NCBI GenBank assembly: GCA_000697665.1
Contig: KL197735.1
Span: 298,689 to 362,688 of the forward strand
Length of the DNA stretch: 64,000 nucleotides
Source of the DNA: Jaapia argillacea MUCL 33604
Taxonomy: Eukaryota; Basidiomycota; Agaricomycetes; Jaapiales; Jaapiaceae
Direction of reading: 5' to 3'
Numbering within the stretch: position 1 is the first letter of the stretch; the number at the start of each line of letters is the position of its first letter. The position numbers were made by a program, and so were the translations under genes. Under the pieces are notes generated by a model, which did no database searches, was not told the DNA's origin, and worked only from the letters and a program-made list of their open reading frames with translations. This document shows, in pieces, positions 1-64,000 of this stretch.

Positions 1-1121
1 AAAGACCTCATGACGAGGCGAAGAAATTGATGGAATGGTTTTTTTTTATGGTGGTTGACAAGTTCCCTGCTCTAAAGTCTATGACCCTCCGTGGAGTCAC
101 TCTCACTTCGCATTATTTGAGTCATATCAAGAGACTTCAAGTTGCGAATGTTGAGAGCCTCACCCTCGAAGGTTGTCCTCTCGATGGATGGCCTTCCGTT
201 CCCCGCTTACTCCCGAAGCTCTCTATCCCATCCATCACTTTACTCGACAAACGTCTTCCATGCTCCGCGCTAAGGAACACCACCTTTCAAGATTACCTTT
301 CCTTCATCGATATTCGAGCACTTCGCACTCTTCACATGCACGCCGAATCTCCGCTCTACATGGATAACATCCTTATCCAAACCTACCTATTTGTCGCAAC
401 CCTCCCGTGTAACCAAACCTTCGTTTCGCTCACAGTCCTCCACCTTCCATATCACTTCACCGGTCATCCACTCTTCATCCCATTCCTCGAAAAATGTCCC
501 AACCTTGAAGAGTTGGGCTTTTTGGAGTTTGATATGTCCTCCGAGTGCCCGCCAGGTTTTTGCGAGAACAGGATATCCCAATCGATACTTCCTCACGTTA
601 CGAGGTTTATTGGGCCGTATCCGTGCCTTGTGCCATTCTTGGGCTTTCAACTTCGTTCTATCGTGTTGACGGGAACCTATGTTCGAACGGATGCAGCTCA
701 TATTGGTTGTCTTCTTTTGCAGTTGGAATATCCCGAGATGTTGGAGGTGCTCCATGTGTCGATGACGCCTTGCGAGTCTCAAGAACTGTTCCTTGATATC
801 GAATGCCTATTCCCTAAACTTGAGTTTCTCGCTGTTGCGAGCTTGGATTCTACCATAGGAATATGCGAGGTATGTCTTTCTACCTTACTTGGTTGTCGAA
901 ATGCCCTGAAAGCTGATCGTATTTTGATCTTCTGTCAGTTCGCTGGAATCCCTAATCTTTTGCCGCCGACCATCCAAGATTTCAGGCTCGGATTGCAACA
1001 GCCATATTATCCTGATGATCGAGAAATTCTTATGCGTGGACTGTTGGAAAGGTGCCAGGGTATGAGGACCGTTGTTGTGAACTACGAGGATGGTCGATCT
1101 TGGACATGGGGGTCGTGCTGA
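1..1121 (+). CDS. F-box/leucine-rich-like protein, 5' partial
   Basis: The frame is open from the window edge, so the true start lies outside; the first Met inside is at 30. About 370 residues are visible, ending at a stop at 1119-1121. The protein shows irregular leucine-rich spacing (for example LESLTL-like and LRTLHM-like strands) typical of the substrate-binding half of fungal F-box proteins, which recruit targets to SCF ubiquitin ligases. No F-box is visible because the N-terminus is missing. It shares two landmarks in the same order with the gene at 1834-3148: an HP..PF..KCP stretch and a P...F.GPY stretch followed by an LR.I..TG strand, so the two are paralogs. It has no intron in the visible part. 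The family assignment is moderately sure; the substrate is unknown. Confidence 0.6.
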   Translation, partial: RPHDEAKKLMEWFFFMVVDKFPALKSMTLRGVTLTSHYLSHIKRLQVANVESLTLEGCPLDGWPSVPRLLPKLSIPSITLLDKRLPCSALRNTTFQDYLSFIDIRALRTLHMHAESPLYMDNILIQTYLFVATLPCNQTFVSLTVLHLPYHFTGHPLFIPFLEKCPNLEELGFLEFDMSSECPPGFCENRISQSILPHVTRFIGPYPCLVPFLGFQLRSIVLTGTYVRTDAAHIGCLLLQLEYPEMLEVLHVSMTPCESQELFLDIECLFPKLEFLAVASLDSTIGICEVCLSTLLGCRNALKADRILIFCQFAGIPNLLPPTIQDFRLGLQQPYYPDDREILMRGLLERCQGMRTVVVNYEDGRSWTWGSC

Positions 1122-1833
1122 GGGAGATACGTGTCATATGCCAGCCTGCATCAGTTTTGCTATGCTTGTCGGGTGGCTCTTCGCTTGTATTGTATGATTT
1201 TTCATTGGGGAACCGGGAACCCTGATGTTTCTGGTTTTGTACGACACCATGAAGGGAGGATGTCAGTATATTTTTGCGTCGCATAATAGCTTTTCAAATT
1301 GGGAAATGAATGAGGAGCTGATGAGGGCTTGCGTGACGAAGCTGTGACAACGTATCCTACCTCGCTTTAAGTTACCTCACTCCAATTCCACACCTCAGGC
1401 TGGCAGGCGACTCCAGAGGGATTAGATCCTATGCCTGGCGATGCTTACGAGCAACACCCATCCTGCTGTGCTGATGCTGATTCGATCCGTTGCTCGAGAC
1501 GGCCTATGCGGCCGGCGCTTATTGTATTACTCAAGTCACGATGACAACGGCCGTGCTCTGTTGTCGTCAAAGTCATGATGCTGTACAGTGTGTGCAATAT
1601 GACTATATCCTCAAATCCTCCTCTTGCCATTGCTTTACTTTCCGACCCTCAGCAGCCGCCTTCGCGTTACTTATTAAATTTGACCAGCTTCCGGGCTTGA
1701 TTCCACCTCATTACTGCATCAACCTCGCAAAGTTAGTATGAACGGGAAGGTATGTTCTGCTGGGGAGATATCTCTGAAGTGAGTTTCTCTTCATTTCGGT
1801 CCCTGTTCTCCACATTGAACTCCGTGAATTTAG
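1122..1833. other. intergenic gap between the two F-box genes
   Basis: No convincing gene is seen. The last part should hold the promoter and a first, unplaced exon of the downstream F-box gene. ATG at 1738 followed by a GTATGT donor at 1750 is one candidate, but its phase does not fit the acceptor at 1833. Confidence 0.4.
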
Positions 1834-3148
1834 TGAACCATGTCAACGAATCGACGAACTCGTACCCCCAGAGCTCTGGTCAATGATATTCGAGCACCTC
1901 CCCAAGGGGGACTGTCGTAATGTTGCCCTTGCCTCTCCCATACTTCGCTTCACCGCCCAACACTGCTTATTCACCAACGTCTCAATCGTGTTTCAACCGC
2001 TCCACAAACTACACGATCCAATTCATGGAACCCTCCAGCTCCTCCACACGAGCATCGAGAAACTTCGGTTCTTATCCAGTGAGCGTATCGCACCCGTAGT
2101 GCGTTCATGTCGAATTTTCTACATTCAGAATTCGAAGTCGTGCACCCTGGCGGACCCAGAATCACAGTTCTTTGTAAACAGAGGTTTTGCTGTTCTTCCT
2201 CGATTCCTTGGCCTTCAGAAGCTGGAAATTCAGGGGTTGCCACTTGATATCTATCGACTACGCCAAGTCGCTAAAATGCGGCACCTTCGGCGTCTTCGGT
2301 TCGGGTCAGGTTGTGCGGTTCTCTATCACCCCAATTTACCTCGAATTGCAGTTGAACATCTGGAGATGGATCCAACTTTGGTGGCTACCGAGATCTCCTT
2401 AGCATCCTTCATTTGCCCTTCCCGGTTGCGCAGCCTCTCATTTGGATCAGATCCCATAAAACCTGAGTCCCAATTTCCAGTGTTGGATCACCAGTCACCC
2501 AGCACATTCGCACACCTTCAGCACCTCACTCTCCCCCATTCGTTCATGGATCATCCATCCGTTACACATTTCTTCAGACAATGCCCATCGGTGGATAGTA
2601 TCGAGATACTGTCATCGAAGTCCTCGTCCGGATTCAACGGACCCGTCGACATACCGCATCCTCCCGTGGATGCTCCCCTCCTACCTCGATTGCGGTCGTA
2701 CAAAGGGCCATATCGAAGTCTCCTCTGCTTCCGCAACTTTCCTCTCCGCGAGTTAATCATCGTCCCTGGACTGGAAGGAGTCCTTCTTCAATCCACTCAA
2801 CTCGATCTTATTCCCGTCCTCTCCATGTTGTCCAACCCGCACAGCATCGAGGTGCTCGAATTCAGTGCATTTGGGACGTTAGGTCTTGCCAAACTTGCAG
2901 AGGTCATCCTGAAGCATTGGACGTCGTTGAGTGTAGTCACCGTCAGCTTCCCGCACCATCGTTTACGCCCTCATGCCCGCCGACCCTTCCAAGCCCTGCC
3001 CGTAGCCAATCGCCTATTTCCGACGCTTAATAGGAAGTCACAATTCGTTATAGCGCTCGCCCAAGGATGTAAAAACCTGACAGGGATTCGGGTCAGGTCC
3101 CCTGAATCTTCACCGGAGGTTGAAATTTGGAGTCGGAGGAAGACTTAG
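1834..3148 (+). CDS. F-box protein with leucine-rich C-terminal half
   Basis: The frame runs from an acceptor-like TTTAG at 1833 to the stop at 3146-3148, about 437 residues. An F-box core is seen at its start: ELVPPELWSMIFEHLP followed by CRNVALASP, the classic hydrophobic pattern that binds Skp1. The rest is irregular leucine-rich sequence, as in fungal SCF substrate adaptors. The first in-frame ATG (1883) falls inside the F-box, and the frame is stopped upstream at 1775, so the true start is probably in an upstream exon that I could not place. It is a tandem paralog of the partial gene at 1-1121. Function in ubiquitin-dependent turnover is from the family; the target is unknown. Confidence 0.65.
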
Positions 3149-3819
3149 GTGCGTTTTCAGCCAAGAGTTGCGAAGGTTTTGGATGTTGGACCGGGTGGTC
3201 AAGGGTTCTAAAGGGGGTACAATACTAAGGATGGACTGTAGCGCAGTGTACCCTAAAGGACAAGCGTCAACGAATAGCGACAATCTGACGCCAAGGAGGA
3301 GAGCCCATACTATTCTGGATTCTGGGAATCTGTGGGCGGTACTTTGTCGAAGTTCACAAACAATTGAGTAGTCTCGATCCAACCATCAGTAGCCCATCTA
3401 AGCTGCCATTGAGCGCAACATCCAAGACTCAGCGTATCACCCATGTGGTACTACTTAAGTTCGTTCGGGGCGCTCCCTGAGCGTGTTCCTGGCGCACTTC
3501 TACGGACGGATCCGATGACCCTTAACAAAGGAACTGCTGGTCAAGAAAGTTGTCAGAAAGGGCATTGCATCCTCAGGCTCGATCGTTGTAACGACCACGC
3601 GCTCATCTCCAATTTTCACATTGTCACACGCGTGGCAAACCAGGCTATCTAATCTCCCGAGTCTCTGAGATCTGTTCACTTCCTTTCACGATTCCTACTT
3701 GCTGTTATCACATTCTGACATACAAAGGACTACATCATACAAAGGACCAGTATGTAGTTCTTTGTATGTCCTTCCCTTTCTCCGCTCAGACGCTCCGAAC
3801 CACTGCGTATCCTAAGTAG
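3149..3819. other. intergenic gap with hairpin
   Basis: No gene is supported; the short frames here lack codon structure or domains. Near its end lies the inverted repeat listed at 3718-3769. Confidence 0.4.
3718..3769. repeat. 18-bp inverted repeat (hairpin)
   Basis: The arms 3718-3735 (ACATACAAAGGACTACAT) and 3752-3769 are reverse complements with one mismatch, around a 16-base loop that repeats part of the arm (CATACAAAGGAC). It sits about 50 bp upstream of the TATA-like site of the next gene. Confidence 0.6.
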
Positions 3820-3825
3820 TATAAG
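3820..3825 (+). promoter_or_regulatory. TATA-like box
   Basis: TATAAG lies 64 bp before the ATG at 3889. It favours that ATG over the in-frame one at 3832, which is only 7 bp away from the box. Confidence 0.4.
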
Positions 3826-3888
3826 TACCCCATGCCATACTCTTTCCCCCCAGTCTTCGAACCCTCCTTATACAGTCCGTCTTCCATC

Positions 3889-4727
3889 ATGACCACTTAT
3901 ACTGGAGTATCGAGAGTTAAATCCCAGAGGGTTGCAATCACCATGGATTTGGAAGACCTGCGGGCAATTTTCCACATGCCCCCAGCGCCACTGAGACGCC
4001 TTCCAAGTCGGGGTTGTCAACTCAATCCCATCGTCATCGATGCAGAGGAGGAATCACTCCCGGAGAAGTGAGTTGTGTTATATATAACAGAGTCACCCAA
4101 CAGATGCTGAAGACAGTATCTCCGTAGGTTGGAGCCCGATAATCAGGAGTTACCGCGTGACCTGCACGCGGGTGCTTCTACCCATGCAGAAGGCCCACAG
4201 CCGAAGGAGAGGAGGGATTTCAGGGTGCCACAGGAGGTCTCCACGTCCAACGGCACAGTAAACCGCCAACTGAATGGACATCTTCAGGAGCAGAGGGCGC
4301 AGAAGCCTCTGATAGACGAGGCGATTCAGGAGTCGGTGCTAGTACGTGAAACCCTTCTTCTCCACGCACATGTCGATTCACCTAAGTATTTCAGAAAAGA
4401 AAATTCCGCAAGTTTCCCACAGCGCAGCGCTGGTTTGGGTGGTTCGAAATGACCAGCCCTGAGCCGCGTCTGGCCCCACCTTCTCCACCACTGCTTTCTG
4501 GCGCTCAACTCGGGGATCTGTTTGTGCACCACGTCACGGGTGGCACGGGCGCGTTGCGTCAGGTCTGGTTACATACCGAGGATGGTGGATGGCAGCAGTT
4601 TGACGAAGCACAAAGTACCCCTTTGTACCCGGGGCGCGTCCTCATCTTCACTCCACAAGGTCATGCATCGTGGGTACTGAAAAGCACCAGGAACAAATAC
4701 GCATGGCGGGCGAGGAGACCTACTTAA
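3889..4727 (+). CDS. uncharacterised three-exon protein
   Basis: Exons 3889-4067, 4128-4338 and 4395-4727 join in frame. The introns are GTGAGT...GTAG (60 bp, phase 2) and GTACGT...TCAG (56 bp, phase 0). The protein has about 240 residues. The N-terminal half is polar and low-complexity. The C-terminal part, starting KRKFRKFPTAQRWFGWFE, has clustered basic and Trp residues and ends in a compact region with W..TEDG.W and P.YPGRVLIF that looks like a small beta-rich fold. No known domain was recognised. Clean splice joins in two introns argue that it is a real gene. Function unknown. Confidence 0.6.
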
Positions 4728-7486
4728 TATAGGGTTCTCATGTTTTTTTCCCGCTGAGCCAGTCAAACTGTACTTGTATTCTCGCGCTCAATCCTTTCTC
4801 GACAGTTCCTACGTAATACAACTATTTCGATACTACATATCATACAAGGAAACCTACAATTACAATCCTCCAACCGCTTATCAAACCTCCCCCCTTAGCT
4901 TCAGCAGAAAGGACTCTAATCTCCTTCTCGATGCTCGCTAACATCTCTTTCATCCCTTTAACAGGTCTACATCCTAAATCCTTCCTCGCCCGATCGGCTT
5001 GACATCTTGAGTTGCCGCCCATGACGTTTGTCCATCGTAACGTAGAAAGGATCGGGCTGTAGTGATAAATGGGTGGTGGTCAGCGGTGACCGGTGACGCC
5101 AAGCGCAGAGGCTCAGCGCTCAGCCTTCGCTGGGTCAGCTCGGCCTCGAAGCAAGGATGCCCGACGCCCGGCCATGGGCATGAAGATTGTCAGCAGCGGT
5201 GGCGCCATGAAAGCGGTTTCAGGCTCGAGTATGGGGTGGCTCTTTTCATATCAAACAACAACACCGCAAGGTGGATCATTGAGAATCTCCTTGCGGTTGA
5301 AGGCCAACATAAGCGAGCCAAACCTCCATACGGCGATGCTCTCGTTGAACGCTTGCAATCCAGAACGAGTGTTGTTCGACTTGGAAAATCTTCGCGCCCG
5401 TCGAGTCACTGCCACTCGGGGATTCAGATTCTGACCGCCCGTTCGAACTTCGTGATCGGCTCCACAAACGATGGATTCTCCTATCAGAACGGACTCCCGC
5501 CCTGCAATTGAGACTGAATTAAACCTTATCAATCTCCTCAGTCCTAACTGCAATAAGAAAACCTCTCACATGAAGCGTTTGTGCGGAAAATGGGGAGTCG
5601 TTAATAGAGTGTTTCATGATGAAGAATGTGCGAGATCTTCATTGCGACTTGGAGGATGGTTAGCCCTGACGGATGCGTGTCAAGTATCGAACCGCTGCAA
5701 GGTACCCAGAGGAAGATCAAGGCAAGACAAATAAAGATCCTATCTGAGCGAGGGGTGAAAAGTTAGTTACGCTCGGAATCCGCACAAACGGGAGCTTGAA
5801 GACGAATAGAGTGGATGACGGTCTACGTACCTCTGGAAGAGTTTCATTGTGAGGGTGTGAGCTTCGAAGAGTAAGTACGGGAGCGATCATGGGAGCGAGT
5901 ATGGGCACCAATCTTGGCGGATTAGCCAAGTGGCATCCACTTGAGATTCTGGAGGCGTACGTGTCGACAGTTCCGCATGAGGATACGCCTATCTGAGCGG
6001 ACTCCCGCTTCGCAATCTGGACTGAATGAACTGCAGTCTCAGATAGTATTCGCGTCTGAAATTATGAATTTCGAACGTACACCTTCAGGAAAAGCGCTCA
6101 AGTGGGCTTTTCGTAAAATTTGTCCGATGAACGAGACAGAATGAAAATTGCGAATTGTATCAGCAGTGAGAATTCATCGAGGAGGATCTTCAACTGCGAT
6201 TGAGGAGCTCCTCCGCCGGCAACCGTCACAAGGATGTGCGCACCCTGTGAGATTCAATCATTCTTGGCTTGGTAAAATTTGTAGATGAGTAATGTATGAA
6301 CAGTCGCTCACCCAGGTCCGAACGAAGTACCAGCAGGAGGATCGGTCAATTGTCATTTAGGCGGTGCATTCGCGATCGGATCCGCGGTGTGTGGGTTTGC
6401 CTATCAGCGCGGACTCGCGTCCATGAAAACGTGGTTGGGAATTGAATGGGATTACTTGTCGGTCGAAACTGAAATAGCGTTACACGCGTTGGCGAAAACC
6501 ACTCAGCAAGACTAGGAAAGGATGTTGAGAATGGAGCACAAGCTCACCTCGATGGTGTCGCATTAAGAAAGCACTCGGGCGAATCCCTACAGCCGTTTGC
6601 ACGAACTCCATCCGCAGATATGTTAGGGGTAGTATTGTCGTGAATATGGTTTCGTCTTGGCAGGTGAAATCATTTCGGCTACACAGGTATATTGAAGCCA
6701 AGCCTCGGATGAAGGAGTAGATGGACGAAAACAGAAGAATTGGGAGAACGTCTGGGGCTTGAAGGATTATGTGGTCAGGACAGCATGCAACAATGACAAA
6801 GACTCTACCTTCGGAGCCGTGCAAGCAAACAGGACGGATCAATTGCTAAGAAGCCTTCTACGGGTTTGAGGAAGTGGGCTTCCCAATCGATCGAATCTGG
6901 GATCGCAAATCTCTGTTGGGACCTCACCTTCTAGGACCTTGGCGCAGAATTATGGGTTCCCTCAGAATCGCTCAATAAATTATCCAGACCCTACTCCCAA
7001 GAGTAAGTTCGTTTCCGTGATGAAACATATTCACTTACCAATCGTTGCATAGGAGGTGCGACGGGATTCTCAGTTGACAATCCAGTGGGAGTGTGTGGAA
7101 CCCTCGTCCACAGATGCACCCTCATCCACAGGTGACCGCTCATCAACAGTTGTTGAGGGTGAAGCTGAAGTTGAATCGGAGGGTCATTTCCCCACGCACC
7201 CAGGAGACCGTACCCGCCGACCGGCAGCAACTTGTTGGGAAGAAAGCCCATCTTCCATCATAAGTAGACTCTGAACCTCCGTGATCTCTATTGATTCTAG
7301 TTCGAAGATGGAGGAACATCGGTGAGGACAAGGGCGTCATCATGGGAATCCGAACCAAACGCTAACATAATCGATTATTGCTGTCAGTTTGTCTTCGCGA
7401 TCTAGATGCGGTTCATGCTTTCAGATCTCATCTGAAGACTCGCGACATGGAATTTTCACAATCTTTTTACCGAGAAATCGGTCGCA
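4728..7486. other. long intergenic stretch with decayed repeats
   Basis: About 2.8 kb with no gene I can support. A phrase of about 25 bases (CCTATCAGAACGGACTCCCG and variants) recurs near 5480, 5990 and 6398, which suggests a decayed direct repeat or old duplicated gene fragments. Frames are short and stopped often on both strands. Confidence 0.4.
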
Positions 7487-7494
7487 TATATAAA
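7487..7494 (+). promoter_or_regulatory. TATA box of the sesquiterpene synthase gene
   Basis: TATATAAA lies 60 bp before the ATG at 7554, at a normal distance for a fungal core promoter. Confidence 0.55.
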
Positions 7495-7553
7495 CTTTGG
7501 TATGTCTCCACTAGCCAACATCTCCAACCTCCCCGACAAACATATCAGCTGCA

Positions 7554-8665
7554 ATGTCCTCTCGCCAGCAGCAATTCTATATCCCTGACTTGCTTTCCAT
7601 CTGTCCTTTGAGGGGCTCTACCAACCCTCATTATGAAAAGGCCCGAGTCGAATCTTCCGCCTGGATCAGCAGTTACAACCTGTTTTCCGACCGAAAACGT
7701 CTCTTCTTCATCCTGGGCAGCAACGAGCTTCTCGTCTCGCACACCTACCCGTATGCCGGCTACGAACAATTCAGGACATGCTGCGATTTTGTGAATCTTT
7801 TGTTCGTCGTGGACGAGGTTAGCGACGACCAGAACGGGAGTGACGCTCGCAAGACTGGCGAGGTATTCTTGAACGCGATGAGAGACGCGAAATGGGATGA
7901 TGGATCGGCATTGGCAAAGATGACGAAGGAGTGAGTCTTACGACATCAATCCGAGTTCCGTTGTTAACATCAGGGCTGTAGGTTTAGAGCTCGTTTCCTT
8001 CGCTTTGCATCCCCGACTTGCCACCGCCGCTTTTTGGAGCATTGCGAAAACTACGTGGAATGTGTTGCTAGGGAAGCCGAATACCGTGAGCGGGGTGAGG
8101 TCCTTGATTTGGACGCGTTCAGGGACCTGCGACGCGAGAACAGTGCCATCCGGCTCTGCTTCGGCCTATTCGAATATGTTCTTGGTATCGACCTGCCAGA
8201 CAAAGTTTTTGACGACCCCGTCTTCATGAGTCTTTACTGGGCAGGTGCAGACATGGTTTGCTGGTCCAATGTACGTGATATCCGCACCCTTTACGGCTCG
8301 CGATATTGACCCTTTCATAGGACGTCTATTCTTACAACATGGAGCAGGCCAAAGGTCACAGTGGGAACAATATCGTGACTGTCCTCATGAAGGCGAAAGA
8401 CATTTCCCTTCAGGAGGCATCAGATCACGTCGGGGCTTACTTCAAACAACTTATGGACCGTTACGTCGAAGATAAGAAGCGCTTACCATCGTGGGGACCC
8501 TCGATCGACGCGAACGTTGCCAAGTACCTCTCAGGTGTCGAGAACTGGGTTATCGGGAACTTGGAGTGGAGTTTCGAGACCCAGAGGTACTTCGGTGTTG
8601 AGCACGCCCAAATCAAGCGCACTCGTCTCGTAACGTTACGACCTCATGATCAAGATGATGATTAG
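7554..8665 (+). CDS. sesquiterpene synthase (class I terpene cyclase)
   Basis: Exons 7554-7930, 7988-8270 and 8321-8665 give 334 residues, the usual length for agaricomycete sesquiterpene synthases. Class I enzymes ionise farnesyl diphosphate with Mg2+ and cyclise it in the cytosol. The first metal site is DEVSD (residues 87-91). The NSE metal site NDVYSYNME (220-228) is complete, with its first Asn as the last codon of exon 2. The C-terminal RY pair (309-310), which contacts diphosphate in the family, is present. The introns are GTGAGT...TTTAG and GTACGT...CATAG. No damage is seen. It converges on the mevalonate kinase gene, whose pathway makes its precursor, but no P450 or other tailoring gene is beside it. 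The product cannot be predicted. Confidence 0.93.
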
Positions 8666-9216
8666 AGTGAGTTGTTCACCCCTGTCGCGATGTCTCGCAT
8701 CTCACGACTTCCGCTGCTAGCTTTCTTATTCGCTTCCCATCTATCACCTCCGAGTTATGCTCTGGTATTACGATTATACACCTCGGCGTATTTGTGGCTT
8801 TAAGCCGCTTACTTTATGTTCTACTATTGTACTTTAAGACTATTGTATGTATCCCTACCTCAATGCCGACTTGAATCGAGCAATGTTACATTGGTTTTCC
8901 ACTTCCACCGTCGGATTTGACTTGGGGAATGACCGTTGTTAGCCGACATCGCCGAACTTACGATGCTGAGCCTTACTATACTAGCCCACTCTCAATCCGG
9001 TAGACACTGGAACGACCCGCTGCCGAGTAGCACGATGGGAGCGTGGGTCGAGAAGAAATATAGAGTTCGTATAGATCGTTCCAAGATATGCTTCCTTTCG
9101 CCGATCCCTGCATCAGGAAGCAATTCCTTTATCAGGCCCATTATGCCTCCGCGTTTCATCGTATCTGAATTTTCATCTAGATACGGGCAAAAGAAGCAAG
9201 ATGTAATCTAAACATA
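8666..9216. other. convergent 3' gap
   Basis: It separates the 3' ends of the terpene synthase and the lyase-kinase gene and should hold both 3' UTRs and terminators. No gene is seen. Confidence 0.5.
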
Positions 9217-12200
9217 CTAAACATACAACCATGGGCCGTGCGATTCCACCCAATCAGACAACTCCGAGGTCGACTTCTCCTCGAACTGTGACCTCAGAGG
9301 TTCGGAAGAAGCGGCACTCGTGTTATCCTCGAGGCCGGCAAAACCTGGCTCTTGTTGCTGATTTGGAGTTTCGGGAGGCGTCGCAGGCGCTAACGGCCGG
9401 CGAGGGGGAAGGGCATAGGGTGACAGGATGCCTAGCCCACTGCCGCCAACGGAGGTCATATACGGCTGGAAATCGTCCTGAAGCAAAGCCTCCACTAGGT
9501 CCCGAAGGTTGTCCTCTTGGAAACCTATAAGAGGGTTAGAGTCCAGCGTAACAGCGACAAGTAGCGGTAAACTCACTGTCCGGGACGAGGGTGACCGCAC
9601 ACCCTCCACCTCCAGCACCAGTCAACTTGGTGCTGAGCATATACGGCTTAGCAGCAGTTTTGGCTTTGATGGCCTCCAGAGACGGATGAGAAACTCCCAA
9701 AGTTATCAAATGCGCATGGTTTTCAATGATGAGGGCCTTGTGGACGAACAAATAAGGAACAATGTACAAAATGGAATGAAAAGGTACTTACAGACAGAGC
9801 TGAAAGCAAATCCTCCCGCGATAGTTCCGGGTCGGCTAGGCAACGACGAGCTTCATCACTGATGCTTTGGATTGCGTGCAGAATGCCGTTCACCAACTCG
9901 GGTTCCTTCAAACTGGTTCAGGGACCGAGGTTCAAATATAGAATTGGCTGAGTAGGCTTACCTGAGCCTTTTTCACTCCAACGCCTGCGACCAAGGCTTT
10001 GGTATCCCGAGGCACCTTCGAATCCGTCAAGAGGAAACGGAGAGACTTGAATCTAAAGGTAACGAAATGATAAATTAAAAAGGACGTCAAAGTCAGAGAG
10101 CCGACCACGTACCCATGGATAGGAGCCATCCCAGGCTTTCTACCAAAGCCAGCTCGGGTATAAGCCAAAGCTCCGCCGAATACCGCCACAGAGTTGTCCA
10201 CTCCACTGGGATTCCCATGAAGGAGTTTCTCCGCCACAAATGCCCATCGGTTCACTTCTTCTGCGATATCCGGTGGAATCGCTCGACGACCTTGATGGGT
10301 CACGTGGATATGTCCCGGCTCGTTGTCCGTCGGCTCACGAGTTGGTGCGGGGATGGGAGGCAGTTTAATCCTTTGGTGCAAGAGAAGTAGCGCCGTGGCC
10401 GCGCAAACAGAGAAAGAAGCGGAAGATCCCAGACCAGCGCCGATGGGTAAAGTAGATCGGGCAGTGAAGTGGAACGAAGGTCTACGATAACAAACATGAG
10501 ATCACACCAAGTATTGACAGCTTGGGAGGACTTACTTTTCACCGCCGTGAATCAAGCTCATGTACATATACAAGAAGGCCAGCGATGCCGCTCTGGGTTT
10601 GGATTGTGCTCCGGAAGGTAACGCACGGTTCGATATAGCGTCGACCAGTTTCTGATCCACACTGTCAGGATGTTCCCCTCCCACCTCGACTGGAGTGACA
10701 GCGTCCCAGGGTAGGCCATCGATATCCCACTCATGATAGAAATCGTTCAGGTCACAAAAGCGGACGGACAATTTGCCGTCATGACGTGGGGTTGTTAACC
10801 CATAACAGCGTAGATCGACAGAAGCCGCGACGGCCGTCTATAACCAAGTATCGAGTGTTAGATTTATGCCGATATCAAGTTCCCAGACGTGAGAAACGTA
10901 CCACGCCATGTACGACAGCGTGTTCCCCGAACAAGATAACCTTTCCAGGGGCACTGACGAACCATTCACGATCCTCCCTCGGGCGGACAGGAACGGTTGC
11001 GTCATTGAAAGCCAACTTCTCGACGGCACGGCTGATAGATACTTCCTCGCGGTGGGTATGAACCCGAACGTATTGATGTTCATCGGTGGCGGCAATAGTG
11101 GTGGCGCCGGCTTCCAAGAGAGCGCGCTCAAGGTCGTCAAGTAAATCCTCCGGGTCTTCGATACCGACACAAAGCCGAATGAGGTCTTCTGGGAGACCGC
11201 GGGCAGCTCGCACGGCCGGATCGATAGAGGCATGGCTAAAAATGGCGACCATCAGACAAGCAGGTAGCCGAGGAAGAGAATGCGTACTCACGACATAACG
11301 CATGGCATGCTAATCAAAGAGTTCACACATCCGAAACTCACACTGATACCCCACAACCTAGTCGCACCAACGATCCTCTCACTCAAGGCTTTATCCCCAG
11401 TTGTGAAACTGAGTACAGCGCCATACCCATCTGCGATCCTCTCATGGATATCGCGACCTGGATGATTCGGTAAACCAGGGTAATGGACTTTGAATCCAAG
11501 ACGATCAAGCATATTGGCTACCTGCATTGCCGTAGCCTGTTGACGATCCATACGAATAGCGAGAGTCTTGGTCCCGCGGAGTAAGAGGAAGCAGTCGAAA
11601 GGAGTAAGTGCATTCCCGACAGCATTGATAACGAAGGCCATTTGCTGCAATTACCAGGTACTTGAGCAACCGTGTCCAGGATATGTGGGTCCAGGATAAC
11701 ACGAACCTTGGCAAGATCATCTCGGTTGCATGTAATGACACCGGCCATGAGATCGTGATGTCCACTGAGGTATTTCGTGGCACTATCGTACACGATATCT
11801 GCGCCGTGTTCAAGGGGCCTTTGGACATAAGGGCTCATCATGGTGTTATCCACGACAATGATGGCCTCAGGAGCTCGCGTCTTGACGTCAGCCGCAATCT
11901 TTGCAATGTCAATAATCTTCAAAAGAGGGTTGGTCGGACTCTCAAGGAGAACCATGGCGGTCTTGCCGGCTTTAACGAAAGGTTGAATACTATCTGCGTC
12001 GGTGGTGTCGACGTGATGGACAATGACACCCGATTGAGTCTTGAGATAAGTGAGAAGACGATTGGTACCGCCGTAGAGGTCGTCTCCGCAAATGACTTCG
12101 TCGCCAGGCTTCAAGAGACGAGTAATAACATCGAGTGCTGCCATGCCGGACGAGACAGCAAAACCGTGTGCAGCGGATGAGATCTTGGCAATATGGTGTT

Positions 12201-12605
12201 CTGGAAAGCGCATATGTTAGCATGACTGTATCTTCCATACATAATATGTGAGACGATGAAGGTTTCAGTTCGACAATAAGGACAATAGCTGAAGGTCCGC
12301 ACAAACACCGGGTTCGACCAAGAGCATAAAATACAATGAAAGCACAGACCGAGATGAGTCCTAGTGGGATTACCACTCCTGCTATAGTCATATTCTCCTC
12401 CAACGCCCTTGAAGGTGGAAGTCTGGTAGATCGGTACGGAGCTGGAGCCATACTGGTCCTTTTGTGAAGGGTTCTCCACAGTCGCGCAGAGGGTCGAGAA
12501 ACGGTAAGGCTTGCGAGGCCTTAGTGGAGACTCTGGCTCGGGAGTGGGCAAGTCATACGGCCCAATTTTTGGCAGTTTCGCAGTGGGATTGATAGCAGGA
12601 GTCAT
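9217..12605 (-). CDS. cystathionine beta-lyase / mevalonate kinase fusion
   Basis: Ten exons join in frame to 926 residues: 12605-12350, 12200-11707, 11644-11292, 11235-10902, 10837-10536, 10481-10113, 10052-9962, 9905-9792, 9736-9577 and 9524-9217. Residues 1-411 are a PLP-dependent cystathionine beta-lyase (cystathionine to homocysteine, methionine synthesis), with DSATKYLSGHHDLMAG carrying the PLP lysine (about K228). Residues 460-926 are mevalonate kinase (ATP-dependent phosphorylation of mevalonate), with SAPGKVILFGEHAVVHG, the P-loop PIGAGLGSSASFSV, SGVDN with the catalytic Asp, and KLTGAGGGGCAVTL. The join lies inside exon 4. A linker of about 48 residues connects the LEAG end of the lyase to the kinase, with no stop, no in-frame Met and no obvious intron between them. 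Each enzyme is normally separate. Both halves look intact. An unseen internal promoter and intron remain possible. Confidence 0.85.
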
Positions 12606-12864
12606 GGTGGTCAAAGAGAAAGCTCAAACTCTGATCCTGGGCAGAGAACTGCCCTTGTAAAAGGTTTAAGAGACACCGTCTCACCACAAATGGCGTGCTC
12701 CTCATAATTACCGTCCCACGTGGCGGCGAGTCAGCAGTCGCCATCGCCCAAAATGGTGAACAACATAGTGATCATTTGACCACAGTTGTTGTTGACCACG
12801 ACATCCAACAGCAGGTTCAACGCCCAGCGTTTGACATAAAATACTTTTCTTTGTTCGACAACAA
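12606..12864. promoter_or_regulatory. bidirectional promoter region
   Basis: A 259-bp gap separates the divergent starts of the lyase-kinase gene (minus) and the SWR1-subunit gene (plus), so it must hold both promoters. No clear TATA box is seen. Confidence 0.5.
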
Positions 12865-13546
12865 ATGGCCCCAAAACGTGGAAGACGTACTTCAAATTCC
12901 CTGATCTTCGATTGGCCAGAAACTAACGGCTGGTAGCGTCAAGACAGACCAAAGCCAGCACCTCGCAGCTCGCTGTCGATCCCGAAATCGTCGTCAAACG
13001 AACACGAAGGCATCTTGAGGAGTTAGAGGTAATTATCATATCGTTCCACAAGGACCACTCCCTCTGATCAGTAACTCGCGCGGCAGCGATCAAATTACAG
13101 CGAGCCATCAACCGCTTTCACCCTTGCGGAGGACGATGGCGGTGAGCCTAGCAAGTCTGCCAGGGGACGTGCTCGGCAGACAATATCAGACAAGCGCAAC
13201 TATGATAGTAATGGCAAGAAGAAGAAATCCACGATGAATATTCGGACTGCATTGTTGTACCGCAAGAATCTCTCCACCTTGATTGATGAATCGGTACGAA
13301 TCTCTTGTCCACCCCCTCCATATGCTTGCCACTAAAGTGAACGAGCAGGGAATTGCCAACCTACCATCAAACGCTCCATCGTATCTGACTGCAGTTACCC
13401 TACCTCCGCGGGAACCACCAAGATTACTATGTTCCGTTTGTGGTTATTGGGGAAGGTACAAATGCAAGAAATGCGCCTTACCATACTGCGACCTTAATTG
13501 CCAGTCAGTCCACGACGAAACGAGATGCGAAAGGCGGGTCGTCTGA
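12865..13546 (+). CDS. VPS71: VPS71/SWC6-like SWR1 complex subunit (HIT zinc finger)
   Basis: Exons 12865-12886, 12937-13028, 13087-13293 and 13349-13546 give 172 residues. The C-terminal HIT-type zinc finger is complete: CSVCGYWGRYKCKKC, then YCDLNC and HDETRC, as in yeast Vps71 and human ZNHIT1. The upstream RRHLEELERSNYSEP and basic KKKKSTMNIRTALLYRK stretches also fit the family. These proteins are part of the SWR1/SRCAP remodeler that deposits histone H2A.Z in the nucleus. The first exon is only 22 bp; its intron has a good CTAAC branch site before GGTAG. Small size and short exons are normal for the family. No sign of decay. Confidence 0.88.
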
Positions 13547-14018
13547 CCGACCCCATTCACACCACTGGATTCACTTCCGGACAAAAGGCTTTCCGCGGCA
13601 TCTGTTCACTTTGTATAATTGATTTGCTCTGCTGTGCTTCTCGATTCCTGGCTTCTGAAATATCAATGCATGCCGTCCTTTTCTTTAAACCCAGGGACGC
13701 AACTACCGCTCGCTTTGTCCGCAACCGAAAAGCAACCCTTTGCGTTGTTGTGTGGTGGTAATTTCCGGGCTTCGCATGAATCAACCAGCTTCCTGGGTGC
13801 AAACCAAGTGGAGCTCGTCTTTGCCGCCGGTCGTTGTCAATTATGGCAAACGATATTCCGCGATGGGTTCCGAACACCAAAGAACTCGAAGCGTACCAAA
13901 CTTCACAACGCCAACATACTAAATCTCGTTTGGATCTTGTTAGCTGCATCCCGGTATTCTATCGTTTATCCCATCCACCGCTTCTCCTCGACCTCCTTAC
14001 CTCCGCTCACTAAACGCA
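13547..14018. other. intergenic gap
   Basis: It holds the 3' end of the VPS71-like gene and the promoter of the protease gene. A long overlapping frame (13619-14362) runs out of phase through the protease exons and is a shadow. Confidence 0.4.
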
Positions 14019-16067
14019 ATGAACTCCATAGCCGCCTTCCTCCTCACCCTTACATTTCTCCTTGGATCCGCAGACGCCACACCAATTCTACACAACATCG
14101 ATCTAGTCACCCTTCCAATCTCTCGTTTTTACCGGACCACAAACGACATCCCATCTGCAATTGTATGCATTCTTCACTCGGTTTCCTCCTCGGATGGTCT
14201 AAGCTGATTTGGATTACAGATACATCAACAGCATGCGAACCGCGGGTCCCAGCGACTGGCACGTATGTCAGGACAGCCCGAACCTTCAATCAACGACCTC
14301 CGCGGACGTCTCAGAGCGCGGATCACCGCGCTTCCTCCTCGTTTGCAACAGCCGTTCGATAGGTTTGGTTTACTTGAGGATTTCATACCCCCCATGACTA
14401 GGAATAAGCACCAGGACAAAACAAACTACACCGTGGTGAAGAGCCACGACACGAGACCTCAAGGTTTCTCTCAGAAGGATTTGCTCGCCTCCGACGCCAA
14501 CACTTATACACCTTCTAATCACCCTACATACAATAATTCACTTGGTCTAGCAATCTCGTGAGCCCTTTATTCAACCCCTTACTCTATCATCTAATGGTTC
14601 CTCTATTAATCAGAGCGAACGATATCGGCTGTAAGTCTGTCATCCGACTCATAGCCGCCCTAACTGACTGAAACATCACCTCACCTTTCCAGATATCGCA
14701 ACTGTGCAGATTGGCACACCACCTCGCGATTTCAACTTACTCGTTGACTCTGGATCATCCGATCTTTGGGTCGGAGCAGAGAATTGTATATCAGAATCAG
14801 ACGGTAGCCCATGTGTATGTTCATCTCCTCTGACTCACCCTCCTTAGCTACGCTGACCCTTCATCTTCAGGCTCACCAGCTCCTAGGATCAACCTCAAGT
14901 TCAACATTCAACGATTCTTCTCTCGTATGGTCGATCTCGTATGGAACAGGCCATCTCACAGGCCACATAATACAAGATAATATCGCAATAGCTGGCATGA
15001 AACTCATCTCACACCGATTAACGAGAGTTCACAATTCGCCATGTACCTTACATTTATCCAACCTAATCACAGATACCAACGCTAATGGGTCCTCCTAATC
15101 TGCTTTTTGCCAACCACCAGGGCGGGAGTCCATTTCGACGGCCTGATAGGCCTAGCAAAATCGGTACGTACACCTTCTCCACCTTTCCCACCACTCACTC
15201 ACTCACCCACTCACTTGTGCCTTGACCAAATCCAGGAACTCTCCGAACAACATACCAACACCATAGTCGACGCTCTCCAAATAGCAGGCCTGATCAAGGA
15301 AGCTATCACCTCATACAAGATCTCCCGTCTCGACGATGGCAAGAATGATGGCGAGATCACCTTTGGAGGAATGGACCCAACCAAATATGACCCGCAAAGT
15401 CTGGTGACGGTCGCCAACATTAATACACAAGGATTTTGGGAAGCGAAAATCGACGCGTTTGTGGTTGAAGGACGAAATCTGGGATTTGAGGGTCGGACTG
15501 CTATCATTGATACTGGGACTGTGCGTACCAACCTACTCTCTGCCCCTTCTTCGCATCCGTTTCTTGACTTTTCTGATTCTTTGCCTTTGAATAGACCATG
15601 ATCATCGGACCTGCAAATGTAAGTCTCTCGAATCAGATATTAACAGATTTCAAACGACTAAGAGACATCCCCCTTTTTCAGGACGTGGATGCTCTTCACA
15701 ACAAGATCCCAGGTTCTAAACTGGACAACAGTACCTCATGGATTATCCCATGCACAACCACCGTCAACCTCTCAATAACCATCGCAGGCCGCCAATTCCA
15801 ACTCGATCCTCGCGATTTAGTCTTCTTGCCCGTCGACAATACCAACCTCACTGGAGATTGCTAGTCGAGTATCAGTCGCGACCACATTGGCAGCGATAAG
15901 GAGTGGCTGGTGCGCAATGTTCCCTCTCGTCTCGTCTCGTCTCGTCTCGCGCGACAACCACATTGACCCTGCTAATTCGCATGCAGTTTGGCGATGTCTT
16001 CTTGAAAAATGTCTACCTCTCCACCAACACAGCTACAAATCAGATCACCATGGCCAACACCACCTGA
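14019..16067 (+). CDS. pepsin-like aspartic protease (A1) with early stop
   Basis: The predicted exons are 14019-14162, 14220-14557, 14614-14630, 14693-14814, 14871-15088, 15121-15163, 15236-15520, 15595-15618 and 15682-15864. A signal peptide (MNSIAAFLLTLTFLLGSADA) is followed by a propeptide. Both catalytic Asp motifs are seen: DSGSSDLWVG in exon 4 and IIDTGT|TMIIGP across the exon 7/8 join. The flap region with SYGTG is present. The enzyme would be secreted and cleave proteins at acid pH. In-frame TAG at 15862-15864 follows TGDC. Downstream, the same frame continues as SSISRDHIGSDKEWL, then an intron (GTGCGC...GCAG), then FGDVFLKNVYLST to TGA at 16065-16067. So the last 50 or so residues, including a strand of the C-terminal lobe, are cut off. 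Either a recent null allele or a truncated enzyme. Confidence 0.75.
15926..15949. repeat. CTCGT microsatellite
   Basis: Nearly five copies of CTCGT lie inside the last predicted intron of the protease gene. Confidence 0.8.
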
Positions 16068-16868
16068 CGCTAGTCACACTATCACCGCCTCCCTTTCGAG
16101 CCGTCCCTTCCATCCCTTGCCCCTATGTATCTCCCTCGGTTTCGGGCCTTGTAAACTATCCATTAATCTAGATGTATACTGTACCCCTCTTGACGTGGTT
16201 GTCGTCCCTTTTGGTGTCCTGTGTGAATTTGGTAGCCGACCCGAAAGGAAGTTGTGTAGGCGTACCTCACGCGCCAGTTGGTGCAGGGAGGCGAGTAGTT
16301 CCATCCCCGGATCTTGTGCATCAGTCACATTGCTCGGGATATCGATTCCGATGGTCGGACGAAAGAGTCGATCCGAGCGCCCGGATTTGAGCGACAGGCG
16401 AAGACCATGATATTTCCAAGTGGATTGGTGTTCTGTTGACCCTACGAGCGATGAGAGAGGCCCATAAATATTCGTGACGTCTATAGTGATCTTGTTACAC
16501 AAAACATTTCGTTGACCGCAGATAAACAAGATGTGGGGAGTGATGAATGAGGAGGGTGCGCGTACGAATGAACCTATGATACTGCACGCGGAGGTGGAAA
16601 CAAGCTACTGCACAATTATTGTTGATCTGTGTGAGAGGGACTTGAGGGAGGCTATACAGGAACGGGACGACGAAGGAGAGAGCGAAAAGGGGATGAGGGG
16701 GATCTCCAGGAATAAAAAGACAATGCAACGAAGCGAAAGAGAATACGCAAAAAAGTCGTGCGAGGCCAAGAGAAGATGACTGATACAAGCGATGTGGGAG
16801 ACGAGTGGGTAATTTTGTCCGAAGACCATGACCAGCCGGGAACTGTGGGGAGATAAAGGATATATGGT
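16068..16868. other. convergent 3' gap
   Basis: The protease (plus) and the LAMMER kinase (minus) end here. A purine-rich stretch (about 16620-16790) creates spurious open frames. No gene is supported. Confidence 0.45.
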
Positions 16869-18843
16869 TCATGCTTCGTTCGCAACGGTTACTGAGAAGT
16901 ATGGATGGTTGAGCGCATCCCGTACTGTTATCCGTTGAGCTGGGTCAAACGTGAGGAGCTTTCGGACGAGGTCGAGGAAATGTTTGTTGACGATGTCGGT
17001 GGGCTGAATGATCTCCTGCAAAATTGCCGCTTAGTATGATGCCTTTTGGTAGAGCGAGACAAATCTAACCTGAAGTGTCCGACATGCTTTGACGTCCTTC
17101 TTGCTCTGCCGCGAAGCTTTGGGTTTTGGCCAGTCGAGTTTACTACCCTCCTTGAAAAACTCTGGTTTTGACCGTGAACCCGCTCTTGCAAATCGGTCTG
17201 GCATCTTGCCCATCACTTGTTCCATCATGGCTAGATGTTCCAAGTTGTCGTGTGTCTGAAATAGGGCGACGCCAGTGTAAAACTCCACCAATATACATCC
17301 CAGGGAGAAAACGTCGCATGGGTACGACCAACCCAGTCCTGCCAGAGTTCAGCGAACGCAAACCCAGGAAAGGAACGAAAAGACTTACCAAGGATGATCT
17401 CTGGCGCTCGATAGTGTCGGGTGGATACCACTGTTGAATGGTACTCTTCTTCAAAGGTCGCTGAACCAAAATCAATCAGACGGATATCAGTCGAGTTGAG
17501 TATCCGTTTGGTTCGAGCGGCTGTCCGCTGGAGGCCGACCGGCTATCAGAACACAACACCCGAGAACAGATCAGCGACACATACTTTGCCAGGGATGGGG
17601 ACCTGTACCGTCTTGTAATCGTTCAAAACAAGAAGAATATTCTCTGGCTTGAGATCCGTGTGTATTAGGTGTAACTCGTGGAGGACTGTGAAAGGGGCGA
17701 GGTTTAGAATGGCCGTGAAATCGATAAGGAGATTGACGGACATGCCACACTGCCCAGTAATTGTCGGGCGAAGGATTGTATGTGATGGCGAGGAAAGGGA
17801 GCGAAGTCGTTTTCCTTGAGAAAGTCGTAAATGCACATTCCGAAGAGTTCGGAGACGATGCATATGTGGTTCCGATGGTCAAACCAGTGTAGCAGATGGA
17901 TACATTTGCTGCAGTCAAAGAATCAGCATGAGCGCAGCCGTCGAACATAGGCGCTTCGCTTACTGTCGGTTCTGCGGATCCCGCTCCTTTAGTTTCTGGA
18001 GCACTCGAACTTCGATCTTGCTGGCGTCGCGGTACTTTGGGATGGCTCGGATGATTTTGATCGCCACACGGTTCCCCGTATGAGTGTCGAGAGCTTCCAC
18101 AACTTTGCCAAAGGTTCCTTGTCCTAGCAGGCGAACAGTTCTATCTACGAATGAGGATCGTATGAGAAAAGTTGACGACAGTCGGGGACCACGAATCACT
18201 TACAACGTCTATATATCATGTCATCCGGAACAATGATATAGTGTCCTTCTTTATCATCGCATGGTACAGCTTTCGAACCCTGGGATCGACAACATGTATC
18301 GATATAAAGGACAGGGTAATGGGCTGTGCGACTCACATCCTCGGTAGGGGCACCGCTACCACTCGCCCACGACTTTGTCGCAGTTACGGCATTTTGTTGG
18401 GTAGCCAATCTCTTGGCGACTGTAGCATCTTCTGGTTGTTCCCGTTTCCTCTTCTTGGGGACGGGAGCGGCGATAACGCCAGAGGAGGTACTAGCCGAAA
18501 GCGCCTGAGCCTCAGCAGCTGCCCGAGCTCTCGTCCTGATGGGTGCGGATAATAGTGGCGGTTGATATGATGCGGAAAAGACGTTGCTGCGTGTTGTCGC
18601 TGGAGATGCCGTTGGTGGGGGTGGGGTGTCCTCGATGACAATAACTTCCCGAAGTCGTCCATCGCTGTCGACCTCTTGGACTTCACTGTAGCTGACAGTA
18701 TACTGATGCGCCCGTTTACGCTTGCGCGTCCCCACGGGTGGTGTGGGCATTGCGGTGAGATTCGTGTTGACGGAGCTGTTTAGAGAATGCCTAGGGTACT
18801 GGTGGAGGAGATGAGTCGGCAGCGACTGGACTACTGCCTGCAT
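16869..18843 (-). CDS. LAMMER-family (CLK-like) dual-specificity protein kinase
   Basis: Seven exons (18843-18204, 18144-17964, 17908-17742, 17685-17585, 17542-17389, 17338-17070, 17015-16869) join in frame to 552 residues. Residues 1-213 are a Ser/Pro- and Arg-rich tail with basic clusters ([18 protein letters not shown]) that look like nuclear signals. The kinase domain has G-loop [18 protein letters not shown] lysine (about 243), [16 protein letters not shown] and the activation segment [12 protein letters not shown]. The family signature [11 protein letters not shown] (448-458) is nearly the canonical EHLAMMERILG. These kinases phosphorylate SR splicing factors and control growth and stress responses (yeast Kns1, fission yeast Lkh1). 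One intron is only 42 bp. No damage is seen. Confidence 0.93.
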
Positions 18844-19919
18844 CGTTTGGGTCGTTGTCGACGACGTGTTTGCAAGATTTTGAGGGCAAGAAGAGAGGTG
18901 ATATGGGATGGAACAGCGCAGGAGACAGCAATAAGAATGCTCCCTCGGCCGGGCTGCAGCGGCGGGTTTACCATTGTTTGTCAACTACGAACACAAGCCA
19001 CCCTCCTCGCCTCGTCCGACTTCAAATCGTCCATTTTCCTAGTCACTTCTCCCTTAGTTTTCTGCGAGTCAGACGGGGATTCTGAGCGCAAATATTGACC
19101 GAATGACGGCGAAGGATCTCCCCTCCAACTGCTCTTCCATTTTCTGAAATCGGCTGCGTCAGAAAGTCGCCACGCCGCTTAATCCGACATGCCTTGTTCC
19201 TCCAACCTTCAACATACCTTTCTGTATTCTATCTTACGTGGCTCCAGTGTTGTCCTCAAGTCCTCTCGCCGACAAAAAACCAGCGATGGACAATAACTCT
19301 GGCTGGCACAACCCTGTAACACTTTTTAGGACACGGGCTCGTCATCGTGCTATCTCCGCCAGCTGACAATCAAACAATGGTCATGCAGGGCGTTACAAGG
19401 TTACAGGAAGGAAGACCAAGTCACGTCGCACGTTCATACGCAGGGGTCTCACGACACCCCTGTAGCTCGAACTTTCACCACTCTATTTTCTCCGTGAGTA
19501 AACCCTCATGCTAAAAAGTTTCTCAAGCCCTTCGGGCCTTTTGGCTGACTACACGTCACCGCATGAGCCACACTGTCGAAATAGCCCACCCAACTTGTGC
19601 TCAATTGCACAGAATTGGAGGCCCAGAAACTGTTCATCGTGTGCCGGAACGAACGACGATTTTGATTCCGCACCGTAAACATGTCGACTGTGGCCCAGAG
19701 CCACAGCATATACAAATTGCGGATTGCGAGTCTTGTACGCATTGAGGGTGAATCGGAAGAAACATCAGCATACTCTCTCATCACAGTCACTTCTGTGGGC
19801 GGCGAATAGCCTTGATCTGATCGTTCAGGAGATACCCGGCTGCTGCGGTGCCATGCCCAATGAAGGGTTTCACAATGATGGCAGGACCTTTGGAGGTAGA
19901 TAGATTACTGAGCTTTGTA
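18844..19919. other. upstream region of the LAMMER kinase, no gene seen
   Basis: About 1.1 kb with promoter sequence near 18.85-19.1 kb. The frames here are short and show no domain. Confidence 0.4.
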
Positions 19920-20480
19920 ACGATAATCTACATCCGTAATGGAATCTGGATAGGGGGATTGCAAGATACGATTGAGGACGGAACCACGGCCACTTGAGTT
20001 CATCGACCTCAAGGTCATTGCTGATGGATCGTGGTCTCGGGATCCACGGCGACACAAATAATAATGGCAAGTGAACGAGCGGAATCATTGAGGCAGGCCG
20101 CGAGAGTACAAGAGAAGATCCTAACAAAAGATTCAATCACGGTGAGGTTCCCTCAAGCTACACTTCATGACTGACCAGGGTGAAGTCAAAACGGTGACAG
20201 CAATGATGGCCGTATGGTTCTGTGGGTAGACGTGAGGTGAAATACTGCCCAAACCGAGATCCTTCGTGTGAAGTAATCGGCCACTTAAGATTCCTCCTAG
20301 GTGAATGAAGGAGAGGCGACTCAGGGCCAGAAATAGAAACCCACCACGCCGATGATCACCGCAAACCTAACGAGCTGGAATGATCAAACACCAAAGGGAA
20401 GCACTAACGCTCACCGACATCGCCAACCGAGCAACGGGTAGCGTAGTTAGTTTCCAAACGGGGGGTAAACAGCAGACTAC
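19920..20480 (-). pseudogene. degraded copy of the exchanger gene 3' end
   Basis: Three blocks match the 3' end of the exchanger gene at 21.6-22.2 kb in the same order and strand. Around 20175-20215 the last exon (the LYGIIAVAFWFYPG end) is recognisable at the DNA level with frame breaks. Around 20350-20390 the exon end and intron before GWILDKP match. Around 20085-20130 the 3' UTR (GCCGC.AGAGTA.AAGA) matches. The rest of the gene is absent. It is best read as an old partial tandem duplication of host DNA. Confidence 0.5.
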
Positions 20481-21818
20481 GAGCAGATGGTACGGCTTGC
20501 AATACTAAACTTTTCTCGAATCACACTGGTAAGGATCTTGACCTCTGCGAGAGATCGACAAGTCTCCTTCCGAAGCAGTGTCATTGATACAGGTAACGAC
20601 GACTGGTCGGTTGGTGGAACTCGTTCTTGGAAGATACCGGTCGGATGAAGGATGACGTTTATGGTCCGTGCATTTCAGGTCGAAGTGCACTCATATATCT
20701 ATATTTTTGGTTTATCGATATACAAAAACGTCGACAGAAGATGAATGGCACATACAAAATCCTCCTCTCCCCTCTCTCGGAGACATTTTGTAGGCGCGAG
20801 GTATGCGATCCTTCACCTTCCTGGAACATAAAACCCGTAATAGTTGGTACGAAACCATCGATCACGATAGACCGTCTACGCATGGCCACGGAGCGTTGGG
20901 TTATGGAGTGAGAGCCGGACACTGTGGCCATCCACCGTATGCACAGCCGTGCCTATTTTCTACTCTTCGACGACCTCGCGAGAGCATAATCGTGGTTGGC
21001 AGCCGGGTTGCGGATCAGCACTCAGTCTCTCGCCGGGCAGTAGGGTAGCTGCCAGTCCTTCACCCAGTCGCGCCAACTTGAGTGGAGGCCGCCCAAATGA
21101 ATACAGCTGCCAGGTTTCATCATAAGGGACCCCTGAGATAGTTTTCTGGGGTGAGAATGCCGTTCTCGTTGATATGCAGAGCAATTCTTGACCTGCCTTG
21201 GGCGTTGCCAGCAAGTTGCCAGCGAGCGGGAACAAGCATACCAAAACTTGATTTTCAGGCTCAAATCGGCCCCCGGCAGTTCCCGGCCTATTACTTCCTT
21301 ACAGACCGCATATGGTATATATACTCACGCATTACTCGTCGCTGTGTAGGCTTAGTACACTATTCAGATCATCCCGGTGCTCATACATAGCTTCACATAC
21401 TCGTGATTGTTCTGGGTGAACCGTTTGAACAAGTCGATTTGTTCAGACTGTGGGTGGTTGTGCATCGACTCGGCGAAAATTTGTCATCGGAGGTTGGATT
21501 CTTCAGCTAACGACCCTAGGTTCGCCTCTCCCCATTCGTAGAAGGCAATGACGGTCATTAGATACTGAGCTGATAACGATACAAATCTACACCTCAAAGA
21601 GGGGGGATACAAGATACAATATTGATGATATGCAGTGGAAAGGAGTGATTGGCAGCAGGGTCCATCGAAGTTCTACTTGGCGCTCTATATCACAAGTGGA
21701 AAGAAACTTGAAGGACAAGAGTCCGACTCATGCTGGACACGCCGCAAGAGTATAAGAAAAGTTGGATCCTAAAAAACGAGTCAGTCAAAGTCAAGACCCC
21801 TCAGCCCACGCTTCTCGA
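20481..21818. other. gap between the exchanger and its degraded copy
   Basis: The region just below 21819 is the 3' UTR of the exchanger; it is part of the duplicated block. No other gene is supported. Confidence 0.4.
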
Positions 21819-24800
21819 CTAACCAGGATAAAACCAAAAGGCGACAGCAATGATACCATAAAGACCTACATCATACACCTAAGCCGAAATTGACCCATCC
21901 AAAGAGTGAAAAACTACTCACAAACAAGGATTACGCCTTCCAACCAATTCGATTTCCCATCCTGGACCACAGAACTCATCGTGTGGACTGACAGGCAAAT
22001 GTGAACAAAGACCATGAATGAATCGAGGATACGAGACTCACCAGAAATGTACAACACGACAGATTCAAACGGATCAAAGAGTAGAGCAAGCGGTTTATCC
22101 AAGATCCAACCGAGGATGACCATGAACCTAACAAGCCGGAACGACTGTCAGCAAGATATACCGACATTTCATCGAAACCACTCACGGAATAACGAATAGT
22201 GCAGTTTGCTGCCCATCAAAACATGGTCAATAGGGTTCGTACACATAGAACAAGGCAACTTACAACAGTGGACCCCACAGCGACGCTGATGCTCAGAGAC
22301 AACTGATCTTTAACCGAAACGTTAACAGCCGTAACGCATTCTGAACAAGGGTCGCTTAGCGATCAGGCAACCAACAGATTTCGCTGAAAAATGAAACGCA
22401 CCAGCTATACAGCTAACAGTCGGCAGCAAGATCAAGGCAATCCACGTCTTACTGATACTTTCGATACTATCCATCGAATCAACAAGCTCATCTGCGTTCA
22501 CAGCGACCATCTATAAGGCGGCAAGGTGAAAGACAAAAGCAGGCAAAAAGAATCTTCAGATATTGTCGGAACGATGAAAGCATGTATCACTGACCACGGT
22601 GATGCTCGTCAACAGGACAAGCGTCATGACCCAACTCAAACGAGGTTCCTTCACTGCGTGGCGTTCTGGTTGCTCCGGTTCTGGAGATTCCTCCTGTCGA
22701 AACATACTGTCCCCATCACCAAGCCGAGGACCAGCGGGCTCAAATTGACGCCATTCAGTCCGTTCGATACCCTAGAACGAAGTAAATGCGCGTCAGCAAG
22801 TTCCAAGTGATGAAAGGAAAGTATCTCACCGAACCACTTCCACCATCACATCCATCTTCACCAACATTATCAAATCCCGACGTATAAAAAGCTTGAACCA
22901 ATTTAACAGTAGGATCAAGTTCAGGAGCAGGTACCGCTCCTCTCGATGCAACAGTTCCCGTGTCCTTCTCATCAACCATAGTATTTGCACTGGACCCGCT
23001 ACTATTCCTCTCTTCCAAACGAGTAGTGACGTCAATGGAAGACCCGACCGGGGAGGCGGAGTACGGTTTACGGGAGTGAACTTTCCTGCAATCGTCGCTG
23101 ACGCGGACCTCGGCGTCCGCAGACGATCGAGGAGTTTCGTTTGACGCCAGCCAAGAGGTATCAGTTGACGTGGATTTATGTTTGTTGTGAGGTCCAGGTT
23201 GGGTGAGGGACAGTTTTGACAATGTTCGCATGTTTTGGGGGAAACAAAAATCTCCACGCGCAAAGGATAATGTGGATGGTTTATGACGAGCGGAGCAGGT
23301 TTTCGAGTCTTTGTAGAGATGTTTATGGGAGTATAGTTGGAAGACGAGGTAGGATGCGTAGACTAGGAACATTCCCCATGTCAGTCTTAACATTTGAGGG
23401 AGAACTGAACTCTCCACTCACTGACTAGCAATATGATCGAGACCTACCACACGACCACAAACCTAAGCGTCAAAGATCGACGGATCAGAAAGAAATCGCT
23501 CACCCCATGACTCATCTTGAGCAAATCGACCTTCTGAGTGGCCACCGTATTACTATGGATATCAACCCACGTGAAATGATACGCTGCAGGCAAGAGCAGA
23601 GCGCTGACGCTGATGATGAGGAGCGACGAATGAATATGTGTTGCCGCTACTGGGGTTTAGCTTTTGTAAGAACGGAGTCGGAAGGAAAGTCAACGACGTA
23701 CTCGCGCCAAAGTCTTGCTCGGTGAAGCGGATTCCACCTGCGAAGAAACACATCCCGAGGACAAGCACTGCAAACGGAGTATTAGCAAGGCGGTGATGTG
23801 AATTGGCAACGACATACGCTGCTTGCTCAACATGGAGCCGACCACTGACAACAAATAGTGAGTCGCGCATAACGAAGGGTTTGGGCTCGAAAACGTACAG
23901 GAGGATTGGACCACGCGTAGCTCACACTTTCGCAGAGCGCTTATCTGAGAAGAGGAGGATTTTCTTAGCTCTGGTCGTTACCATTAGAGGTGCAAATGAC
24001 ACTCACAGCAAATACGAGTTCTACTCTGAGAAGGTCGAGAAATGTTATCAGGGGGGTGATGAGATATTGTTGTATCTTGATGACTTACATGTTGCTCTGC
24101 GGTAGAGAAAACGGTCAGTGGTGGGTGTTCGAGGACGGAATCTAGTTACTTACCATACTGGCGTTCAATAAACCCGCCTTTGAGCCACCAATGCGCCTGG
24201 CGAGGTCACTCGTGGCAAGGTCATGAAGCTGTGACACACGATGTAAAGAACTTTCAGCTAAAAATATATATCACGAGACGAACCTTGACGAGAGGGATCA
24301 TAGACAAGATACAAACTGAAAGAGTTGTCAAGTTGGATCATACAGAGGGAAGATGGGAGAACTAACAGATAAACACAATGGCACTTGAGTCGTCCAACGT
24401 GATGTCTAAGACCCACTATGCTGGACATGAGGATAGAATCAGAGCAGCTGATGAAGCTGAACTCACAGAAGCTGGTATTAGGACAAGCAGAATATTAAAC
24501 CCTGGTACAACCACACCAAGTGAGTCAAGCGAAGGTAGAGTGACATCTAAATACGCACAAGAACCGAGGACGATCACCCTCCAGCCGGTGTGCCAGGCCT
24601 TCCTAGCCTCGCCACTGCCAAGGATGCCAGATTGATCTTCAGGGAGCGCATCCCCATCTCTTCTCTTCTCCAAGTCAAAGGGCTTCGAAGGAGGCGTCTT
24701 TCTCCTTGCCCTGGAAGGCCACCTCCACAGGCCGACCCAGAAACCCTCACCAACCTCTTCAACCGAGTCATGCGTCACCAAATTGGAGCTCGAGTTGTAA

Positions 24801-24973
24801 GAGAAGTTCGACAGTCTACTATCGAGTCTCTTCATCTTCAAAGACGTAGGAGGCGAAGAGCTGTTGTCATTGACATTAGGATGGAACTGGACCCGTGTGG
24901 GCGATTGAGACTGTAGTGTATCATTTGATTCTATGGCGGTAAGGGGGTCTATGGTGTTTGAATAGGGCAGCAT
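21819..24973 (-). CDS. Ca2+/H+ exchanger, VCX1/CAX family
   Basis: About 20 exons, all with GT-AG joins in frame, give roughly 685 residues (start 24973, stop 21819-21821). The CAX core is clear: VELVFA, then RKCELRVVQSSLVGSML, LLVLGMCFFAGGIRFTEQDF, LLPAAYHF, YASYLVFQLYSH, VKDQLSLSISVAVGST, ALFVIPFMVILGWILDKP, VVQDGKSNWLEGVIL and the LYGIIAVAFWFYPG end. Family members move Ca2+ into the vacuole against H+. The N-terminal tail and a loop of about 180 residues after the QLYSHKHLYKD helix are long and polar. Two ion-binding repeats are altered: GNAVE-type is SNIVE, and GNAAEH-type is SCIAEC. One exon (24089-24096) is only 8 bp. Transport activity is therefore uncertain, although no frame break is seen. 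Confidence 0.85.
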
Positions 24974-26338
24974 TGCGCTGACTATTACGGGGAACTGTGA
25001 TGAAACTAGGAGATGGAGGGAGGAGAACTAGTGAATGATTTATTTCGGGGATAAAAATGAACATTGTGCTCGCAACAGCGGGTCGGCTGGCGGTCGGCAT
25101 CGTAAAAGGTGAAAAGGTGCATGGAAGGCGTCTTCTTGAAGTTCTTCAAGTTTCGTAGGCATCAGAGAATGTTGGGCGGGAGCTTCTGGCATGTTGCTGC
25201 TTTTGGAAGTTTGATGGACTTATGCGGCCACCCGCCTCATTGCATCGCTGGTGGCCATAACTGCTTTATTTCCATCTGACGCCAAGGTCTGATGGCGTAG
25301 TTGGTTATCGCGTCCGTCTAACAGCATTCAGGGATTCATCCGAGCTGCGTAGTCAGTTCGACTCTGGTAGCAAGCATTTTGGTTATTTTTTAGTCTGTCC
25401 CCTACAATACACTATGGCACCCGTTTCATTGTATGTTCCTACAACAATCTTCCTGTATTCCCTTTATCGCCAGCCGACGACGCTTATTAGTTACAATATA
25501 TGTATTTGATCACAGACGCAGTGTACAACCTTGTACAACGGCGACGTCTTGAAGTTCGAGACTGAGTTAGGTCAGCCTACATACTAATGTTTTGTCCTCC
25601 AGCAGGACCAACGGAATAATTTTCGTCGACGGACGAGCGATACAGCGAGTCGTTGAAGTGTTTGACATCCGAATATTCAGGGGTCTTAGACTTGAAACCA
25701 GCAGGATTCAAGCCACCGATCAACCAGCCCCCACACATTGTCATCCAAGCCAGCCGCAATCACATCAGGACTAGTCGGACGAGTTTGCTGATTTCCTCAA
25801 GCCCTTCATACGCGTCGCTTCTGCAGGGTCTACAGCTTGAACCTTGTCGAACCTCAGCACTTGCTCATTCAATCCGAATCAGTTGCGAACACTTGAATCC
25901 CACGACGGGCGCTTGACCAATGGGCGGTCTAAAATAGTAACCCAATGCCGCCGCTCAGTGAACCATCAAGTTCTCGCTGTGTTCGTTCCTGTACATGCTG
26001 CTTGGCTGTCAACTCTGCCGACACGCATCGACAATAACGACTGGTGCTCGTGGGTCAAAAGGCCTACGAATCAAATGTCCTCTCAAGAAGAGTCCCAGTC
26101 CTCGTCAGAGCAATCCCTGAGTACTCTCTCACTGCCGGCGTTGTATCGGGTGAGCCATTAGCCCTCACAGCTTATTAAACCATCCCGACGACTCATCTGC
26201 TACGATCTAGAACTGTGCCTCGCTTGCAGTAGTTCAATTGAGCAATGTGGATGTTGTATCTGATGATACCGCAAGGTCGGTATCCATATGACACTCAATT
26301 TATTCCCATGCGCTTAGGGGCGCAGATATGCCCGTACT
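24974..26338. other. gap upstream of kinase copy 1
   Basis: It holds the exchanger promoter and, at about 26.07-26.28 kb, exon-like blocks shared with other kinase copies: a stretch reading AIPEY.LTAGVVSG before GTGAGC, and QLSNV.VVSDDTAR before GTCGGT. These may be 5' exons of the kinase gene, but no start codon in that frame was found. Confidence 0.4.
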
Positions 26339-28822
26339 ATGAGGAAGTGGATACACGACCTTGGTGAGACAACCGGCGACGTACATATTCTTCTCCTCAG
26401 TCAACGATTTCGAATGTTCTTACACGAGGTCCTCACCTGCCATTTCGCGACTTACTTCTACTGATGTGGACTCGATAGGTCCTTACTTCTCTCAAAGTTG
26501 ACGAAGACATGACTCGGGACGCCCTGCGTGATGACGAAGTGCAGGTGCTCGAACTGCTCCAGTCGGTGTTGCGATCAGAGTCCTGCAAAACGGAGGTGCT
26601 GTCGTTGGAAAATGAAAATGCGGAGCGGTTTCTCGTTCTCTTACAGGATGTGAGTCGTTTGGTGCGCTTGGAATTCTCCTGCTGAAGGCATTGGTTTTAC
26701 TCCTAGGTCATTGATAGCTTTCCGATTGATAACGATCTTCGCCATGCAGTCCATCGGCTGTCAATCAAGCTGTCGCAAGCCAGCGAAAAGCTCCCCACCT
26801 CCCTGCTCCTCAGAAGCATCGTCACGTCGAGCGACCGTCACGTTGGTGGGGGAGGGTTCGCCGACATCTTCACCGGAGAATACGCGCAACAGGACGTCGC
26901 GCTCAAACGTTTCCGAATATTTCAAAGTCCACGAGACAAAGTTAGGATAAGAAAGGTGAGAAGAGCGAATCATCCATTGGTTCACGTCTCATTGAATAAA
27001 TCATTAGATGTTCTTCCGAGAGGCCCTAATTTGGCACCGGCTTAGGCACCCGCGAGTCCTCCCATTTCTTGGGATAGATGCGGAATCATTTGTGCCACAC
27101 ATCTGTATCGTCTCTCCGTGGATATCGAACGGTGACATCATGAAATATCTGGCGAGAAATGGACTTGGAAGTTTAAACGCCCATCGAGTGGTTGGTGATA
27201 TCCGTTGGCTGTCGAATTTATAAATGACATGTTTTCTAGCTCACGGAGGTTTCGGAGGGTCTCCAATACTTGCACAAGCAAAATGTTGTTCACGGCGATT
27301 TACGAGGCGTAGGTGTTTGTCTCGGCCGGAAATCAATTTTACCAATCAGTTTGTCAGGGAAATATCTTCCTGGACGATTCTTGCCACGTACTCTTGGCAG
27401 ATTTTGGTCTTTCCAACTTTGTTGATGCAACGCGTATTGCAACCACGGTCCATCGTGATGGCAGCACAAGGTGGATGTCTCCCGAGCTTCTCGCCCCCAA
27501 GAAGTTCGGAATGTCTTTTCGGAGAACGTTTGCTAGCGATGTATATGCATTCGGCTGTGTTTGTTTGGAAGTGTGTATCACCAAAGTGACACCCTCTCTT
27601 CCGACCATTCACCTAATTGACTTTTTCCGTACATAGGTGCTGACTGGAGAACATCCCTTCTCGGATATCCCAAGCGACGGGGACTTTTTGATGGCAGTTC
27701 TCACATCTCAGTCGACAGTACAGCCCACCCGACCAGACCTCGGGGAATGTCTTCGGCAGATGGTGTTGGACAAACTTTGGCCACTCATCCTCCGGTGCCT
27801 TGAACAAGATCCCAGAGACCGTCCTTCCTCATTGTGCGACTTTGGCTCCCTCCCTAAGCTCGTGACAGCAGCAGGCGTTGTGACCACAGAGCCGGAGGTC
27901 AACGTCCCAACTGCCACTCATGGAAGCCAGTTCTCTCTCTCGAATGTTCCTGCTCCCTCTGAACAGCTTACCGACACGAACAAACGCTCGGGAGCCACAA
28001 TTACAGATCCCGGAGACTTTTCAGTCGCTCGTACACCGCCGCCACCTTCACTAGCCGAGTTCCATACACCGGAGAGGCAGCGGATTGAGCCCCGTCCTTC
28101 CATGCTGTGCTCTGACCCCTCCCCTGAGGTTGTGGCGGCAGCCGGCGTTGTGACCATTGAGGGGTCGGGGGTCAACATCCCCACTGCCGCTCATGGAAGC
28201 CAATTCTCTCCCTCGAATATTCCTGCTCCTTCCGTGGGGCTGATTAGCACGCCCAAACGCTCAGGCCCCGCGGACGTTTCAGTCCCTCGTGCACCGTCGC
28301 GACGCTCACCCGCCGAGTTTCATACATCGGCCGGGCGTCGGATCGAGCCCCGTCCTTCCACGTTGTGGGACTTTGACTCCCCCCCTGAGATTGCGGCAGC
28401 AGCCGGTGTTGTGACCATTGAGGAGTCGGAGGTCAACACCCCCACTGCCACGGGTGGAAGCAAGTTCTCTCCCTCGAATATTCCTGCTCCTTCTGTACGG
28501 CTGACTGGGGCATTCAAACGCTCGCGAGCCATAATTATAGACCCCGCAGACTTTTCAGTCGCTCGTACACCATCACCACCCTCCAACAGACGCTTATACG
28601 GCATATTGTCAGAACCCATATATTCGGACTCGAAGCGGCGGCGGCTAATCGATCACCAGTGGTTCTGTGATTTCTGCACTGCCTCGTTTGAAAGGAAGGC
28701 TAGTTTTGACGGTGAGTATTGTACCATGTTACTTCTTTTTCTGATCTATAGAACTGAATTGCCCCTGCAACACAGAGCATGTGAAAAAACATGAGTTGGG
28801 GGTGGGGACATCGTCGCCCTGA
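26339..28822 (+). CDS. K1: TKL-like kinase with C2H2 zinc finger
   Basis: The start is the Met shared by all five copies (M..W.HDL). The kinase domain is spread over several exons: GGGGFADIF loop near 26845, VALK near 26895, HGDLRG near 27290, then GNIFLDD, LADFGL near 27400, WMSPEL near 27472 and ASDVYAFGCVCLEV near 27535. The catalytic Lys, Asp, Asn and DFG are all present. It resembles the agaric-expanded tyrosine-kinase-like group. After the kinase comes a Pro/Ser-rich region with three tandem repeats, then KRRRL and a finger CDFCTASF...EHVKKH whose Cys pair and His pair are split by an intron after 28710. A second finger (PECDQ...RRHWRDVH) lies just downstream but out of frame, so the protein ends at 28822 with one finger. 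It faces M1. Confidence 0.75.
27871..28660 (+). repeat. three tandem repeats inside K1
   Basis: Units start at 27871, 28141 and 28402 (periods 270 and 261 bp, both multiples of three). Each begins AGVVT.E, continues with the NVP/NIP-APS motif, and the first two end with the IEPRPS motif. The other kinase copies carry at most one such unit. Confidence 0.8.
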
Positions 28823-29414
28823 ATGCGATCAAATACTGAGTCGGCAGTCTGACAACCGCCGGCACTGGCGCGACGTGCACGGATACAGCGCTATCAAACC
28901 ACCAACTGAGACTTCGTCGTTTTCCCCCATTTTATTAGCATAGGTGGTCTCAATAATCCCTACACTTCATATGCAGAGTCGGACCTAAGCTGGTTTCTGG
29001 ATCCTTCATGTTGTAAGGAATGCACAGCCCCATAGACATTTGTCCCCCAATCTTGATGTGTATGTATCACATTAGTCGTTATTCTGCTTTTATGTATCCC
29101 TCCAGTCTGGTTAAATTATAGTCGTTGACGTCTTTGGGCTCGATGAACTTGAATGTCCTCAGGAGGAAAAGGGAGGTTAGCATTCAACGAGAAGTATCCT
29201 ATCATAGGGATACTTGTCTAACTTTAACATTTCGTCGTGAGATTCCCAGCATGATATGGATGTTTGAGATGATGCGCATGGAATGAAGGTCGCAGTTGCC
29301 TGAATGGCAAATGCATCCATGAAAGGGAGCAAGACAGATCGTGGAGGGAGTTTTGCGATTAGCTCTGGCTACATACAGGCCTCCACGAGAGGAGATGATT
29401 ACATTGGACCAACA
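28823..29414. other. tail-to-tail spacer K1/M1
   Basis: The first part still encodes the out-of-frame second zinc finger (to about 28930). The rest is 3' UTR of both genes; no other gene is seen. Confidence 0.5.
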
Positions 29415-30446
29415 TCAGTCAAGCGAAGTTCGATGCCCACCCCACCTCCTTCTCGCCCATCGTCTACACCATCTCCCAACAGCATAACAAACCCTCACCC
29501 CACCAACTAATATCCAACTCAACGACAGAGCTCCAAACGCACCCGCTGCTACGTTCATCCCCAAGCCCGAGCCCAGGTTACACTCCAACTCCAGTCCGAA
29601 TTGGTTGAAGGCTAGTCCGAGGTAGTCAATGTTCGGAAAGTCGAAAGGGATAGATTTCGCTGGACGAAGGACGAAGAATCCTTGAAAAGATGCCAGGGCC
29701 GAACGAAGGACCGTCAACTAGATGGTTCGACCTAGGGAAGCGGTGGAGGAAAAACCTAGCGAGATGATCGTCCTGAGGAATTCGGGCTTGGGACGCTTAG
29801 CGTGACTCGAAGTCAAGGTTAAGGTCGAAGTCGATTTTATAATGGGAAGGCAGTGGTGGGAGTGCTTTCTCGAATGTTTGATGTACGCTTTGACGAGCAC
29901 ACCAGATGTGATGAGGTCGATGGTGGCACCTCCGATGGCTCCTACCACTCCTCCCGACAAGGGATTCGGAGGTGTGTGCACCAGTCCGGTATCGCGAAAT
30001 GCGATGTATCCGTATAGCGCGTACACTCCACATAGGAATGAAGTGATAGGAAGGAGAAGTGTGAGCGCTCCAGCGTAGAGCCTGAGTTTTTGGAGGAAGT
30101 TCGGTCTGCAATTCTTGCATTTTCTAGGTAGATCGTGAGGTTCGTCGAAGGGGTGGGAAAGAGAGCTCGGGGTAGGAGGGGTTTCGAGAATCCGAATCTG
30201 TGCCTGGATGAGAAAGAGGAGGGAGAGCAGAGGATCCTGGCGAGTTGGACTCGGGGGTGGAGGTTCCATGTTAGGAAGACTTTTTCTATGGGGAGGATGT
30301 GTCGGTTTGGTTGTGCAGTTGGAGTTGCGGGTTGGCGGGAGATGGAGAGGAAGTAGGGGTTGGTGGGGGTTGTTTGGGGATTGGGGAACAGCTTGGGTTT
30401 GGAAGTTGAGGTTTTGGTGGGGGTTGTGTTGATTGTGGTAGGACAT
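29415..30446 (-). pseudogene. M1: proline-rich multi-pass membrane protein with one stop
   Basis: A single uninterrupted frame of about 343 codons runs from ATG 30446 to 29415 except for one TAG at 29715-29717, where copy M2 has TGG (GRTMWLTVLRS). The N-terminus is Pro/Asn/Gln-rich. It is followed by KCKNC, then hydrophobic segments LYAGALTLLLPITSFLCGVYALYGY, GGVVGAIGGATIDLITSGVLV and GAFGALSLSWILVGG (quoted in part). These predict three or four membrane passes. No known family was recognised. It is the most complete member of the M family; because only one codon breaks it, it could be a young null allele. It converges on K1. Confidence 0.6.
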
Positions 30447-31680
30447 GGTGCTGAGTGAGCGAGGGTTTTGCGGAATGGGTGTCAAAACCAGCCAGTCAAA
30501 GTGTTGAGGCCGAGGTACCAAGATAAGACGTCAGAAGGTTGGAGGCCAAAGCGCTCAAAGCTTGACGAGCGAAGTCAACGTCTTCGCTTTATGGTTCCTG
30601 CATGAACCTCGGGCAAAGCTCACGGGTCTCCCGGGTAATTAGATCGTCCCCGTGGAATAGAACAAAACAGGGTCTATTCAGGCGAGGAGAAAACAACGCT
30701 GTGCAAAGCAGCTTGGGGGCCAGTGAAACTGAAGTCCATTGCCATCGATGACCGGTTGGTGGATGTGGACTCTCCATCGGAGCAAGGCGCGCAGGGGCAT
30801 CAGGTGGTTTGGTTGGGGTGCGACGTGTCAAATTACTGTGGGCGAAGAACGGAGGGACTATGACCTAGTCTCTGCGATCCACTCTATTAGGGCACCTGAC
30901 TCTTGACCTTGAAGGAGCCTGGAGATTTGGAACCACGCAGTACGGCGGAGAATTCAGTTCGAAAGCAACGGATAAACGGTGGTGGATGATGCACACGGAT
31001 GTTCGAACGCCTCGGAGGGGTAATTGTATACATGCTCTGGCACGTGACGCGAACACTCTGGTGATTCGAATGAGGATTGAGATCTATTGTATGGCAAATT
31101 GAGATTTGAAATTTGAACGCTGTCCAACTTATCTGGGTCTCCCGGCCAACCTCAGTCTGAGGCCGAATCAGCCTTGACAGAAAACTTGCTTGAAGTTCCA
31201 CGATGCGCGCTCGACTTCTGATACTTGCTGGAGCCAAATGGCGTGTGAGCTAAAGCGCCCGACACTGACGCTGAACCAACAAGTTTGTGCAGTGCTACAC
31301 TGCTTTGAACTCTCAAGCTGTGCACACGCATCGACATAGCGACTTCGAGTGTTCCCAAGTGATAATCCATCGGATTCCAATGTCCTCCCGAGAAAACACC
31401 CAATTCTCGCCAGCGGTTCAAATCTCCCCTGAGCGATACCTGAGCATCATCACATTTCCATCCTTGTATCGGGTGAGCGCATCAGTCCTCACCAACATCT
31501 TGAAACATATGCATCTCCCCTCGCTCATTCCACTGCCACGATCTAGAAATGCTCCTTTCTCGCAGTCGGTCAATTGATGAATGTAGCGGCGCCCGTGGCG
31601 TCTGATGATCGTATAAGGTCGGTCTCCATACGACACTCGACTTATTCCCATGCGCTCAGGGACGCAGATATGTCCGTCTT
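30447..31680. other. gap between cassettes 1 and 2
   Basis: The part to about 30800 is the M-gene upstream block, shared with M2, M3 and M4 (for example TTCGCTTT.ATGGTTCCTGC and GTCCATTGCCATCGATG). From about 31320 it is the K-gene upstream block (CACGCATCGACA). The middle shows no gene. Confidence 0.5.
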
Positions 31681-33603
<1,923 letters not shown>

Positions 33604-34030
33604 CTCCCATTTCGTTTGCAGAGGTGGCATGGACTGTGCAAGTGTCCTTGTTCGACAATCTTCATGTATATGTATCACACAGGTCGTTATTCTGCTTTCG
33701 TGTATCTCTCCGAGAAGTAGTTGAATCATACATGGCGACATTATTAGGCTCGATGAACTTGGATCTCCTCGGGAGGAGGGAAGTTAGCGTCCAACGAGGA
33801 GTTTGCTGTGTCCTAGGGAAACTTGTGAAGGGAGTGTTACATGGGATGTACGGATGTCAAGGTGTATGCTCTGGTCTGACTGTACTCTATAAGAGCATTT
33901 CGTCGGGGCACCCCAGCGCGAACATTTGAGACGACAGACAGGGAGCAAGACAGATCGTGGAGGGAATTTTGCGAATAACACTCTAGGTACATGTCTCAGG
34001 GAGAAGAGATGATTTTGCACCAAACATCAA
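33604..34030. other. tail-to-tail spacer K2/M2
   Basis: Spacer of about 430 bp; sequence around 33620-33790 matches the K1/M1 spacer (GTATGTATCACA, CGATGAACTTG). No gene seen. Confidence 0.5.
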
Positions 34031-35054
34031 TCAAGCGAAGTTCAAATGCCCACCCCACCCCCCCCTCGCCCATCGTCTACACCATCTCCCTACAGTATAA
34101 GAACCCTCACCCCACCAACCAGTATCCAACTCAACGACAGAGCTCCGAATGCTCCCATAGCGACGTTCATCCCCAAACCCCAACCCAAGTTCCAGTCCAA
34201 CTCCGACCAGAGTCCCAATCGGTTGAAGTCTAGTCCGAGGTGGCGGACATTTGGAAAGTCGAATGGGATAAATTTTGCTAGACGAATAACGAGGAACCCC
34301 TGGAAACCTGCCAATGCTGAACGAAGGACCGTTAACCACATGGTTCGACCCAGGGAAGGAGTGGAAGAAAAATCTAGAGGTAGTATCGTCCCAAGGAATT
34401 CGGGCTTGGGACGCACAGCGTGACTCGAAGTGGAGGTTAAGGTCGAAACCAAATTTGTAATGGGAAGGGAGTGGCGGCAATGCTTTCTCGATTGTTTGAT
34501 ATACGATTTGACGAGTACACCAGATGTAACGAGCTCGATGGTGGCACCTCCGATGGCGCCTACCACTCCGCCTAACAAGGGATTCGGGGGTCCGTTCACT
34601 AGTCCGGCATCGTGAAACGCTGTGTATCCGTATAGCGCGTACACTCCACATAGGAAGGAAGTGACGGGTAGGCGAAGTGCGAGCGCTCCGGCGTAGAGCC
34701 CGAGTTTTCGGAGGAAGGTTGGCGCGCATTTCACGCATTTTACATGTGAATCGTGAGGGTTTGTCGAAGGGGTGGGAAGGGAAGCTCGAGGTAGGAGAAG
34801 TTTCGAGACTGCGAGTTTGTACCTGGATGAGAAAGAGGAGGGAGAGCGGAGGATCTTGGCTAGTTGGGCTCCGGGGTGGAGGTTCCATGTTAAGAAGACT
34901 TTTTCTATGAGGAGGATGTGTCGGTTTGGTTGTGAAGCTGGGGTTGCGGGTTGGCGGGAGGCGGGGAAGAAGTAGGTGTTGGTGGGCATTGTCTGGGAAT
35001 TGGGGAACAGCTGGAACTTCGGAGTTGGGACTTTGGTGGGGGTTGTGTTGACAT
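34031..35054 (-). pseudogene. M2: membrane protein copy, frame-broken
   Basis: The open stretch 34989-34090 (299 codons) holds the whole membrane part: KCVKC, GVYALYGYTAFHDAGLV, GGVVGAIGGATIELVTSGVLV, MWLTVLRSALAGFQGFLV and GAFGALSLSWILVGG. The proline-rich start (ATG 35054, MSTQPPPKSQ) is in another frame, and the last segment (VGRWCRRWARGGWGGH) shifts frame as well. Compared with M1, at least two small indels are needed to explain this. A shorter protein starting at 34989 (MPTNTYFF) would still contain all membrane segments. Upstream to about 35640 the sequence matches the M4 flank. Confidence 0.6.
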
Positions 35055-36819
35055 GGTGGTGAACGAGTGAAGATTTTGTAGAGTGGGTGTCAAAGCTAAC
35101 TGGTCAAAGTGTAGAGACCGAGGTACCAAGCTTAGGACGTCTGAAGGTTGGAGGCTAAAGCGCTAAAAGCTTGACGAGTGAAATCAAGGCTTTCGCTTTG
35201 ATGGTTCCTGCGCACAAAGCTCAAGAGCCCCCTGGGCGATCGGACCACCCCAGCGGAACGAAACAAAGGAGAAGCTCTCGAGCTGAGGAGAAAAAAAAGC
35301 TACGCGAAGCAGCTTGGGGCCCGGGGGCAGTGAGACTGACGTTCATTGCCATCGACGGATGTGGATGCATCAGTGAAGGCTCGGGTGGGAGCAGGCGCGC
35401 AGAGGCATGGATGGATTGGATGAGGCGCGACTAGGACGTTGGGTACCGACGCTGGTTAGGGACGGACCGCCCACGAACCTGTCGACCGCAGCTGCGGGTA
35501 GGATCAATAACCTGACAGTTCCGGAGTACGCCCTCAGAGGGGGGGGGCAGTGTCGTCGTGCCACTTCCAGACCGCTTCGTTGAGAATCTTCATCCCATCA
35601 TCTTGAAGCAGTTTTAGATAGCGAGGGAACTGAGTTCACGAGTTGCCAGCGAGTCCAGCCTCATGATTACGAGTCCAACTCAAAGATGCGGCCACGAACA
35701 TATACCACCGACACCACGGAAATTTTCATGCATTTATCGCTTTGGACACAACTGCTCAAATGCCTAGGTCAAATGTGTTGCGGTTGCCAGCGAAGATGTA
35801 TGAGGAGAGACAGCCTGAGGATGGATCATCTGGGTAGACTTGGGGTAGACACGTTGCGGTCGAAGTCCTATGGCCGCGGCCCGCGGCCGTACGTCTCGCG
35901 GCGCCGCGAGGATCGATTCGGGGACTTGAAGTTGAAGAACCTCCCAACAATCCGACACGGTGACCTAAACCTTTCGTCTCCATCCTTCTCTACTAACTGA
36001 CTTACCCCTCGTGATGCAACGAACAGAACGATAGACTAGATGAGGGGGACCTCAAGACCCACTACCATCACCGAAGACATACACCGCACACTGTGGAGGT
36101 TAGCCTGCGGCACGTTCAACACCAGGCTCCGAGCCACACAGTCCGGCATAGACGGAAGTTGAACCAATGGCAACAGCTGCGCAGCGCAGTCTGGCCTGCT
36201 ATACCCGCCTGAAGTGAGCTACTAAGATACATAATATTCGGTGAATCTGCATCGTTAATGTTCACACCCATTGCCAAGCCAGCGACGATCAGGATCAGTC
36301 CAATGACGGCCCGGGCATTATCACGGTCCATTCGCACCAGTATTCGACAGTCGTTTCACCTTTACAAGCAAAACCCAACCTCGGAGACAACTCTGACCGG
36401 TGGCAACGCCGGCCACACGTCCCCTCGTGGAAATTGATTCTTCGTCCTGGGTTTCTTCCTCCCAAATAATGGAATTATACATATTTTTTTCCGAGCAACG
36501 TCCACTGCGTTGTCCAGGTCACCATGCGTTTACTGGCTATTTCCGATTCGAACTATTCATAGATCAAACAATCAAGGTGCATAGCAGTGTATACTCTGCG
36601 CATTTACCAAGATCCTTCGAACCAGTCCGTCTTTTTGATCTCGTGACGCCCACATGTTCGACAAGAGCTGCGGTTATTATGCTGCCAGGAGACTGCGCTT
36701 ACAGCCTCTCGATAGCTGCGGACGTTTCGTTGGTGCCGGGTTAGCGGCCCCCATCGAGGAGAACTTCCGTAAGGTTGGATCTTTGGCTGTTTTGCGGTTC
36801 CAAAAATATGCCCTGCAAA
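35055..36819. other. gap from M2 to the first peroxygenase
   Basis: The segment to about 35640 is the duplicated M-gene flank; it ends with a stretch (CCATCATCTTGAAGCAGTTT) that recurs inverted near 51160 beside M4. Beyond it the sequence is single-copy. No gene is supported; GC palindromes lie at 35872-35910. Confidence 0.45.
35872..35910. repeat. two GC-rich palindromes
   Basis: 35872-35888 (GGCCGCGGCCCGCGGCC) has perfect 8-bp arms, and 35895-35910 (CTCGCGGCGCCGCGAG) is a perfect 16-bp palindrome, only 6 bases apart. Confidence 0.75.
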
Positions 36820-36825
36820 GTATAA
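36820..36825 (+). promoter_or_regulatory. TATA box of peroxygenase 1
   Basis: TATAAA lies 49 bp before the ATG at 36869. The second peroxygenase has a similar site at a similar distance. Confidence 0.5.
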
Positions 36826-36868
36826 AGGCCATCTTGCAAAAGAGCTCCAATCATTGTCCTTTTGCAAG

Positions 36869-38578
36869 ATGCTTTTCCGTACTGCGTTACTTTCGGCTTG
36901 GGTGGTCAGTGCTTTTGCGTATCCTGCGTATGAAGCTGCCCTGGCACAGGGCCAACCAATCACTTTTCCCCCGCCGCTGCCAAACTCCGGAAGCATACTT
37001 ATACCAGGTGAGTGCGTTTTGAAAACTGTCAATACTGGCGAAACTGATTTGAAGTAGATGCGGCCCACCCGTACATCCCTCCTGGTCCGTCGGATCAGCG
37101 GGGACCATGCCGTGCGTATTCACCTTCGTGCCTCTATAATTCAACTATCTGATGATGATCTCATCGCAGCTGGTTTAAATACTATGGTACAATGTCTCCA
37201 CCTCTATGTAAATACCAGTGTCCTGATTTCTGTCGCTCGTTGTTCCAGGCAAACCATGGATACTTACCTCGCAAGTCCGTGCATCGTTTCCCCGCCAGAT
37301 TCGCGTCGCCTAACGATATTATTCTCTAGTGGTATTGTCAGCTCCGCCGATATCATAAATGGTGCACAGGAAGCTTTCAATGTGGATTACAACTTTTCCG
37401 TCGCCCTCGCGTCTTTTGCGCTGGTACGCCTTACGCCACATTCCCTCGACTTACCAAGGCTTATTGTCTCTTCAGCTTTCCAGAGGGAATGTCTTGTTGG
37501 ATCGAGTCTCCCTCGGGCTGGAGTCTCCTCTTGTTCCTCCCTTGCCTGGGAATATCGATGGAACACCTGGTGGATTAGGCAAGCACGGACGATTCGAAGG
37601 TATATCTTCAGCCTGACTCGGCGAGTAGGACCGTTCTCACTGGTATTCTGTAGGGGACGTCTCCATGACCCGTCAGGATTTTGACCTGGGTGACAACGTT
37701 CACTTCCAGCAGGACATGTACGATAATGTCAGTCAACCTTTTGACTTGCTTGTACCCACACCTCGTTCTAATTTTTAACTCACCGTTAGCTCCTGACCTA
37801 CGTTTCGAACTACTCCGATGGGAACGTCGTGTCCGAGAGGGTTTTCCAAGAGTACCGGTATGCTCGGTTCGTGGACTCTTACCTTCGCAATCCTAACGTA
37901 AGTCTTCCACGCAAAATTTTCTTTGACCATACTCACGTTCTTCGATAGTTGACATTCCATGTCGGAAGGTTTGTCCCAGTTCTTGCGAGATTAATCGGGT
38001 GCTAACTATGATACTCACAACAGGCATGGTTTCGGCTATGGCGAAGCAGGATTTACCCTCAACTTCTTCCCCAATGGTATGTCCGTTGAAATTCTCGAAC
38101 AGTGCTTGCACTCATAATTCCGTCTTTCTAGCCAAGGAAGGAAATCTCACCGTCCCAGTAATGAACTCGTTCTTCCAAAATGAAAGGTTCCCGGAAGGAT
38201 GGTACCGTCGTGCCACGCGTTTCACATTCGCCGATGTCAGCAACGCTGCAAATGAGGTCGAAGCTCCGTATCCGGTCCCTGCGGGAGCCAAGAACACTTC
38301 TGGCGTGTACGTTCCCGATGGGGCAATTTATGTCGACACCGTGAGTGTATTGCACAATGTCATACGCAGGAGGACCGAAGCTGACATCGACGTTTGTTCT
38401 CGCTTTCAAGGGCTGCGGTCTTTACCTCAATCTCGCAGGCGACAATGTGCCAGCCGTCTTACTCAACACTACTGGAACGCTCCGGCAGAACGTCGACACC
38501 TTTATCGGAGGTATCTACAACCTCTTCGCACCCTTTGGTTGTTCTCTGGTGGAACCCTCCGGCCCTGCTGGGGTTTGA
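36869..38578 (+). CDS. heme-thiolate peroxidase/unspecific peroxygenase 1 (long type)
   Basis: Twelve short exons join in frame to about 361 residues. The signal peptide is MLFRTALLSAWVVSAFA. The heme-ligand motif PCPGLN is assembled across an intron (GPC|PGLNTM), followed by ANHGYLPRNG. The acid-base motif EGD is at the exon join GRFE|GDVSMTR. The C-terminal part has two Cys (GCGLYLNL and PFGCSLVEP), matching the internal disulfide of long (Agrocybe-type) peroxygenases. Such enzymes are secreted glycoproteins using H2O2 to oxygenate or halogenate organic compounds; several NxS/T sites are present (NTTG, NYSDG, NTSG). No frame break is seen. It is the upstream member of a tandem pair. Confidence 0.88.
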
Positions 38579-39057
38579 TTATGACGACTTGTCGGACTTT
38601 CTACACTGAGAACAGACTTGGACTATTCATTTTACACCTTGTGGACATTGAGAACTCCCGTACTCTTTCTACGTTGTTGGCTACTTCGCGGAGGTCCGTC
38701 GCTGATATAGACAAGTGCACGATTAGAATAGAATCTGCAACTCGACAAGCTAGTTCTTTTCGATCAAATACTCTGTTAGACTCTGGACCTCGCGTTATGG
38801 TAGTGGGATATGGTGACGAAGTTGAAGCCTAATCGCACTCGTTAAGCAGGAGGTGCAACGTCAAGGCCTCCATACATGAGACGGAATTGGGTTATTGTCC
38901 GTGGAACATCGCGGCGTCCTTCGAATAATTGACTGCAAACTAGCTCGGCCAGTCTCTCTGGAGGATGTTCTGCAATTGCTGAAATTCCGGGGAGGGGGAT
39001 TCGAATCGAATCAAAAGGCCGGCGGGGGATTGGTGGTCGATGCAATGTGACAGCAAG

Positions 39058-39266
39058 TTACAAATCGATAGTCAGGTCGACAAAAGATCTACACACAGCA
39101 AATATTGATGCCCGACCGTTAGCGGTGTCGTCGGAGTCCTCTGCAGGTGAAGCGACCTCAGAATTGATGAGAATTACTGCTTTCGGTTCGTTTTGCTCGC
39201 GGCTAACAGCGGAAAGTCAATTCTGTGCGTCTCTGTGGGTTTTGCAACCTGACTATCGATTTGTAA
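39058..39266. repeat. inverted repeat with identical 19-bp core
   Basis: 39058-39076 (TTACAAATCGATAGTCAGG) is exactly the reverse complement of 39248-39266; weaker pairing extends outward to about 40 bp per arm. It could be a small foldback element. Confidence 0.6.
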
Positions 39267-39579
39267 TCTGCTGGAAAAGACCAACCTAAATACTCACCTG
39301 CGATTGCTGAATAAATTACCTCAACCGGAGGGAGCAGTCTACCTTCCACGCATGCAGCCGCGCCATTACCCATCGACTGTTGAACCTCTCGTTGTCTGTT
39401 GGAGCCATTGCAGCGTCCGAGTCGTCGGAGTTTGTATGGGAGGTAGGCCGACACCACGACAGCAAATTACAGTCGTATATTTTCCACGGAATACGACTCA
39501 CCGTCTCTTCGAAGTCCGTGAACCGGAAAACTGGTGATACAAGGCCCCATCCGTGAAGGTCGACATCACCGTCGGAGTC

Positions 39580-40004
39580 TCGTGCTAGTCACTGCAGACG
39601 ACGGCCAATAAGCCATCTCATCATATCGTTGACATATCCATTTCCGAATTCATAAGGTTCCCGGTGCTATATCCCCTCGACATTCCGTTTCGAGTGGTTA
39701 AAATATCTGAATAACTATGGCTTCCCAGCATATTCAAATCACGTATTTAAAATATTCTGTGCGAACACCTTCCTAATATAGTAACATGACTGCCAAATAT
39801 AGTAATTTTTCACCATCATATTTTAAACATGCGATTTGGATATGTTGGGCAGCCATACCTATTCACATATTTTAACCATTCGAAAGGGAATGTCGAGGGG
39901 ACATAGCACCGGAAACCTTATGAATTCGGAAATGTACATGTAAACAATATGCCGGGATGGTTTATTGGCCCTCGTCTGCAGTGAGTCGGAGTCTTGTCCA
40001 TCCG
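39580..40004. mobile_element. foldback/MITE-like element
   Basis: Arms of about 185-195 bp (about 39580-39762 and 39810-40004) are reverse complements with moderate mismatch; the inner 100 bp are closest (CCGAATTCATAAGG near 39645 pairs with CCTTATGAATTCGG near 39916). The loop is about 50 bp and AT-rich. No coding part exists, and target-site duplication is not clear. It is a non-autonomous DNA element by structure. Confidence 0.65.
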
Positions 40005-40580
40005 TGGACTCGGAATAGCATAGTTCAAAGCTTCCAAATGGACACATTGGTCAACGCAAGTTGAAGTCGAAGCCGCCTAAGGCCTCAAGCTCAGGCAGTA
40101 TCTCGTAATTTGTTTTAGACTTCCGGACAATCAAATCCCCGCACACACACAAACCCAGTCTTCCCGTCTTCCCCTCAAACCACCCCTCGAGCCTGAAATA
40201 GGTGGTGCATTGCTTCCTGCCAGTGGCAGTTTCATACTCGATATATCTTACCAATAAAGCACAAGCCACCATGTGCACTACACGAAACCAAACTATTCTG
40301 AGCTGAAGACTCTTGAATTCACGACGTATGATATCGATGGAGCACTTCGGTTTACTCAAGTCCCAGTCGCCAGGATCGTCCCGGTGGCTTGTACATTTGG
40401 AGCATTCCACCCACATGCTGTTGGAGTATGCGGTTGTGGCTCTCCGCTACCTACCCGTCCACCGCTGCGATCTTCCCATCCATGGTGGTTTTTCGTTGTC
40501 GCGAATGGCCCGACGCCCCATCGAAGTTCTCACAGCGGATTCCTTCGGTACATAGCTTCCGACCTTCTGCCGTCGGAGCA

Positions 40581-40587
40581 CATAAAA
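40581..40587 (+). promoter_or_regulatory. TATA-like box of peroxygenase 2
   Basis: CATAAAA lies 47 bp before the ATG at 40628, nearly the spacing seen in peroxygenase 1. Confidence 0.4.
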
Positions 40588-40627
40588 GCCTCAGTGAAAG
40601 GGCTTGAAACCTCGTCCTCTACACAAG

Positions 40628-42329
40628 ATGCTTTTCCAGACTGTCTTAATTTCCGCTTGGGCTCTTCAGTCTCTTGCCTACCCTGCATACGAGGCAGCCT
40701 TCTGGGGGGGCGAACCAATCACCTTCCCTCCACCACTAGCGAATGCTGGAAGCATACTCATCCCGGGTAGTTCAGCTTGATTTGTGGATCCATTTGTAGT
40801 GACTCAACTGCGAGCAGATGCGGCCCACCCTTACATTCCCCCTGGTCCTTTGGATCAACGAGGACCGTGCCGTTCGTACTCCATATTCTTGTCACTGATA
40901 TTTTGCTGAGCTCCGGCTATAGCTGGGTTGAACACGATGGTGCGATTCCCAAACAATTCAAGCCTATTTCCGATCTTCTTTTCTCACCCTTTATTTCTAT
41001 CACTGGTCTAGGCAAATCATGGATATTTGCCTCGCAAGTATGTTGGGCGGGTAATCTGACGATCACCGATCTGTGTTGACATTACGGTGCTTTCAGTGGT
41101 ATTGTCAGTTCGGCTGATATCATCAATGGCGCCCAAGAAGCATTCAATGTCGACTACAACTTCTCGGTGGCCCTCGCTTCCTTTGCCCTGGTACGACATA
41201 CTTCTGAGTCACCTACTCCTGTAGTCCGTCGGGCTGACTCATTCTTTAGCTCTCAAGAGGAAACGTACTCCTCGACCTAGTGTCCCTTGGCCTAGAGTCT
41301 CCATTGGTCCCTCCGTTGCCCGGAAACTTGGACGGTATCCCCGGAGGCCTTGGAAAGCATGGCCGCTTCGAAGGTGGGCCTTGATCCATACAGTACTATC
41401 AATCATGATTGACCTGTCTATAGGAGACGTCTCCATGACTCGTCAAGACTACGCCCTTGGGGATAATATCCACTTCCAGCCTGACATGTACGATAACGTA
41501 CGTCACCCTCCAGATCCTTGACAGCCTGACCTGACTTGTCTTAGCTTCTCACCTATGTTGCGAATTACTCGGACGGCAACATCGTTACCGAGGCTGTATT
41601 TGAACAGTACCGATATGCTCGCTTCGAAGATTCTTACCTTCGCAACCCCAATGTACGCCCACACCGCATTGCTGTCGAACTCTCCCACTAACTGATTTAC
41701 TAGTTGACCTTTCATTCTGGGAGGTCTGTCCATTTCACTCCCCGTTCGCGGTCCTTCTGACGGAGAAATTTGTGACAGACATGGCTTCGGCTACGGCGAG
41801 GCGGGGTTCACCCTCAACTTCTTCCCCAACGGTAAATCCCCATTCTATCACCGCGCCTGATCAACAAGCTGAGGCTTCCACCTATTCTCTAGCAAAGGAA
41901 GGCAATCTCACCGTCCCCGTCATGAACTCCTTCTTCCGGAACGAAACTTTCCCCGAAGGATGGTATCGCCGTGCAACCCCATTCACTTTCGCAGGGGTAA
42001 TCACCGCTGCAGGCCAAATAGAAGCCCCTCATCCCGTTCCCGCAGGAGCCAAGAATTCTTCAGGTGTATATGTCACTGACCCTACCAGCGCCTCCGGTGT
42101 AAGCGTACTCCTCATACCAAAGCAGAAGTCGCCACTGATTTCTTTCGCCCCTGCTCTTTAGATCTGCGGTCTCTACGCCAACCTCGCGAGCCAGAACGTT
42201 CCTGCTATCTTACTCAACACCACAGGAACGTTGCTTCAAAACGTCAATACCCTGATTGGCGGTGTTTACAAGATCTTCGAGCCCTTTGGTTGTGCGATGG
42301 TTCTCCCAACAGGTCCTGCTGGTGTTTGA
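40628..42329 (+). CDS. heme-thiolate peroxidase/unspecific peroxygenase 2 (long type)
   Basis: The gene has the same exon plan as peroxygenase 1, and each join is in frame. Signal peptide MLFQTVLISAWALQSLA, the split PC|PGLNTM, ANHGYLPRNG, the FE|GDVSMTR acid-base motif, HGFGYGEAGFTLNFFPN and the two C-terminal Cys (ICGLYANL, PFGCAMVLP) are all present, to a stop at 42327-42329. The first donor is an unusual GTAGTT. The two genes are close paralogs about 2 kb apart on the same strand, so this is a tandem duplication. Differences cluster near the C-terminus and in the WGGEPITFPPPL start of the mature protein. It is probably secreted and active. Confidence 0.88.
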
Positions 42330-42887
42330 TCGAACTAGGCTTGGCTTTCTCCTTGATCCTGGAGATTATCGATGTATTCACCGATCTTCGATTGGTCTAC
42401 ACGGTCACGTTATACTCCTTGGATTCATAGTGTAAGCCTTTCCTCGTGATCGGGGCCCAACACACTCGACGACTTGAGTGAACATCCGCTCCCATGAACA
42501 TCTATGGGCACGTTTCTCAAGTTTGCACACATCAACTAGGGTACCGGTAACATTCCCCTTGGGCGCCGTCGATATCTCGTTTCCAGCGGTGAGAGCCGTA
42601 GCCCCTCTCCAACTGTCGGACATCAACTGCGAGACTGGCAGTCGCAACAAAAGTGTCCACCCAAAAAAGTGTCACAAAACCGTCTATGCCATACCAACGA
42701 ACTCCAACAACAAAACCAAAGAGCAAAGACAGCGTCAAGCATCTCGCCAATACCAGGTATCAACAAAGCACCAAAAAAACAGGGACAGCGTGCATAAGTT
42801 TGAAAACTATTAAGGATCGATTAATGTGCATGTGTACGTGTGGCTCAAAACGTCTATGGATCACCAAAACTACCCTCCACCGCCCAC
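42330..42887. other. convergent 3' gap
   Basis: 3' ends of peroxygenase 2 (plus) and citrate synthase (minus). No gene is seen. Confidence 0.45.
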
Positions 42888-44987
42888 TCAGTTCTTCCCA
42901 GTGAACATCTTCTTGATAATTTCACTCGAATACGACTTGGGCCTCTCCAAAGCTAAACACACAACCATCATCAGTACCAATCAAGCGAAATAGAAGAGGA
43001 AAGAAACTCACGAGCACCCAAAGCCCTATCCCAGATCAACTGAGCAGCAACACCAAACGCTCTCGAAATACCAAACAAGACGGTATAGAACTGCATTTGG
43101 TTCAATCCGTAATGAGTGAGGAGCACACCAGAGTGGGCGTCGACGTTAGGCCAGGGGTTCTTGGCTTTGCCAGCCTACACAACGAGACATTGGTGAGTTG
43201 TGGGTCAGGAATGGGAAGAGATGGAAGAAACGTACCTCCAACAAAACACCAGGGACGATCTCATAAACCTGTCCCACCAACTTGAACAGCTTATCCTCGG
43301 GCAAGTGCTTCAAAGCGAACTCCCTCTGAGCCATGTACCTAGGATCCGTCTTCCTCAACACAGCATGTCCATACCTAAACCAAAGATCGTCAATAAGTGT
43401 CAAGTTGAACGCATATCCAGGAGCATATAGCCACCATACAGCCCCAAAGAATCAAACAACTCACCCAGGGACGACCTGTCCACCCTTCAGCGTCGACCAA
43501 ACATACTCCTTAACAGCCTCATCAGTAGCATCCTCCCCAATCTTCTCCTGCATCTTCGTCAACCAAACCAACACTTCCTGATTCGCCAACCCATGAAGCG
43601 GTCCAGCCAATCCATTCAAAGAGGCAGCAAACGAAAGGAAAGGGTCTGATAATGCTGATCCGACCAACTTGCCAGTGTGTGCTGAAACGTTGCCTCCTTC
43701 GTGATCACTGTTTCACCCCAGGACAAAGTAGGTTAGGGGTGGTGGGTAGGTGGGGGAGAGGGAGGGTACTTGCCTGTGGATGGTGACGTAAAGTCGTAAT
43801 AATTCGACGAAACCTTCGTTATCTCCGAACCCGAGTAATGTAGCAAGGTTGGCGGAGTAATCCTTGGTGGGGTCGATGGGAGGGAGGTTCTTCTGGCCGT
43901 AGACGTTTTGGTAGATACGGCCTGCAATAGCGGGGAGTTTGGCGATCCTAGGGTTGGGTTTGAGTTAGTATTGGTTTCAGAAGGATGTACAGCAGAGTGG
44001 TGGAGGAGGAATGAGGAAAGAACGTACAAATCCATGCAATCCTCAAACACAGGTCCCCAATATTCCTTCTTCGAGATCCCATTCGCATAAGCTTTCGCAA
44101 ACGCCGAATCATGGTTCAACTACCTCATCTCCATCAGCATACATCCCACAAATTCAACTCCAAAACGTCACTCACAGCAGTAACAGCCAAACTAAACTGA
44201 CTCATAGGATGTAAAGTCGGCGGACACCTATCAATCAATTCTTGTACGAAACCCGGAATCTCAGCTCTCGAAGCCCAATCTGCGCTGAGAGCTTTGACTT
44301 GTTCGGGAGTGGGTACTTCGCCTGTGAGGAGTAGCCAAAAGAGACCTTCGGGGAGGGGCTCGGAGCCTCCGGGGGCGGTGGGGAGGAGACGTTGGATATC
44401 GGGGATTGTGTAGTTGCGGAATCGGATACCTTCCTCTATAAGTGGAGGTGGTGAGTGTGTGCGCACTGAAGAGGCAGTAGAGTATGGACGTACCTGGGTC
44501 GAGGACTGAACCGTCCCAGATGAGAGCGGGAAGACCTCTCATGCCGCTGTTTGGTTCAAACGTGAGTATATGCGCGGGTGGGAATCGAGAGAAGAGTTGA
44601 CGTACCCATATAGTTGGTCAACAGTGACGGGTCCGAAAGACTTTTTACCATGTTCAGCGCGGATGGCCTTGACCTATTCACAGAAGAACAGTTAACGTTA
44701 AGAATTAGACTTTGGCGTGCAGGCACCCAAGAAGCGCAAGCCGGCGGTCACAAGGTGCCAAGCGAAGAGAGGGGGGGTTAAAAAGGTAAAGACACGTACG
44801 TTCTCAATCTCTTTGGGAATCAGCTGTTGCATTCGCTCCTTGAGACTTTGTGAGCCGGTGGACGCGAAGCGGACTGACGAGAACGCTGAACGCGTGACGC
44901 GCGCCTGTGATATCAAATTTAGCCTTCGATTTGCCAACAAAACGAAGAGTGCAAGACAATTACTTGTTTTAATGCAGGGCGGAACAT
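42888..44987 (-). CDS. CIT1: citrate synthase, mitochondrial
   Basis: A multi-exon gene from ATG 44987 (first exon only 24 bp, MFRPALKQ) to the stop at 42888-42890. The N-terminus, rich in Arg and Ser ([16 protein letters not shown]), is a mitochondrial import signal. Core motifs follow in order: [44 protein letters not shown] (catalytic His), [17 protein letters not shown] (second His), [12 protein letters not shown] (catalytic Asp) and the [13 protein letters not shown] end. It condenses acetyl-CoA with oxaloacetate at the head of the citric acid cycle. It is a single-copy housekeeping gene inside the island between the two cassette groups. GK replaces the usual residues after SAHT, which is a mild oddity. 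Intact. Confidence 0.93.
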
Positions 44988-45767
44988 CCTTTTGATTTTA
45001 GTGGGAGGACGAGGAAGGAGGAGGGAAGAAAGAGAGAGGAAGGTGGCAGAGAGGAGCAAGAGCGGGTGGGAGTGAACTTTCAAAGTTTTTGAGTGATGTC
45101 GGCGAGGGCAAACTCGGAGTGGCCATCCAATGACGTTCAGGCACCCACGTGGCAACAGCCCAAACTCCGAGGTGGATTCTGTCGGTGCTCTCACTGCTGA
45201 CTGTCGCTCACAGGGAAATCGCTGGATGCTTACCAGATACTCCCCTCGACGTTCTCACCGGCGCCTTGGATCATGGGAATATTTGTGCATTATCGACGAG
45301 CTACATCTTTTCGAGGTCAGCGGTCGTGCCCACAGATACTCAGGCGGTCCGTCCCCAACACGCCGTCGACATTGGGGAGGCGAGTAAATGTACCCCAACG
45401 CCTTAGTCGCGCCCCATCCAATCCATCCATGCCCCTGCGCGCCCTCCCCCATTTTGGTTTTCACCGATGGATCACATCAACCGGCAATCTCAATCGCACT
45501 AACTCCCCAGCTGCAATATTGCAGGTCTTGCTTTTTCCTCGGCTGAAAATACTCCGTCTGGCTTCATTGTTCCGGGATGATCCAATCACCCAGGAGACTC
45601 GTGGGCTTTGTGCACAGGAACCATCAAAGCGAAGACCTTGATTTCACTCGTCAAGCGTTTAGCGCTTTAGCCTCCAACCTTCGTACGTCTTCGTACCTCG
45701 GCCTCTACACTTTGACTCGCTGGCTTTGACACTCACTCTACAAAAATCTATTTTCTGGTTCACCGCC
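44988..45767. other. divergent gap: citrate synthase and M3 upstream regions
   Basis: Citrate synthase promoter up to about 45120. From there the sequence is the duplicated M-gene flank (CGGTCCGTCCCC near 45350 and CCCCATCCAATCCATCCATG near 45413 recur beside M4). Confidence 0.5.
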
Positions 45768-46800
45768 ATGTCAACACAATCCCGATCGTCCTAACATGGA
45801 ACCTCCACCCGAGCCCAACTCGCCAAGATTCTCTGCTTCCCATCCTCCTTCTCGTCCAGGCACAGATTCGGATTCTCGAAACTTCTCCTACCCGATCTCC
45901 CTTCCCCACGCCTCATGATCCATATGTGAAATGCAAGAATTGCACATCGACCCCCCTCCGAAATTCGGGCTCTACGCCGGAGCACTCGCACTGCGTCTAC
46001 CTATCACTACATTCCTATGTGGAGTATACGTGCTGTACGGATATCTGGCGTTTCACGATGCCGGACTAGTGAACGCGCCCTTGAATCCCTCGTTGGGCGG
46101 AGTGGTGGGCGCCATCAAAGTGGTCTCCATCGAGTTCGTTGCATCTGGTGTACTCGTCAAAGCGTACCTCAAACATTCGAGAAACCACTGCCACAACTGC
46201 CATCCCATTACAAATTCGGCTTCGACCTTAACCTCGCTTCGAGTCACGCTAGGCGTCCCAAGCCTGAATTCCTCAGCACTGGGTGCAAAGACTGATTGTA
46301 GGCCTCCAAACACTGTCCGAAAATTCTCCAAACATTGAGAATCCTCGATGTTCTTTGTGTGTTTTGTGGATTGATGACTGTTCTTTATATGTTTTGGTGA
46401 TGTGCCGTTGCCGAACATCATTCATTGCACCCAGTGCAGAACGATCCTACCACTAGACGTTTCCTCCACTCTTTCCCTCGGTCTAACCATCTGTTTGACA
46501 GTCCTTCGTTCGGCCCTAGCAGGTTTCCAAGGATTCGTCACCATCCGTCTGGCGGGGTCTATCCCGTTCGACTTTCCGAACATCATCCACCTCGGACTAG
46601 ACTTCAACCGATTCGGACTCCGGTCGGAGTTGGACTGGAACTTGGGTTGGGGTTTGGGGGTGAATGTGGCTGTGGGTGCGTTCGGAGCTCTGTCCTTGAG
46701 CTGGATATTGGTTGGTGGGGTGAAGGTTTGTTATGTTGTTGGGAGATGGTGTAAGAGATGGGTGAGGGGGTGGTGGGGTGGGCATTTACGGTTCGTTTGA
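45768..46800 (+). pseudogene. M3: membrane protein copy, broken and MITE-inserted
   Basis: Start ATGTCAACACAATCC matches M2 and M5. The frame is lost early, then recovered at KFGLYAGALALRLPITTFLCG, GGVVGAI and FVASGVLVKAYLKHSRN. A 160-bp element interrupts the sequence after 46276. The second half (LTVLRSALAGFQGFVTIRL to GAFGALSLSWILVGG) resumes after the insert and ends at 46800. Several frame breaks plus the insertion make it non-functional as a full protein. It faces K3. Confidence 0.7.
46277..46436. mobile_element. 160-bp MITE with 12-bp terminal inverted repeats
   Basis: The ends CACTGGGTGCAA and TTGCACCCAGTG are perfect inverted repeats. CAG flanks both sides (46274-46276 and 46437-46439), a 3-bp target duplication, and copy M4 has the empty site. 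A CACT start with a 3-bp duplication resembles CACTA-type elements. There is no coding capacity. Confidence 0.85.
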
Positions 46801-47151
46801 CCCATGTATGGTACAAAATTCCACTTGTTGATAAGTCTACGTGATATACACACCATTATCACAACTATGCGACCAAACATTCCATTCCTTCAGAATAATA
46901 TCATCGACGAAATTCTCCTTTAGACACTCAAGAATTAGACCAGAGAGAGTTCCAAACTCGCGACGCCCTAGCATCGATAGGATGCTATAAACTTATGGTC
47001 GGAAGATGTCAGGATCATACTCCCCGCCTCCCCAGTTCATCAAAAAGTCATCATTGGTACTTCCAGGATACGGTGGTGGAGGGTCGATACTGATAGATGA
47101 TGTTTGACTGGGTGGCTCTGCATGGGTAAAACTCAGTAATAGTCACCACTA
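46801..47151. other. tail-to-tail spacer M3/K3
   Basis: The first 120 bp (CATGTATGGTACAAAATTCC and the following GATATACACACCATTATCAC) are nearly identical to the M4/K4 spacer and similar to the M5/K5 spacer. No gene. Confidence 0.55.
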
Positions 47152-49353
47152 CTAACGAAATGGGGACAAACGATCTTCGATGGCTGACGTAGAAGCACTT
47201 TCTCTATGCATATTGCGCATGTGTCGGTTGAGGTCGCTCTTCTTAGGGAATGTCTTGTCGCATTGATGACAAGGAAATGGCTTCTCCTCAGAACTAGAGA
47301 TCGAATCACAGCCCGATTGTATCATGTGACCTATATGGCAAGTGCAGTTCAGCTCCATAGACCAGGAAAGAAAGTTGACCAACTATGATACTCACCGAGC
47401 AAATCGTTTCTCCGACTGAATGATGCTCCGCAAATGTCGCGGCACCACCGTGTCTGTTCCGCTGGACCCTTATCCTGATCATTTCTGTCTGCAAAATGAG
47501 TGTGAATACTGGGAACTTTCCAATCCAGTCGATTCACGTAACTCAGGCCTGGTGTCAGGGTCTCACCGGTCTCCACTCCTGTTATGACAGAGGGCCGCCA
47601 ACTCGAATTGGTTCGAAGGGGCAATGAATGATATCTACGATGGCCGAGGAGGGATAGTGGCAATATATCGGTTGTATGGAACAATTGGACCGGCTGAAGA
47701 TATCTGCCAGTGGGTCGTTCAGACGGAGTGGTAATGATCGAGAGTGAACCATCGGTTCCACCAGTGACAGTGGGGTTCTTGACCTCCGGCGTTGCAGTCA
47801 CAACGCTAGCTATAACCATAAGCTCAAGGAGGGAGCCACCCTCGGACAACGTGGAAAGACGGTCTCTGGGACTTTGTGCAAGGCACTGGAGGATGATTGA
47901 CCAAAGTTTGTCCAACACCATCTGCCGAGCAGGTTCACCGAGGTCTGGCCGGGTGGGTTGCATGGCCAACTGAGATGTGGCAACCGTCATCAAAAAGTCC
48001 ACGTCGCTTGGGATATCGGAGAAGGGTCGTTCTCCTGTTAGTACCTAGGTACAGAAAACGTCAACGGGATGGACGGTCGGAAGAAAGGAATATCGATTTA
48101 GTAATACCCACTTCCAAGCAAACACAACCAAATGCATACACGTCGCTAGCGAAACTTCTCTGAAAAGATATTCCGAACTTCTTGGGGGCGAGAAGCTCGG
48201 GAGCCATCCATCTCGTGCTGCCATCACGATGCACAGTGGTCACAACTTTTGTTGCGTCGGCGAAGTTTGTAAGACCGAAATCTGCCAAGAGTACATGGCA
48301 GGAATCATCCAGGAAGATGCCGGCCTAACAAACTGATCGGTTAAGATTGACTTCGGCTAGCAGAACTTGAACACCTACACCTCGTAAATCCCCATGAACA
48401 ACATTTTCCTTGTGCAAGTATTGGAGACCCTCCGAAACCTCGATGAGCTAGAGACTATACTCATTATCAACTCAGCAGCGAATAGATGTCACGAACCACT
48501 CGATGGGCGTCCAAGCTTCCAAGCCCATTTCTCCTTATATATGCCATGATGTCACGGTTCGCAATCCACGGAGCGACGATACAAATATATGGCGCAAACG
48601 ATTCTGCATCAATACCAAGAAAAGGGAGGACTCTCGGGTGCCTAAGCCGGTGCCAAATTAGGGCCTCTCGGAAGAACATCTAATACTCGAGCTATTCAAC
48701 GAGACAGGAAGCAACACATGAATCGCGTCATCTCACCTTTTTCACTCTGACTTTCTCTTGGAGACCTTCAAAGATTCGGAGCCGTTTGAGTGCGACGGCC
48801 CGGTGCGAGTATTCTCCAATGAAGATGTCGGCAAACCCTCCCCCGCCAACCTGACGGCCGCTCGACGTGATGACTCCTCTGAGGAGCAGGGAGGTGGGGA
48901 GCTTTTCGCTGGCTTGTGACAGATTGATTGATAGCCGATGGACAGAACGGCGAAGCTCATCATCAATCGAAAAGTTATCAGTGACCTATAAAATCAATGC
49001 CTTCAGCACGGGAGTTCCAAGCACACCCAAGCCACCTACATCTTGCAAGAAAACCAGAAACCACTCCGCGTTTTCGTTCTCCAACGAAAGCACCTCTTTT
49101 CTGCTGGATCCCGATTGTAACACCAATTGGAGTCGATTGAGTATCTGCGCTTCGTCATCACGCAGGGCGTCGCGAATGATGCATTTGTCAACTTTGAAAG
49201 AGGTGAGGACCTATCGACTCAATAGTCAGTCGAAGCAAGCCGCAGGAAATGGTGAGCGAGGACCTCGTGTAAGAACATCCGAAATCGTTGACTGAGGAGA
49301 AGAATATGTATATCGCCGATTGCTGCATGAAGGTCGTGTATCCACTTCCTCAT
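47152..49353 (-). CDS. K3: kinase-zinc finger protein, catalytic Asn lost
   Basis: The start is the shared Met (49353). Exons carry DDEAQILNRLQ, GGGGFADIF, VALKRLRIF, HGDLRG, LADFGLTNF, WMAPELLAPKKFG and ASDVYAFGCVCLEV. At the exon after HGDLRG the codons read Ala-Gly-Ile (48325-48317 on this strand) where the other copies encode Gly/Glu-Asn-Ile, so the Asn that helps bind metal is a Gly. It may be a pseudokinase. The linker is shorter than in K1. The first finger is degenerate (CRDICGASF without a proper second His), but the second, PCHQCDKTFPKKSDLNRHMRNMH (quoted as two parts: PCHQCDKTF and LNRHMRNMH), is complete. No frame break was found in the kinase or finger exons. Confidence 0.75.
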
Positions 49354-51749
49354 AAGATGGGCATATCTGCATCCTTGAGCGCATGAGAATAAACTGAGTG
49401 TAATCTGAATACAGACCTTACGGTATCATGAGACGTAACAACTACATTGCTCAATTGAAAGACTGCAAGAGAGGCACATTGCTAGATCGTAGCAGGGAAT
49501 GAGTCAGGAGGGAGGCCTGAGGTTCAAGATGCTGGTGAGGGTTCAAAATCGGCTCACCCGATACAACGATGGCAGTGAGATGGAACTCAGGGATTGCTCT
49601 GAGATTTGAACTGCTGAAGAGAATTGGGAGCCTTCTTGGGAGGACATTAATTGGAATCGTGACCCTTTTCACCTGTGAGCACCAGTCGTAGCCGTTATTG
49701 TCGATGCCGCACACGCAGTGGACAGCGTTGGTCGTGTAGCAGGCGCCGTAAGAACACAGGACAAGCTTGCTGGTTCACCGTGGGCCAGTGTCGACGGGCG
49801 GTTAAGTACGGCCCATATACATTGGCCCGCATTTGGATCGGGCAAGCGCTCAAGCGCTCATCACGGGAGTCGTGGAAGTTCTACTGACTTATAAGGCTCA
49901 TCATGATGAACTTGGTTGACCACTGCCAGACGATGATCCATCCTGTGTCTACTCGTACTCACACATCTTCGCTGGTGGCAGCTGCAACGCTTCTGTCTCA
50001 GGCATTTGGCAGTTATGTCCAAAGCCATAAACTTATGTTCTATGACGGTTCATTTGCACAAAAAATAGTTCCCGCGCCCCGCGTAATCAATCCCGCGCGC
50101 GCTGTATAAACTCAACCAAGCTGTGTCGGATACACTAGGAATTCTTCAAGTCCCATCTTTCCGAGGCACTGCTGGCCCCTCTGGGTGGTCAATTAGATAG
50201 AAGTTGTATGACAATCCAATTGAGAATGATATGATATTTATGATACTATGCTACACATCATAATTGGAATCAACAAGCAGATATTTAGTTGGAGGGGATA
50301 GGATGGATGGAGGGGGACAAAGGGAAGGAGGGAGGGAGAAAAGGGGGAGGGAGGAGAGGGGGAAAGGGGGAGGGGGAGGGGAGGAGGATAATTGGGAGAG
50401 GAGAATGAGAAGGAGCTGGGTGAGTGGTGGGTTCTGGGGTTCCTGGAGCTAGAGAGAATAGCCAAGCACTTGAAAGGAGATAGTATGAGACATACCAGGT
50501 TGGTGGGGTGATACCAATACAAATTCCGAGACTCTCCTACCATTCCGGCTTCGTCTGAACAACCATCCATGCGATATCCAAACCTGGAGGGCGACGAGAA
50601 ATGGTGTCAAATCAGGAAAACCAATAATAAACAGTCAATTGATGAGAGATGAGGGGCTCGTACGCAAGCAGGAACGAGCATTGTTGACGTTCAAACGTTG
50701 TGCTTGGGAAGGGGGAGGTGAACGAGAAACGAGAACGTTCGGCCACGAATTCAACTTCCGAAGATGGGCATGACATTGCCATATTTGGGTTATTCGGCAA
50801 TTCCCGAAAGAAGCCGTTCATTCACAAATGCTTATGGGTTAGAAAAAATCTATTTAACTCGAATTTAAGGAAGCTTATCGGCCTGAATTGACCACCCAAG
50901 GGGTCAGCAGAGTCTCGGAGGATGAGACTTTCAGAATTTTTAGTGTAGTGGAAACAGCGCGCTCCAGTTCATACAGCGCGCGTGAGATTTATTACGCGGG
51001 GCGCGGAAACTAATTTTTGTGCAAATGAACCGTCATAATGTTCCACATCATGATGACCTTCCGTGGTGTGGGGGATGTTCAAGTCCACATCTTCGCGTTG
51101 ATCTCATAATGTGACTGGACTTCTCCTGAATCCAATTCCCTCGCTGTCTTAAAACTGCTTCAACGCGAAGGGATGAAGATTCTCAATGAAGCAGTCTGGA
51201 AGTGACACGACGACACAGCCCCCCCGGAACGCGTGCTTGGGCCTCTCCAGTACTATCAGGGTCGTTGCTCCTATCCACAGCTACCAGTCGACAGATTTGT
51301 GGGCGGTCCGTCCCCGGCACGCGGTCGACATTGGGGAGGCGAGTGTAGCTACCCCAACGTCTGAGTCGCGCCCCATCCAATCCATCCATGCCCCTGCGCG
51401 CCTCCTCTCGTTCAATTTTGAGCTTTCACTTATGGATCCACATCCATCGATGGCAATGAAATGCAGTCTCACTGGCTCCCAAGCTGCGCTGCGGAGAATT
51501 GCTTTCTCCTCAGTTGAAAATACTCTCATTCCACTGGGATGATCCAATCACGGTGAACGAGCAAAGATCTTGTAGAGTGGGTGTCAAAGCCAGCGAGTCA
51601 AAGTGTAGAGGCCAGGTATTAAGACGTCCGAAGGTTGGAGGCTAAAGCTCTAAAGCCCTAAACGCCAAACGCTTGACGAGCGAAATAGAGGTCTTCGCTT
51701 TGATGGTTCCTGCATGAACCTCGGGCAAAGCTCACGAGTCTCCCGTACC
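49354..51749. other. gap between cassettes 3 and 4
   Basis: 49.36-49.75 kb is the K-gene upstream block with the AIPEF and QLSNV exon-like stretches. 50.04-51.03 kb is a DNA element. From about 51.12 kb on it is the M-gene flank. Confidence 0.5.
50043..51034. mobile_element. non-autonomous DNA transposon with about 155-bp inverted repeats
   Basis: Arms of about 150-160 bp (50043-50195 and about 50880-51034) are reverse complements, closest in the outer 75 bp (TGACGGTTCATTTGCACAAA ... CCGTCA). TA flanks both ends, as in Tc1/mariner-type insertions. The inside has no transposase; it contains a purine-rich tract (50300-50440) with no coding sense. Confidence 0.75.
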
Positions 51750-52688
51750 ATGTCCAACGACAATCAACACAATCCCCACCGAAATCCGAACTCCCCAGTC
51801 CCCAAACAATGCCCACCAACCCATACTTCTTCCCAGCATCCTACCAAACCTCAACCCCAACTTCACACCAAACTGGCACATCCTCATTGAAAAAGTCTTC
51901 CTAACCTGGAACCTCCACCCGGAGCCCAACTCGCCAAGATCCTCCGCTCTCCATCCTCTTTCTGATCCAGGCACAAATACAGATTCTCGAAACTTCTCCT
52001 ACCCCGATCTCCCTTCCCCACCATGATCCACATGTGAGATGCAAGAACTGAACACCATCCTTCCTCCGAAAACTCGGGTTCTACGCCGGAGCTCTCGCAC
52101 TTCGCCTACCCGTCACTTCATTCCTTTGCGGAGTGCACGCGCTATACGGGCACCTAGCGTTTCACGACGCCGCGCTTAGTGAATGCATCCCTAGATTCCT
52201 TGTTGGGTGGAGTGGTAGGTGCTAACGCGGGTGCCACCGTCGAACTGTTCGCATCTGGTGTACTCGTCAAATCGTTCATCAATCACTCGAGAAAGCACTG
52301 CCACTACCATCTCATTGCAAATTCGGCTTTGACCTTAACTTCGACTTCGAGGGGTCCCAAGCCCGAGTTCCTCAGGACGATCCTTCCTCTAGATTTTTCC
52401 TCCTCTCCTTCCCTAGGTCGAACCATGTGGTTGACGGTCTTTCATCTAGCTCTAGCAGGTTTCCAAGTCATCCTCCGTCTGGCAGAATCTATCCCGTTCG
52501 ACCTTCCGAACATCATCCACCTCGGGCTAGACTTCAACCAATTCGGACTCTGGTTGGAGTTGGACTGGAACTTGGGTTGGGGTTTGGGAGTGAATGTAGC
52601 TACGGGTGCGTTCGGAGCTCTGTCCTTGAGCTGGATATTAGTTGGTGGGTTGAAGGGTTGTTATATTGTTGGGAGATGGTGTAGGTGA
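51750..52688 (+). pseudogene. M4: membrane protein copy, frame-broken
   Basis: The N-terminal part is out of frame in several places. From 52179 a frame of 169 codons keeps GGVVGANAGATVELFASGVLV, MWLTVFHLALAGFQ, LDWNLGWGLGVNVATGAFG and SLSWILVGG. The upstream half reads FYAGALALRLPVTSFLCGVHALYGH in another frame. It has the empty site for the MITE found in M3. At least two frame breaks separate it from M1. It faces K4. Confidence 0.65.
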
Positions 52689-53145
52689 CGGGCGAGGGGG
52701 TGGTGGGGTGGGCATTTACGGTTCGTTTGACTCATGTATGGTACAAAATTCCACTTGTTGATAAGTCTGCGTGATATACACACCATTATCACAACTATTC
52801 GACCAATATTCCATTCCTTCAGGATAATACCATCGACGAAATTCTCCTTCGGACAACATATAGTATACCAGAGCTTCGCGTAACACAATTCCCGACATTC
52901 GTCTATCGTGACATCGATCGCGCTACCTTGGATGGGTCTACTATGAATTTATGGTCGGACTCCCTACTTTCCCCAGCCTGAGTTCATCAAAGTCGTCGTC
53001 ATCACTACATCAAAGTCCACGCCTATTTCAACGTCCATTCCGCTCTAGAACCCGTATACACCTGTAACTTGGTAGATACCCCCTCATCCCTCACCGACAC
53101 AAACATATGTTATATTTACATTCTGCTCTTCTCGTTGCTCCATCC
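52689..53145. other. tail-to-tail spacer M4/K4
   Basis: It shares the CATGTATGGTACAAAATTCC block with cassettes 3 and 5, and TCGTGACATCGATCGCGC with cassette 5. No gene. Confidence 0.55.
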
Positions 53146-55398
53146 TCAAGATCTTATTTCTCCACAGCTGGTGGCCAAGGATCGATAGACATGGGACTCG
53201 GTGGCTCTGAAAGTACAAAAATTAGTAATGTCAACGCTACGAACGAAGTGGGGGGACAAACGAGATCTCATAGAATCTAGGTCTCCATGGCTATAGCGCA
53301 CGTGTCGGCGGTGGTCGCTCTTCGTGTGGAAGCTCTTGTGGCATGTATCACAGAAAAATGTCAGCGTGTGACACCACTTGTGTTCTTTATGGCAGGTGTA
53401 GTTCAATCTTACAGACCAAGAAAGAAAGGTGACCGACTACGATACTCACCGATCATACTCCACGGTGGGAATGAGACATCGCATACTTCGCACCGTAGCA
53501 GGGACTTCTCCGATGGTTCCTCCCTGATGGAGCCCCCGTGGTGTGGTCTTGTATCGTGAGGCGAAGACCAAGCGCTGAGCCATTCCAACGTGGTTACCGC
53601 TCCGGAGGAATCAACGGGATTTATACATATCACATTGCGGAAATCCAGTCCTGGCACCAGGGTCTCATGATTTTCTGCTGCTATGACCGCGGGGAGTACA
53701 CTTGACCCAAATGACCCGCCCGAACCGTAATGAGCGAGTACAGAATCCGCTTGACGTCTTGTGAACCACTGTAGTGCCGATGTATCGGCGACAGCACGGC
53801 TTAACTGGGTGAACAATGTGGGGATCTCGACCTCAGGTTCTGTGGTCTCGATGCCGGCTGTCGTCACAAGATCAAGGAGGGAGCCACAATCGCACAACGT
53901 GGAATGACGGTCACCAGGATATCGGGCAACGCAGAGAATGATAAGTGGCCAAAGTCTGTCCAATATTACCTGCCGAAAGCATTCACCGAGGTTGGGTCTG
54001 GTGGGCTGGATAGTTGACTTGGATGTAGAGAGTTCCATCAACAACTCCCCCACTTGTGGGAACTCGGAGGAAGGTTGCTGCCCTGTTAACACCTACAGAT
54101 AGGGTCCACAGGGTGAACGGTCGGAGACGAAGGACATCGCTTTGGCAATACGCACTTCCAAACAAACGCAACCAAATGCGTAGACATCGCTAGCAAAAGT
54201 TCTTCGAAAAGGCATGCCAAATTTCTTGGGGAAGTGAAGCTCGGGAGACATCCATCTCGTGCTGCCCTCGTGATGTTCAGTGGTCGCCACGTTTGTTGCG
54301 TCGGCAAAGTTTGTGAGCCCAAAATCTGCCAAGAGTACATGGCAGAAATCATCCAGGAAGATGTTCTCCTAACAAACGGACCGGTTAAGATTGATATCGG
54401 CTAGAAGAACTTGAGCACTTACACCTCGTAAATCCCCATGAACGACATTCTGCTTGTGCAAGTATTGGAGACCCTCCGAAACCTCGGTGAGCTAGAGATC
54501 ATATTTGTTATCACATCGGCAGCAAATAAATGACACGAACCACTCGATGGGTGTCCAAGCTTCCAAGCCCATTTCTATCCATATATGTCATGATGTCACG
54601 GTTCGCCATCCATGGAGCGACGATACAGATGTGTGGCCCAAACGATTCTACATCCATACCAAGAAATGGGAGGACTCGCGCGTGCTTAAGCCGGTGCCAA
54701 ATTAGGGCCTCTCGGAAGAACATCTAACACTCAAGTTTTTCAACGAGACTGTAAGTGGTCTGTGCATCGTCTCCACTTCTCACCTTTTTGATCCTAACTG
54801 TCTCTTGTGGACATCGAAAGATTCGGAGTCGTTTGAGTGCGACCTCCTGATGCGCATATTGTCCAATGAAGATGTCGGCAAATCCTCCCCCGCCAACATA
54901 ACTGTTGTTCGATATGATAACGCCTCTGAGGAGCAGGGAGGAGGGGAGCTTTTCGCTGGCTCGCGACAGATTGATTGATAGCCGCTGCATAGCGCGGCGA
55001 AGGTCATCGTCTATAGTGAAGTTAGAGTCTTTAACGCTTGTGCCTTCAGCAGGAGAGACTTGAGTGGGCCCCAACCACATACATCTTGCAAGAGAACGAG
55101 AAACCCCTCGGCATTTTCATTCTCTAATGAAAGCACCTCTTTTTTGTGGGATTCCGATTGTAATACAGATTGGAGTTGATTGAGTATCTGTGCTTCGTCA
55201 TCACGTAGGGCGCGGCGGATCGTGCCTCCGTCGACATTGAGAGAAGTAAGGACCTATCGACTGTATAGTCAGCAGAAGTAAGCCGAGGGAAATGACGGGT
55301 GGGAGGACCTCGTATAAGAACATCCGATATCGTTGGCTGAGAAGCAGCATATGTATGTTGCCGGTCGCCTCACCAAGGTCATGTACCCACCTCCTCAT
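53146..55398 (-). CDS. K4: TKL-like kinase with two C2H2 zinc fingers
   Basis: From the shared Met (55398, MRRWVHDLGEATGNI) every kinase exon is open: GGGGFADIFIGQY, VALKRLRIF, MFFREALIWHRLKHARVL, HGDLRG|ENIFLDD, LADFGLTNFADAT, WMSPELHFPKKFG and ASDVYAFGCVCLEV. Lys, Asp, Asn and DFG are all kept. After a linker of about 180 residues two fingers follow: CEVCDVSF...EHKWCH, split by an intron, and CDTCHKSF...RRHVRYSH. The C-terminal tail is longer than in K3 and K5 because the stop that ends those copies is shifted out of frame. It is the most intact kinase-finger gene of the window. Predicted role: a signalling kinase able to touch DNA; this is inference from domains. Confidence 0.8.
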
Positions 55399-56189
55399 AA
55401 GAGGGGCATATCTGCGTCTCTAAGTGCATGGAAATAAATGGAGTGTCGTATGGACACCGACCTTGCACTATGATCAGATGTAACAGCTACATTGCTCAAA
55501 TCGACGACGGCAAGAGAGCTGAAGTTCTGGATCGTAACAGTGGAATAAGTCAGGCGATGGTTCAAGAATGATGTTGATGAGGTTGCTGAGCTCACCCGAT
55601 ACAACGCCGGCAGTGAGAGGGTATTCAGGGATTGCGTTGACGAGATTTGGGAGTTTTTTGGCCAGGAGAACATTGGAGTCGTGAATCTTTACACCAGCGA
55701 GCACCAGTCGTTATTGTCGCATCAGGATTCCCACAAAACTCTGGCGGCTCTGGACCAGAGCTGTCAGAGCCGATCAGAGCCTGCCAGTGCTGTCAGTCGA
55801 CAGTCGCCAGCCAGGTCCAAAAACGTGCCAGAAGGAAGTTTTTCAAAATTCTTGTACATTCCGCCAGTGCTCCAGTGCTGTCAGACAGCGAATTCAATAA
55901 ATAATACTTTTTCTACGACCCCGCACACACAGGCATTGAATTCAGCAAGGATGATCGACTACGAGATGAGTGTGAAGATGTAAATGTATGGGCGGATTAA
56001 AAACAACCTAAATAATGTGCAGAAGGACATTCGCTATTGAAGCAAAACACAACCACCAGGCTGTGCGATCTCGACAGCTGGGTAGCGTGGACAGTGGCAT
56101 AAACTAAAGATAACACTCTCGACGAAGCATCAGCATACGAGAGGCGAGGGGGTTTGGAGGGAGATCGGAAGGAGGGGTGGGCGCGCGAT

Positions 56190-59060
56190 GTAAAAATTAG
56201 ACCGAAAGCGACGGCTCAATGAGCACGTCGGGTTCGCATGAGGTGTAGGTAGTGGAAATTAAGAAGCGATAACCACTCACGAACGCTCTTGCAGCGATCG
56301 TGATGGTTGGAAGGACAGGGAGAGGGAGGTGGAGTGGTGGGTTGTGGGCTGGTTCGGATGTTGCAAACGGGTGGGTGGGTGACAAGGCTGCCTTGCAGCA
56401 TGTTGGAATCATCAGGGGGGTGGAGATAGGGTCGCAGGGTCGGTAGAAAGACCTGAAAGCGAAAATAAGCGAATTAGTCAATATAATATTTAGAATTGAT
56501 TTTTTCACTGACCTGTGGCCCGAATCCATGTACTCTAATCCCATTTACCCTTCGCTACATCCCTATAATGAACGCATTTCGTTCTGGATGAGAGCGAACG
56601 CACTTGAGGTGAAGAGGATGGAATGGGGCAGCTAGGCGCGGAGGCGAAACTTCAAACGAGATTGACACTTCTCTGAGAGAGTTGGTTCGTGTGAGTCGTC
56701 AGTGGTGATAGAAAGAAAAGAGAACCAGTCACGATCGTGATTATGCTGATTGTGACGGTTGTAGGTGAGAGGGAGGGAGGAGGGGACTTCGGTGAGTTGA
56801 GACGAACCCAGCGAATGGGTAGGGCGGCCGTGGGGCAGCACTCTGTGGTCCTCGAGTGGTAGATGAAGGTGGAGGTGGGGATTTTGAGCTAGTAGAGAGA
56901 CCTAAAAAGCGATTAAACCGAAAATAAACAAAGAATCAATTGGCTTTAATTACCTTGAAGCAGCAGCCTCGTTCTTCTACTCTCCTAACAATCCACTACT
57001 TCGTTATGTTGAACACAGGCCATTAAATGAGAGGGTGAGAGGGTGAGAGGCGAGATCAGAGGGGAGGGTTTGACGTTCACGAAGTCGAGTATAGGAACGA
57101 AACAGATGGCGCAGAGAGCGCGTCGGTTTGTGGAATTGTGGATGGTTGAAAATAAGATGAGAAAACCAATCGCGAACGCTGCAGGAGCATTCGTAATGGT
57201 CATGAAGAGAGGGAGGGGGGTGAGATGGGTATGGCGTCCGGCTGGTTTGTGGGTTGGGAATGGGTAAGCTGGTGGTGGAGTAGCACCCCATGGTGATGAA
57301 GTGGTAGATGGAGGTGGCGGTGAGGCTGTTGAGCTAGGAGAAAGATCTAAAAAGCGGAAGGAAAGGAAAATGAATCAAAATGAATCAAGGAATCAGAGTG
57401 TTTGACTCACCGAGAGCCCGTAACCTCAGCCTTCTAGTCTTCTACCAATTTGCTACTTCCGTATGTTGAATGCCCTTTGTTAAAGACAAGGGCGAGGGGG
57501 CTTGAGACGAGATCGGAGGGGAGGGTTTGATGGCTGCGAAGTCGATAATAGGAGCGAAAGCGACGGCTCAAAGGAGCGCGTCGGCTTCGTAAAAGGTGGG
57601 GGTAGTTCAGAGTAAAATGAAAAACCAATCACAAACGCTCTTGCGGCGTTCGTGATGGTTTCGATGAGAGGGAGAGAGAGGGGTGGATTTGGATGTATTG
57701 GGACTAACCCAGCTAAGCGAGTGCTTCGCTGGGGTTCGCCGGGGTTCGCTGCTGGTCCTTCAAGAGTGGGTGGTGGTATGTGACCACCTGCGAGGGCAGC
57801 GTTGTCGTGTCCCGAGGGGTATAGGGGCGGGGTAGGTGAGGTCAAAGTCAAAGTCGAAGTTGATTGTGGGGGTGGGTGAGATCCGGGCGGTGGTCCGGTA
57901 GTGTTTTTTGGGGTCCCAAGAATGATATAAAATCAAAAAGAAACAGGCCAGGCCACCGTGGAGGCTGCCTGATAATCATGAGGGAGGGAGGTGGAGTGGC
58001 CGGCAGGGGAGGCTTGTGGGTGACTTCGGGTGTTTCAAACGTGCTGATGGGCGACGGGGTTGTCTCACGGCGCGGTAGATTGAATAGGGAAGGTGGGGAT
58101 GAGGTGGTGGGTTGGTAGAAAGGCCTGAGAGTGAAAAAAAGCGAATTAGTGAATATAATATTTGAAATCGAATTTTTTACTCACCTGGGATGGTGTACTC
58201 ATCCTGTGACTCCCTCTGACCGTTCCCTACATCCTAATAGTGAGCGCGCATCGATTTGGACGACCACGAGGAGGTTTGAGGCGAGGAGGGGCGGAATTAG
58301 GTGGCGGTGCACAGAGTCGAAAAGGCAAGCGAAACCAGTGCCCTTAGTGAAGGCGCCGGTTCGCATGAGGGGTTTGGGGTGTGGGGTCGTAAATAGTAGT
58401 AGATAACCCATCACAACCGCTACAAGAGCGATTGCGAGGGTGGGAAGGTAGGCGAGGGAGAAGGTGGCTGGGTGGGTGGTTTCCGGCTGTTTGAACGGAC
58501 GGGTGGGTAGCTCTGGTGCTTCGCAACACGCCGGAGTGGCCAGGGAGGGTGGGGTTGAGGTGGCGAGGTTGATAGAAAGACCTGAAAGCGAAAAAAGAAG
58601 GGAATTAGTGAATATGATAGTTAGAATCGATATTTTACTTACCTGGTACCCTGATACTCCTCTTGAAACACTCCTTGGCCCTTAATTCCATCGCTGTGAT
58701 GGATAGATCTCGTCTTGAACGAGAGCAAGGAAGTTGAAGAGCGAGTGGGGGTGGAGTCGGGTCAGGCTCGCAAAGTCCAAAATGCAGATGAATCTGGCAT
58801 CCTCAATGAGGACGCCGGTTTGCATGAGATGTCAATGGTCATGTAGAGCTGGAAATAACCCGTCGAGATGGCACTTAGGGCATTCGTGACGGATGGCAGG
58901 TGGGAGAGGAGGAGTGGATGGATGTTGGGTTGATTTGGCAGCTCGGCTGGTAAAAAAGAGAGGTGGGGGGGTTATCCTGATGCTCAGGGAGGATGAGGGA
59001 AGGTGGGTGTGGGTGGGTGGAGGTGCTGCAAAGACCCAAAAATAAGGCAAAATTTTTCGA
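56190..59060 (-). repeat. tandem array of about seven exon-like repeats
   Basis: A unit of about 450 bp recurs. Its marker, an intron-like stretch ending CACTAATTCGCTTTTTTC.CTTTCAG then GTCTTTCTA on the minus strand, or its variants, lies near 56445, 56893, 57330, 57900, 58113, 58570 and 59030. Most units read on the minus strand as a Pro/Ser/Thr-rich segment followed by a hydrophobic stretch (for example LAIALVAVVMGYLLLF or ITIAARAFVSGYRFLI) and then CEP/KP residues. Splice-like signals are kept, but frames are interrupted. It is either a decayed tandem family of small single-pass membrane proteins or one gene with repeated exons. The unit near 57.9 kb is rearranged. Confidence 0.55.
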
Positions 59061-59451
59061 CAAGGGGAGTGACTACATTCAATGGCAGGGAAGGGGGGGG
59101 AGAGAGGCAGGGAAATCATAGGGTAAGCAGAGATAACCATTTGGTGAGGAGAGCCAGGAATTCTGCGGGTGTGTTTGTAGGAGTGAGATTGGTGACCACT
59201 CGTCAGTTGGGGGAAGGGCCGGCTTTTCGAATTGATCGTTGGACCCGCGCGTGCCACCTTCCGTTCATGGAGTGGATCAATGGTTGACCGGAGAGAAAGA
59301 TTGGACCAGCAGGCTGACGGGGGTCATTCTTGGTTGGCGTTGGGGAGAGAGTACGAGAGTGTGACTTAGTAGAAATTTTCATTTGGGTTTCCATTCCGGG
59401 TTTCTTCTCAATAGAGCAGCCTATTATAAGCCCAAATTATCTCCTCAGTAT

Positions 59452-59524
59452 GGCTTGTGTGGTGTAGTGGGATATGCCGTCTCAGTGATTAGGCAGTGGT
59501 TGCGAGTTCGAACCATGGTGCGGG
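59452..59524 (+). other. tRNA-like sequence (possible SINE head)
   Basis: TGGTGTAGTGGG resembles a pol III A box and GAGTTCGAACC a B box, about 44 bp apart. The acceptor stem does not pair, so it is not a working tRNA by eye; a tRNA-derived SINE head or tRNA relic fits better. Confidence 0.35.
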
Positions 59525-60314
59525 AACATTTTTGATCACATGGAATGTTGACTTGTGTTACGATGATCAACGTTTCAACACTAAAGTAACTAATCACTCT
59601 ACTTATCACCCTCTAGCAATCTCTTCGGTACACACTCTGGCATACTGACACTCTGGCGGCTCTGGCACACTGGCGGCCAGCACTCCAGGGCTGTCAGAGC
59701 GTCAGAGATTTGTGAGAATGCTGATGTCGATGTGTGTAAACAGAGTTGTGAGCAAGATCCCGATGGTTTAGTACCAGCATGAGCGGTTGCTATGTACACC
59801 ATACACTTGCTACGGCGCCGCCTCCCATGCACAATATTCATAGACAGGCCATGTTCTGTATATGGATGCACATCGCATTTGGCCCACAAGTGATGAAGCG
59901 CCCGTTGTGATGGTGACGATGACATTCAAGTTTACGAGCAGGTTCAACTTGTTCAGATTACAAACCCCACCCCCACCGTAAGCTGCAGGTCCGCAGGAGC
60001 GGCGCATATGATACTTGTTAAAACAATCCAGTGAACATCGCATTTGGCATAGGGCCCAAGTGCAGATGCGTGAGGTACAACAAGCGACTACAGTGCTTAT
60101 ATACCATAAACCATAGTTTATTTGTTCCCCAAGTCCCAGGCCAACTTTCTTTCTAGCTTGTCGTGAATCATCTGCTCTGCGCTACCCACTGGCAAGCGCA
60201 ACGCTGTTATAAACCTGTGCAACCTCCGGACGTCTCAGTACCTCGGCCTCTACACTTCAGTTTGACTCGTTGGCTTGGACACCCACTTTACAAAACCTTT
60301 TCTCGTTCACCACG

Positions 60315-61149
60315 ATGTCGACACAATCCCCACCGAAATCCAAACTCCTAAGATCGAGCTTTTCTCCCAATCCCCGAACAATATTAATGCCCACCAATCT
60401 CTACCTCCCGCCAAATCCCAACCCCAACCCCAACATCATAGCCAACCCGGCACATCTTCCTCACAGAAAATGTCTTCCTGACATCGAACCTCCACCCCGG
60501 AGCCCAACTCGCCAAGGAGCTCTCGCACTTCGCCTACCCATCGCTTCATATTTATGCGGAGAGTACACGCTGTACGGATACCTTCCATTTCACGATGCCG
60601 GACTAGTGAACGCACCGCTGAATCCTTCTTGAGCCGAGTGGGTAGGCGCCATCGGAGGTGCCACCATCGAGTTGATGACATTTAGTGTATTCGTCAAGTC
60701 GAGCATCAAACTTTCGAGAAAACACTGCCGCCACTGCTATCATCCCATTACAAATTCGGCTTCGACCTTCACCTCCACTTTGAGAGGTCCCATGTCCCAA
60801 GCCCGAATTCCTCAGGACAATCCTAACTTTTGATCTTTCCGCCGCCCCTTCAGGTCGAGCGATCTGGTTGACTGTCCTTCGTTCGGCCCTCGCACGTTTT
60901 CAAGGATCCCTCGTCATTCGTCTGGCCAAACCCACGGCGCCGGACTTGAGCAACGGGTTCGGACTCCGGTCGGAGTTGGAGTGTGACTTGGGTTGGGGTT
61001 TGGTGACGAGTGTAGCAGCGGGTGCGTTTGTCTCTTCGTCCTTGAGTTGGATATTACTGGGCGGGGTAAGGGTTTGTTATGCTTCCTGCAGGCTAGGTAG
61101 ACGATGGGTGATGGAGGTGGGGTGGCCATTTGGGGTTCGTTTGACTTGA
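60315..61149 (+). pseudogene. M5: membrane protein copy, deleted and frame-broken
   Basis: The start (MSTQSPPKSK) and proline-rich region are in frame and lead straight into GALALRLPIASYLCG, because about 130 bp present in M1 (including the CxxC part) are missing. The frame stops at LNPS (60630-60632). Later parts (GAIGGATIELMT, LTVLRSALARFQGSLVIRL, WILLGGVRV) are in other frames. It faces K5. Confidence 0.65.
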
Positions 61150-61771
61150 TGTACGGTACAGAATTCCAAGATGCTGCGCTAGTAGATAAGTTCGCGTAAT
61201 ATACACACCATAGCCATAACCATTTGACCAAACTTTACATTCCTTCTGAATGATATCATGGATAAAATTCTCCTTGAGACAACAAGGAGTATACCAGAGC
61301 TTCGCGTTAGTAACACAATTCCCGACATTCGTCTATCGTGACATCGATCGCGCCACCTTCAATGGGTCTACTATGAATTTATGGTCGGACTCTCTATGCT
61401 CCCGCCTGAACTGTTCGTGAAAGAAGTCGTCATCACTATATCAAAGTACACATAGTTCCACGTCCATTCCGCCCTGGAACCCATATCTACCTGTAACTTA
61501 GTACCCCCTCATCTGCCATATGTTATAAATATCATCGGCGAAATTCTCCTTTAGATACTCAACGATTAGACCAGAGAGAGCTCCATCCATCATGACACCC
61601 TAGCATCGATAGGATATTATGTCAGGATAATCCTTCCCGCCTCCTCCCCAGTTCATCAAACAAGTCGTCATCGGTACTTCCAAGATCCAGCAGTAGATGG
61701 TCGATACTGTTCATAAATCATATTTGACTGGGTGGCTCTGCAAGTGTAAAGCTCAGCATTAGTCACCGGTA
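61150..61771. other. tail-to-tail spacer M5/K5
   Basis: It carries diverged versions of both shared spacer blocks: GATATCATGGATAAAATTCT corresponds to the cassette 3 and 4 sequence, and TCGTGACATCGATCGCGC is identical to cassette 4. No gene. Confidence 0.5.
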
Positions 61772-63970
61772 CTAACGAAATGGGAACAGACGATGTCCGA
61801 TGGCTGACGTAGAAGTACTGTCTCTATGCACATTGTGGACGTGTCGGCTGCGGTCGCTCTTCCTAAGGAATATCTTGTCGCATTTACGACAAGGAAATAG
61901 CTTCCCCTCAGACTTTGCGTGAGTTGCCCTGTGATCTATACGGCAAGTCCAGTTCAGCTCTATGGATCAGGAAAGAAAGGTGACCAACTATGATACTCAC
62001 CGAGCAAATCTTTTTGCCCACTGAATGATGATCCACGAATGTCACAGTACAACCGCTTCTCTTCCACTCGACCCTTATCCCGATCACTGAAGTCCTCGTC
62101 ATGATTGGAAATACTGGAAATACTGGGAACTATCCCATCCAGCAGATTCACGTACCTTAATCCTGGTGTCAGGGTCTCACCGATCGCCGCTTCTATTGTG
62201 CCAGAGGACCAGGTTCGATTCATAGTGGGCACTGAATCGAAAATACGAGAGTGGCGGTGGGGTAGTGTCTGTATATTGACAGGTGCGGGGTCTGGGGGGA
62301 AGCCCAGGCGAGATCTTCCGACGGTGATTTGTTGAGAAGGAGTCGTACTGACCGAGGGTGAACCATCGGTTCCACCAGTGACAGTGGGGTTCTTGACCTC
62401 CAGCACTGCAGTCACAACACTGGCTGTCATTACGAGCTCAAGGAGGGAGCCACTCTCAGACAATGTGGAAGGACGGTCTCTGGGGGCTTGTGCAAGGCAC
62501 CGGAGGATGATTGGCCAAATTTTGTCCAACACTGTCTGCCGTACAGGTTCACCGAGGTCTGGCCGGGTGGGCAACTGAGATATGAGAACTGCCACCAAAA
62601 ATTCTAAGTCACTTGGGACATCGGAGAAGGGTCGTTCTCCTGTTAGCACCTAGGTGCAGAAGCAGTCGGCGGGATGAATGGTCGGAAGAAAGGAGTAGCA
62701 ATTTGGTATTACACACCTCCAAGCAAACACAACCAAATGCGTACACGTCGCTAGCGAAGGTTCTTCGAAAAGACATGCCAAACTTGTTGGGGAAGTGAAG
62801 CTCGGGAGACATCCATCTCATGCTGCCATCATGACGTACGGTAGTCACAACTTTGGTTGCGTCGGCGAAGTTCGTAAGTCCGAAATCCGCCAAGAGTACA
62901 TGGCAGGAATCATCCAGGAAGATATTTCCCTAACAAACTGATTGGTTAAGATTGCATTCGACTAGAAGAACACCTACGCCTCGTAAATCGCCGTGAACGA
63001 CATATTGCTTGTGCAAGTATTGGAGACCCTCCGCAACCTCGGTGAGCTAGAGTAAATATTCACTATCAAGTTGACAGCGAATAGAGGCCACGAACCACTC
63101 GATGAGCGTCTAAGCTTCCAAGCCCATTTCTTCCCAGATACGTCATGATGTCACTGTTCCGTATCCACGAAGAGACGATACAGATGTGTGGCGCAAATGA
63201 TTCCGCATCTATCCCAAGAAATGGGAGGACTCTGGGGTGCTTAAGCCGGTGCCAAATTAGGGCCTCCCGAAAGAACATCTAAAACTCAAGTTTTCAACGA
63301 GACTGTAATTGGTCTATGCATCATCTCAACTTCTCACCCTTTTGATCCTAACTTTCTCTTGTGGAGATTGAAAGATTCGGAGCCGTTTGAGTGCGACATC
63401 CTGATGGGCGTATTCTCCGCGGAAGATGTCGGCAAAACCTCCCCCGCCAATGTGCCTGTCGTTCGATGTGACGACACCTCTGAGGAGCAGAGAGGGCGGG
63501 AGCTTTTCGCTGGCTTGCGACAGATTGATTGAGAGCCGCTGGACAGAGCGGCGAAGATCATCATCTATAGGAAAGTTATCGATGACCTGCAAAAAGGACA
63601 AACAACGTTAACGTTAACGCCTTCGGCAGAGACCTAGGTGAGCCCAAACCACATACATCCTGCAAGAAAACGAGAAACCGTTCTGCATTTTCATTCTCCA
63701 ACAACAGCACCTCTTTTTTGCAGGATTCTGATTGTAACACTGATTGGAGTCGACTGAGTATCTGTGCTTCGTCATCACGCAGGGCGTCGCGAATAGTGCC
63801 TTCGTCAACTTTGAGTCCGGTAAGGACCTGTCGACTCAATAGTCAGTCGAAGTAAGCCGCCGGAAATGATGGACGAGGACCTCGTGTAAGAACACCCGAA
63901 GCCGTTGACTGAGGAGAAGATTATGGATGTTGTTAGTTGCCTCACCAAGGTCGTGCATCCATTTCCACAT
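61772..63970 (-). CDS. K5: TKL-like kinase with C2H2 zinc finger
   Basis: The shared Met is at 63970 (MWKWMHDLGEAT); upstream exons, if any, lie outside the window. The kinase exons are open: GGGGFADIFRGEY, VALKRLRIF, HGDLRG|GNIFLDD, LADFGLTNFADATKVV, WMSPELHFPNKFG and ASDVYAFGCVCLEV, with Lys, Asp, Asn and DFG kept. A linker of about 180 residues follows. The first finger has lost its second Cys (CDIRGSSF...DHRATH). The second, PCRKCDKIF...SRHVHNVH, is complete. The end RLFPFR-stop matches RLSPFR-stop of K3. It is probably functional. It faces M5. Confidence 0.78.
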
Positions 63971-64000
63971 AGGAGTGAAATATCTGCGTCTTTGAGCGTA

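Follow-up and report, generated by a model that had tools for sequence, protein, structure and literature searches.

The window analysed here, 64,000 nucleotides of Jaapia argillacea DNA, raises the question of whether two neighbouring genes that were duplicated together also work together. Between 26.0 and 64.0 kb, a unit of ~4.5 kb is present five times; in each copy a kinase–finger gene (K) lies tail-to-tail with a membrane gene (M). Two copies run one way and three run the opposite way.

Array layout and duplication

Self-comparison of the window by blastn confirms an earlier note on this DNA, which described five copies of both genes. K-like DNA is found at 26025-28.0k, 31328-33.2k, 47.7-49.7k, 53.8-55.7k and 61.5-64.0k, and M-like DNA at 29.3-30.8k, 33.9-35.7k, 45.3-46.9k, 51.1-52.9k and 60.2-61.5k. 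Local identity between units is mostly 71-89% (a few short alignments go down to 67%); the longest local alignments reach 2.5 kb, and the similarity is far above chance. M is always on the opposite strand to K and 3' of it (5/5 units). In units 1, 3, 4 and 5, where both ends can be fixed, the 3' ends lie about 350-620 bp apart. The pair was duplicated together with its flanks and so moved as a unit, as had been proposed. The description of five gene pairs is true only in part: there are five homologous units, but they are unequal, and K2, like most of the M copies, is disabled by lesions. No convincing extra copy of either gene was found in the window by tblastn; the best additional matches are E 0.009 at 24.7 kb (M1 query) and E 0.29 at 17.3 kb (K3 query).

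The copies might also be an assembly artefact, with contigs or haplotypes duplicated or collapsed; the earlier note had allowed for this. The probability is negligible because the copies are too diverged (mostly 11-29% different) and their lesions differ from copy to copy. Individual copies stand out by their indels, a MITE and linker repeats, both orientations are present, and non-repeated sequence separates the copies. This analysis found no point in support of an artefact.

Kinase genes

K is an eight-exon gene encoding a TKL-like kinase with a C2H2 tail. Gene models were derived by comparison among the copies, with splice sites chosen explicitly; they agree with the K positions given earlier.

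26339..28822, + strand: K1, kinase-C2H2 gene, 8 exons, 698 aa, open
31681..33618, + strand: K2, pseudogene; the 3' end is an alignment projection
47152..49353, - strand: K3, 600 aa, open
53146..55398, - strand: K4, 618 aa if intron 2 splices at a weak GTGGTT...AAAG pair
61772..63970, - strand: K5, 595 aa, open; its start codon lies 30 bp short of the end of the window

The K1 linker is enlarged by ~261-bp tandem repeats. In K2, exon 4 contains a TGA (32370-32372) and exon 6 has lost 8 nt. If the weak intron 2 splice pair of K4 is not used, a 7-nt deletion results in a frameshift.

The kinase domain (PF07714/PF00069) is matched at E 8.3e-37 to 1.4e-32 in K1, K3 and K5, the three full-length proteins assessed. 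By eye, the VALK Lys, HxD Asp, loop Asn and DFG are all present in K1, K4 and K5; K3 has Gly for the catalytic-loop Asn (HGDLRGAG), so its catalytic set is incomplete. Among the best 60 of 2578 PDB sequences, most are RAF and TNNI3K kinases; the top-ranked sequence is one EGFR construct. Pooled omega for K is 0.27 in frame and 1.21 and 1.40 in the shifted frames. The K kinase is under purifying selection.

Zinc-finger tail

Pfam bears out the reading of K as a kinase with C2H2 finger(s). The zf-C2H2 model (PF00096, curated cut-off 25.2 bits) scores above cut-off in K3 (33.2 bits, E 6e-08), as it does in the finger piece of K2 (40.2 bits, E 3.5e-10). The K4 finger piece is under cut-off (21.2 bits), and the K1 and K5 tails give only weak matches to related finger models. 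Finger state varies between copies. Both motifs are canonical in K2 and, by eye, in K4; K3 has a canonical finger 2 and also a C2HC form. In K1, finger 1 is present and a frameshift puts finger 2 out of frame, while in K5 the second Cys of finger 1 is replaced by Arg. The fingers are degenerate in several copies, and finger function is putative.

These differences raise the possibility that the K paralogues make up a family of recognition proteins that is diversifying, with a constant kinase and a finger tail that tracks changing targets. Such targets could be DNA, either foreign or from transposons, or allelic partners in self/non-self recognition, as in KRAB zinc-finger or other recognition arrays. 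Between K3 and K5, nonsynonymous differences outnumber synonymous ones by about 20 to 2 in the exon-8 tail (19.5 and 1.5 unrounded); for the kinase domain the ratio is 61:52 (Fisher p=0.0008, for a pair chosen after inspection of the data). Finger-2 dN exceeds dS in 5/6 pairs, linkers and finger state differ between copies, and MITE and TIR elements lie within the array. However, omega > 1 on its own is not significant (p=0.16), and finger 1 lacks the pattern: K2-K5, the only pair that could be used, has a dS of 1.26 and a lower dN of 0.57, while dS is saturated in K1-K2 and K1-K5 (the finger-1 comparison covers K1, K2 and K5). The K1 frameshift, the K5 Cys to Arg change and the K3 C2HC form fit simple relaxation; in addition, the stretch is short, the copies are few, and dS in the tail may have been reduced by conversion. 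We regard a diversifying recognition family, and the targets proposed for it, as decidedly unlikely.

Membrane genes

M is disabled in four of the five copies (M1, M3, M4 and M5).

29418..30530, - strand: M1; an in-frame TAG at 29718-29720 divides the frame into 29721-30530 and 29418-29717
34093..35103, - strand: M2, the sole copy with an unbroken membrane frame
45919..46797, + strand: M3; two 1-nt frameshifts and a 160-bp MITE-like insertion
46277..46436, no strand: MITE-like insert in M3, 160 bp, with terminal inverted repeats CACTGGGTGC
51750..52688, + strand: M4; TGA at 52049-52051 and a 1-nt insertion near 52170
60213..61146, + strand: M5; TGA at 60630-60632, a 2-nt frameshift and deletions

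The insert in M3 is flanked by a 3-bp target duplication, CAG. One of the M5 deletions is large and internal, with its junction near 60515. M2 has 337 codons from stop to stop; its end residues are frame-shifted relative to the other copies.

In agreement with the earlier assignment, the M product is a predicted membrane protein, hydrophobic and with four predicted helices; the AlphaFold model of M2 is of low confidence (mean pLDDT 53). M has no Pfam match above cut-off and no NCBIfam match to a known family, and it has no match among PDB sequences at E 1. Pooled omega is 0.40 in frame and 0.85 and 1.17 in the shifted sense frames. M was a real membrane-protein gene, once under purifying selection. 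Its N-terminal part has no clear codon periodicity (omega 0.78, 0.54 and 0.92 in the three sense frames), so any start and frame for it are tentative. The M tree among the five copies is poorly resolved (supports 73 and 49).

Spacers and probable exchange between units

The sequences between the 3' ends are of two types.

28823..29414, no strand: spacer of pair 1, left type, common to pair 2 only
46801..47151, no strand: spacer of pair 3, right type, common to pairs 4 and 5

In a comparison segment that takes in intron 7 and exon 8, identity is 61.5% within the left set (units 1 and 2) and 73-83% within the right set (units 3, 4 and 5); left and right spacers are near unrelated (48-52%). The claim that flanks and spacers are duplicated therefore stands for the flanks and for spacers within each set, but not between sets.

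Identity between K2 and K3 is 0.90-0.93 over K3-local positions 1050-1850, compared with 0.74-0.88 upstream; the two genes share a conversion-like tract. M3 and M4 share a 490 bp stretch at 88.8% identity, compared with 83.6% across the whole membrane segment.

Do K and M work together?

The earlier note suggested that the two genes may work together. This would make the pair a functional two-gene module, a membrane sensor and a nucleus-acting kinase, amplified because its products are needed together; the lesions would then be the usual loss of redundant copies, with working pairs elsewhere. Joint duplication, the convergent layout kept in 5/5 units and the past constraint on M are in keeping with such a module. 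So is a Laccaria protein whose best match is a TKL-ccin kinase of Coprinopsis; it is reported among 'unconventional activators with nuclear localization' from a yeast trap, whose authors caution that the vector NLS gives false positives (PMC5604158).

Against this, no pair (0/5) has two clean genes, and M2, the one M with an open frame, adjoins K2, the one K that is clearly dead. Across the five copies, distances for K and for M show no correlation (r=-0.07, p=0.61; Mantel test, all 120 permutations), in a test of only five copies that is pulled by the decayed M5; together with the poorly resolved M tree, this means that the lack of correlation is partly a lack of signal. Duplication alone also keeps tail-to-tail linkage. 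Because of the lesions and the absent correlation, joint function was dropped as the best reading, and a two-gene module is unlikely. Since no copy has both genes apparently intact, K and M were probably copied together because they are neighbours, and not retained as a working partnership.

The counterpoint is that M was clearly constrained once the first duplications had occurred (pairwise omega 0.29-0.55); several M copies therefore functioned for a time beside K. This constraint is compatible with a joint function that was lost only recently, or that is kept in copies beyond the window.

A further scheme is a fungal recognition system: the TKL kinase would stay constant and be steered by fast-diversifying C2H2 fingers, with the convergent four-helix M as upstream sensor or antagonist. 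Through duplication, ectopic conversion and changes in the linker repeats, the array would turn out fingers of new specificity, discarding M partners as specificities change. We consider this scheme very improbable.

A probable birth-and-death array

The locus is probably a birth-and-death array, specific to its lineage, in which a fungal TKL kinase gene of agaricomycete type carries a C-terminal C2H2 tail and M is a decaying passenger. Tandem and inverted duplication gave rise to the five units, and ectopic exchange among them would have moved pieces around. M, the convergent neighbour and a small membrane-protein gene, would have been copied along because it lies with K inside one ~4.5 kb unit. 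The K protein may phosphorylate targets brought by its fingers through DNA or protein binding; the kinase would be retained while the fingers change fast. M would be dispensable for K and would be disappearing copy by copy.

Comparison with known systems

C2H2 transcription factors and KRAB-type zinc-finger arrays have C2H2 fingers, clustered paralogues and changing finger helices. K shares these features; unlike them, it has at most two fingers, is joined to a kinase and has no Pfam-recognised repressor domain. The Spok spore-killer genes of Podospora are multi-copy fungal genes with a kinase-like domain. K resembles them in both respects but has no nuclease-like part by Pfam, and nothing seen here points to drive. 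No relatives of the array genes were found in viral contigs.

TKL-ccin kinases are expanded in Coprinopsis and Laccaria. Compared by description only, these and K are mushroom-type TKL kinases. They differ in that the row for the Laccaria activator gives a kinase-like domain alone (PMC5604158).

FslK is a fungi-specific kinase lineage near tyrosine kinases; it is reported to be expanded in Agaricomycetes, with recent species-specific duplications (PMC3937382). K resembles FslK in its TK/TKL-like kinase domain, whose motifs are of the DLR..N and RWM(A/S)PE types. K1 reads DLRGGN and GSTRWMSPE and is without the TK-diagnostic DL(R/A)A(A/R)N and XP(I/V)(K/R)W(T/M)APE quoted in that paper (PMC3937382), a weak likeness as other TKL kinases are also without them. 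In contrast, K has a C2H2 tail, while any additional domain is found in 16/241 FslK members and the term 'zinc finger' is absent from the main text of the FslK paper (PMC3937382); the likeness is by motifs only.

Significance

Judged by titles and the beginnings of abstracts, no description of a kinase–C2H2 fusion or of the K–M tail-to-tail layout was found among the papers listed by literature searches. It is unusual for one protein to combine a kinase with C2H2 fingers, and the remaining novelty of the locus is this fusion with its fast-changing fingers. The pair also warns against taking the shared duplication of two neighbours as a sign that they act together. With the kinase conserved and the fingers changing across five local copies, the array would allow us to ask whether targeted kinases in fungi evolve by finger replacement.

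Array layout

Self-comparison of the window reveals five units of about 4.5 kb each, in which K, a TKL-like kinase gene with a C2H2 zinc-finger tail, lies tail-to-tail with M, a small membrane-protein gene; the five-fold copying of the pair proposed in the earlier note is thereby borne out. The array forms two oppositely oriented tandem sets, since K(+) is followed by M(-) in units 1 and 2 (left set) and M(+) by K(-) in units 3 to 5 (right set). A tblastn search with K3 and M1 as queries found no convincing sixth copy in the window.

Units of the array, with the state of each pair; M lesions are scored in the aligned core with M2 as reference
Unit 1: 26.0-30.8 kb, K(+) then M(-); K1 open; M1 broken (TAG 29718-29720)
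Unit 2: 31.3-35.7 kb, K(+) then M(-); K2 broken; M2 open
Unit 3: 45.3-49.7 kb, M(+) then K(-); K3 open, loop residue changed; M3 broken (two 1-nt deletions, insert 46277-46436)
Unit 4: 51.1-55.7 kb, M(+) then K(-); K4 open only via a weak splice site; M4 broken (1-nt insertion in core, TGA just upstream of it)
Unit 5: 60.2-64.0 kb, M(+) then K(-); K5 open; M5 broken (TGA, 2-nt deletion and in-frame deletions in core, larger deletion upstream)

Flanks and spacers had also been described as duplicated. This holds for the flanks: self-comparison finds that homology extends upstream of K by about 300-350 bp in units 1 to 4, unit 5 being truncated at the window end; upstream of M it covers several hundred bp in these four units and is slight in unit 5. 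Chosen segments upstream of M agree at 72-75% within units 1 to 3 and at 44-60% wherever unit 4 or 5 is compared. The spacer plus exon 8 of K, however, is only 48-52% identical between left and right sets.

Other features of the window
9932-12213 and 15086-15598, left of the array: ordinary genes (GHMP kinase, Cys/Met PLP enzyme, aspartyl protease; Pfam)
36865-38579 and 40624-42330 (36.9-38.6 and 40.6-42.3 kb), between the sets: second duplicated gene, 66% identical DNA by self-comparison; ORFs Peroxidase_2-like, with weak matches below the Pfam cut-off
39589-39984: 396-bp palindrome, 82% self-complementary, possibly MITE-like
About 43-45 kb, between the sets: ORF pieces, candidate citrate synthase by eye only
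50041-51037, between K3 and M4: 997-bp element bounded by ~154-bp terminal inverted repeats (83%), apparently with a 6-bp target duplication, ATGTTC
56143-58681: diverged internal repeats and strong GC skew; no Pfam match for two minus-strand ORFs inside and one just beyond

The kinase gene

Comparison of the five copies gives K eight exons; its introns measure about 48-70 nt, and the accepted models use GT-AG boundaries. The products of K1, K3 and K5 are 698, 600 and 595 aa. In K4, a 7-nt deletion at the usual acceptor breaks the projected model; the product is 618 aa provided that intron 2 uses a weak GTGGTT...AAAG pair. Two lesions break K2: exon 4 contains a TGA and exon 6 has lost 8 nt.

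The kinase-finger architecture is confirmed by Pfam: K1, K3 and K5 match the kinase domain, and C2H2 fingers score above cut-off in K3 and the K2 finger piece. The catalytic motifs VALK, HGDLRGxN and DFG are kept in K1, K4 and K5; in K3 the loop Asn is replaced by Gly. Visual inspection shows a canonical finger 1 in K1, K2 and K4, a C2HC-like one in K3 and one short of a Cys in K5; finger 2 keeps the canonical form in every copy except K1, where it is out of frame. In the K1 linker (27819-28583) a repeat of ~261 bp, a length divisible by three, recurs about three times; the other K copies show no such repeat.

The PDB sequences nearest to K, judged from the best 60 of 2578, are mostly those of RAF and TNNI3K; an EGFR construct ranks first. 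FslK kinases are described as having expanded in the Agaricomycetes, and 16 of 241 have additional domains (PMC3937382). K shares the lack of TK-diagnostic residues stated there for FslK. Gene style suggests that the host is itself an agaricomycete, as the earlier note also assumes.

Across the six pairs formed by K1, K3, K4 and K5, dN/dS in the kinase domain ranges from 0.22 to 0.41. For finger 2, five of the six pairs among K2, K3, K4 and K5 show dN above dS (26 codons each; exception K4-K5). Among the three finger 1 pairs compared, dS is saturated in K1-K2 and K1-K5, and K2-K5 (dS 1.26, dN 0.57) speaks against a fast-changing finger. For K3 and K5, a pair picked post hoc with the data already seen, nonsynonymous and synonymous changes number about 20 and 2 in the exon-8 tail and 61 and 52 in the kinase domain (Fisher p=0.0008 on rounded counts); omega (dN/dS) above 1 in this tail is not significant taken alone (p=0.16). 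The pattern may reflect relaxation, positive selection or conversion lowering dS in the tail, which five copies do not distinguish.

The membrane-protein gene

The central and C-terminal parts of M have a coding signature, with a pooled omega of 0.40 for the membrane frame and of 0.85 and 1.17 for the other two sense frames. One antisense frame also reaches 0.44, which we read as a mirror of the sense-frame signal. The N-terminal part lacks a coding-type pattern. The M2 region, 34031-35103 (-), holds two long overlapping ORFs of 352 and 337 codons in different frames; among sense frames, constraint in the core is confined to that of the 337-codon ORF. M2 hydropathy has four peaks, and a low-confidence structure model (pLDDT 53) predicts four helices. 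M matches no recognised family in Pfam (above cut-off), NCBIfam or PDB sequences.

Constraint and predicted helices support the membrane-protein assignment; four of the five copies are broken. The M3 insert has inverted ends, CACTGGGTGC, and a CAG target duplication. The M2 frame has no break; near its end it shows a 1-nt difference.

History of the pairs

Each pair has a broken gene, so none of the five is clean on both sides. The nonsense substitutions and the transposon insert among the lesions are unlike usual sequencing indel errors, and K1, K3 and K5, open across about 1.8-2.1 kb of coding sequence, speak against a high error rate.

Kinase 5' halves join copies 2 and 3 (support 95) and copies 4 and 5 (100); the spacer-plus-exon-8 segment separates copies 1 and 2 from 3, 4 and 5 (100). 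Other segments are poorly resolved (supports 47 upstream of K; 38 and 43 upstream of M; 73 and 49 in the membrane part of M; 90 and 43 in exon 8). K and M distances are uncorrelated over ten pairs (r=-0.07, p=0.61), partly because the M signal is weak and M5 is outlying. K2 and K3 are 0.90-0.93 alike over K3-local 1050-1850 and 0.74-0.88 upstream, and M3 and M4 have a common 88.8% stretch. We read this as mosaic evolution through inter-unit exchange, rather than five intact joint lineages. The suggestion that the two genes of a pair work together finds no support in the broken pairs or the uncorrelated distances.

Proposed function

In a yeast trap, reporters were activated by a Laccaria protein that matches a TKL-ccin kinase; the authors caution that false positives are possible (PMC5604158). 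This is at most a lead towards such kinases acting in the nucleus. Most likely, K is a kinase of the mushroom TKL kind with a target-setting tail, and M is a decaying passenger. We infer that K would be a cytoplasmic or nuclear Ser/Thr-type enzyme whose C2H2 tail sets its target, and its copies would be redundant and in birth-and-death. M would have encoded a membrane protein that was useful when the duplications happened and, presumably dispensable, is now being lost.
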